Below are positions 1 to 39,855 of a DNA stretch of 39,855 nucleotides, one piece after another (within the stretch, counting starts at the first letter, position 1; each line of letters begins with the position of its first letter). The DNA comes from Natronohydrobacter sp. (GTDB lineage Bacteria > Pseudomonadota > Alphaproteobacteria > Rhodobacterales > Rhodobacteraceae), in the NCBI GenBank assembly GCA_030603695.1, contig JAUVXF010000025.1:1-39855 (forward strand), read 5' to 3'. Position numbers and translations under genes: made by a program. The notes under the pieces were generated by a model. It was not told where the DNA came from. It ran no database searches and worked only from the letters and a program-made list of their open reading frames with translations.

Positions 1-1
1 C

Positions 2-124
2 GACAACCTGAAATTCGAGGTCGAGCTGATCGCACCCATCGCCATGGAAGAAAAACTGCGCTTCGCCATCCGTGAAGGCGGCCGCACCGTCGGCGCTGGC
101 GTCGTGTCGAAAATTCTCAAGTAA
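2..124 (+). CDS. tuf: Elongation factor Tu, C-terminal fragment
   Basis: Only the last 40 codons lie in the window; the gene starts upstream of base 1. The visible peptide begins [20 protein letters not shown] and ends in [15 protein letters not shown] before a TAA stop. This is the highly conserved end of domain 3 of EF-Tu, the GTPase that delivers aminoacyl-tRNA to the ribosome. A strong hairpin terminator follows 26 bases after the stop, so this is the end of its transcription unit. Alphaproteobacteria often carry two tuf copies, and which one this is cannot be told from the fragment. Confidence 0.95.
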
Positions 125-150
125 TCAGACCCTTACGCCTTGATCTTGCA

Positions 151-179
151 AGGGGCGTGTGTGGTCACACGCCCCTTTT
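151..179 (+). terminator. Rho-independent terminator of tuf
   Basis: A perfect 11-base-pair stem (151-161 with 166-176, arm AGGGGCGTGTG) with a four-base loop TGGT is followed at once by a T run (176-179). It lies between the tuf stop and the ABC transporter start, which fits termination of tuf. Confidence 0.9.
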
Positions 180-194
180 GCATGGATGAAGGCA

Positions 195-2045
195 ATGAAA
201 TCACTCTTCGCGCGGTTTGAAGGCAAGATAAACCCCTATCCCGCCGCGCCCCCCAGCCAACCCCCCGCCACGCTTTGGGGCTTTACGCTGCATTTCGCGC
301 GCCCTGTGCTGCCGTGGCTGGCGCTGATGTCCAGCCTCTCGGTGGTGTTTGCGATTATCGAAATCATCCTGATTGGCTATCTGGGCACGCTTGTAAACCG
401 CATGACAGAGCTTGGCCCAGAGCGCTTTCTGGCCGAAGAGGGCGCGCGCCTGATGGGCATGGCGGGGCTGCAACTGGTGGTGCTGCCGGTGATTGCCGTC
501 TTTGGCGCGCTGATCATGTATCAGGTGATCATGGGCAATTTCCCGCAGGCGATCCGCTGGCAGGCGCATCGCTGGATTCTGGGCCAGTCCATGGGCTATT
601 TTCAGGATGAATTTGCAGGCCGCATTGCCACGCGCCTGTTGCAAACCGCCCTATCGGTGCGCGAAGTGGTGATGAAGCTGATGGATGTGGCGGTCTATGT
701 GGGCGCCTATTTTCTGGGCACGCTCTGGCTTGCGGCCACGCAGGATTTCTGGCTGGCTCTGCCCTTTTTGCTGTGGTCGCTGGCCTATGGCGGGCTTTTG
801 GCGGTGATCGTGCCGCGCTTGGGCCGTGTGTCGCAAGAACAGGCCGATGCCCGCGCGGCCATGACGGGCCGGATTGTGGACAGCTATACCAATATTGCCA
901 CGGTCAAACTGTTCAGCCATTCCGCCCGCGAAGAAAGTTATGCCCGCGCCGGGCTGGACGGGTTTTTGGCCACTGTGTACCGCCAGATGCGGCTTGTGGC
1001 GGTGCAGGATGTGGGCGTCAATATCATCAATGCCGTTCTCACAGCCGCTGTCACGGGGCTTGGCCTGTGGCTTTGGCTGCAAGGGCGGGTGGAACTGGGC
1101 GCGCTGGCCGTGGCCATCCCGCTGGCGCTGCGGCTTGGGAATATGTCACATTGGATCATGTGGGAATTCGCGGCGCTGTTTGAAAATATCGGCACTGTGC
1201 GCGATGGGGTCGCAGCCCTTGCGCAGCCGCGTGACATCTCTGACAGGCCCGATGCCGTGCCGCTTCAGGCCAAATCCGGCGCGATCCGCTATGAGGGCGT
1301 AACCTTCCGCTATGATGGCCCCGCCACCAAACGCCCCGCCGTGCTGGACGCGCTGACGCTTGATATTGCACCGGGCGAAAAGGTGGGGCTTGTAGGCCGC
1401 TCTGGCGCGGGGAAATCCACGCTGGTCAACCTGCTGTTGCGCTTTTACGATCTGGATGCAGGGCGCATCACGATTGACGGGCAGGATATCTCGCGCGTTA
1501 CCCAAGACAGCCTGCGCGCCGCGATTGGCATGGTCACGCAAGATACAGCGCTTCTGCACCGCTCTGTGCGCGAAAATATCGCCTATGGCCGCCCCGATGC
1601 CACAGAGGCAGAGATATGGGCCGCTGTCGATATGGCCGAGGCGCGCGATTTCATCACCGGGCTGGCAGATGCCAAGGGCAGGCAGGGGCTGGAGGCCCAT
1701 GTCGGCGAACGCGGGGTGAAACTGTCGGGCGGGCAGCGCCAGCGCATTGCCATTGCCCGCGTGGCCCTGAAGAACGCGCCCATCCTGATATTGGACGAGG
1801 CCACATCCGCCCTCGATTCCGAAGTAGAGGCCGCGATCCAGTCACAACTTACCCGCTTGATGCAGGGCAAAACCGTGATTGCGATTGCGCACAGGCTGTC
1901 AACCATCGCCGCCATGGACAGGCTGGTGGTGATGGATCAGGGCCGCATCGTGGAACAGGGCCGCCATGATCAGCTTCTGGCCCAAGGCGGGCTATATGCC
2001 CGCCTCTGGGCGCGGCAATCGGGCGGGTTTTTGCCGGAGGAGTGA
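195..2045 (+). CDS. ABC exporter, fused membrane and ATPase domains
   Basis: This is a half-size exporter of the MsbA/MdlB type, with an N-terminal six-helix membrane domain (about residues 45-330) followed by an ATPase domain. Visible motifs are Walker A GRSGAGKST (about residue 401), signature LSGGQRQRIAIAR (about 510) and Walker B ILILDEATSALD, followed by the switch histidine in IAHRLST. It would act as a dimer in the inner membrane; the substrate is not evident, with lipid or drug being the usual roles in this family. The reading frame stays open back to a GTG at 159, but that codon lies inside the tuf terminator stem. ATG 186 or 195 is more credible, and 195 is chosen because the protein then begins MKSLFARFEG. 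No clear ribosome binding site decides between them. It stands alone and is followed by repeat-rich DNA. Confidence 0.88.
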   Translation: MKSLFARFEGKINPYPAAPPSQPPATLWGFTLHFARPVLPWLALMSSLSVVFAIIEIILIGYLGTLVNRMTELGPERFLAEEGARLMGMAGLQLVVLPVIAVFGALIMYQVIMGNFPQAIRWQAHRWILGQSMGYFQDEFAGRIATRLLQTALSVREVVMKLMDVAVYVGAYFLGTLWLAATQDFWLALPFLLWSLAYGGLLAVIVPRLGRVSQEQADARAAMTGRIVDSYTNIATVKLFSHSAREESYARAGLDGFLATVYRQMRLVAVQDVGVNIINAVLTAAVTGLGLWLWLQGRVELGALAVAIPLALRLGNMSHWIMWEFAALFENIGTVRDGVAALAQPRDISDRPDAVPLQAKSGAIRYEGVTFRYDGPATKRPAVLDALTLDIAPGEKVGLVGRSGAGKSTLVNLLLRFYDLDAGRITIDGQDISRVTQDSLRAAIGMVTQDTALLHRSVRENIAYGRPDATEAEIWAAVDMAEARDFITGLADAKGRQGLEAHVGERGVKLSGGQRQRIAIARVALKNAPILILDEATSALDSEVEAAIQSQLTRLMQGKTVIAIAHRLSTIAAMDRLVVMDQGRIVEQGRHDQLLAQGGLYARLWARQSGGFLPEE

Positions 2046-2100
2046 GGGCGCAAGCCCCTTCGCATTGCCCCCCGGCACAGCGATTTGGCTTTCAGGCTGC
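2046..2100 (+). repeat. Partial, degenerate copy of the 166-base dispersed repeat
   Basis: Directly after the ABC transporter stop, the sequence GGGCGCAAGCCCC, then GCCCCCCGGCACAGCGATTT and a further TTGGCT match the middle of the full repeat copies, with the flanks missing or altered. It looks like the remnant of a further unit ahead of the two full copies that follow. Confidence 0.6.
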
Positions 2101-2123
2101 GCATCGCTTGGCCCTCGCGCCCG

Positions 2124-2289
2124 GCGCGGAATCAAGGGCGAAGCCCGCCGCGCATCGCTGGGCCGCCCCCGGCCCGGCGATTTGGCAGCACCCTGCGCTT
2201 AGCCTGAGTTTCGCGCGGATTTTGCCGCCATAAAGTGACATAGCTCCCCTGTCGGATCGCCGCACCGCGGCCCAGCGCTGTGCGGCTTG
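2124..2289 (+). repeat. Dispersed structured repeat, copy 1 (about 166 bases)
   Basis: The first of six full copies in the window, all in the same orientation. It starts GCGCGGAATCAAGGGC and ends GTGCGGCTTG. Three inverted repeats are seen in order: GCGCGG with CCGCGC, GGGC with GCCC inside it (loop GAA), and an 11-base-pair stem ATCGCTGGGCC with GGCCCGGCGAT. The 3' half carries the conserved string GCCGCCATAAAGTG and a GC-rich tail. It is followed by a 42-base conserved box (2290-2331). It lies between two converging genes, so a role at transcript ends is possible, but this is inference. Confidence 0.85.
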
Positions 2290-2331
2290 TCTTTCTGCTC
2301 TGCCACTGGAGAAGGTTTAGATATCAGGCGC
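2290..2331 (+). repeat. 42-base linker box after repeat copy 1
   Basis: This begins TCTTTCTGC and ends GATATCAGGCGC. The same box, exactly 42 bases long, follows copy 3 (4077-4118) and copy 4 (11110-11151), so it is part of the repeated unit rather than chance flanking sequence. Confidence 0.75.
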
Positions 2332-2382
2332 ATGGTGACGGGTGGCTTTGTAGGGGCTGCGCATCGTCAGGGCCAATCGCCC

Positions 2383-2549
2383 GCGCGGAATCAAGGCCGC
2401 AGGCCGCCGCGCCTCAAAGGGCCGCCCCCCGGCCCGGCGATTTGGCTGCCGTGGGCGCTTAGCCTGAGTTTCGTTCGGACTTTGCTGCCATAAAGTGACA
2501 TAGCCCCCCGCTCAGATCGCTGCACCGCGGCCCAGCGCTGCGCGGCTTG
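2383..2549 (+). repeat. Dispersed structured repeat, copy 2 (167 bases)
   Basis: The second tandem unit of this locus, 259 bases after copy 1. It belongs to the subtype with CCTCAAAGGG in place of CATCGCTGGG, which shortens the third stem; copy 6 shares this. Its inner hairpin is GGCC-GCA-GGCC, where copies 1, 3, 5 and 6 have GGGC/GCCC. After the tail, 2580-2618 repeats the last about 38 bases once more (AGATCACCGCC to GCGGCTTGG). The remaining sequence to the hemB stop (CCCCTTATGGCGCAACC and following) resembles that before the nadE stop at 11399-11432. Confidence 0.85.
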
Positions 2550-2659
2550 GGGCGGCGGCCCAGAGCATAAGCCCCCGCCCAGATCACCGCCCCTTGGCCT
2601 AGCGCTGCGCGGCTTGGCCGCCGCCCCTTATGGCGCAACCTTCGCGCAGGTGAAGAACA

Positions 2660-3652
2660 CTAGCCTTTCAGCGCTGCCGCCACTTTGGGGGCGAAATAGC
2701 TGAGCACCCCGTCACAGCCCGCCCGCTTGAAAGCCATGAGTGATTCCAGCATCACCTTCTCTTCATTCAGCCAGCCATTTTGCACCGCTGCCATGATCAT
2801 CGCATATTCGCCCGACACCTGATAGGCGAAGGTCGGGCGCTCAAAGCGGTCTTTCACGGCGCGGCAGATATCCAGATAGGGCATGCCGGGTTTGACCATC
2901 ACCATATCGGCCCCCTCTGCCAGATCGCGCGCCACACAGGCCAAAGCCTCTGCCGCATTGGCCGGGTTGATCTGATAGGTGGCCTTGTCCCCCACCAGCC
3001 GGCCAGAGGCCCCCACCGCATCGCGGAATGGCCCGTAAAAGCCGGAGGCAAATTTTGCCGCATAAGACAGGATCGCCACATCGCGATGCCCCTGCGCTTC
3101 CAGCGCCATGCGCAAAGCACCAATGCGCCCATCCATCATGTCAGAGGGGCCAAGAATATCCGCCCCCGCCTCTGCTTGCGCCAGCCCCATTTTCACAAGG
3201 GCCGCGACAGTTTCATCATTCACGATCTCGCCATCAATGACAAAGCCGTCATGGCCGTTGGCATTATAGGGATCCAGCGCGATATCGGTCATCACCATCA
3301 GATCGGGGAATTCCGCTTTCAGCGCGCGAATGGCGCGATTGGTCAGGTTTTCGGGGTTCCAGGCTTCTTCGCACGTCTCTGTGCGCAGGGATTGGTCAGT
3401 ATAGGGAAACAGGCAGATTGCGGGAATGCCAAGCGCATGGGCCTGTTCCGCCGCGGGCAACAGCCTGTCCAACGACAGGCGGTTCACACCGGGAAGCGAG
3501 GGGATAGGCTCGGTTATCCCCTGCCCGTCACGGATGAAGACAGGCCAGATCAGATCGGCCGCGCTCAGCCTGTGCTCCTGCACCATCTCGCGCAGGGCAC
3601 GGGTGCGGCGCAGGCGGCGCATACGGGCGGCAGGGAAGGGGGCAGGGGTCAT
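2660..3652 (-). CDS. hemB: Delta-aminolevulinic acid dehydratase (porphobilinogen synthase)
   Basis: This enzyme joins two 5-aminolevulinate molecules into porphobilinogen, the second common step of haem, chlorophyll and B12 synthesis, in the cytoplasm. The 330-residue protein has both Schiff-base lysines: K200 in SYAAKFASGFYG and K254 in MVMVKPGMPY. The region that holds the zinc cysteines in zinc-dependent enzymes reads here TDIALDPYNANGHDG, with no cysteine, as known for the Rhodobacter and Bradyrhizobium type that does not need active-site zinc. The frame extends 28 codons further upstream, but the ATG at 3652 is preceded by AAAGG at good spacing and gives the expected length. It is a single gene, flanked on both sides by copies of the dispersed repeat. 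Confidence 0.97.
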   Translation of the reverse strand: MTPAPFPAARMRRLRRTRALREMVQEHRLSAADLIWPVFIRDGQGITEPIPSLPGVNRLSLDRLLPAAEQAHALGIPAICLFPYTDQSLRTETCEEAWNPENLTNRAIRALKAEFPDLMVMTDIALDPYNANGHDGFVIDGEIVNDETVAALVKMGLAQAEAGADILGPSDMMDGRIGALRMALEAQGHRDVAILSYAAKFASGFYGPFRDAVGASGRLVGDKATYQINPANAAEALACVARDLAEGADMVMVKPGMPYLDICRAVKDRFERPTFAYQVSGEYAMIMAAVQNGWLNEEKVMLESLMAFKRAGCDGVLSYFAPKVAAALKG

Positions 3653-4188
3653 GTCTTGGGCCTTTCTCGCAGCGTTTCGCACTTGGTGCCATGATCGCCG
3701 GATGAAGGAAAGGGCAAGCTGCGCCTTGGATGACAAAAGCGCAGCCTATGCCAGCGGGGATAACACATGGCCCGTCGCATCACGCTGCTCCTGTCGGCCC
3801 GTGGCTGCACGGCGATTTTACGCGCTCCCTCACAGGGCACGGCGCGGCTAACTGTGGCTTGGTGATGGGCGACGTTGCAGGGGAACACGCGGATTGGCCC
3901 CCTCACAAAGCGCGGAATCAAGGGCGTCAGCCCGCCGCGCATCGCTGGGCCGCCCCCCGGCCCGGCGATTTGGCTGCTGTGGGCGCTTAGCTTGAGCTTC
4001 GTTCGGACTTGGCCGCCATAAAGTGCATAGCCCCCCGGTCAGATCGCCGCCCCGCGGCCCAGCGCTGCGCGGCTTGTCTTTCTGCCGGGTTACTGGAGAA
4101 GGCATGGCTATCAGGCGCCCAGCGCAGCGCGGCTTGGGGCGGCGGCCCAGCACACAGCACATAGCCCCGATGCCAGCGGTGGGCGTCC
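3653..4188. other. Intergenic region between hemB and the AEC transporter
   Basis: Bases 3653-3909 should contain the hemB promoter (minus strand), but no convincing -35/-10 pair could be fixed and no gene was recognised. Bases 3910-4165 hold repeat copy 3, its 42-base linker box, and the tail of a second, internally deleted unit (4118-4150, matching 2531-2562). Confidence 0.6.
3910..4076 (+). repeat. Dispersed structured repeat, copy 3 (167 bases)
   Basis: It begins GCGCGGAATCAAGGGC and ends CGCGGCTTG. The inner hairpin is GGGC-GTCA-GCCC and the long stem pairs ATCGCTGGGCC with GGCCCGGCGAT. The 42-base box follows at 4077-4118, and then only the tail of a second unit, CCCAGCGCAGCGCGGCTTGG. 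The locus therefore seems to have been a tandem pair like those at 2124 and 10944 that lost most of its second unit. Confidence 0.85.
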
Positions 4189-5118
4189 TTACGGCAATAC
4201 CTGCAACCAGACCCAGCCTGTCACGATCACCCCCAATGTGCCAATCAGCACCGAAGATGCGGCCACCCGCTTTGCGCGGCCATAGAGATTGGCGAACACA
4301 TAGGCATTCACCCCCGGCGCCATGGCGGCGGTTATCACGGCAGAGCGCAGCGCCTCTGTCCCAAGGCCAAAGGCGCGCGCCAGCCCGTAGGTGATCAGCG
4401 GATGCACCACCAGCGACAACAGTGCCACATAGCCGATGGTGCGAAAATCCCCCTCCGGGCGGTAGCGATAGAGCACCCCCCCCAGCCCGAACAGCGCCAC
4501 AGGCAGCGCCGCGCGCACCATCATATCCAGCGCCTGATCCACCACACCGGGCATGTGCAGGCCCGTCAGGTTTACCGCAAAGCCCAGTGCGATCCCGATC
4601 ACCAGCGCATTGCGGAACATCGCGGCAAAAACAGCGCGCCCGGTATCACGCATCCGCCCGCCGCGATTGCGGATCATTTCCATTGCGGTAATCCCCACGG
4701 CATAGCAGATGGGCGAATGCACCGCGATAATGGCATAATTCGCGGCCAGCGCATCTGGCCCATAGGCGCGCTCTGTGATTGGCAGGCCCAGCAGCACCGA
4801 ATTGGAGAAGAGCGCCACAAAGCCAATCGCCACGCAATCTTCCCAATCGCGCTTGAACAGCACCCGCGCGCCCCCAAAGCCCAGCGCAAACCCCGCCAGC
4901 GCACCCACATAGAAACTGACCAGCAACCGCCAGTCAAATTCCTGCCCCAGATCCAGCCGCGCGATGGCGGTAAACAGCAGGCAGGGAATGGCGAATGTCT
5001 GGGTAAACCACACCACCCCATCCACCTGATCATCTGAAATCAGCTTGCGCCAGCGCCCGACATAGCCAAAGCCAATGACCAGAAAGACAGGCAATATGAC
5101 ATCAATCAGCGCCTGCAT
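4189..5118 (-). CDS. AEC family permease (auxin efflux carrier superfamily)
   Basis: A 309-residue integral membrane protein with about ten hydrophobic segments, starting MQALIDVILPVFLVIGFGYV, which is the typical first helix of bacterial AEC transporters. The family includes the Mae/Mdc-type malate and malonate carriers; the substrate here cannot be predicted. It contains the internal repeat usual for the fold, with a soluble linker around the middle (MEMIRNRGGRMRDTGRA). Its start is one base after the stop of the MBL hydrolase gene, so it is the last gene of the seven-gene minus-strand run. It ends near the repeat copy 3 locus. Confidence 0.85.
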   Translation of the reverse strand: MQALIDVILPVFLVIGFGYVGRWRKLISDDQVDGVVWFTQTFAIPCLLFTAIARLDLGQEFDWRLLVSFYVGALAGFALGFGGARVLFKRDWEDCVAIGFVALFSNSVLLGLPITERAYGPDALAANYAIIAVHSPICYAVGITAMEMIRNRGGRMRDTGRAVFAAMFRNALVIGIALGFAVNLTGLHMPGVVDQALDMMVRAALPVALFGLGGVLYRYRPEGDFRTIGYVALLSLVVHPLITYGLARAFGLGTEALRSAVITAAMAPGVNAYVFANLYGRAKRVAASSVLIGTLGVIVTGWVWLQVLP

Positions 5119-5119
5119 T

Positions 5120-5917
5120 CTATAGCGCCACTGTCAGCACCATCCCGTCATGGGCGGGGGTGACATGTTCCGGGGTCTCGGCGGCAATTGTGGCATAATC
5201 CAGATCAACATGCATATTGGTCAGCACCGCGCGGGCGGGCTTGGCTTGGGCGATCCAGTCCAGTGTCATATCCAGATGGGCATGGGTGGGATGGGGCTTG
5301 CGGCGCAGCGCATCCACGATCCAGATATCCAGCCCCTGCAACATGGGCCAGCTTTCGGGGTAGATATGCACCACATCGGGGGTATAGGCCAGCCCGCCAA
5401 TGCGAAAGCCCAGCGCATCTATGCTGCCATGGTTCAGCCGCAGCGGGTGCAGCACCAACGGCCCGCCCGCGCCGTCTATGGTGATGGCACCTGTGATCGT
5501 GTGCATTGTCAGGATCGGTGGATAGGGAGAGCCTTCGGGCTGCATGAACGCATAGCCAAAGCGCGCATAAAGCGCCTCTTGTGTCGGGCCATCGGCCCAG
5601 ACGGCCAGCCGCTCGCGGGTGTTGAACACCAATTGGCGCAGATCGTCTATGCCATGCACATGATCGGCATGGGAATGGGTGTAAACCACTGCATCCAGCC
5701 GCCCGATGCCCGCATCCAAAAGCTGCGCGCGCATATCGGGAGAGGTGTCTATCAATACCTGCGTGCGCCCGGTCTCGCCAATCCGCTCCAAAAGCAGCGA
5801 ACAGCGCCGTCGGGTGTTGCGCGGCTCTGCCGGGTCGCAATCGCCCCAATCCCCGCCCAAACGCGGAACCCCCCCCGAAGAGCCGCAGCCCAAGATTGTC
5901 GCGCGCAATTCAGCCAT
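5120..5917 (-). CDS. MBL-fold metallohydrolase (PhnP-like phosphodiesterase)
   Basis: The protein has 265 residues. The metal-binding motif HSHADH is at residues 81-86 (H81, H83, D85, H86), and an N-terminal TILGCGSSGGVPRLGGDWG is characteristic of the PhnP/Lactamase_B_2-like group. Later histidines in LRLNHGS and THAHLDM complete a two-metal site. The family cleaves phosphodiesters (PhnP acts on cyclic phosphoribosyl phosphate), but no phn genes are nearby, so the physiological substrate is open. Its ATG overlaps the tatD stop by one base (TGATG), which indicates translational coupling. In Rhodobacterales this gene commonly follows tatD, and the conserved pair supports a general metabolite-repair or nucleotide role (inference). 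Confidence 0.85.
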   Translation of the reverse strand: MAELRATILGCGSSGGVPRLGGDWGDCDPAEPRNTRRRCSLLLERIGETGRTQVLIDTSPDMRAQLLDAGIGRLDAVVYTHSHADHVHGIDDLRQLVFNTRERLAVWADGPTQEALYARFGYAFMQPEGSPYPPILTMHTITGAITIDGAGGPLVLHPLRLNHGSIDALGFRIGGLAYTPDVVHIYPESWPMLQGLDIWIVDALRRKPHPTHAHLDMTLDWIAQAKPARAVLTNMHVDLDYATIAAETPEHVTPAHDGMVLTVAL

Positions 5918-6702
5918 CAGGCGGCCTTCCAGAACAGACGGTCAAAATTCGCGCTGGTCTGCGCGGCGAATTCTGGCACATCCAACCCAAAGAGTTCCGC
6001 GCCCACCTGCGCGGTATGCACTGTATAGGCCGGTTCATTGCGCTTGCCCCGGTAAGGGGGCGGGGCCAGATAGGGCGCGTCGGTTTCCAGCAAAATCCGC
6101 TCTAAGGGCGCGGCGCGGAAAATCTCGCGCAGCGCATCGCTTTTGGGAAAGGCGGCAATGCCTGACATGGACAGATAAAACCCCAGATCCAGCGCCGTGC
6201 GCGCCAGTTCCGCACTGGAGGAGAAACAATGCATCACGCAACTATACCCGCCCGCGCGGTGTTCTTCGGTCAGGATACGCGCCATATCCTCATCAGCAAC
6301 GCGGGCATGGATGATCAGCGGCAAGCGTGACTGGCGCGCGGCCTCGATATGCAGGCGCAGGCTGTCTTGCTGGGCGGCTTTGCTCTCGGCGGTATAATGG
6401 TAATCAAGGCCCGTTTCGCCAATGCCCACCATTTTGGGATGGGCGGCAAGGGCCAGCAACTCTGCCACGCTGGCCATGGGTTCGGCGGCGGCATTCATCG
6501 GGTGGGTTCCGGCGGCAAAGAAAACGCCCTCATGGGCCTCTGCAATCGCCTGCACGCGCGCGGCCTCGCGCAGCTTGGTGCAGATCGTGACCATCCGTGT
6601 CACCCCGGCGGCGCGGGCGCGTGCGATCACGGCGTCCAACTCTTCCGAAAGCTGGGGGAAATCAAGATGGCAATGGCTGTCAACGATCTGGGGCAGGGGC
6701 AT
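5917..6702 (-). CDS. tatD: TatD-family metal-dependent deoxyribonuclease
   Basis: A 261-residue TIM-barrel hydrolase of the TatD/YcfH type. All metal ligands are visible: H10 and H12 in VDSHCHLDF, E96 in GIGETGLDYHY, H132 in LIIHAR, H158 in VMHCFSS and D208 in LLETDAPYL. Family members are Mg-dependent 3'-5' exonucleases linked to DNA repair and fragment clearance, or D-aminoacyl-tRNA deacylase-like enzymes. The ATG is 18 bases after the holB stop, in the same order holB-tatD found in many proteobacteria (tmk-holB-tatD/ycfH in E. coli). That context favours YcfH rather than the TatABC-linked TatD. Confidence 0.93.
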   Translation of the reverse strand: MPLPQIVDSHCHLDFPQLSEELDAVIARARAAGVTRMVTICTKLREAARVQAIAEAHEGVFFAAGTHPMNAAAEPMASVAELLALAAHPKMVGIGETGLDYHYTAESKAAQQDSLRLHIEAARQSRLPLIIHARVADEDMARILTEEHRAGGYSCVMHCFSSSAELARTALDLGFYLSMSGIAAFPKSDALREIFRAAPLERILLETDAPYLAPPPYRGKRNEPAYTVHTAQVGAELFGLDVPEFAAQTSANFDRLFWKAA

Positions 6703-6720
6703 GCGGTCTCCGGCGGGGGT

Positions 6721-7830
6721 TCAGAGGAACTTGCGCGCCTCTGCTTCGGTCTGCAAGACCATATCAAGCACCAAGGCGGCAGGGTCAAGGTTGACCGCGC
6801 GGCCATGACGCGCGCGCGCGCCAAGGCGTTGGCCCAGATCAGCATAGGCATGCGCGGCACCTGCATGGGGGGCAAGGCGCGCAAAAAGCGCGGCCTCTCC
6901 CTGCACGGCCTCTGGGCCGGGGCCAAGAATGCCCGCGCGCGCCAGCCGCGCCATGAACAGATCATAGAGCGCCAGAAACATGGCAAAGCGCGCATCATTG
7001 GCCTTGCCCGCCATGGTTTCGGCCAGGTGCAGCGCCGCTTGCCTGTCCAGCCTTGGCAGGGTGTCAAACAGGCGCACAAGGGCGGTATATACCTCTGTCC
7101 CGCCGCCCTGCGCCAAGCTGATGGCCCCGCCCACCGATCCCGCAGCAAGCTGCGCAAGTGCCGCCCCTTCGGCCTCTACCCCCGCTTGCGCAAGCGCTGC
7201 GCCCAGATCCTCTGCGCCCAAAGGGTGCAGCCGCAATTCGCGGCAGCGCGAGCGGATGGTGGGCAAAAGTTTTGAAGGTTGATGCGCCACCAACAGCAGC
7301 GTGGCATTTTCGGGCGGTTCTTCCAGCGCTTTCAGCAGGGCATTGGCGGCGTTCACATTCATGTCATCGGCAGCATCAATAATCACCACCCGCCGCCCGC
7401 CATCCGGCGCGCTAAGCCCAAAAAAGCCCTGCAATTTGCGCATCACATCCACTGTGATATCGCGGCGCAGATTGCCCTTGTCATCATGGGCGCGGCGCAA
7501 CACCAACAGCCCGCCATCTGCCCCCGCGCGCAGGCGGCGCGATACCGGGTGATCTTCGGGAATATCCAGCGTATCAAGCGGGGGGGGCGCGAACATGCCG
7601 CCATCATCGGCAGGGGTTGCCAGCAAAAACCGCGCCAGTTTCCACGCCAGCGTGGCCTTGCCCACCCCGCGCGGCCCGCAGATCAGCCAGCCATGATGCA
7701 AGCGGCCAGAGCGGTAGGCTTGCAAAAAGCGGGCCTCGGCGGCCTGCTGGCCATAAAGAACCGCAGTCTGGCGCGGATGGGGGGCGCCGTCCAGCTGGTC
7801 GGGCTGGGGCAGATCGGCCAGATCGCTCAT
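6721..7830 (-). CDS. holB: DNA polymerase III, delta' subunit
   Basis: This is the clamp-loader delta' subunit of the replicative polymerase, 369 residues. The AAA+ N-terminal domain carries the P-loop-like GPRGVGKATL. The usual GKT/S is GKA here, as in other alphaproteobacterial delta' proteins; delta' does not itself hydrolyse ATP in the clamp loader. The Walker B region is VVIIDAADDMNVNAANALLK with ALEEPPEN, followed by the SRC motif in TIRSRCREL, which serves as the arginine-finger segment. The C-terminal part is the helical collar domain. It overlaps the tmk stop by four bases (ATGA) and precedes tatD, the common tmk-holB-tatD arrangement. Confidence 0.94.
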   Translation of the reverse strand: MSDLADLPQPDQLDGAPHPRQTAVLYGQQAAEARFLQAYRSGRLHHGWLICGPRGVGKATLAWKLARFLLATPADDGGMFAPPPLDTLDIPEDHPVSRRLRAGADGGLLVLRRAHDDKGNLRRDITVDVMRKLQGFFGLSAPDGGRRVVIIDAADDMNVNAANALLKALEEPPENATLLLVAHQPSKLLPTIRSRCRELRLHPLGAEDLGAALAQAGVEAEGAALAQLAAGSVGGAISLAQGGGTEVYTALVRLFDTLPRLDRQAALHLAETMAGKANDARFAMFLALYDLFMARLARAGILGPGPEAVQGEAALFARLAPHAGAAHAYADLGQRLGARARHGRAVNLDPAALVLDMVLQTEAEARKFL

Positions 7831-8477
7831 GGCGCGCGGCTGTCCAGCCAGGCGCGCATTTCGCCTGCAATCTGGGCGCTGATATCGGCCACAGGGCGCG
7901 CGCCATCAATCTGGCATATGCGCGCTGGATTGGCTTGGGCCAGTTCCAAAAACCCCGCGCGCAAAGCTTCCTGAAAGCCAAGGCCCAGGTCTTCAAACCT
8001 GTCCTCACCCGATTTGCGCGCCAGCCCGCGCGCAAGGGCTGCGGCGGGTTCCATATCAATCACGAAGGTCAGATCGGGTTCCAGCCCGATCACCAGCGCA
8101 TGCAGCTTGTCTACCAAGGGGCGCAGGCTGGCGCGGGCTGCGCCTTGGTATACACGCGTGGAATCTGCAAACCGGTCGGTAATCACAATTTTGCCAGCCG
8201 CCAGCGCGGGCAGGATGGTTTTTTCCAGATGGTCGCGCCGCGCGGCATTGAAAAGCAGGATTTCCGTTTCCGCCGACCAGCGTTCGGGGTCGCCTTCCAC
8301 CAGCAGGCGGCGGATTTCTTCGGCTCCGGCCGCGCCCCCCGGTTCGCGCGTCAGCACCACATCGCGGCCTTCCGCGCGCAAGCTTTCGGCCAAGGCGCGC
8401 GCCTGTGTGGATTTGCCAGACCCGTCAATCCCCTCGAAACTGACAAACACACCCCGGCTTTGCGCGCGCTCTGGCAT
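7827..8477 (-). CDS. tmk: Thymidylate kinase
   Basis: This enzyme phosphorylates dTMP to dTDP with ATP. The protein is 216 residues long and begins MPERAQSRGVFVSFEGIDGS, with P-loop GIDGSGKST (residues 16-24), the substrate-binding TREPGG, and the DRF motif in ITDRFADSTRVYQG. A TTG two codons upstream is possible, but the ATG at 8477 gives the standard N-terminus. It starts two bases after the stop of the carboxypeptidase gene (TGA GC ATG) and its end overlaps holB by four bases, so expression is almost surely coupled. Confidence 0.95.
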   Translation of the reverse strand: MPERAQSRGVFVSFEGIDGSGKSTQARALAESLRAEGRDVVLTREPGGAAGAEEIRRLLVEGDPERWSAETEILLFNAARRDHLEKTILPALAAGKIVITDRFADSTRVYQGAARASLRPLVDKLHALVIGLEPDLTFVIDMEPAAALARGLARKSGEDRFEDLGLGFQEALRAGFLELAQANPARICQIDGARPVADISAQIAGEMRAWLDSRAP

Positions 8478-8479
8478 GC

Positions 8480-9664
8480 TCAATTCATCGCTTCGCGCGC
8501 ATTGCCCAGAACCATGCTTAGCAGGCGCTGGGCCGAAGCTTGGGCGCGCAGCGCAAAGCCGCCCTCTGCCACATCAGCCCCGGCAACAAGTGGCAGGCGT
8601 GTTTCCCCCATATCGGGGATATCAATGATCAGCGTGCCCAGTTGCGTGCCCGCCACAATGGGGGCAGGGATGGGGCTGTCATAGGCCACACGCGCCGAAA
8701 GATCGCGCGCGCCAATGGCGGGAACCAGAATATCGGCATGCTGTGCCAGCACCAGCGGCACGGTTGGGCTTGCGCCCAGCCAGACAGGGGCATCTGTCAT
8801 CACTTGCCCTTGGCTGCCCACCCGGACAGAGGCGAATTGCCGAAAGGCCCAGTTGATGATCGCCTCTGCCTCTTGCAGGCGCGCGCGCTCGCTCTCCAGC
8901 CCGCCAAAGGCAAAGACAATCCGCCGCTCTCCCTGCCGGGCCGATCCTGTCAGCGAATAACCCGCCGCAGAGGTGAAACCGGTTTTCAACCCGTCCAGCC
9001 CCACACCCGCCCCCAGCAGCGGCACGCGATTGGGCTGGGTAATGCCGTTCCATGTGAATTCACGTTCCGACAGATAGGGGTAATATTGCGGGTAGGTGGT
9101 GATGATATGTTCCGCCAGAATGCCAAGATCGCGCTTTGACATCAGGTGATCAGGGTGCGGCCAGCCAGAGGAATTGGCAATCGTGGTATTGCGCATGCCC
9201 AATTCGCGGGCGCGCCGTGTGGCCAGTTGGGCAAAGGCTTCTTCCGTGCCCGCCAGCCCTTCGGCCACCACCACTGTCGCATCATTGCCCGATTTCACGG
9301 CAATCCCGCGGATCAGATCCAGCGCGGTGGGGCGGTCTGTCATTTCCAGAAACATGCGCGAGCCGCCCATGGCATGGGCGCGCTCTGACACGGTGAATGT
9401 GGTGTCCAGCGTCATCCGCCCGTCTTCCAGCGCCTCGAACAGCATCAGCAGGGTCATCAGCTTTGACATGGAGGCCGGGGGCAGCGGCACATCTGCCGAT
9501 TTTTCCAGCAGCACAATCCCCGTTGTCAGATCGCGCACATAAACCGAGGTTGCGCGCGTCTCGAATCCGCCGACGGTCTGTGCGCCGATGGGGGCGGCCA
9601 GCGTGAGGGCGGCCAAAGCGGCGGCCTTTGCGGTGATGAGGGCGTGGCCAAGTTTCAGGCGCAT
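8480..9664 (-). CDS. D-alanyl-D-alanine carboxypeptidase (low-mass PBP, S11 family)
   Basis: The 394-residue exported serine peptidase trims the terminal D-Ala of peptidoglycan stem peptides in the periplasm. A signal peptide (MRLKLGHALITAK and a hydrophobic run to about residue 28, AQT) precedes the catalytic domain. The three active-site motifs are present: S65-M-S-K68, S125-G-N127 and K227-T-G229. A C-terminal PBP5-type beta domain follows, ending in a helical tail (ALRAQASAQRLLSMVLGNAREAMN) that probably anchors the protein on the membrane. The ATG has AAGGA a few bases upstream. It lies 33 bases after the SPOR lipoprotein gene and just before tmk; this dac-tmk-holB order is common in Rhodobacterales. 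Confidence 0.94.
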   Translation of the reverse strand: MRLKLGHALITAKAAALAALTLAAPIGAQTVGGFETRATSVYVRDLTTGIVLLEKSADVPLPPASMSKLMTLLMLFEALEDGRMTLDTTFTVSERAHAMGGSRMFLEMTDRPTALDLIRGIAVKSGNDATVVVAEGLAGTEEAFAQLATRRARELGMRNTTIANSSGWPHPDHLMSKRDLGILAEHIITTYPQYYPYLSEREFTWNGITQPNRVPLLGAGVGLDGLKTGFTSAAGYSLTGSARQGERRIVFAFGGLESERARLQEAEAIINWAFRQFASVRVGSQGQVMTDAPVWLGASPTVPLVLAQHADILVPAIGARDLSARVAYDSPIPAPIVAGTQLGTLIIDIPDMGETRLPLVAGADVAEGGFALRAQASAQRLLSMVLGNAREAMN

Positions 9665-9697
9665 GGGGTTTCCTTCTCTCTCGCTCTTGTGCCGGGG

Positions 9698-10639
9698 TTA
9701 GCGGCGCACGGCATAGGCATCAGTAAAGCCCAGAGCTTTGACCTGTGCAAGCATCCGGGAGTGATCTGCCGCGGTTTGCGCGGGGCCAACCACCACGCGC
9801 CAGAATGCGTTTGCTTGGGTGCGCCCTTCGACCACGCGCGCGGCAAGCCCCGCGCCGGTGGCCATGCGCTGCGCGTTTGCGGCATTGCTTTCCACGCTGA
9901 AAATCCCAAGCTGGATATAGGGGCGTTCCAGTCCAGAGGCAACGGGGGCCACCGCTGCGGCAGGGGCAGGGGCTGCGGCGGGCGCATCTGGCAGGGCGGT
10001 TTGCTGGATGTCAGGTGCTGCATTGGCCATGTCTGGCGCAGGCTCTCGCCGGAATATCCGGCTCAGCAGCCCGCCGCGCGGGGCGGCGGTTTCTGCGGGC
10101 AGGGCGATCAGGGTTTCCCCTGCTGGGGCGGTGGCATCCGAAGGGGCTTCGGGGGCCAGCGTTGCGGGTTGGGCGGCTGTCTGGGCCTGTTGCGCGGGGG
10201 CGGGTTGGGCAGATATGGGGGCAAGCTCTTCGCTGCGCAGGGCCACCACTTGCAACTGTGTGGGCGCACCGGCAAGCACGCCAATCGCGGTTGCGGCCTC
10301 TGCCGAGATCTGGAAGGCAGGCCCCGGATTAAGCCGCTCGCGGCGGAACAGCACGCCCACGGTTTGACGCCCGGTCTCGCTATTGCGGATGATCACGCGC
10401 TCTGGGGATCTGGCATCGGGATGGGCCACCCAGACCCCGCCAAGCGAGGGGCGGCCATCCCAAAGCCCGGTCTCGTTGCGCGAGAAGGTGGCAGGGTCTT
10501 CGATATCGCGCTCGACCACGCGCCCGGCATCTGGGGCCGTGGCGGGATCGCTGCGCGATGAGGTCGCATCCAGACAGGCCGTCAGGGTGAAGGCCACCCC
10601 AAGCCCAAGGCCCAGAACCCGATAGCTGACACTGCGCAT
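9698..10639 (-). CDS. SPOR-domain lipoprotein
   Basis: The protein has 313 residues. The N-terminus MRSVSYRVLGLGLGVAFTLTAC has a lipobox with C22, so it should be lipidated and, lacking aspartate at +2, sent to the outer membrane. A central region with sparse structure is rich in alanine, proline and glutamine (about residues 130-235). The C-terminal about 75 residues (RPYIQLGIFSVESNAANAQR through DAYAVRR) form a SPOR domain, which binds denuded peptidoglycan glycans at division sites. The middle part (RVIIRNSETGRQTVGVLFRR) resembles a double-psi or RlpA-adjacent region, but RlpA identity is not certain because the RlpA catalytic Asp/His motif was not found. It is first in the seven-gene run and directly upstream of a peptidoglycan carboxypeptidase, which fits a cell-wall role. 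Confidence 0.85.
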   Translation of the reverse strand: MRSVSYRVLGLGLGVAFTLTACLDATSSRSDPATAPDAGRVVERDIEDPATFSRNETGLWDGRPSLGGVWVAHPDARSPERVIIRNSETGRQTVGVLFRRERLNPGPAFQISAEAATAIGVLAGAPTQLQVVALRSEELAPISAQPAPAQQAQTAAQPATLAPEAPSDATAPAGETLIALPAETAAPRGGLLSRIFRREPAPDMANAAPDIQQTALPDAPAAAPAPAAAVAPVASGLERPYIQLGIFSVESNAANAQRMATGAGLAARVVEGRTQANAFWRVVVGPAQTAADHSRMLAQVKALGFTDAYAVRR

Positions 10640-10943
10640 TCTGCCTCTCTATCCGCGTTGCGCAGGGGCTGATCTGGTGCCAGCCTTCTTTTGCGCGCGA
10701 CGGTTTCTTTTTGTGATTTAAACCCAATTCGATGGGCAAGGTATACACCAAATCCAATGCTTCGACAGCCCAAAATATGCAAGCCAAGACCAGCCCGCAG
10801 CCTGTGACAAACCCGTGAGCGGGGGGCACAATCGCGGCTTGGACATATCTCCGTGGCGCGGCTTGGTGCGGGGGCGCTGCACCCGGCATAAGCTGTCTAT
10901 GGGCAGGTTTGAATCAGTTGCAGGCATTGGCATAACGCGCAAA

Positions 10944-11109
10944 GCGCGGAACAAAGGCCGAAGGCCGCCGCGCATCGCCGGGCCGCCCCCCGGCACGGCG
11001 ATTTGGCTGCATCCTGCGCTTAGCCTGAGTTTCGTTCGGACATTGCCGCCATAAAGCGCTTAGCTATTCGGATGGATCGCCGCCCCGCGGCCCGACGCTG
11101 CGCGGCTTG
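10944..11109 (+). repeat. Dispersed structured repeat, copy 4 (166 bases)
   Basis: It starts GCGCGGAACAAAGGCC and ends CGCGGCTTG. The inner hairpin is GGCC-GAA-GGCC, the compensated form also seen in copy 2. The long stem is ATCGCCGGGCC with GGCACGGCGAT (one mismatch). The 42-base box follows at 11110-11151, and the next unit begins 251 bases after this one. Confidence 0.85.
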
Positions 11110-11194
11110 TTTTTCTGCCCGGTCGCAGGAGCAGGGATAGATATCAGGCGCGGCTTTCCACGGGGGCACATCGCTTGCCCCTCTCGCGCGCCTT

Positions 11195-11361
11195 GCGCGG
11201 AATCAAGGGCTTTAGCCCGCCGCGCATCGCCGGGCCGCCCCCCGGCACAGCGATTTGGCTGCAACCTGCGCTTAGCTTCAGTTTCGTTCGGATTTGGCCG
11301 CCATAAAGTGCATAGCTATTCTGCCGGCTCGCCGCACCGCGGCCCAGCGCTGCGCGGCTTG
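11195..11361 (+). repeat. Dispersed structured repeat, copy 5 (167 bases)
   Basis: Second unit of the tandem pair upstream of the SPOR operon. The inner hairpin is GGGC-TTTA-GCCC and the long stem is ATCGCCGGGCC with GGCACAGCGAT. No 42-base box follows it, as with copy 2, so the box sits between units. Confidence 0.85.
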
Positions 11362-11439
11362 CGACAGCGGCGCGGCGCGGCGACAGTTCCCCCGCCAAAG
11401 CTGCCCCCTTCATGGCGGAACCGTCGCGCAGAAGGGGGC

Positions 11440-13098
11440 CTAGCTGCGGTCGCGCCAGCGATTGACCAGCGGATAGCGCCGATCCAGCCAGAAGGCGCGG
11501 TCTGTCAGGCGCGGGCCGGGGGCGGATTGATAGCGTTTCCATTCTGATATCATCACCAGATGCTCTACCCGTTCCACCACATCGCGCGCGAAACCCTGCG
11601 CCACCAGATCACTGACAGAGCAATCTTTCTCCACCAGTGCTTCCAGTATCGCATCCAGCACCGGGTAGGGTGGCAGACTGTCATCATCGCGCTGGCCTTC
11701 GCGCAATTCGGCCGAGGGGGGTTTTTCGATGATGCGCGGCGGGATCACCTCGCCCGAAGGCCCGCCCATCCAGTCGCGGTGGTTGGCATTGCGCCAGTGG
11801 CATATCTCGAACACGCGGGTTTTATAGAGATCTTTGATCGGGTTATAGCCGCCATTCATATCGCCATAGATGGTGGCATAGCCCACAGCCATTTCGGATT
11901 TATTGCCGGTTGTCAGCAACAGCGCGCCGGTTTTGTTGGAAATGGCCATCAGGATCGTACCGCGAATGCGTGATTGCAGGTTTTCTTCGGTCACATCCGG
12001 CGCAAGACCGGTGAAGAGCGGCGCAAGCGCGCTGTCAAACGCGGCGCGCGGGCCTTCGATGCTGATCTCGTCCAAGCAGCAGCCCAGCCGCGCGGCCAGA
12101 TCGGCGGCATCTGCCAAGCTGTCGGCCGAGGTGTATTCCGAGGGCAGCATCACGCAATGCACATTCTGTGGCCCGATGGCATCTGCCGCAATGACGGCAA
12201 CAAGGGCAGAATCCACCCCGCCCGACAGGCCCAGCACCACGCGCGAAAAGCCCGATTTGCGCAGGTAATCACCAAGGCCCAGAGCCATGGTGTGATAATC
12301 CTGCTCTGCGGTGTCGGGCAGCAGGGCGCGGGGGCCCGTCTGTGCGCGCCAGCCCTCTGCGCCATGGGTGAAATCCACATGCGCCAGCGCTTCTTGATGG
12401 CTGGGCAGTTGCACTGCCAGTTGCCCGCCGGGATTGAGCACGAAACTGGCCCCGTCAAAGACCTGATCATCCTGCCCGCCCACAAGATTGAGATAGACAA
12501 GCGGCAAGCCCGTTTCCACCACGCGCGCCACCATATGGCCCATCCGCGTCTCATAGCGCCCCCGCGCATAGGGAGAGCCATTTGGCACAAGCAGCAATTC
12601 CGCCCCCGATTCCGCCTGCGCTTCTGCCACATCCTCGAACCAGGCATCTTCGCAAATGGGCGTGCCAATGCGGATTGGCCCCATGCGGTAGGGGCCGGAG
12701 ATGCTGTCAGAGGCAAACAGCCGCTTTTCATCAAAAACCGAAGTGTTGGGCAGGTGGAATTTGCGGATCACCGCCGCGATCTGCCCGCCCGACAGCACCG
12801 CCCAGCAATTATACAGCGCGCCGTTTTCCACCAGCGGCACGCCAATTCCAAGGCTTGGCCCTTGCGCGCAGTCCTGCGCCAAGGCGTCCAAGGCCGCGCG
12901 CAGATCGGCCTGAAAGGCAGGGCGCCAGACAAGATCCTGGGTTTGGTAGCCAGAGAGGAACATTTCGGGCAGGGCCAGCATGTCTGCCCCTGCCTCTGCC
13001 GCGCTGCACCATGCCGCGCGCGCTTTGGCGGCATTGCCTGCGATATCGCCAACAGTGGGGTTTAGCTGCGCAAGGGTCAGGCGGAAATGGTCGGGCAT
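11440..13098 (-). CDS. nadE: Glutamine-dependent NAD+ synthase
   Basis: The two-domain, 552-residue enzyme makes NAD from deamido-NAD, using glutamine as ammonia donor. The N-terminal nitrilase-type glutaminase domain shows the catalytic triad E45 (LALPEMF), K113 (IRKFHLPN) and C149 (PICEDAWF). The C-terminal synthetase domain has the PP-loop SGGVDS at residues 292-297, then TTGNKSE and PPSAELR. Length and domain order fit the family with nothing missing. The start ATG follows AGAGAGCC-like sequence in a divergent region shared with the MORN protein gene, in which the parS-like site lies. The 3' end is next to repeat copy 5. Confidence 0.97.
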   Translation of the reverse strand: MPDHFRLTLAQLNPTVGDIAGNAAKARAAWCSAAEAGADMLALPEMFLSGYQTQDLVWRPAFQADLRAALDALAQDCAQGPSLGIGVPLVENGALYNCWAVLSGGQIAAVIRKFHLPNTSVFDEKRLFASDSISGPYRMGPIRIGTPICEDAWFEDVAEAQAESGAELLLVPNGSPYARGRYETRMGHMVARVVETGLPLVYLNLVGGQDDQVFDGASFVLNPGGQLAVQLPSHQEALAHVDFTHGAEGWRAQTGPRALLPDTAEQDYHTMALGLGDYLRKSGFSRVVLGLSGGVDSALVAVIAADAIGPQNVHCVMLPSEYTSADSLADAADLAARLGCCLDEISIEGPRAAFDSALAPLFTGLAPDVTEENLQSRIRGTILMAISNKTGALLLTTGNKSEMAVGYATIYGDMNGGYNPIKDLYKTRVFEICHWRNANHRDWMGGPSGEVIPPRIIEKPPSAELREGQRDDDSLPPYPVLDAILEALVEKDCSVSDLVAQGFARDVVERVEHLVMISEWKRYQSAPGPRLTDRAFWLDRRYPLVNRWRDRS

Positions 13099-13531
13099 GG
13101 CGGCTCTCTGGCTTGGGTTAGGGCTGACATATCATGTTGCGCGCCACAGGGAAGGCCAAAGGCTGAAAAACCGGGTGGCCAATGTTCCACGTGAAACACT
13201 AACATGCTGATAATAAACACTAAAAATTGGTTTTTGGGGCGTGCGTTGCGCGGCTGTGGGAGGGTGGGGGCAGGCTGTCTTGGGATGGCCCCGCTTTGCC
13301 CCCCATTTCTGCCCCCCCTCTGGCCTCATCCTGGGCGCATATCTGCGGCGGGGCGGTGTGATATGCGGTTGGGGGGGCGTTGCGTTTTGGCGGTGTGGCA
13401 CGCCCCTTGCCAGCCATGCACGCCCCCCTCACCGCGCCCGGTTGAGCGGGTGTCGGGACATGGGAAAAGCCCTTGCCAGCCTGTGCCTGCGGCTTTAGGG
13501 TTTTGCGCAGACAAACAGGGGGTTGAGGGCA
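13099..13531. other. Divergent intergenic region between nadE and the MORN gene
   Basis: This 430-base region must carry promoters for both genes. It holds a parS-like 16-mer at 13183-13198 and, just after it, an unusually AT-rich stretch (13199-13236, GATAATAAACACTAAAAATT and following) that could be a promoter or melting region. The rest (13240-13530) is GC-rich with G and C runs. No gene was recognised there. Confidence 0.55.
13183..13198. promoter_or_regulatory. parS: parS-like centromere site (ParB binding)
   Basis: TGTTCCACGTGAAACA differs at one position from the bacterial parS consensus TGTTTCACGTGAAACA and keeps the central CACGTG and one perfect half-site. ParB loads at such sites to segregate the chromosome origin region. 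It is intergenic, 85 bases upstream of nadE. No parA/parB gene is in the window, so function is inferred from the sequence match alone. Confidence 0.7.
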
Positions 13532-14947
13532 ATGATTTCTGGCAGATCGCTTGGGGTGCTGGCTGTCGTGATGGGGCTTGGCCAAACTGTCTTTGCCCAG
13601 ACGGCCCTTGCCCAGACCGATGGCGTTCTGACCCGCCAATATGAAGATGGCGGGATTTATGAAGGCGAGTTCCGCGATGGCCTTCAGCATGGGCAGGGCA
13701 CATACCGCCTGCCCAACGGGTTTGAATATACAGGCGCGTGGGTTGAGGGCGAGATCAGCGGGCAGGGCGTGGCGCGCTACCCTTCGGGCGCAGTGTATGA
13801 GGGGGAGTTTCTGGCCGGGCGTCCGCAGGGAATGGGCAAGATGATCTTTGCCGATGGTTCCAGCTATGAGGGCAACTGGATTGAGGGGCGGATTGAGGGC
13901 GAAGGGACACGGGTTTTCGCCAATGACTCTGTCTATATTGGCAGTTTTCGCGATGGCCAGCCCCATGGCCAAGGTGTGCTGACGCGCCCGGATGGCTATG
14001 AGTATGACGGGGACTGGGTGGAGGGCCTGCGCGAGGGGCAAGGGCGCATCACCTATCCTGATGGCAGTGTCTTTGAAGGCACGCTGGTTGGCGATCAGCG
14101 CGAGGGGCGCGGTGTGCTGACCTCGCCGGAAGGGCTGCGCTATGAGGGCGACTGGCTGGCAGGCGATCTGCATGGCGAGGGGGTGTTGCGCACCCCCAAT
14201 GGCGATGTTCACACCGGCTCTTTCCGCCAAGGGCTGCGCCATGGCCCGGCGCGGGTAGAGCAGGCCGACGGGCTGGTCTTTGAGGGCAGCTTTGTGGACG
14301 ATCTGCGCGAGGGGCCGGGGCGTCTGAGCGGGCCGGGCGGCTATCTGTATGAGGGCGCATGGCTTGGCGGCCAGATTGAGGGTGAGGGCCGGTTGGAACA
14401 GCCTGACGGGTCTGTCTATGTGGGCATGTTCCGTGCGGGCCTGCCGCATGGCACAGGGGCGATCACCTATGCCGATGGGGCCAGCTATGAGGGCGAATGG
14501 CGCGATGGGCAGTTTCATGGGCAGGGCCGCGCGGTGTTTGCCGATGGGGCAATCTATGAGGGCGGCTTTGTGCAGGGCCTGTCCGAGGGCGAGGGGGTGA
14601 TGACCTTTGCTGATGGGCGCGTTTATACCGGCGCGTTCATGGGGGGCGAATTGCATGGCATGGGCGAGATGGTCTTTCCCGATGGCTCTGTCTATCGCGG
14701 CGCGTTCCGCGAAAGTGCGCGCGAGGGCGTGGGCCGGATCGAACTGGCAGACGGGTTTGTCTATGAGGGCGACTGGCTGGGGGGCCAGATCACCGGGCGG
14801 GGGATTGCCACCTATGCCACGGGCGATGTCTATGAGGGCGATTTCCTGAATGGCCAGCGCAGCGGACAGGGCGTGTTGCGCTATGCCTCTGGCGAGGAAT
14901 TGGCGGGCGATTGGGAAGATGGCCGCCTGATCGCGCGCGACGACTAG
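13532..14947 (+). CDS. Exported MORN-repeat protein
   Basis: The 471-residue protein has a signal peptide ([20 protein letters not shown] and on to about AQT, residue 29), after which nearly the whole mature chain is MORN repeats. About 19 units of 23 residues can be counted by the Y/F-x-G-x-W/F core ([24 protein letters not shown] through GDVYEGDF), the last (GEELAGDW) degenerate. MORN repeats form elongated beta-hairpin stacks and serve as scaffolds or lipid-contact surfaces. The cargo or partner here is unknown; periplasmic or surface location is inferred from the signal peptide. The ATG at 13532 is preferred over the TTG three codons earlier because GGGGG lies at normal spacing and the signal peptide is complete. 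It is followed by the DUF2256 gene after 13 bases. Confidence 0.88.
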
Positions 14948-14960
14948 GGGCGCGCGGCCC

Positions 14961-15122
14961 ATGGCGAAGATGCGCCGCAAGGGCGATTTGCCCCAGAAAA
15001 CCTGCGCGCAGTGTCAGCGCCCTTTTGCGTGGCGCAAGAAATGGGAACGCGTCTGGGAGGAGGTGCGCTTTTGCTCGGATCGCTGCCGGGCAGAGGCGCG
15101 CAAGCAGGGTTCGCCCAAATAA
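14961..15122 (+). CDS. DUF2256 small zinc-ribbon-like protein
   Basis: A 53-residue basic protein, [20 protein letters not shown] and so on to KQGSPK. It has the DUF2256 pattern: [10 protein letters not shown]-x-x-C (CAQC), [16 protein letters not shown], then FCSDRC as the second cysteine pair. Four cysteines spaced this way suggest one bound zinc. The function of DUF2256 is not known; in other bacteria it is often next to cryptochrome/photolyase genes, but none is here. The start lies 13 bases after the MORN stop, behind GGGGCG, so the two are probably cotranscribed. The repeat array starts 41 bases after its stop. Confidence 0.85.
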
Positions 15123-15162
15123 GCATGAGTGGGGCCGCGCTGGCGGACAGGGCGGGCGGAAT

Positions 15163-15939
15163 GGCCCAAACCCCGCGCGCGCGGGTGTGGTGGGCGGAAG
15201 CGACCCAGAATTACACGACCGGAACAACCCAAGCCCCGCGCGCGCGGGTGGTGGGCGGCGACAGCGGAACATTGTGAACAATGGCGCGGCCAAGCCCTGC
15301 GCGCGCGGGTGGTGGCTGCGGGGGTGGCCCGGTTGCGCTGGTTTGCAGGTGGCGGGCCGAGAGGTTGGGCGCGTGGCCCAAGTTGTCTGCGCGCGCTGGT
15401 GCTGGCTGCGGGGGTGGCCCTGTTGTGCTGGCTTTGGGGTTGTGTGCCGGGAGGTTGGACGGAATGGCCCAAACCCCGCGCGCGCGGGTGGTGGGCGGAA
15501 GCGACCCAGAATTACACGACCGGAACAACCCAAACCCCGCGCGCGCGGGTGGTGGGCGGCAACAGCGGAACATTGCAAATAATGGCGCGGCCAAGCCCTG
15601 CGCACGCGGGTGGTGGCTGCGGGGGTGGCCCTGTTGTGCTGGCTTTGGGGTTGTGGGTCGGGAGGTTGGACGGAATGGCCCAAACCCCGCGCGCGGGTGG
15701 TGGACGCAAAAGACCACGCCGACAACGTGCAGTTTCGGCCAAGCCCTGCGCGCGCTGGTGGTGGCTGCGGGGGGGGCTCGGTTGCGCTGGTTTGCAGGTG
15801 GCGGGCCGAGAGGTTGGGCGCGTGGCCCAAGTTGTCTGCGCGCGCTGGTAATGGCTGCGGGGGTGGCCCTGTTGTGCTGGCTTTGGGGTTGTGTGCCGGT
15901 AGCTTGGGCGAGGCTGCCCAAGCCCTTCGGGCGCGCGTG
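15163..15939 (+). repeat. GC-palindrome repeat array with CRISPR-like spacing, no cas genes
   Basis: Eleven units share a 29-base core that begins GGCCCAAACCCCGCGCGCGC and ends GGGTGGTGG, with the perfect palindrome CCCGCGCGCGCGGG in its middle. Units end at 15193, 15254, 15315, 15405, 15494, 15555, 15616, 15703, 15764, 15854 and 15939. Units 4, 9, 10 and 11 are the most diverged. Five intervals (15194-15225, 15255-15286, 15495-15526, 15556-15587, 15704-15735) are exactly 32 bases, giving the 61-base period of type I-E CRISPR arrays. The other intervals are 60-62 bases and homologous to each other. The first and third 32-mers are identical, the second and fourth nearly so, and the fifth is unique. 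The last unit abuts the stop codon of the AraC-type gene. Long open frames exist on both strands, but the 61-base period breaks frame, so no gene is called. It could be a decayed CRISPR array or a palindromic satellite. Confidence 0.75.
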
Positions 15940-16788
15940 TTAGCTGAGGGTGCGGGAGGTGTTTGGCCCGGCTGTGCTGGCTTTGCGGTAGCTGGAGGGC
16001 GGCTGCCCGATATGCTGGGTAAAGGCGCGTGAGAAATAGCCCGGTGTGGAAAAGCCCAGATTGCGCGCGATATCCTGCACGGGAATTCTGGTGTCTTGCA
16101 GCAGGCGGCGGGCCTCGTACAGGCGGCGTTCCTGCATCAGCGCAAGGGCCGTGCGCCCACAACTGGCGCGACAGGCGCGCGTGAGGTGGGTGGGGGTGAC
16201 GCCCAAGGCGGTGGCGTAATCGGTGACATTGAGGGAAGAGCCGAATTCGCGTTCCAGCAGGGTGGCATAGCGCGCGGTAAGCCGTTCATTTGCGTTGAGA
16301 ACAGGGGTGGTGCGGGCGCTGTCATCGGCGCGCTCGGAGCGGTGGCGTTCCAGCCAGATGGCCAAAAGGCCCAGTTGCAGATAGGCGGCTTTTTCAGATT
16401 TGGCGCGCGGGCTGTCAATCTCGCGCTGCACGCAATCCACCAGATGCGAGACTTCGGCATGTTGCACGGCATCGCGCAGCCGCAGGTGCAAGGGCTGATC
16501 GGGCAATTCCAGCCCGTGGCGCGTGCCAAAATAGATGGCGCTGCCCTGCACGCGGGTCATGGCCTGTAGCCCGTAGAGCGTGCCTGCCGGGATGAAGATG
16601 GCGTTATGGGGGTGAAAGCCGCGCGTGCTGCCGCCCAGATTGATGCGCCCTTGCCCGTGGGTGAACCACAAAAGCAACGGCTCGCGCAGGGCGCGCATGG
16701 TTTCCAACTGCCATTTCGGCGCCGCAGCCAGTTTGCTGATGGGCACAATGCGCAGGCGTGTTGGCGCGTCGGGTATTGTCTTCATCAT
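15940..16788 (-). CDS. AraC-family transcriptional regulator
   Basis: The protein has 282 residues. The N-terminal half is a cupin-like sensor (GQGRINLGGSTRGFHPHNAI and IFIPAGTLYGLQ). The C-terminal about 100 residues hold the two helix-turn-helix units of the AraC family: the first around LNVTDYATALGVTPTHLTRAC, the second at IPVQDIARNLGFSTPGYFSRAF, ending with GQPPSSYR. The start ATG is preceded by GGGGGGA. The ligand and targets are unknown. The upstream 121-base gap contains a direct repeat and a hairpin, which may be its own operator. Its C-terminal codons run up to the last unit of the palindrome array. Confidence 0.9.
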   Translation of the reverse strand: MMKTIPDAPTRLRIVPISKLAAAPKWQLETMRALREPLLLWFTHGQGRINLGGSTRGFHPHNAIFIPAGTLYGLQAMTRVQGSAIYFGTRHGLELPDQPLHLRLRDAVQHAEVSHLVDCVQREIDSPRAKSEKAAYLQLGLLAIWLERHRSERADDSARTTPVLNANERLTARYATLLEREFGSSLNVTDYATALGVTPTHLTRACRASCGRTALALMQERRLYEARRLLQDTRIPVQDIARNLGFSTPGYFSRAFTQHIGQPPSSYRKASTAGPNTSRTLS

Positions 16789-16808
16789 TCATCATCCCCC
16801 CGGATAAG

Positions 16809-16866
16809 CTGCGAGATTACGGCCTGTGCCTGCCGGGAAAAGCAAATTCCCGGTTTCTGCGAGATT
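16809..16866 (-). promoter_or_regulatory. Candidate operator region of the AraC-type gene
   Basis: The 10-mer CTGCGAGATT occurs twice in direct orientation (16809-16818 and 16857-16866), each followed within three bases by GGCC. Between them is a 7-base-pair inverted repeat, CCGGGAA (16833-16839) with TTCCCGG (16847-16853). AraC-family proteins typically bind direct repeats near their own gene, but a role here is inference. The hairpin could instead end the upstream miaA transcript. Confidence 0.45.
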
Positions 16867-16909
16867 GAGGGCCGGGATAGACAGGAAGCGTTGCAATTTG
16901 GTGACTCTG

Positions 16910-17818
16910 TCACAAAAGCGCTTGCCATGTGCCCATGCGGTTGCGCAGCCATGTGCGCTGGCGCTTGGCATATTGGCGCGTGGCAAGTGTTGCGTCTGCC
17001 ACGGCCTGAGACAGCGATATATGGCCTTGCAGATGGGCAATCAGCTCTGCCGCGCCGATGGCGCGCGCCCATGGGGCGCGGGGTTGCCAATGGGGCAGGG
17101 CGGCGCTTGCCTCTGCCAGCGCACCTTGGGCCATCATGCTTGCAAAACGCGAATCGATTCGCGAATTCAGCCAATCCACCTGCGGGCGCAGCACAAAAGG
17201 GGTGGTGCGCGACAGGGGCAAAACCGGGGGCGGGGTGTGCGCCTGCCAGTCTGCCAGCCCTTTGCCCGTGGCGCGCAGCACTTCCCATGCGCGCTGCACG
17301 CGGGCGGGATTGGCAAGATCGATCTGCGCGCGGGTGGCGCTGTCGAGGTCGCTTGCCAAAGCCTCTGCGCCCGATTGCCTCAGGCGTTGGTCGGCCTCTG
17401 TGCGGATTTCGGGCGGGATGGGCGGGATTTCCACCAACCCTTCGGTGAGGGCGCGAAAATACAGCCCTGTGCCGCCCACGATGACCGGGTTTTCATGTGT
17501 GGCCAGCAGGGCCGCCACGGCGCGCAGCCAATGGCCCACAGACCAAGGCTGATCGCGCCCGACACAGCCGTAAAGATAATGCGCCACCCCCCCCATTTCC
17601 GCCACGCTGGGCCGGGCCGAGAGGATTTGCCACATATCATAGACTTGCAGCGCATCGGCATTGACGATCACGCGGCCCTGATCTTGCGCCAGTGCCAAAG
17701 CCAGCGCGGATTTGCCGCTGGCCGTGGGGCCAGCCAGCAGCACCGGGCGATCGGGCGCAGGCGGATTTGCGCGCAGCTGCGCAAGCGCCGTGCCAAGCGG
17801 GTCTGGGTTTTTGGACAT
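16910..17818 (-). CDS. miaA: tRNA dimethylallyltransferase
   Basis: MiaA transfers a dimethylallyl group from DMAPP to A37 of tRNAs that read codons starting with U. The 302-residue protein has the P-loop GPTASGKS (residues 30-37), the [19 protein letters not shown] segment (Asp general base and tRNA contact), YLYG, the [11 protein letters not shown] motif, and the RAIGAAEL segment near the C-terminus. Length is normal. It is divergent from pyrH, with 134 bases between the starts. The AraC-type gene lies 121 bases downstream on the same strand. Confidence 0.96.
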
Positions 17819-17952
17819 GGGGCCATGCTTTCAGATTGAACCTGCCCGCGTTTTCCGACATTTTGCCGCCCAAAGGAAGCGCGCGGTTGCAGATTGCGCC
17901 CGCGTGCGGTGCTGGCGCACCTGTATTTGCCATTGGCCCGAAGGAAAACACC

Positions 17953-18681
17953 ATGCCCGATACCCCCATCCCCGCCGCCTATGACCGCATCATGCTGAAA
18001 ATTTCGGGAGAGGCGCTGATGGGGGATCAGGGCTTTGGGCTGCATCCGCCCACAGTGCAGCGCATCGCCCGCGAGGTGAAATCGGTGCATGACATGGGCG
18101 TAGAGATTTGCATGGTCATCGGGGGCGGCAATATCTTTCGTGGGTTGCAGGGGTCTGCCCAAGGGATGGAACGCACGCAGGCCGATTACATGGGCATGCT
18201 GGCCACAGTGATGAATGCGCTGGCCATGCAAACCGCGCTGGAGGAATTGGGCGTGTTCACCCGCGTGATCAGCGCCATTCCGATGGATCAGGTCTGCGAG
18301 CCGTATATCCGCCGCCGCGCCGTGCGCCATCTGGAGAAAAAGCGCGTTTGCATTTTCGCTGCCGGAACTGGCAACCCCTATTTTACCACAGATACCGCGG
18401 CGGCGCTGCGGGCCTCTGAGATGGCCTGTGATGCGATTTTCATGGGCAAGCAGGTGGACGGGATTTATGACAGCGACCCCAAGCATAACCCCGATGCCCG
18501 CCGTTTTGACAATATCAGCTATGATGAAGTGCTGCGCGAGAATCTGAAAGTTATGGATGCCTCTGCAATTGCGCTGTGCCGCGATAACAAAATGCCGCTG
18601 ATTGTCTTTTCGCTGGATGAACCGGGCGGATTTAGCGGTATTTTGCGCGGCGAGGGCACTTATACGCGCGTGCATCCCTAA
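17953..18681 (+). CDS. pyrH: UMP kinase
   Basis: This enzyme phosphorylates UMP to UDP in pyrimidine synthesis and acts as a hexamer. The 242-residue protein starts [20 protein letters not shown]. It shows the amino-acid-kinase features [18 protein letters not shown], the TADYMGM-like region [14 protein letters not shown], and [17 protein letters not shown] followed by [11 protein letters not shown]. The frame is open well upstream, but the ATG at 17953, with AAGGAAA six bases ahead, gives the known N-terminus. It opens the long envelope cluster: pyrH-frr-uppS is conserved in most bacteria. A weak TTGAAC at 17836 might be part of its promoter. Confidence 0.96.
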
Positions 18682-18772
18682 GCTTTTGCGCTTAACGCTT
18701 ATCAAATCGTCACGCGCAGGCTAAAACGCGACACCTTTGGCAGATTCTGCCCAAATATGAGGAAAACACCCC

Positions 18773-19336
18773 ATGTCAGATGATATCGAGATTGATCTGG
18801 ACGACCTCAAGCGGCGCATGGATGGCGCTATGGCGGCGCTTAAGACCGAATTCGCCTCTCTGCGCACGGGCCGCGCCTCTGCGTCCATGCTGGATCCGAT
18901 CATGGTAGAGGCTTACGGCCAAGCGACCCCCATCAACCAGCTGGGCACCGTGAACGTGCCAGAGCCGCGCATGGTGACGCTGAATGTCTGGGATAAATCC
19001 ATGGTTGGCAAAGTGGAAAAAGCCATTCGGGAATCCGGCCTTGGGATCAATCCGCAGCTGAATGGCACCATCATCATGCTGCCGATCCCGGAATTGAACG
19101 AGGAACGCCGCCGCGATCTGACGCGGGTGGCCGCGCAATATGCCGAGCATGCGCGCGTGGCCGTGCGCAACCTGCGCCGCGATGGGATGGATCAGATCAA
19201 GAAAGCCAAGGCCGCCGGCATGTCCGAGGATGAGCAGAAACTCTGGTCGGAAGAGATACAGGAACTGACCAACACCTATATCGGCAAGGTGGACAAGGCG
19301 CTGGAGAGCAAGCAAGAAGAGATCATGCAGGTCTGA
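18773..19336 (+). CDS. frr: Ribosome recycling factor
   Basis: RRF splits the post-termination ribosome together with EF-G. The 187-residue protein has the long-helix bundle sequence and the signatures [20 protein letters not shown] (domain II junction), [15 protein letters not shown] and [20 protein letters not shown]. The start at 18773 follows GAGGAAAACACCCC. It lies 91 bases after pyrH, in the standard pyrH-frr-uppS order. Confidence 0.97.
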
Positions 19337-19358
19337 GGCTTGCGGCGGAGGGATAGCG

Positions 19359-20096
19359 ATGCGCGCAGATAAGCCCGGCCCTTGCGGTGTGCCTGCCCTT
19401 GGCCTGCATGTTGCTGTCATCATGGATGGCAATGGGCGCTGGGCATCCAACCGGGGCTGGCCACGGCTGGTGGGCCATCGCAAGGGCGCAGAGCGCGTGC
19501 GCGAATTGGTGGCCGCCTGCCCTGATCTGGGCATTCGCTATCTGACGCTTTACGCCTTTTCCACAGAAAACTGGAAGCGCAGCACCGAAGAGGTGATGGG
19601 CCTGATGTCGCTTTTTGCGCGCTATATCAAGCGCGAGGCGGCGCGCATGAACCGCGAGGGCGTGCGGATGCGCGTGATCGGGGATCGCACGCGGCTGGAC
19701 GCCAAGCTGAGCGGGTTGATTGACTGGATCGAGCACGAAACCGCAGGCAATGACCGCGTGCATCTGACTGTGGCCATGAATTACGGGGGCCGCAACGAGA
19801 TTGCCCGCGCCACTGCCGCGATTGCGCGCGATGTGGCGGCAGGCAAGATCGGGGCTGAAGAGATTTCGGATGTGCTGGTCTCGCGCTATCTGGATACGGG
19901 GTTTCTGCCTGATCCTGATCTGGTGGTGCGCACATCGGGCGAAACGCGGGTTTCCAATTTCCTGCTGTGGCAGGCGGCCTATTCCGAATATGTGTTTACG
20001 CCTGTGCTATGGCCCGATTTCACGCCCCAGACGATGCGCACCATTCTGGAGGCTTTTGCCGCGCGAGAGCGCCGCTTTGGCGGGGTGATGGCATGA
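19359..20096 (+). CDS. uppS: Undecaprenyl diphosphate synthase (cis-prenyltransferase)
   Basis: UppS makes the C55 carrier lipid precursor for peptidoglycan and O-antigen from farnesyl diphosphate and eight IPP. The 245-residue protein has the catalytic D23 in VIMDGNGRWA, the FSTENWKRS motif, and the C-terminal PDPDLVVRTSGETRVSNFLLWQ with E in YSEYVF, all diagnostic of cis-prenyltransferases. The ribosome site GGAGGG is six bases before the ATG. The stop overlaps the cdsA start by four bases (ATGA), so translation is coupled. Confidence 0.96.
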   Translation: MRADKPGPCGVPALGLHVAVIMDGNGRWASNRGWPRLVGHRKGAERVRELVAACPDLGIRYLTLYAFSTENWKRSTEEVMGLMSLFARYIKREAARMNREGVRMRVIGDRTRLDAKLSGLIDWIEHETAGNDRVHLTVAMNYGGRNEIARATAAIARDVAAGKIGAEEISDVLVSRYLDTGFLPDPDLVVRTSGETRVSNFLLWQAAYSEYVFTPVLWPDFTPQTMRTILEAFAARERRFGGVMA

Positions 20097-20896
20097 GCGG
20101 GCTGGGCGGCAGTTTTGGCGATCTGCGCGCGCGGGCTGCCTCTGGCGTGGCCATGGCCGCGCTGGGCATTGGCGCGGTCTGGGCGGGGGGGCTGTGGTTC
20201 ACGCTGCTGGTTTGCACGCTCTGCGGCGCGATGGTCTGGGAATTGACGCGCATTCTGGATGCGGGCGCGCCGTTTGGCAAGGCCGAGGCGGCGGGCATGA
20301 CAGCGGCGGTGGCGCTGGCGGTGTTCTGGATACAGCTTGCGGGCCTGTGGCTGCTGGGCGCGCTGGTTTTGACGGTTGCGCTGCTGGCATGGCGCTTTCC
20401 CAAGGATCGCGCGCTGGCTGTGGGCTATCTGGGGCTGATCCTGTTTGCCGGGTTGGGGCTGATTGCGCTGCGGCAGGTCTATGGCTGGGACTGGGTGTTA
20501 TGGCTGGTGCTGGTGGTGATCGGGTCTGACGTGGCGGGGTATTTCGCCGGGCGCATGATGGGCGGGCCAAAGCTGTGGCCGCGTGTAAGCCCCAAGAAAA
20601 CATGGTCGGGCACTGTGGCGGGCTGGGTGTTGGCGGGGCTGATTGGTGCGGGGTTCATGGGGGTTTTGGAGGCGGGCGCGGGGCTGGTTCTGGCCTCTGT
20701 TCTGGTGGCGATGGCCGGGCAGGCGGGCGATATTGCCGAAAGCGCCATCAAGCGCCATGCAGGGGTGAAGGACAGTTCCAACCTTATCCCCGGCCATGGC
20801 GGGGTTATGGACAGGTTTGATGCCATGATCGCGGCGGCGCTGATGGTGTTTGTGCTGGTGGAAACCGGCATGATTTCGGCGCTGATTGGCCGGTAG
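20093..20896 (+). CDS. cdsA: Phosphatidate cytidylyltransferase (CDP-diglyceride synthase)
   Basis: This integral inner-membrane enzyme makes CDP-diacylglycerol, the branch point of phospholipid synthesis. The 267-residue protein, starting MSGLGGSFGDLRARAASGVA, has several hydrophobic helices and the CdsA signature in its C-terminal third: SPKKTWSGTVAGW, then AESAIKRHAGVKDSSNLIPG and HGGVMDRFDA. The frame is open further upstream inside uppS, but the ATG overlapping the uppS stop is the usual start in this operon. The chain is slightly shorter than the E. coli enzyme, normal for alphaproteobacteria. Confidence 0.95.
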   Translation: MSGLGGSFGDLRARAASGVAMAALGIGAVWAGGLWFTLLVCTLCGAMVWELTRILDAGAPFGKAEAAGMTAAVALAVFWIQLAGLWLLGALVLTVALLAWRFPKDRALAVGYLGLILFAGLGLIALRQVYGWDWVLWLVLVVIGSDVAGYFAGRMMGGPKLWPRVSPKKTWSGTVAGWVLAGLIGAGFMGVLEAGAGLVLASVLVAMAGQAGDIAESAIKRHAGVKDSSNLIPGHGGVMDRFDAMIAAALMVFVLVETGMISALIGR

Positions 20897-20906
20897 GGGG
20901 CAGGCC

Positions 20907-22070
20907 ATGCGGGTTTCAGTTTTTGGGGCGACAGGCTCTATCGGGGAAAGCACGTTTGATCTGCTTGCGCGGCGCGCAGATATTCAGGCGGTGGCGCTGA
21001 CAGGGGGGCGCAATGTGGCGCGGCTGGCCGCGCAGGCGCGCGCGCTGCGCGCCGAAATTGCCGTTACCGCGCATGAGGACTGTTATGGGCCCCTGAAAGA
21101 GGCGCTGGCTGGCAGCGGGATAGAGGTTGCTGCGGGAACCGGCGCGCTGATAGAGGCGGCCTCGCGCCCGGCTGATTGGGTGATGTCGGCGATTGTGGGC
21201 GCGGCCGGGCTGGCGCCGGGATTTCGCGCGCTGGCGCAAGGCGCAACACTGGCGCTGGCCAACAAGGAATCGCTTGTCACCGCAGGGCCGCTCTTGATGG
21301 CCGAGGCCGCGCGCCACGGCGCGCGCATTCTGCCTGTGGACAGCGAACATTCGGCGGTGTTTCAGGCGCTGGTGGGTGAAGATATCGCGCAGGTGGAGCG
21401 GGTGATCATCACGGCCTCTGGCGGGCCGTTCCGGGAGTGGAGCAAGGCGCGGCTGGCGCAAGCCACGCTGGCGCAGGCGATGACCCACCCCAATTGGGCG
21501 ATGGGCCAGCGCATTACGATAGATTCCGCAAGCCTGTTTAACAAAGCGCTGGAACTGATTGAAACGCGAGAATATTTCGGTTTTGCGCCCAGCCAGATAG
21601 AGGCGGTTGTCCACCCGCAATCCATTATTCATGCGCTGGTGGGGTTTCGCGATGGGGCGCTGATGGCGCATATGGGGCCGCCGGATATGCGCCATGCCAT
21701 CGGCTATGCGCTGAACTGGCCCGAACGGGCGGAACTGCCTGTGGCGCGGCTGGATCTGGCGCAGATTGCCACGCTGAGTTTCGAGGCCCCAGACCCAGAC
21801 CGCTTTCCCGCGCTGCGCCTTGCGCGCGAGGTGATGGAGATGCGCGGCCATGCGGGCGCGGCCTTTAACGCGGCCAAGGAAATCGCGCTGGATGCCTTTA
21901 TCGGCGGGCAGATCGGTTTTCTGGGCATGGCAGAGCTGGTAGAGCGCACTGTTGACAGTCTTTTGTCTGATAGCTGGTTGAAAGAGCCTGTCACAGCGCT
22001 TGAAACTGTCGAGGCCATGGATCACATGGCACGGATACGCGCGCAAGCGCTGGTCGGGCAGATGGGCTAG
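20907..22070 (+). CDS. dxr: 1-deoxy-D-xylulose 5-phosphate reductoisomerase
   Basis: Dxr performs the first committed step of the MEP isoprenoid pathway, DXP to MEP with NADPH. The 387-residue protein has the Rossmann motif FGATGSIGESTFDLL, ALANKESLVTAG, the metal and substrate residues in LPVDSEHSAVFQ, SGGPFREW (fosmidomycin-sensitive loop region) and NWAMGQRITIDSASLFNKAL followed by ELIE. The start ATG at 20907 has AGGGGG upstream; a TTG further up in the cdsA end is less likely. It lies 10 bases after cdsA. It shares this operon with UppS, which consumes isoprenoid. Confidence 0.97.
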   Translation: MRVSVFGATGSIGESTFDLLARRADIQAVALTGGRNVARLAAQARALRAEIAVTAHEDCYGPLKEALAGSGIEVAAGTGALIEAASRPADWVMSAIVGAAGLAPGFRALAQGATLALANKESLVTAGPLLMAEAARHGARILPVDSEHSAVFQALVGEDIAQVERVIITASGGPFREWSKARLAQATLAQAMTHPNWAMGQRITIDSASLFNKALELIETREYFGFAPSQIEAVVHPQSIIHALVGFRDGALMAHMGPPDMRHAIGYALNWPERAELPVARLDLAQIATLSFEAPDPDRFPALRLAREVMEMRGHAGAAFNAAKEIALDAFIGGQIGFLGMAELVERTVDSLLSDSWLKEPVTALETVEAMDHMARIRAQALVGQMG

Positions 22071-22097
22071 GCCCGGCTGCGCGCGAATACAGGGGAC

Positions 22098-23441
22098 ATG
22101 GGTTTGGATCTGATCGGGTTGCTGCCGGGCTTTGGCAATTTCTTTTACACGCTTGCCGCGTTTGTCGTGGTGCTGTCCATCATCGTGGCGGTGCATGAAT
22201 ACGGGCATTACATTGTGGGGCGGTGGTCTGGCATTGATGCGGATGTGTTTTCCATAGGGTTTGGCCCGGTGCTGCTGAAAGGCACGGACAAGCGCGGCAC
22301 TGTCTGGCAGATCGCGGCTGTGCCTTTGGGCGGCTATGTGAAATTTGCAGGCGATAGCGGCGCGACCTCTGGCAAGGATGGCGATGCGATGGCGCAGATG
22401 GATGCGACCGCGCGGCGGCGCACCATGCATGGCGCGCCCTTATGGGCGCGCGCGGCCACAGTTGCGGCGGGGCCTGTGTTCAATTTCATCTTTGCCTTTG
22501 CCGTTTTTGCCGCGCTGATCATGTATGAAGGCGTGGCGATTGACGAGCCTGTGGTGGGCGAGATCACAGCCTTGCCCGCCCAGCCCTTTGAACTGGCGCG
22601 CGGCGATCGGATTTTGGCCGTAGAGGGCATACCCACGGAAACGCTGGCCGATTTTCTGCGCAGCGCAGAGCAGATGCCCGCGCAATCGGTGTTGCGCTAC
22701 ACTGTCGAGCGCGAGGGCCGGGTGCTGGATGTGACAGGCCCGCACCCCCAGCCCCCGCTTGCGGGGTCGGTGGCGCTGCAATCTGCCGCGCGCGCGGCGC
22801 AGATGCAGACAGGCGATGTGATTACCGCGATAAACGGCACCGAGATTGCCACATTCGGGGAGTTGCGCGAGATGGTCGCGGCCTCTGGCGGCGCGGCGCT
22901 GGAATTGCAGGTCTGGCGCGCAGGGCAGATGCTGGAGCTGACGCTTATCCCCAAAAGCACCGATTTGCCGCTGGCCGAGGGCGGGTTTGAGACGCGCTAT
23001 CTAATCGGGCTGACATCGGGCGCGGTGTTTGACTACGGCATGCGCAATCCGGGGCTGGCAGAGGCCGCAGGCATTGCGGCCACGCAGGTCTGGCGGGTGA
23101 TCCGCACCTCTGTAGAGGGGTTGTATTACATGATCCTTGGCCAGATCAGCACCTGCAACCTGTCCAGCCCGATCGGGATTGCCGAGGCTTCCGTCGCGAA
23201 GGCCAATGATGGCTTGGTGGAATTCATCTGGTTCATTGGCGTCTTGTCTGTGGCAATCGGGTTTTTGAACCTGTTTCCCATTCCGCCGCTGGATGGGGGC
23301 CATCTGGTGTTTCATGCCTATGAAGCGGTCATGGGCCGCCCAGCAGGGGACAGGGCGATGCAAATCCTGATTACCATCGGGCTTGCGCTGGTGCTGACAC
23401 TGTTTGCCTTTGCGCTGTTCAATGATCTGACCTGCCCCTGA
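22098..23441 (+). CDS. rseP: RseP-type site-2 membrane metalloprotease
   Basis: This intramembrane zinc protease cleaves anti-sigma factors and signal-peptide remnants in the inner membrane. The 447-residue protein has the zinc motif HEYGH (residues 33-37) in its first transmembrane helix, a PDZ domain in the periplasmic loop (about residues 170-290, with GDVITAINGTEI), and the third metal ligand in NLFPIPPLDGGHLVFH near the C-terminus, followed by a last helix. In Rhodobacterales it sits between dxr and bamA, as here. A terminator-like hairpin follows 47 bases after its stop. Confidence 0.96.
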   Translation: MGLDLIGLLPGFGNFFYTLAAFVVVLSIIVAVHEYGHYIVGRWSGIDADVFSIGFGPVLLKGTDKRGTVWQIAAVPLGGYVKFAGDSGATSGKDGDAMAQMDATARRRTMHGAPLWARAATVAAGPVFNFIFAFAVFAALIMYEGVAIDEPVVGEITALPAQPFELARGDRILAVEGIPTETLADFLRSAEQMPAQSVLRYTVEREGRVLDVTGPHPQPPLAGSVALQSAARAAQMQTGDVITAINGTEIATFGELREMVAASGGAALELQVWRAGQMLELTLIPKSTDLPLAEGGFETRYLIGLTSGAVFDYGMRNPGLAEAAGIAATQVWRVIRTSVEGLYYMILGQISTCNLSSPIGIAEASVAKANDGLVEFIWFIGVLSVAIGFLNLFPIPPLDGGHLVFHAYEAVMGRPAGDRAMQILITIGLALVLTLFAFALFNDLTCP

Positions 23442-23488
23442 TTTGGGGCCGGGCACAGGCGCTCTTTCGGGTGTGGCGGTGCGGCTGC

Positions 23489-23514
23489 GCGCAAAAGAGC
23501 GTTTTTGCGCTTTT
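23489..23514 (+). terminator. Terminator-like hairpin between rseP and bamA
   Basis: GCGCAAAA (23489-23496) pairs perfectly with TTTTGCGC (23503-23510) across a six-base loop, and TTTT follows. This has the shape of a Rho-independent terminator or attenuator inside the envelope gene cluster. Confidence 0.65.
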
Positions 23515-23553
23515 GATATAAGGTGCAAAGCAACACTGCCAGCGCCGATTGCT

Positions 23554-23582
23554 TTGACAAGGCGGCCCCGAACCGATAGTCA
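23554..23582 (+). promoter_or_regulatory. Candidate bamA promoter
   Basis: A perfect -35 hexamer TTGACA (23554-23559) lies downstream of the terminator-like hairpin. Possible -10 elements are GATAGT (15-base spacer) or TAGTCA (17-base spacer), both weak. It lies 35-60 bases before the bamA ATG. The assignment rests mainly on the -35 match and its position. Confidence 0.4.
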
Positions 23583-23617
23583 GGAATTCATAAAAAAGCG
23601 GTAATACGGGGCCTGAC

Positions 23618-25981
23618 ATGCGCGCATTGAACACGATTCTGCCATCGTGCAAACGAGGTGTGGCACGGCGGCTGCGCTTTGCAGCAACAGCTATTTTCTG
23701 TTTGTTTGCAGTAAGTAGCGGCGCCTTCCTTTCATCAGCCGAAGCGCAGACCTATCGCTTCACCTCTATCGAGATAGAGGGGAATATCGCGGTTGATGAT
23801 TCGACGCTGTTTGGCCTTGCGGGATTTGCGCGCGGGCAAGAGGTTAGTGCGGGTGCTGTAAATGCCGCCTATTCCAACATTGCCGCCTCTGGTTTGTTTG
23901 AAACTGTGGATTTCATCCCACAGGGCAATCGGTTGATTATCCGGGTGCGCGAATTGCCCGTGATCGGGATTGTCAATTTTGAAGGCAATCGCCGGGTGAA
24001 TGACGATGCGATTTCCGCCGTGGTGCAAACCCGCGCGGGCCGTGTGCTCTCGCCTTCTCAGGTAGAGGCGGATACACGCGCGATTGCGGAACTCTATGCC
24101 CAGCGGGGCCGCAGCGCTGCCGAAATCACGCCGCGCATCATTCCGCGCGGCAATAACCGCGTGGATCTGGCCTTTGAAATTCGTGAAGGCGATGTTGTGG
24201 AAATTGAACGCCTGTCCTTTGTGGGCAACCGCGCCTTTTCCAGCTATCGCTTGCGGCAGGTGGTGAATACCAAGCAAGCGGGCGTGTTCCGTTGGCTGGT
24301 GCAGCGCGATACATTCGTGGCAGAGCGGATTGCCTTTGATCGCCAGCTTTTGACAGATTTCTACCGGGCGCGCGGCTATCTGGATTTCGAGGTTCTGTCG
24401 GTGAATTCCGAAATCTCGCGCGAGCGGGATGGGTTTTTCCTGACATTCAACCTGCGTGAAGGGCTGCAATACCGCTTTGGCAATGTGTCGCTGGTCAGCG
24501 AGGTTGAAGGGGTTGATGCGGCGGAGTATCAGCGCGAGTTGAACATCCGTCCGGGCACAGTGTTTTCGCCTGTGGTGCTGGAAAACAACATCGCCCGGCT
24601 GGAACAACTGGCCACGCAGCGCGGGTTGCGCTTTATTCGGGCAGAGCCGCGCTTTACCCGCAACAATACCACCCAGACGATTGATGTGGAATTTGCAATG
24701 GTGCGCGGAGAGCGCATTTTTGTAGAGCGTATCGATATTCAGGGCAACACCACCACGCTTGACCGGGTTGTGCGCCGTCAGTTCACCTCTGCCGAGGGCG
24801 ACCCGCTGAACCCGCGCGAAATTCGCGAGGCCGCAGAGCGTATCCGCGCGTTGGGCTATTTCTCTGATGTCTCTGTCGAGCCGCGCCAGGGTTCGGCGCC
24901 AGATCAGGCGATTGTGGATGTGGAGGTGGAAGAAACCACCACAGGGTCGCTTGGCTTTTCGGTCAGCTATGGGCGCGCGCAGGGGATCGGCTTTGGCATT
25001 TCCTTTGCCGAACAGAATTTCCTTGGCCGTGGTCAGCAAGTGGCTGTCAGCTTCAACACGGTGCGCGGATCGCGGGATATCTCGCTGAGCTTTTCCGAAC
25101 CGGCGCTGCTGGAGCGTGATCTGAGATATTCGCTGTCGGTGGGCTATCGCGAGACCAAGAGCTTCTTTTCCGATTTCGATACGCGGGAAGGGTTCTTCAA
25201 CAATAGCATCGGCTTTCCGGTGGGCGAATTTGCGCGGTTGCAATTGCGTCAGGGGCTGGTGGTGGATCGTCTGACGGGGTTGGATCTAACGTCGGGAACA
25301 ACACCATCTGCCCGGCTGCTGGATGACCAAAGCGCCGGAACCGCCGTTACGGGCACGCTTGGGTTTGGCTATACCTATGACACGCGCAATGTGGGGATTG
25401 ACCCGACGCGGGGCTATATCCTCAGCTTCAATCAGGATGCGGGGCTTGGCAATCAAAGCCGCCGTTTTGTGAAATCCGAAGCGCGGGCAGGCTATGAAAT
25501 GGCCGTGTTCAATGAGGATGTGATCTTGCGCGGGGATGCGCGTGTGGGTGTGCTGCAAATGATCAGCGGCAAATCCCGCAACCGCGAGCGGTTCCAACTG
25601 GGCGATGTGATGCGCGGTTTCTCTCCGGGGGCATCGGGGCCGCGCGATTTTGCGGCGACCAATGATGATGTGCTTGGCGGCAACCGTTACTTCTCGGTGC
25701 AACTGGAAGCGCAATTCCCGCTGGGCACACCAGAGGAATACGGGCTGAGCGGCGGTATCTTTACCGATGTGGGGTCTGTCTGGGGGTTGGATAATGCGCC
25801 GGCGACCATGGTTAGCAATGGCGTAGATTACAACAGCATGAAGCTGCGCGCCACTGTGGGTGTATCGGTGTTCTGGGACAGCCCGCTTGGGCCGTTGCGG
25901 TTCGATTTCTCGCGCCCCTTGCGCAAGCTTGATGCCGACCGCGCGCAGAATTTTGATTTCTCGATCGTTTCGCGGTTCTGA
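23618..25981 (+). CDS. bamA: Outer-membrane protein assembly factor BamA
   Basis: BamA is the beta-barrel core of the Bam complex that folds outer-membrane proteins. The 787-residue precursor has a signal peptide with probable cleavage at AEA-QT (residue 43). About five POTRA domains follow (residues 45-430), starting YRFTSIEIEGNIAVDDSTLF, and then the 16-strand barrel. The VRGF-type motif appears as VMRGFSPGASGPRD, and the last residue is F (IVSRF), the usual barrel signal. It has its own candidate promoter and a terminator-like hairpin upstream, so it may be transcribed apart from rseP. Its stop shares a base with the ompH start. Confidence 0.97.
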   Translation: MRALNTILPSCKRGVARRLRFAATAIFCLFAVSSGAFLSSAEAQTYRFTSIEIEGNIAVDDSTLFGLAGFARGQEVSAGAVNAAYSNIAASGLFETVDFIPQGNRLIIRVRELPVIGIVNFEGNRRVNDDAISAVVQTRAGRVLSPSQVEADTRAIAELYAQRGRSAAEITPRIIPRGNNRVDLAFEIREGDVVEIERLSFVGNRAFSSYRLRQVVNTKQAGVFRWLVQRDTFVAERIAFDRQLLTDFYRARGYLDFEVLSVNSEISRERDGFFLTFNLREGLQYRFGNVSLVSEVEGVDAAEYQRELNIRPGTVFSPVVLENNIARLEQLATQRGLRFIRAEPRFTRNNTTQTIDVEFAMVRGERIFVERIDIQGNTTTLDRVVRRQFTSAEGDPLNPREIREAAERIRALGYFSDVSVEPRQGSAPDQAIVDVEVEETTTGSLGFSVSYGRAQGIGFGISFAEQNFLGRGQQVAVSFNTVRGSRDISLSFSEPALLERDLRYSLSVGYRETKSFFSDFDTREGFFNNSIGFPVGEFARLQLRQGLVVDRLTGLDLTSGTTPSARLLDDQSAGTAVTGTLGFGYTYDTRNVGIDPTRGYILSFNQDAGLGNQSRRFVKSEARAGYEMAVFNEDVILRGDARVGVLQMISGKSRNRERFQLGDVMRGFSPGASGPRDFAATNDDVLGGNRYFSVQLEAQFPLGTPEEYGLSGGIFTDVGSVWGLDNAPATMVSNGVDYNSMKLRATVGVSVFWDSPLGPLRFDFSRPLRKLDADRAQNFDFSIVSRF

Positions 25982-26574
25982 TGATGTTGCGGGGGGCTGT
26001 CGCCTGTGCGCTTGCGCTGGCAGCCCCTTCGCTGCCCGCCCATGCCCAGCAGGGTTTGCCCTTCGCCTTGGGCCAGGCGGCCAGCCAACCTGCGCAACCG
26101 GGCTTGCGCATTCTGGATGATGAGCAGCTTTTCCGGCAATCCCAATTCGGCCAGCGTGTGGCGCAAGAGGTTGAAGCTGCCTCTCGAGCGCTGGAGGCCG
26201 AGAATGAGCGGCTGTTGCAGGAACTGACGGCGCGTGAGGCGGAATTGACAGCGCTTCGCACCGAAATGAGCGTGGAGGAATTTCGCGCCGCTGCCACGGC
26301 CTTTGACATTCAGGCCGAAGCTGTGCGCCAGTCGCAGGCCGAAAAGCGCCAGCGCCTTGTGCAATTCGAGGAATCCGAGCGGCGGCGCTTTTTCGCAAGC
26401 ACAGGCACGATTTTACAGGATTTGCTGGATCGTCTTGGCGGGCAGGTGCTGATTGATGCGCGCGCGGTGATCATTGGCCCGACCGGGCTGGATATGACCG
26501 AAGATGCCGTGGCGGCCATGGACAGTGCCCTCGGCGATGGCGGCCCGCCCCCCTTTCCACTGAACCTGCCCTGA
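25981..26574 (+). CDS. OmpH/Skp-family periplasmic chaperone
   Basis: The 197-residue exported protein begins MMLRGAVACALALAAPSLPA with signal-peptide cleavage about AHA-QQ. The central part is a long, charged coiled coil (about residues 55-140: VAQEVEAASRALEAENERLL and following), the tentacle helices of Skp. The end (ILIDARAVIIGPTGLDMTED-like) matches the trimer core strand. Skp holds unfolded outer-membrane proteins for BamA. A proline-rich tail (DGGPPPFPLNLP) is extra. The start is TGATGATG: the bamA stop TGA overlaps the first ATG by one base, and the ATG at 25984 is equally possible. Confidence 0.88.
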   Translation: MMLRGAVACALALAAPSLPAHAQQGLPFALGQAASQPAQPGLRILDDEQLFRQSQFGQRVAQEVEAASRALEAENERLLQELTAREAELTALRTEMSVEEFRAAATAFDIQAEAVRQSQAEKRQRLVQFEESERRRFFASTGTILQDLLDRLGGQVLIDARAVIIGPTGLDMTEDAVAAMDSALGDGGPPPFPLNLP

Positions 26575-26664
26575 GGCGCTTGCCAGCCCCCCGGCCAATT
26601 GCTAGTGCTCTGCCCCAGAGGGGCAGGGCACAGGCTTTGCGGTGAGAGAGTTGAAAGGATGTCG

Positions 26665-27135
26665 ATGACACAGGCTGTTCCAACAGAGGCCGATCTGGCC
26701 ACGATCATGAAAATCATCCCGCACCGCTACCCGTTTTTGCTGGTGGATCGGGTGCGCGATGTGGTGGCGCGGCAATCTGCGGTCGGCATCAAGAATGTCA
26801 CCTTCAACGAGCCGCATTTTCAGGGCCATTTCCCCGGTGCGCCGATCATGCCCGGTGTGATGATTGTGGAAGCGATGGCGCAGACGGCGGCTGTGATGGT
26901 TGGCCTGTCGGTGGGCTTTGGGGATCGTGCGCCGCTGGTGTATTTCATGTCCATCGACAAGGCGAAATTCCGCCGCAAGGTTGTGCCCGGCGATGTGCTG
27001 GAACTGCATGTCACGGTCAAGCGCGGCTCTACCAAGATATGGAAGTTTGAAGGTGTGGCCAAGGTGGATGGGCAAGTGGCGGCAGAGGCCGAATTTGCCG
27101 CGATGATCGACATGTCCGCAACAGTGGCGGAGTGA
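26665..27135 (+). CDS. fabZ: (3R)-hydroxymyristoyl-[ACP] dehydratase
   Basis: FabZ dehydrates 3-hydroxyacyl-ACP in fatty acid elongation and draws on the same pool that feeds lipid A. The hotdog-fold protein has the family motifs [11 protein letters not shown], the catalytic H55 in [14 protein letters not shown] and E69 in MIVEAMAQ. Two in-frame ATGs lie close together: 26659 touches the AAAGG ribosome site, while 26665 has it six bases away, so 26665 is chosen (156 residues). It lies 91 bases after ompH and 7 bases before lpxA. Confidence 0.96.
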
Positions 27136-27142
27136 GACGCGC

Positions 27143-27937
27143 ATGATTGATCCTAGCGCTGAAATTCACCCGATGGCGGTGGTCGAGCCGGGCGCGCAGA
27201 TTGGCGCTGGCTGCAAGATTGGCCCTTTTGCCATTGTCGGCCCCGAAGTGGTTTTGGGCGAGAATGTGACGCTGCGCCCGCATGCGCTGGTCACAGGCTG
27301 GACAGAGATCGGGGCGGGGACGATTGTGTTTTCCTTCGCCTCTGTCGGTGAAGTGCCGCAAGACCTGAAATATGCCGGAGAGCGCACGCGCCTTGTGGTG
27401 GGCAAGAATTGCCGCATCCGCGAGAATGCCACGCTGCATCTGGGCACAGAGCATGGCGGCGGGATAACGCGGGTGGGCGATGGCTGTCTGGTGATGGCGG
27501 GCGCGCATGTGGGCCATGATGCCCAGATTGGCAATGGCGTTATTCTGGCCAATTATGCCGGGGTTGCGGGCCATGTGGTGATTGAGGATCGGGTGATCGT
27601 GGGGGCCTCTGCGGGGTTGCACCAGTTTATCCGGGTGGGCGAGGGCGCAATGATTGGCGCGCTCACACGGGTGACGCATGATGTGATGCCCTTTGGCCTT
27701 GTCTCTGGCCCTGATGGGGTGTTGCATGGGCTGAACCTGATCGGCCTGAAGCGGCGCGGCATGGCGCGCGAGGATATCGCGGCGCTGCGCGCGGCCTATA
27801 AGTTTCTGGCCGAGGGCGAGGGCGCGCTTGGCGATCTGGCCGAAGCGCTGCTGGCGCAGACGCAATCCGCCCATGTGCAGCGCATTGCAGGGTTTTTCAC
27901 CGCCGAGGCCGGCCGCAATTTTCTGCGCCCGACATGA
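27143..27937 (+). CDS. lpxA: UDP-N-acetylglucosamine acyltransferase
   Basis: LpxA performs the first step of lipid A synthesis, transfer of a 3-hydroxyacyl chain from ACP to UDP-GlcNAc, in the cytosol. The 264-residue protein is a left-handed beta-helix of hexapeptide repeats (IGAGCKIGPFAIVGPEVVLG and on), with the catalytic H125 in AHVGHDAQIG at the same number as in E. coli, and a C-terminal helical domain. Which acyl length it uses cannot be told reliably. The last four bases overlap the lpxI start. Confidence 0.97.
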   Translation: MIDPSAEIHPMAVVEPGAQIGAGCKIGPFAIVGPEVVLGENVTLRPHALVTGWTEIGAGTIVFSFASVGEVPQDLKYAGERTRLVVGKNCRIRENATLHLGTEHGGGITRVGDGCLVMAGAHVGHDAQIGNGVILANYAGVAGHVVIEDRVIVGASAGLHQFIRVGEGAMIGALTRVTHDVMPFGLVSGPDGVLHGLNLIGLKRRGMAREDIAALRAAYKFLAEGEGALGDLAEALLAQTQSAHVQRIAGFFTAEAGRNFLRPT

Positions 27938-28761
27938 GCCGGATCGCGCTGATATCGGGGCGGGGCGGTTTGCCCCCGCTGCTGGCCGCGCGGCTGGAGG
28001 CAGAGGGGCGCGCGGCGCTGATATGCGAGATGGAAGGGTTTGAAAGCCTGAGCACCGCGCGCGGCGATGTGCTGCGCTTTCGGTTGGAGCGGCTGGTTCC
28101 GTTTCTGGATCATTTGCAGGATCAGGGTGTCACGCAGGCGGTTTTTGCAGGCGCTGTACACCGCCCCCGGCTAGACCCTGCCTTGATTGATCCGGCCACA
28201 ATGCAGCTTTTGCCGCGCATCATGGCCGCGATGCAGCAAGGCGATGATGGCACCTTGCGCGAGGTGATCGCGCTGATGGGGGAATGGGGGATTTCGGTGA
28301 TCGGGGCGCAGGATATCTGCCCAGAGCTGGTGGCCGCCCCCGGCCTCTTGGGCACGCATGCGCCCAAGGCGGGTGACAAGCAGGATGCCGCGCGCGGCTT
28401 TGAGATTTTGCGCGCCTTGGGTGCTGCCGATATCGGGCAGGGCTGCATTGTGGCGCGTGGGCAATGTCTGGCCGTAGAGGCCTTGCCGGGAACCGATGCC
28501 ATGCTGGCCCATCTGGGCCAGTTGCGCCAAGCGGGGGCCGCGCTGCCAGAGGGCGGCGTTTTCTGCAAGGCCCCCAAGCCGGGGCAGGACAGGCGGATTG
28601 ATCTGCCCGCCCTTGGCCCTCATACCCTGCGCGCCGCCCATGCCTGCGGCCTGCGGGGCATTGCCTTTGAAGCGGGGGGCGTGTTGCTGATAGAGCGCGC
28701 CGAGATGGAGGCTTTGGCCGAGGAATTGGGCCTGTTTCTCTGGGCGCGAGAGGCGGGGTGA
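27934..28761 (+). CDS. lpxI: UDP-2,3-diacylglucosamine diphosphatase, LpxI type
   Basis: LpxI cleaves UDP-2,3-diacylglucosamine to lipid X and UMP. It replaces the unrelated LpxH in alphaproteobacteria. The 275-residue protein (formerly DUF1009) starts MSRIALISGRGGLPPLLAAR, has the TQAVFAGAVHRPRL region, and carries the aspartate-containing motif KPGQDRRIDLPALGPHT near the C-terminus, which in Caulobacter LpxI holds the catalytic Asp. It lies between lpxA and lpxB, overlapping each by four bases (ATGA and GTGA), so the three are translated as a coupled unit. Confidence 0.95.
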   Translation: MSRIALISGRGGLPPLLAARLEAEGRAALICEMEGFESLSTARGDVLRFRLERLVPFLDHLQDQGVTQAVFAGAVHRPRLDPALIDPATMQLLPRIMAAMQQGDDGTLREVIALMGEWGISVIGAQDICPELVAAPGLLGTHAPKAGDKQDAARGFEILRALGAADIGQGCIVARGQCLAVEALPGTDAMLAHLGQLRQAGAALPEGGVFCKAPKPGQDRRIDLPALGPHTLRAAHACGLRGIAFEAGGVLLIERAEMEALAEELGLFLWAREAG

Positions 28762-29897
28762 GGGTTTTCATCATCGCGGGCGAGCCTTCGGGCGACAAGC
28801 TGGGCGGGGCGCTGATGGCGGGGCTGGCAAGCCTTGCGCCAGGTATCCGCTTTGAGGGTGTGGGCGGCGAGGCGATGGCGGCTGAGGGTTTGACCTCGCG
28901 TTTTCCGATGTCCGATCTCTCGGTCATGGGGCTGGCAGAGGTGCTGCCGCGCCTGCGCCTGTTGCGCCGCCGGATTGCGCAAACGGCGCAGGCCATTGCA
29001 GAGCTGCGCCCTGATCTGGTGATCACCATCGACAGCCCGGATTTCTGCTTGCGGGTGTTGCGCAAGGCGCGCGCGCTGCGGCCTGATCTGCCTGTGGTGC
29101 ATTATGTTGCGCCCTCTGTCTGGGCATGGCGGCCCAAGCGTGCGGCGCGCATGGCCCCTTTGGTGGATCATGTGCTGGCGCTGTTGCCGTTCGAGCCGCC
29201 CTATATGCAGGCGGCAGGCATGAGTTGCGATTTTGTGGGCCATCCGGTGGTGGCAGAGCCGCGCGCCACACAGGCCGAGATTGCCGCGCTGCGGGCGCGG
29301 TTTGCGGGGCCGATTGTGCTGGCGCTGCCCGGTTCGCGCGGGGGTGAGATTGCGCGCCTTGCGCCGCGCTTTGGTGCGGCCTTGGCGCAGGCGCTGCCGC
29401 CCGGTGTGCCTGTGCTTGTGCCCACTGTGGGCGCGCAGCGCGAGGCGATGCGGCGCGAAGTGGCGCGCTGGCCCGTGGCCGCGCATGTGCTGGATGCGCC
29501 CGCCGACAAGCGCGCGGCTTTTGCTGTGGCAGATGTGGCGCTTGCTGCCTCTGGCACGGTGTCGCTGGAACTGGCGGCGAATGATACGCCAATGGTGATT
29601 GCCTATGATGTTAATCCCATAACGCGCTATCTGGCCGAACGTCTGATCCGGCTGGAGACTGTGACGCTGGTTAATCTGGTGTCAGAGATGCGCGCTGTGC
29701 CGGAATTTCTAGGCCGCAATTGCACGGCGGAAAAGATCGCGGCGGGGCTGCGTGATCTGTTGGAAAGCCCGGAGGCGCAGGCGGCGCAGCGCGCGGCCAT
29801 GCGCCTGACCATGGAGCGTTTGGGGCAAGGGGGCGAGGCGCCGGGCCTGCGGGCTGCGGCCTCTGTGCTGCGGTTCATGCAGGGGCGCGGGACATAG
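28758..29897 (+). CDS. lpxB: Lipid A disaccharide synthase
   Basis: LpxB joins lipid X to UDP-diacylglucosamine, forming the beta-1,6 disaccharide core of lipid A at the inner membrane face. The 379-residue GT-B-like (GT19) protein begins with a GTG codon (VRVFIIAGEPSGDKLGGALM), the usual N-terminal signature. Further motifs are FVGHPVV, LPGSRGGEIARLAPRF and ASGTVSLELA with NDTPMVIAYDVN. The GTG start is set by the GTGA overlap with lpxI. A strong symmetrical hairpin ends this cluster two bases after its stop. Confidence 0.96.
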   Translation: MRVFIIAGEPSGDKLGGALMAGLASLAPGIRFEGVGGEAMAAEGLTSRFPMSDLSVMGLAEVLPRLRLLRRRIAQTAQAIAELRPDLVITIDSPDFCLRVLRKARALRPDLPVVHYVAPSVWAWRPKRAARMAPLVDHVLALLPFEPPYMQAAGMSCDFVGHPVVAEPRATQAEIAALRARFAGPIVLALPGSRGGEIARLAPRFGAALAQALPPGVPVLVPTVGAQREAMRREVARWPVAAHVLDAPADKRAAFAVADVALAASGTVSLELAANDTPMVIAYDVNPITRYLAERLIRLETVTLVNLVSEMRAVPEFLGRNCTAEKIAAGLRDLLESPEAQAAQRAAMRLTMERLGQGGEAPGLRAAASVLRFMQGRGT

Positions 29898-29898
29898 A

Positions 29899-29926
29899 CG
29901 CGCCCCCAAGCAGGCTTGGGGGCGCG
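29899..29926. terminator. Bidirectional terminator between lpxB and the DUF2852 gene
   Basis: A perfect 12-base-pair stem, CGCGCCCCCAAG (29899-29910) with CTTGGGGGCGCG (29915-29926), has a CAGG loop. It lies in the 34 bases between two converging genes. There is no T run on either side, so termination is inferred from structure and place. Confidence 0.6.
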
Positions 29927-29931
29927 GTGGT

Positions 29932-30339
29932 TCAGGTGGTGGGCAGTTGCGGCGCGTCTGTGCCTGTGTCGCGGCCTTTGCGGTTATCCTCCATGAAGGC
30001 GTCAAATTCCGCTTTGTCCTTGGCATCGCGCAGGCGCTTGAGAAAGGCTGTGAATGCAGCCTGTTCATCTTCCAGACGGCGCAGGGTTTCGGCCTTATAG
30101 GCATCAAAGGCCGAATTGCCAGAGGATTGGGCCGCCATCGCGCCCCGCTGCAAAGAGTTGCGGTAGGATTTGCCAAACATTTTCTTCCCCCAGATCATAT
30201 ATGCCAGAAGTGCCAGCCCAAGGGGCCAGAACACGATAAACGCCAGAACCATCGCCGCAATCCATGCGGCTTTTCCGTAACCATCAAGCCAAGTCTCGGC
30301 CTGTCTTGCCCAAGATACGGGCGCCAGGGCAGTGCTCAT
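29932..30339 (-). CDS. DUF2852 membrane protein
   Basis: A 135-residue protein, starting MSTALAPVSWARQAETWLDG, with one strong hydrophobic segment (AAWIAAMVLAFIVFWPLGLA, about residues 24-48) followed by a charged, helical C-terminal tail (SAFDAYKAETLRRLEDEQAA, then FLKRLRDAKDKAEFDAFMED). This is the pattern of DUF2852, a family common in alphaproteobacteria with no known function. The reading frame is open far upstream through the neighbouring gene, but the ATG at 30339 has a strong ribosome site (AAGGAGAG). A 17-base palindrome lies just ahead of it. It converges with lpxB. Confidence 0.85.
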   Translation of the reverse strand: MSTALAPVSWARQAETWLDGYGKAAWIAAMVLAFIVFWPLGLALLAYMIWGKKMFGKSYRNSLQRGAMAAQSSGNSAFDAYKAETLRRLEDEQAAFTAFLKRLRDAKDKAEFDAFMEDNRKGRDTGTDAPQLPTT

Positions 30340-30356
30340 CTGTCTCTCCTTTTCAG

Positions 30357-30373
30357 TGTAAATGTTATTTACA
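30357..30373. promoter_or_regulatory. 17-base palindrome upstream of the DUF2852 gene
   Basis: TGTAAAT-GTT-ATTTACA has perfect 7-base arms, followed on the plus strand by a further TTTACAT. It is 18 bases upstream of the start codon of the minus-strand DUF2852 gene and in sharp AT contrast to its surroundings. This is typical of an operator for a dimeric repressor. As RNA it could also form a hairpin just before the ribosome site. The binding protein is unknown. Confidence 0.5.
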
Positions 30374-30419
30374 TTTACATATGTGGGGGGGCCGCAATCG
30401 GGGTTCAAGAGGGGGGTGA

Positions 30420-31046
30420 TTATTTTTTCTGGGAATCGTCGGGGCCGAAAACCTTGGCTGCCAGCATGACCCGCGCGCAAGCCGTGACAAGGCAGAGCGC
30501 GCCAAACCCCCATGCCAGCGGCGCGAAATGCTGGGGCAACAGGCATAGGGCCAGAAAGAACAGAATGGTTTCGGTGCCTTCCAGCAATCCGCCTGTGAAA
30601 TACAGTGATTTCACCCCATGCGCGCGGCTGTGCATCTGCTTTTTTTCGGCCAGCACCGCAAAGCCCAGAAATGACCCGCCATTGACATAGAAACTGAGCA
30701 GCACAAACGCCCCCGCCGCGCCATTCGTGGCGGGATCGGCCAGCACAAAGGCAAATGGGATCGCGGCGTAGAACACATAGTCGCAGACAATATCCAGATA
30801 GCCGCCAAAATCCGTCACACCGCGCGCGCGGGCCACGGCCCCGTCCAGCCCATCGGCCAGCCGCGATGCCAGAACACACCCTATCGCCAGCAGATAGGCC
30901 CCCGCCCAGATTGCCCCTGCCGCCGCCAGCCCGAAGGCCAGCCCCACAAGGCTGACCAAATTCGCGCTCACGCCTCTGCGCGCAAGCTGGCCGCCAAGGC
31001 GGTTGAGGGGCGGATCGATCAGGGGCCTTAGGTGGCGGTCAAGCAT
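30420..31046 (-). CDS. CDP-alcohol phosphatidyltransferase family protein
   Basis: The 208-residue integral membrane enzyme begins MLDRHLRPLIDPPLNRLGGQ. The CDP-alcohol transferase motif is DGLDGAVARARGVTDFGG followed by YLDIVCD, with all four aspartates; the segment between AR and the next conserved G is one residue shorter than in PgsA. The family makes phospholipids such as phosphatidylglycerol, phosphatidylcholine or cardiolipin, or transfers other alcohols. The acceptor here is not predictable. It is not PgsA- or Pss-like enough to name. A start 14 codons upstream is possible, but the ATG at 31046 matches the usual N-terminus. It is divergent from the aminopeptidase P gene. Confidence 0.87.
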   Translation of the reverse strand: MLDRHLRPLIDPPLNRLGGQLARRGVSANLVSLVGLAFGLAAAGAIWAGAYLLAIGCVLASRLADGLDGAVARARGVTDFGGYLDIVCDYVFYAAIPFAFVLADPATNGAAGAFVLLSFYVNGGSFLGFAVLAEKKQMHSRAHGVKSLYFTGGLLEGTETILFFLALCLLPQHFAPLAWGFGALCLVTACARVMLAAKVFGPDDSQKK

Positions 31047-31167
31047 GGATGCGGCTTTTCGGTGGCTGTGGGGGGATATGGGGCGCAAAGCGCCGTGGGC
31101 CAGTGATTTACCCTGTGCGATTATCGTGGCCCAAGCAAGCCCCCCTTACAGCCTCGCAAACTGCCCA

Positions 31168-31196
31168 TTGACCCTTGCGCACGCGCCCCCTACCAC
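31168..31196 (+). promoter_or_regulatory. Candidate promoter of the aminopeptidase P gene
   Basis: TTGACC (31168-31173) and TACCAC (31191-31196) are 17 bases apart, 34 bases before the start codon. The region is flanked by a 9-base inverted repeat, CAGTGATTT (31101-31109) and AAATCACTG (31203-31211). The -10 match is weak. Confidence 0.35.
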
Positions 31197-31229
31197 TTGG
31201 CCAAATCACTGCCGAAAAAGGGGAGCGCC

Positions 31230-33044
31230 ATGTTCCAGACCTATACTGCCAGCACCAGCCCGCAAGATGGCCCGCCCCGTTTGGCGGCGCTGCGCGACAG
31301 GTTGCAGGCGCTGGGGCTGGTGGGCTATCTGCAACCGCGCGCAGATGTGCATCAGGGCGAATATGTGGCCGCCTGTGATGAACGGCTGGCATGGCTGACA
31401 GGGTTTACAGGCTCTGCCGGGTTTTGCATTGTGCTGCCGGATCGGGCCGGGCTGTTCGTGGATGGGCGCTACCGCCTGCAAGCGCGGCTGCAATGCGCGC
31501 CCGATTTCACCCCTGTCAACTGGCCCGAAACCAAGCCTGCCGACTGGCTGCGCGATGCCTGCCCCAAAGGGGGTGATATCGGCTATGATCCGTGGTTGCA
31601 TACCCCAGATGAGATTGAGGCACTGGAAGCGGGCCTGAAAGGCAGCGCCATCACCCTGCGCGCGGTGGAAAACCAGATCGATCTGATCTGGACAGATCGC
31701 CCAAGCCCCCCCATGGCCCCGGCGCGCGCCTATCCCGAAGAATTGGCGGGCCTGTCCTCGCGCGCCAAGCGCGAGATGCTGGCAGAGGTGTTGCGCAAGG
31801 CAGGCCAGCGCGCCACTGTCCTGACCCAGCCTGAAAGCCTGTGCTGGCTGCTGAATATTCGCGGCGGTGATCTGGCGCGCGTGCCAGTGATGCAGGGCTT
31901 TGCCATTTTGCATGATGATGCGCGGGTGGATCTGTTCGCCGATCCGGCCAAAACCGCGGCGCTGGCATGGGACGGTGGCGTGCATCTGCACCCGCGCGCG
32001 GGGTTTGTGGCCGCGTTGCAGCGCTTGGCCGGGCCAGTGCGGCTGGACAAGGGCACAGTGCCTGCCCAGATTGTCAGCCTGCTGCGCACCAGCGGGATTT
32101 CCGTGGCCTTTGCGCAAGACCCGTGCATGATGCCCAAAGCCTGCAAAACGCAGGCAGAGCTTGCCGGCGCGCGCGCCGCCCATCTGCGCGACGGGGCGGC
32201 AATGGTGGAATTCCTGTGCTGGCTGGATGGCGAGGCGGCCAAGCTTTTGGCCAATCCCGCCCACCCCCTGACCGAGATTGACATCGCCCGCAAGGTGGAA
32301 GCCTGCCGCAGGGCCACAGGCGCGCTGGAAGATATCAGCTTTGACACGATCGCAGGCTCTGGCCCCAATGGCGCGATTGTGCATTACCGGGTCTCAGAGG
32401 GCACAAACCGCCAGCTTTGCCCCGGTGATCTGATGCTGGTGGATAGCGGCGGGCAATATCTGGACGGCACAACCGATATTACCCGCACCATCGCCATTGG
32501 CCCGGTGGCGGCGCGCGCGCAAGAGTGTTTTAGCCGCGTCTTGCAAGGCATGATCGCGCTGTCGCGGGCGCGGTTTCCGCGCGGTGTGGCGGGGGGGCAT
32601 CTGGATGCGCTGGCGCGCTATCCGCTCTGGCTGGACGGGCTGGATTATGATCATGGCACGGGCCACGGGGTGGGGGCCTTCCTGTCGGTGCATGAGGGGC
32701 CACAACGGCTGTCGCGGATCAGCACAGTGGCGCTTGTGCCGGGGATGATCCTGTCCAACGAGCCGGGATATTACGCCGAGGGCGCCTTCGGCATCCGGCT
32801 GGAAAATCTGGTGGCCGTGCGCGAGGGCGCGCGCCCCAAGGGCGGCGATGTGCGCGACTGGCTGGAATTTGAAACCCTGACCCTTGCGCCGATTGATCGC
32901 GCCTTGGTGCGTGCCGATCTGCTAAGCGGGGCAGAGCGTGACTGGCTGAATGCCTATCATGCGCGGGTGCTGGCAGAGGTGGGGCCGCTGGTCTCCGAGG
33001 GGGCGCGCGCGTGGTTGCAAAGGGCCTGTGCGCCAATCCTCTAG
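31230..33044 (+). CDS. pepP: Xaa-Pro aminopeptidase (aminopeptidase P, M24B)
   Basis: The cytosolic metallopeptidase removes N-terminal residues preceding proline. At 604 residues it is the long, three-domain form (related to eukaryotic XPNPEP1), with two creatinase-like N-terminal domains and a C-terminal pita-bread domain. Metal ligands are D405 and D416 in LVDSGGQYLDGTTDITRT (the 11-residue spacing of the human enzyme), H in HGTGHGVGAFLSVHEGP, E in LSNEPGYY and E in GIRLENLV. The ATG at 31230 has AAAGGGGA upstream and is preferred over an earlier in-frame ATG. It is followed after 87 bases by the DUF427 gene. Confidence 0.94.
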   Translation: MFQTYTASTSPQDGPPRLAALRDRLQALGLVGYLQPRADVHQGEYVAACDERLAWLTGFTGSAGFCIVLPDRAGLFVDGRYRLQARLQCAPDFTPVNWPETKPADWLRDACPKGGDIGYDPWLHTPDEIEALEAGLKGSAITLRAVENQIDLIWTDRPSPPMAPARAYPEELAGLSSRAKREMLAEVLRKAGQRATVLTQPESLCWLLNIRGGDLARVPVMQGFAILHDDARVDLFADPAKTAALAWDGGVHLHPRAGFVAALQRLAGPVRLDKGTVPAQIVSLLRTSGISVAFAQDPCMMPKACKTQAELAGARAAHLRDGAAMVEFLCWLDGEAAKLLANPAHPLTEIDIARKVEACRRATGALEDISFDTIAGSGPNGAIVHYRVSEGTNRQLCPGDLMLVDSGGQYLDGTTDITRTIAIGPVAARAQECFSRVLQGMIALSRARFPRGVAGGHLDALARYPLWLDGLDYDHGTGHGVGAFLSVHEGPQRLSRISTVALVPGMILSNEPGYYAEGAFGIRLENLVAVREGARPKGGDVRDWLEFETLTLAPIDRALVRADLLSGAERDWLNAYHARVLAEVGPLVSEGARAWLQRACAPIL

Positions 33045-33131
33045 CCCCTGCGCGGATTCGCGCGCTTTGCCTTTTGCCAAAAACCCTGCAATAGTCCGGC
33101 CAAATCACGACATAGAGAGGTTGATTTCTCA

Positions 33132-33470
33132 ATGAGCGCCATCAAAATTTACCCCGCCGCCGGGAAATGGGTTGTCCGCGCCAATGGTGCTGTGATCGGG
33201 GAAAGCACACGCGCGCTGGAACTGTTGCAGCGTGATTACCCTTTTGTCATCTATTTCCCGCGCGAAGATATCGCCAGCGCGGTGCTTGATCCGTCAGATC
33301 GCGCGCTGATTTGCGATGACAGGGGCCGGGGGATGCATTTTCATGTCTCCAGCCCCGAAGGGATGATCCTGAATGCCGGTTTCGCCCTGACAGAGCCAAG
33401 CCCGGAGGCAGCGGCGCTGAAGGATTATCTTGCCTTCGATGCCGGCAAGGTGACTGTCGAGCGCGTCTGA
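33132..33470 (+). CDS. DUF427 protein
   Basis: The protein has 112 residues. It contains the DUF427 pattern: KWVVRANGAVIGESTRALEL, then YPFVIYFPREDIASAVLDPS and the loop before GMHFHVSS. DUF427 is a small beta-rich fold whose biochemical function is not settled. It starts after AGAGAGG and ends four bases before the FAD-linked dehydrogenase gene, so they should be cotranscribed. Whether they work together is unknown. Confidence 0.82.
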   Translation: MSAIKIYPAAGKWVVRANGAVIGESTRALELLQRDYPFVIYFPREDIASAVLDPSDRALICDDRGRGMHFHVSSPEGMILNAGFALTEPSPEAAALKDYLAFDAGKVTVERV

Positions 33471-33474
33471 GGCC

Positions 33475-34830
33475 ATGGATTTTGCGCCCTTGCGCGCGCT
33501 TTTGGGCGCGCGCCTGTCCACCGGGCCATCTGATCTTGCGCTGCATGGGCAATCCGAGGCGCATTTTCCGCCCATGCCGCCCGATGCTGTCGCCTATCCC
33601 GAAACCACGGCAGAGGTGTCTGACATCCTGCGCATTTGCGCGGCACAGGCCATTCCTGTCATCGGCTGGGGCACAGGCACATCGCTGGAAGGGCATGCGC
33701 TGGCGCCCAAGGGCGGGCTATGCGTGGATTTCTCGCGCATGAACCGGGTATTGCATGTCGCGCCCGAAGATATGCTGGCCATTGTCCAGCCCGGTGTGAC
33801 CCGCATGGCGCTGAATGCGGAATTGCGCACGACGGGCCTCTTCTTTCCGGTCGATCCCGGTGCCAATGCCTCGCTGGGCGGGATGGCGGCCACGCGCGCC
33901 TCTGGCACAACGGCCGTGCGCTATGGCACGATGCGCGCCAATGTGCTGGCGCTGGAAGTGGTCTTGGCCGATGGGCGCATCATCCGCACTGGCACGCGCG
34001 CGCCCAAATCCTCTACCGGCTATGATCTGACAGCGCTTTTTACTGGCTCTGAAGGCACATTGGGGCTGATCACCGAACTCACCCTGCGCCTGCATGGCCA
34101 GCCCGAAGCCGCAAGCGCCGCCATCTGCGCCTTCCCCGATATGCGCGCAGCCGTGGAGGCCGTGATCACAACCATCCAAAGCGGCATCCCCATGGCGCGG
34201 ATCGAATTTGTGGATGGCGCAACTGTGCGGTCATTCAACGCCCATGCGGGGCTGGCACTGGCCGAATGCCCGCATCTGATGGTTGAATTTCACGGCAGCG
34301 CCGCAAGCGTGCGCGACGAGGCCCGGCGCTTTGGCGAGATCGTGGCAGAGTGCGGCGGCGGGGCCTTTGATTGGGCCGAAACGCCAGAGGCCCGCACCAA
34401 GCTGTGGGCCTTGCGCCATAATGGCTATTACGCCGCGCGGGCGCTTGTGCCCCATGCCGCGCCCCTGACCACCGATATCTGTGTTCCCATCTCGCGCCTG
34501 GCAGAGGCCGTGGAAGAAACCGCCGCCGATATTGCGGCCTCCGGCATTCCCGGCCCTATTCTGGGCCATGTGGGGGATGGCAATTTCCATGCGCTGCTTC
34601 TGCCCCACAAAGACAGCCCCGCCCAGATCGCCACGGCGCAGGCGCTGGCCGCGCGCATGGCAGACCGCGCTTTGCGCCTGGGCGGCACTGTCAGCGGCGA
34701 ACATGGGATCGGCCTTGGCAAGCGCAAATACATGCAGGCCGAACATGGCGCGGCTTGGGATGTGATGGGCGCGCTCAAGGCCGCGCTTGATCCTGCGGGC
34801 ATTCTCAACCCCGGCAAGCTGCTGCGCTAG
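33475..34830 (+). CDS. FAD-binding dehydrogenase of the D-lactate/glycolate (GlcD/LDHD) type
   Basis: The flavoprotein has 451 residues. An N-terminal PCMH-type FAD-binding domain shows GWGTGTSLEGHALAPKGGL and FFPVDPGANASLGGMAATRA, then TGYDLTALFTGSEGTLGLIT. The C-terminal FAD-oxidase domain has the substrate and metal histidines in GHVGDGNFHALLLPHKD and GEHGIGLGKRKYM, ending PAGILNPGKLLR. Length and layout match cytochrome-linked D-lactate dehydrogenases (LDHD/Dld family); glycolate and D-2-hydroxyglutarate enzymes are related. No glcE/glcF neighbours are present, so a single-subunit D-2-hydroxyacid enzyme is more likely. The preceding gene (DUF427) is only four bases away. Confidence 0.9.
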   Translation: MDFAPLRALLGARLSTGPSDLALHGQSEAHFPPMPPDAVAYPETTAEVSDILRICAAQAIPVIGWGTGTSLEGHALAPKGGLCVDFSRMNRVLHVAPEDMLAIVQPGVTRMALNAELRTTGLFFPVDPGANASLGGMAATRASGTTAVRYGTMRANVLALEVVLADGRIIRTGTRAPKSSTGYDLTALFTGSEGTLGLITELTLRLHGQPEAASAAICAFPDMRAAVEAVITTIQSGIPMARIEFVDGATVRSFNAHAGLALAECPHLMVEFHGSAASVRDEARRFGEIVAECGGGAFDWAETPEARTKLWALRHNGYYAARALVPHAAPLTTDICVPISRLAEAVEETAADIAASGIPGPILGHVGDGNFHALLLPHKDSPAQIATAQALAARMADRALRLGGTVSGEHGIGLGKRKYMQAEHGAAWDVMGALKAALDPAGILNPGKLLR

Positions 34831-35071
34831 AGTATTCGCCTTGATCAAGTTGCTTTCGGTGTCCATTTGCGGTCTTGCCGGATAAGCGCGTTGGCCAGTC
34901 CGCCCATCTTTCGCAGTCATGCGACCCACTCTATCCTCTGTGGCCGCAAGTCCTTTTGTACAAAACCCTGCTCCAGCTTTTGCGCGAGATGCCCTAACCC
35001 CCGCTTTGGCTTTCATCTTGGCCCAAATATCCTGCGGGGGTGAATTGGCGCATTGTCTTTGTGTTGTGTCG

Positions 35072-35113
35072 CAATTTCGAACCGAAAAAGTCTATCAACT
35101 TTTTCTGAAATTG
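35072..35113. other. AT-rich imperfect hairpin, function unknown
   Basis: CAATTTC (35072-35078) pairs with GAAATTG (35107-35113), and inside it GAAAAAGT (35084-35091) pairs with ACTTTTTC (35098-35105), leaving a 5/1 internal loop and a six-base loop CTATCA. The region is AT-rich within GC-rich DNA. It could be a terminator for either converging gene, or part of a small RNA. Confidence 0.5.
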
Positions 35114-35126
35114 CTCCTGCGCCAAG

Positions 35127-35147
35127 AGGGGGCCGCACAGGCCCCCT
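35127..35147 (-). terminator. GC hairpin, candidate terminator of aroB
   Basis: AGGGGGCC (35127-35134) pairs with GGCCCCCT (35140-35147) over a five-base loop, 27 bases beyond the aroB stop. No T run follows, so it is only a candidate. It could also serve the converging dehydrogenase gene. Confidence 0.45.
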
Positions 35148-35173
35148 AGCCCCCCCTGCCACAGGGCGCAGCG

Positions 35174-36295
35174 TCAGGGCCTGTGTGCCAGTTTCTCGGC
35201 CAGAAGCGCCAAAAGCAGATCCCCCGGCACATCATCGCACACAAAGGCCGCGCCGATGTCGCGGGCGAGGATGAAGCGCAAGCGCCCGTCCTGCACTTTT
35301 TTATCCTGCGCCATCAGGCCCACCAGCGCCTCGGCGCTGGGCAGATCGCCTGCAATATCGGCCAGATCGGTGGCCATGCCCATGGCGCGCAGATGCGCGC
35401 GCACGCGGCTGGGGGTTTCCTGTGCGCAAAGCCCCATGCGGGCCGACAGTTCAAAGGCCAAGGCGCAGCCAATCGCCACCCCTTCGCCATGCAACAGCCT
35501 GTCGCCATAGCCCGTGGCCGCTTCCAGCGCGTGGCAGAAGGTATGGCCCAGATTGAGAAGCGCGCGCTCGCCCTGTTCGGTTTCATCGCGTGCCACGATG
35601 CCCGCCTTCATCTCGACAGAGCGGCGCACGGCATATTGGCGCAAATCCTTTGCGCCCCCCGCCATGGCCGGGCCATGCGCTTCCAGCCACTGAAAAAACG
35701 CAGCATCCCCCAGCAGCCCGTATTTCACCACCTCGCCATAGCCTGCCAGAAAATCGCGCGGGGGCAGGCTGTCGAGCAAATCTATATCGGCCAGCACAAG
35801 GCTGGGTTGGTGGAACGCGCCCACCAGATTTTTGCCATGGCGGGTGTTGATCCCGGTCTTGCCGCCGACAGAGCTGTCGACCTGCGCCAGAAGCGTGCTT
35901 GGCACCTGCACAAATCGCACCCCCCGGCGCAGCACCGAGGCCGCAAACCCGCCCAGATCGCCGATCACGCCGCCGCCCAAGGCCAGCACCATGTCGCGCC
36001 GTTCCACCCGCGCATCCAGCAGCCATTCCACGGCCTCGCGCAAGCCCTCCCAGCCCTTGGTGCCCTCGCCGGGGGCGAGGGCATGGGCGGTGCTGGCAAT
36101 GCCCTTCGCGCCCAAGCCTGCTTCCAGCGCGGCCAGATGCAGGGCGGCCACGCGGCTTTCGCTGAGCACGGCCACGCGCGGGCGGGCCAGAAGCGGCGCA
36201 ATCAGCGCGCCTGCCTGTGCCAGCAGCCCCTGGCCGATCACCACATCATAGGCGCGCGCGCCAAGGGCCACATGCACGCGGTCAATCTGGGTCAT
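35174..36295 (-). CDS. aroB: 3-dehydroquinate synthase
   Basis: AroB makes 3-dehydroquinate from DAHP, the second shikimate step, using NAD and a metal ion. The 373-residue protein has the NAD motif LALGGGVIGDLGGFAAS, VQVPSTLLAQVDSSVGGKT, GEVVKYGLL (metal Glu), NLGHTFCHALEAATGY and LLHGEGVAIG (metal His residues). The frame is open upstream, but the ATG at 36295, overlapping the aroK stop by four bases (ATGA), gives the expected protein MTQIDRVHVALGARAYDVVI. The aroK-aroB pair is common in proteobacteria. Confidence 0.96.
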   Translation of the reverse strand: MTQIDRVHVALGARAYDVVIGQGLLAQAGALIAPLLARPRVAVLSESRVAALHLAALEAGLGAKGIASTAHALAPGEGTKGWEGLREAVEWLLDARVERRDMVLALGGGVIGDLGGFAASVLRRGVRFVQVPSTLLAQVDSSVGGKTGINTRHGKNLVGAFHQPSLVLADIDLLDSLPPRDFLAGYGEVVKYGLLGDAAFFQWLEAHGPAMAGGAKDLRQYAVRRSVEMKAGIVARDETEQGERALLNLGHTFCHALEAATGYGDRLLHGEGVAIGCALAFELSARMGLCAQETPSRVRAHLRAMGMATDLADIAGDLPSAEALVGLMAQDKKVQDGRLRFILARDIGAAFVCDDVPGDLLLALLAEKLAHRP

Positions 36296-36837
36296 TTTCT
36301 GGCTCCTTGCAGGATATCGGGGCGCTCTGCCAACGCGTTCAGCACGGCCCCTGCCATATCGCTGATGGCGTAGGATGGCCGCGCTTCCACCACAAGATCG
36401 GCTTTGGCGTAATCGGGTTCGCGCCGCGCCAGAAGATCGGCCAGGGTGGCGCGCGGGTTTTCGGTTTGCAGCAAGGGTCGGGTGGTTTTCTGGCGCACGC
36501 GCGCCCACAGCAGATCAAGATCGGCCTTCAGCCATACCGCGCAGCCCAAATCCGAGATCAGCGCGCGGGTATCGGCGTTCAGATAGGCCCCGCCCCCGAC
36601 CGACAGGATGGCCGGTTTGCCGCGCAACAGCCGCCCGATCACTTCGGCCTCGCGGGCGCGAAAGAACGCCTCGCCATCGCGGGCGAAGATTTCGGCAATG
36701 CTCATCGCGGCGGCGGCGACGATTTCTTCATCCGAATCAAGGAAGGGGGCCGCAAGCATGCGCGCCAATTCCTTGCCCACGGCCGTCTTGCCCGCGCCCA
36801 TCATGCCCACAAGAACAACTGTCTTGAGCAATTTCAT
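36292..36837 (-). CDS. aroK: Shikimate kinase
   Basis: This enzyme phosphorylates shikimate at the 3-OH with ATP. The 181-residue protein begins MKLLKTVVLVGMMGAGKTAV; the P-loop is G11-T18. DSDEEIVAAAAM supplies the shikimate-binding Asp, EAFFRARE the Arg, and SVGGGAYLN the GGG motif. An RPLLQTENP lid segment is present. It is first in the aroK-aroB unit and divergent from the small membrane gene at 36983, with a 145-base promoter region between. Confidence 0.95.
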   Translation of the reverse strand: MKLLKTVVLVGMMGAGKTAVGKELARMLAAPFLDSDEEIVAAAAMSIAEIFARDGEAFFRAREAEVIGRLLRGKPAILSVGGGAYLNADTRALISDLGCAVWLKADLDLLWARVRQKTTRPLLQTENPRATLADLLARREPDYAKADLVVEARPSYAISDMAGAVLNALAERPDILQGARK

Positions 36838-36982
36838 CTTTGCGCGTGCTCCTGTCCCGTCTTGTCTATCAAGTTTTCGTGGCCTGTCTGTCTAATGTCG
36901 TGATAATGCGGCATTGTCGAACGGAAAACCCCCAAAGCTGATTTGCGTTCAAGAGGGGCTGGGTTCAGAAAGGCAGGCAGCG

Positions 36983-37117
36983 ATGCGTTATATCTTCCGA
37001 CTTGTTCTTGTTTTGGTGTTTTTGGCTGCGATTGCTGTCGTGGCATATGCCTATATTGGCGATCTGACAGCGCAGCGCAGCCCGGTGGAAGCCCCTGTGG
37101 TGCTGGAGGTGAATTGA
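36983..37117 (+). CDS. 44-residue single-pass membrane protein
   Basis: MRYIFRLVLVLVFLAAIAVV starts one transmembrane helix (about residues 5-26), followed by a short polar tail ending VVLEVN. No family was recognised with certainty. The frame is open 23 codons further upstream, but the ATG at 36983 places the helix at the N-terminus. Its stop overlaps the TTG start of the next gene by four bases (TTGA), which implies coupling. Such a short gene before a larger exported protein and xerD may be a conserved Rhodobacterales unit (inference). Confidence 0.7.
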   Translation: MRYIFRLVLVLVFLAAIAVVAYAYIGDLTAQRSPVEAPVVLEVN

Positions 37118-38700
37118 CCGCGCAGCAGGGTTTTTTGCGCCCCTTTGGGCTGTTGGCCTGTCTGGCCTTTGCCCCTATGGGTGGAGGCGCAGTTGCACAG
37201 GGCAGCGATGGTGCGCCGTTGAGTGCGATTGACTGGCTGCAACAGGCGCTGGAGGCCCCTGTGCCGCAAAGCCCTGTGCCTGATGGCTTTGGGCAGGGGG
37301 ATGGTGCCGGAGTGGTGCTGCCGGGCGCGTATTTTGAAAGCATCCAGAGCGCGCCTCTGGAGGGGCTGGGGCCAGAGGCCGCGGGCCTGTTTCGCGCCGA
37401 ACGTGTAGGCCTGCCGCGCGATTTATGGGCGGGCAGCACGCGTTCAGAGGTGATTGCCGCTGTATCTGCCATGCCGGAAGATGGCCTGCCAAGTGCCACG
37501 CGCCTTGGCTTGCGCCTGCTTCTGGCCGAATTTTTACCCCCCCGCGATGACATGCCCGAAAGCCGTGATGCGCTGCTCTTGGCGCGGCTGGACAAGCTGG
37601 TGTCGCTTGGCGCTTTGGAACAGGCGGGCCAGTTGATAGAAGGGCTTGCCGATAAAACCGCAGGCATGACGGCGCGCGCCTTTGATATTGCGCTGTTGCT
37701 GGGCGAGGAAGATCGCGCCTGTGCGCAGATGCTGGGCCAGATTGCCGCCAGCCATGGCCATGCCGCGCAGATTTTCTGCATGGCGCGCACGGGTGATTGG
37801 CAGGCGGCCTATGCCGGGCTTCGGGTGGCGCAAAGCCTTGGTCTGCTAACCCCGGCAGAGGGCGGGATGCTGGCGCGCTTTCTGGAGGAAGAGGAAAGCG
37901 ATTTCGCCCCGCCGCCACCGCAAGACATGACGCCGCTTGCCTGGCGGATCATGGAGGCGTTGGGCGATCCTGTCACAACGGCCGGGCTGCCCATTGCCTA
38001 TGCCCATGCCGATTTGCGCGGCACATCGGGCTGGCGCGCGCAGCTGGAGGCCGCAGAGCGGCTGACGCGCGCGGGCGTTTTGCAGCCAAACCGCCTGTAT
38101 GGGTTATATACCGCCCGCCGCGCTGCGGCCTCTGGCGGGTTGTGGGAGCGCGTGCGCGTGGTGCAGATGTTGGAGCGCGCGATTGACACCGGCGATGCCG
38201 CTGCCGCAAGTGCCGCGCTGGTGCAGGCATGGCCGCTCTTTGCGGCGGTGGAACTGGAAGTGCCCTTGGCCGAGATTGCAGCGCCATTGCTGCTGGATAT
38301 GCCGCTGACAGAAGCGGCGCGCGATGTGTTCTGGAAGGTCTTGATCCTTGCGCAAGACAGCCCGGAGCGCGCGGCCGCGCTGGCCCCAGACAACGCGGTT
38401 GGGCGGCTGGTCATGGCGCTGGCCAAGGGGGAGCCCCTGCCGCAGATATCCGCGCCGCCCATGGCCGCCGCAATTGTGGCGGGCTATGGCACGCCAGTTT
38501 TGCCCGGCTTGGTGCAAGAGCAGATCGCGCAGGGGGCGCAGGGGGCAGTCTTGCTGGAGGTGCTGGGGCTGTTGTCTCAGGCAGGGGTGGGCGATGTGCA
38601 GGCCGCAACAGAGGCATTGCACCGCCTGCGCGCCTTGGGACTGGAGATGCTGGCGCGGCAGGTTGCGATAGAACTGCTGCTGTTGGAGCGGCGGGGATGA
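37114..38700 (+). CDS. Exported alanine-rich protein of unknown function
   Basis: The 528-residue protein probably starts with TTG 37114, coupled to the small membrane gene by overlap, with GGAGG four bases upstream. An ATG inside the signal peptide (37176) would remove most of it. The signal peptide is TAQQGFLRPFGLLACLAFAP with cleavage near AVAQ-GS (residue 28). The mature part is rich in Ala, Leu and Gly, mostly helical in appearance, with repeated amphipathic segments such as GLRVAQSLGLLTPAEGGMLA that resemble TPR-like helical hairpins, though no clear TPR consensus was found. No catalytic motif was seen. It overlaps the recombinase gene by four bases. The product is probably periplasmic. 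Confidence 0.8.
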   Translation: MTAQQGFLRPFGLLACLAFAPMGGGAVAQGSDGAPLSAIDWLQQALEAPVPQSPVPDGFGQGDGAGVVLPGAYFESIQSAPLEGLGPEAAGLFRAERVGLPRDLWAGSTRSEVIAAVSAMPEDGLPSATRLGLRLLLAEFLPPRDDMPESRDALLLARLDKLVSLGALEQAGQLIEGLADKTAGMTARAFDIALLLGEEDRACAQMLGQIAASHGHAAQIFCMARTGDWQAAYAGLRVAQSLGLLTPAEGGMLARFLEEEESDFAPPPPQDMTPLAWRIMEALGDPVTTAGLPIAYAHADLRGTSGWRAQLEAAERLTRAGVLQPNRLYGLYTARRAAASGGLWERVRVVQMLERAIDTGDAAAASAALVQAWPLFAAVELEVPLAEIAAPLLLDMPLTEAARDVFWKVLILAQDSPERAAALAPDNAVGRLVMALAKGEPLPQISAPPMAAAIVAGYGTPVLPGLVQEQIAQGAQGAVLLEVLGLLSQAGVGDVQAATEALHRLRALGLEMLARQVAIELLLLERRG

Positions 38701-39635
38701 CGGCGCCTGTGGCCTCTGTAACCTGGATTTCCGCGTTTCTGGAAGCGCAGGCCGCAGAGCAGGGGGCCGCGCGCAATACGCAACTGGCCTATGGGCGCGA
38801 TTTGCAGGATTTCGCGCAATGGTGCGCGGGGCAGGGTCTGGACTTTGCCAGTTTGGGCCGCGCAGAGATAGAGCGCTATCTTATCGGCTGCGAGGCGCAG
38901 GGGCTGGCCAAAGCGACCCGCGCACGCAGGCTGGCCTCGCTGCGCCAGTTGTTCCGCTTTGCCTATGCCGAGGGCTGGCGCAAGGATGATCCCGCCAGCC
39001 GCATTTCCGGCCCCGGCCGCGCGCGCAAACTGCCTGTCACCCTAAGCCATGAGGATGTGGATGCCTTGTTGCGCGCCGCCCCGGAAACAGGGCGCAGCGC
39101 GGCTGACAGGCTGCGCAATGCCTGCCTGTTGGAACTGCTCTATGCCACAGGGTTGCGGGCGAGCGAGTTGGTCAGCCTGCCCGTTGCGGCGGTGCGGGGC
39201 AATCCCGACATGATACTGGTGCGCGGCAAGGGCAATAAAGAGCGGATGGTTCCGCTCTCTGCGCCCGCGCGCGCGGCGCTGGCGCGCTGGTTGGTGCAGT
39301 GGGACAGCCAAGCCGCGCAGTTGCGCGCCGCGCGCAAGCCGGAGCCGCGCTTTCTGTTCCCCTCATCCGGGCGCGAGGGCCATCTCAGCCGGGTGGGGTT
39401 TTATCTGATCCTGAAAGAGATTGCGTTGAAAGCCGGTCTTGATCCGGCGCGCATCAGCCCGCATGTGTTGCGCCATGCCTTTGCCACGCATCTGCTGGCA
39501 GGCGGGGCCGATCTGCGCGCGATCCAGACACTTTTGGGCCATGCCGATATTTCCACCACTGAAATTTATACCCATGTCCTGCAAGAGCGCCTGCGCGCTT
39601 TGGTGCTGGCGCATCATCCTTTGGCGAAGGGCTGA
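38697..39635 (+). CDS. xerD: Tyrosine recombinase XerD (chromosome dimer resolution)
   Basis: XerD acts with XerC and FtsK at the dif site to resolve chromosome dimers. The 312-residue protein has the N-terminal SAM-like DNA-binding domain (residues 8-100) and the C-terminal catalytic domain with all six active-site residues: R154 (ATGLRASEL), K178 (RGKGNKERMV), H256 and R259 (SPHVLRHAF), H282 (LLGHADIS) and Y291 (TEIYTHV). It is too standard and too well placed among housekeeping genes to suggest a phage integrase. XerC versus XerD cannot be fully separated by eye; the start (ATGA overlap) and the TGLRASELVSL form favour XerD. Repeat copy 6 starts 36 bases after its stop. Confidence 0.9.
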   Translation: MTAPVASVTWISAFLEAQAAEQGAARNTQLAYGRDLQDFAQWCAGQGLDFASLGRAEIERYLIGCEAQGLAKATRARRLASLRQLFRFAYAEGWRKDDPASRISGPGRARKLPVTLSHEDVDALLRAAPETGRSAADRLRNACLLELLYATGLRASELVSLPVAAVRGNPDMILVRGKGNKERMVPLSAPARAALARWLVQWDSQAAQLRAARKPEPRFLFPSSGREGHLSRVGFYLILKEIALKAGLDPARISPHVLRHAFATHLLAGGADLRAIQTLLGHADISTTEIYTHVLQERLRALVLAHHPLAKG

Positions 39636-39670
39636 GGCGGGGTATTTGAGCGATCAGGGGACATAGCCCC

Positions 39671-39837
39671 GCGCGGAATCAAGGGCGTTAGCCCGCCGCG
39701 CCTCAAAGGGCCGCCCCCTCGGCCCGGCGATTTGGCTGCCGTGGGCGCATAGCTTCAGTTTCGTTCGGACTTTGCCGCCATAAAGCGCTTAGCCGCCCGG
39801 CCGGATCGCCGCCCCGCGGCCCAGCGCTGCGCGGCTT
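39671..39837 (+). repeat. Dispersed structured repeat, copy 6 (167 bases)
   Basis: Sixth full copy, in the same orientation as the rest, beginning GCGCGGAATCAAGGGC. The inner hairpin is GGGC-GTTA-GCCC. It belongs with copy 2 by the CCTCAAAGGG variant and has one extra base (CCCCCTCGGCC). The window ends 18 bases after it, so whether a linker box and a further copy follow cannot be seen. Confidence 0.85.
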
Positions 39838-39855
39838 TTTCTTCGCGCCCCGTCA

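What the first reader, a model, noticed from the sequence alone, without database searches (positions are those of the whole stretch)
2124..39837. Family of six about 166-base structured intergenic repeats, all in one orientation
Copies lie at 2124-2289, 2383-2549, 3910-4076, 10944-11109, 11195-11361 and 39671-39837. They share long blocks (GCGCGGAATCAAGG; GGCCGCCCCC to GGCGATTTGGC; TTCGTTCGGA; GCCGCCATAAAG; CCAGCGCTGCGCGGCTT). All are intergenic, next to the 3' end of at least one gene, and each could fold as nested hairpins. The length is well above classical REP or BIME units. The family could be a non-autonomous mobile element, a transcript-end element or a non-coding RNA family. I do not know a described family that it matches.
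Basis: partly seen in the sequence, partly recalled or inferred. Interest (0 to 1): 0.82.

Follow-up and report, generated by a model that had tools for sequence, protein, structure and literature searches.

The report
Swapping palindromic repeats at gene ends
The six repeats belong to a large and apparently undescribed family of hairpin-forming DNA elements at gene ends in Rhodobacteraceae bacteria, and comparison of strains shows that the centre of an element can be swapped or inverted while its surroundings stay the same.

Summary
Observation confirmed: all six copies lie where stated. The 166-nt unit is only a core. Isolated copies have outer arms that are inverted repeats of each other, and clustered copies are joined by a ~90-nt linker. 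The host genome has at least 76 cores (capped). By a strict exact signature, 44 of 295 sampled genomes of the family match, this one included, and 0 of 285 class genomes outside the family. Copies sit at gene 3' ends: 20 of 39 loci lie between converging genes, against 13 of 154 other gaps.

Pairing is conserved by compensatory change. Mismatches are rare, but A-C exceeds G-U 232 to 117 and raw folding is lower on the - strand in 24 of 33 loci, so a - strand RNA role stays open.

At hemB, 29 of 29 fetched relatives' loci lack it. In one species, three of three sites examined carry different cores in opposite orientation between 96-97% identical flanks, and a plasmid inversion has both breakpoints in elements.

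Best reading: a non-autonomous palindromic repeat remodelled in place by recombination. How it reaches new sites is unknown.

The parts
2044..2110 (+). remnant of a further core (model positions 15-88)
   Evidence: nhmmer 19.7 bits, E = 1e-4
2124..2289 (+). core copy 1 (array 1)
2290..2382 (+). array linker between cores 1 and 2; similar linkers lie beside cores elsewhere in the genome
2383..2549 (+). core copy 2 (array 1)
2562..2616 (+). 3' fragment of a further core (model positions 116-170)
   Evidence: (D4)
2628..2663 (+). right outer arm of array 1, ending in CTAG (2660-2663) that contains the stop codon of the hemB-type gene (TAG on the - strand)
   Evidence: ALAD family
3910..4076 (+). 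core copy 3
4077..4140 (+). linker-type sequence and a 3'-core-like fragment after copy 3
   Evidence: (D11)
10901..10943 (+). left outer arm of array 2 (GGGCAGGTTTG...)
10944..11109 (+). core copy 4 (array 2)
11110..11194 (+). array linker between cores 4 and 5
11195..11361 (+). core copy 5 (array 2)
11396..11443 (+). right outer arm of array 2 (CAAAGCTGCCC...), complementary by eye to the start of 10901-10943, ending in CTAG (11440-11443) that contains the stop codon of the NAD synthase gene
   Evidence: NAD_synthase family
39657..39670 (+). left inner arm of copy 6
39671..39837 (+). core copy 6; the contig ends 18 nt later

Best explanation
A family of non-autonomous palindromic DNA repeats that, as far as searched, is confined to Rhodobacteraceae. 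Anatomy (shown): a ~166-nt core with a 5' hairpin (GCGCGG-AATCAA-[hairpin]-CCGCGC) and segments A B ... B' A', in which A can pair with B, A with A' and B with B'; outer arms that are inverted repeats of each other; in some loci tandem cores joined by a ~90-nt linker. Location (shown): gene 3' ends, above all between converging genes, with TAG stops over-represented beside them. History (shown by comparison): sites are filled in some species and empty in others; some are shared with the nearest species; at a filled site the core can be inverted, differ in number, or be of another subfamily while flanks and outer arms stay; two elements in opposite orientation are the breakpoints of a plasmid inversion. 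Mechanism (inferred): the DNA hairpin is a recombination hotspot; breaks or stalled forks at it are repaired from other copies, which swaps, flips and multiplies cores. The family is tolerated because it sits behind genes, where the hairpin may also act as a two-way terminator. How a copy first reaches an empty site (a transposase acting in trans, or copying into an existing terminator palindrome) is not shown.
For: Copy number and range: at least 76 cores here and 30 of 37 genomes of the genus; 44 of 295 genomes of the family by exact signature, reversed-pattern control 0 in all; 0 of 285 outside the family. Pairing: 97.9% of cells paired, 38 double-change cells against a shuffled mean of 7.7, no shuffle of 500 reaches the covariation score; 39-153, 40-152, 41-151 and 42-150 are Watson-Crick in 173-175 of 180 cores. 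Palindrome kept as DNA: at seven strongly covarying pairs 205 alternative Watson-Crick cells but 5 G-U and 19 A-C. Location: 20 of 39 between converging genes against 13 of 154, p = 1.2e-8; TAG stops 26 of 47 against 36 of 217 and CTAG 15 of 47 against 14 of 217, p = 8.6e-6 for CTAG. Gain or loss: hemB 29 of 29 fetched relatives' loci without a core, G026 with the same gene order and almost no gap; NAD synthase site 1 of 29 with a core. Remodelling: against G027 an inverted core, one core against three, and a core next to core fragments where G027 has one core; in P. pseudonitzschiae different subfamilies in opposite orientation at the same sites, the sister species holding one of the two types; inversion breakpoints in elements.
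Against: No element was seen to enter an empty site between near-identical genomes, and no target duplication was seen. Over 53 pair positions A-C cells exceed G-U cells 232 to 117 (related cores are not independent, and the helices overlap), which is what a functional - strand RNA would give; the direction differs by stem (A-B has 49 G-U to 20 A-C). Raw folding energy is lower on the - strand in 24 of 33 loci. In 33 of 39 loci the gene on the 3' side of the element reads towards it, so its mRNA would carry that - strand. The measure 'further pair types' does not beat the shuffles (70 of 500). Conserved loop motifs (GAATC, ATAAA) would fit RNA or protein binding.
Confidence: 0.58

Rival explanations
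1. A classical MITE moved by an unidentified insertion-sequence transposase: arms as terminal inverted repeats, CTAG or TAG as target. It differs from the best reading only in how copies reach new sites.
For: Outer ends often read ...CACTAG and adjacent stops are enriched for TAG and CTAG. IS630 targets CTAG with TA duplication (recalled). Patchy copy number.
Against: Few loci carry CTAG at both ends, and no target duplication was seen. Among 26 hits to the 5' half alone (6 at the edge of the fetched stretch) none had a separate 3' half 0.3-6 kb downstream. No Y1 transposase in this genome; other transposase families were not searched.
Confidence: 0.3
2. A functional RNA element of 3' UTRs (two-way terminator, stabiliser or regulatory RNA), most likely as the - strand, kept by selection.
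For: Gene-end location; A-C over G-U 232 to 117; lower raw energy of the - strand in 24 of 33 loci; 33 of 39 loci would carry the - strand in a facing gene's mRNA; G026 has a perfect small hairpin between the converging stops where this genome has the element.
Against: Composition-corrected z does not differ by strand (p = 0.38); covarying pairs change with few mismatches of either kind; cores invert at a site; sites are not conserved between species.
Confidence: 0.27
3. A methylation-linked chromosomal site like the Caulobacter CIR repeats: the bulged GAATC is a GANTC (CcrM) site.
For: GANTC at that place in 48 of 54 own cores and 17 of 25 cores of the genus; five own cores read GAGTC, which keeps GANTC.
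Against: 8 of 25 genus cores lack it. The 162 of 180 is biased, because many loci were fetched by a pattern that contains GAATC. CIR sequences could not be compared.
Confidence: 0.1

Closest known systems
YPAL / RU-2 elements of Yersinia (about 168 bp)
   Same: Similar size, intergenic, inverted repeats internal, not A+T-rich, targets at or next to dyad symmetry, empty and filled sites (passages of PMC2229807 seen).
   Different: Other bacteria; YPAL makes 3-26 bp target duplications (same passage), none seen here; outer arms, linker arrays and core exchange are not in the passages seen.
BOX elements of pneumococcus
   Same: Modular: end modules around a variable number of tandem middle modules; over-represented between convergent genes (passages of PMC3049150 seen).
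   Different: Other host and modules; BOX is proposed to be moved by ISSpn2; here the repeated module is the long palindromic core, which can invert and be exchanged.
CIR repeats of Caulobacter and Brucella
   Same: Alphaproteobacterial intergenic repeats with hairpins and GANTC (section 7 of PMC2229807 read).
   Different: About 110 bp, two arms and a linker, GANTC at a terminal loop; here GAATC is in a side bulge of a longer element; no sequence comparison was possible.
REP / REPIN with RAYT transposase
   Same: High-copy extragenic palindromes.
   Different: 20-40 bp units (abstract of PMC3733652 in listing); no Y1 transposase in this genome.

Membership tests
Bacterial MITE (broad sense) | short, non-coding, multicopy, palindromic | tested here: met
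Bacterial MITE (broad sense) | terminal inverted repeats matching an IS of the host | tested here: inconclusive
   arms are inverted repeats by eye; no IS ends were compared; only PF01797 searched
Bacterial MITE (broad sense) | target-site duplication | tested here: inconclusive
   none seen, but no near-identical empty site was available
REP/REPIN-RAYT | Y1 (RAYT) transposase in the genome | tested here: not met
   0 matches to PF01797 in G000; the control rang in 5 of 14 genomes
Known Rfam RNA family | match to a covariance model | tested here: not met
   0 in the window at gathering; 0 up to E = 10 for one element with flanks
CIR repeats | conserved GANTC site in the repeat | tested here: inconclusive
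   48 of 54 own cores, but only 17 of 25 genus cores
CIR repeats | sequence similarity to the CIR consensus | not testable with these tools
   no CIR sequence at hand
BOX-like modular repeat | end parts around a variable number of tandem modules | tested here: met
   arrays of up to 4 cores; one core against three at one site

The most novel reading that the evidence does not exclude
The family spreads and renews itself without a transposase of its own: the DNA hairpin is cut or stalls the fork, and repair copies the core of another element into it, so that any palindrome (an older element, or a terminator hairpin between converging genes) is a landing pad. It would be a self-copying palindrome driven by host repair.
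Probability: 0.22. Interest if true: 0.82.

Novelty: new variant of a known kind. Interest (0 to 1): 0.62.

Why it matters
Several Rhodobacteraceae genomes hold 70 or more of these cores, yet eight literature searches showed no description. Exchange of cores at fixed sites within one species gives a direct way to test how long palindromes are kept and spread in bacteria. In practice, two contig ends of this genome lie at elements, and elements are the breakpoints of a plasmid inversion.

Tried and rejected
Coding repeat: not supported. Known RNA family: no match. RAYT/IS200 system: no Y1 transposase in this genome. Autonomous parent: among 26 hits to the 5' half alone, 6 at the edge of the fetched stretch, no separate 3' half 0.3-6 kb downstream; ORFs between halves were not examined. 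Orientation: strands balanced 29 to 26; tandem gene pairs 13 to 5, p = 0.10. Phage origin: no match in 50,697 phage records; one viral-collection contig holds a core between a terminase and a portal gene. GANTC as a universal feature: first count biased, recounted. Exact target from the hemB and NAD synthase loci: flanks too diverged. Duplex energies of arms do not discriminate in such G+C-rich DNA and are not used. One search failed on a MAFFT option; one search repeated it. One search lists 109 candidates with 40 scored and missed copies found later; one search is capped at 76.
Full report
OBSERVATION. The six copies are at the stated places. Aligned core to core they have 89% mean column identity. 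The signature GCGCGGAATCAAGGN{3,8}GSCCGCCGCGC occurs five times in the window and in none of 100 shuffles. Partial cores lie at 2044-2110 and 2562-2616. Neighbouring genes by Pfam: ABC transporter, delta-aminolevulinic acid dehydratase (hemB type), Mem_trans transporter, SPOR protein, NAD synthase, and a tyrosine recombinase (XerD-like by recall).

EXTENT IN THE GENOME. The window is the whole contig C29 of G000 (2.95 Mb, 40 contigs). Blastn gave 48 near full-length copies. In the fetched regions a profile of the six copies gave 54 full cores at 41 loci; a later profile with three more regions gave 59 at 44. A covariance model gave 76, its scoring limit. The exact signature occurs 29 times forward, 26 reverse.

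ANATOMY. Flanks of isolated copies are conserved and inverted repeats of each other by eye: left ...GGGCAGGTTTGAGCGG..GGGGAC..., right ...GTCCCC..CCCC..AAAGCTGCCCCTCATGGCGGAACC.... Cores in arrays are joined by a ~90-nt linker; a search with one linker gave 16 matches, most beside cores and four weak ones elsewhere. In two loci (C11, C39) the core lies inverted between arms of the usual orientation.

STRUCTURE. 180 cores were analysed (54 own, 126 others; 3 of 183 dropped as duplicates or with N; many of the others were fetched by a pattern that fixes positions 3-32). The strongest covarying pairs fall on A with A', B with B' and A with B. In a 29-row alignment of the genus 97.9% of cells are paired, with 38 double-change cells (shuffled mean 7.7); no shuffle of 500 reaches the covariation score, sliding the partner destroys it, and only 'further pair types' is not beyond the shuffles (70 of 500). 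The AGCGCCC-type cores of Pseudosulfitobacter change the 5' stem GCGCGG/CCGCGC to GCCCGG/CCGGGC. At seven covarying pairs there are 205 alternative Watson-Crick cells, 5 G-U and 19 A-C. Over 53 pair positions (9401 cells) there are 117 G-U and 232 A-C. Over 33 isolated loci z does not differ by strand (p = 0.38), but raw energy is lower on the - strand in 24 (p = 0.004). I read rare mismatches as a DNA palindrome; the A-C excess and raw energy leave room for a - strand RNA.

LOCATION. Genes were called by my own codon-usage script. Of 41 loci 39 have two called neighbours: 20 between converging genes, 13 and 5 in tandem pairs, 1 divergent. Other gaps in the same regions, by subtraction: 13 of 154 convergent, p = 1.2e-8. 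Stops facing an element within 130 nt are TAG in 26 of 47 (36 of 217 elsewhere) and CTAG in 15 of 47 (14 of 217).

DISTRIBUTION. The genus is probably Roseinatronobacter in the GTDB sense, inferred from a contig length shared by G009 and NZ_MEHT01000001.1. Family: 44 of 295 genomes, this one included; G186 has 88 matches and G132 72, most have none. Outside the family: 0 of 285; the covariance model hit 2 of 142 class genomes, both of the family. Plasmids: 94 records, 91 Pseudosulfitobacter. Phages: none.

GAIN AND LOSS. This genome has cores on both sides of hemB. Of 36 other genomes searched 34 had hemB; the 29 loci fetched hold no core, and nine of them keep the Mem_trans gene beside hemB. 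G026 has the same three-gene order with almost no gaps and a small perfect hairpin between the converging stops. At the NAD synthase gene 1 of 29 fetched loci (G017) has a core; 24 of the 29 show both neighbouring genes. Against G027, the nearest species by these searches, two sites are shared in place, one has the core inverted, one has one core where this genome has three, and one has a single core where this genome has a core fragment followed by a whole core and a 3' core end. Which state is older is not shown there.

STRAIN LEVEL. In P. pseudonitzschiae each of three sites examined is polymorphic: flanks of 96-97% identity carry an ATCGC-type core or an AGCGCCC-type core in the other orientation, exchanged with roughly 20-25 nt of inner arm. 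The sister species DSM 107133 has the AGCGCCC type at one of the sites, so the ATCGC core there is probably newer. Strain SC33-90 keeps a remnant of the AGCGCCC type beside its ATCGC core. Two plasmids compared by flank mapping (H46, SC1-27) have six element sites: two collinear with exchanged cores, two collinear and alike, two at the breakpoints of a large inversion; no empty site.

LITERATURE. Searches returned no description of this family; four exact 14-mers of the core occur in no held paper. Seen: passages of PMC2229807 and its section 7, passages of PMC3049150 and PMC3733652; the other papers only as listings.

JUDGEMENT. A new variant of a known kind: multicopy palindromic intergenic repeats. 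What sets it apart is the multi-way pairing and the exchange and inversion of cores at fixed sites. Transposition to new sites, termination, transcription and any host partner are untested.

Noticed in passing
window 15149-15989: A separate block of degenerate tandem repeats (CCCAAACCCCGCGCGCGCGGGTGGTGGGC-like units), apparently unrelated to the element.
   Followed up: no
window 13556-14947: A MORN-repeat protein (Pfam PF02493).
   Followed up: partly
window 39855 and G000:C2:4-67: The window is a whole contig that ends 18 nt after core 6, and contig C2 begins with a core fragment: the assembly breaks at elements.
   Followed up: partly
L205:8516-8679: A viral-collection contig carries a core between a terminase and a portal gene, perhaps a prophage or gene transfer agent.
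   Followed up: partly
L305-L308: Two P. pseudonitzschiae plasmids differ by a large inversion with both breakpoints in elements.
   Followed up: yes
L036:3498-3688 and L251:9929-10119: Some cores carry a ~25-nt TCATGCC...GGCATGA hairpin in the A/B loop, shared with the nearest species.
   Followed up: no
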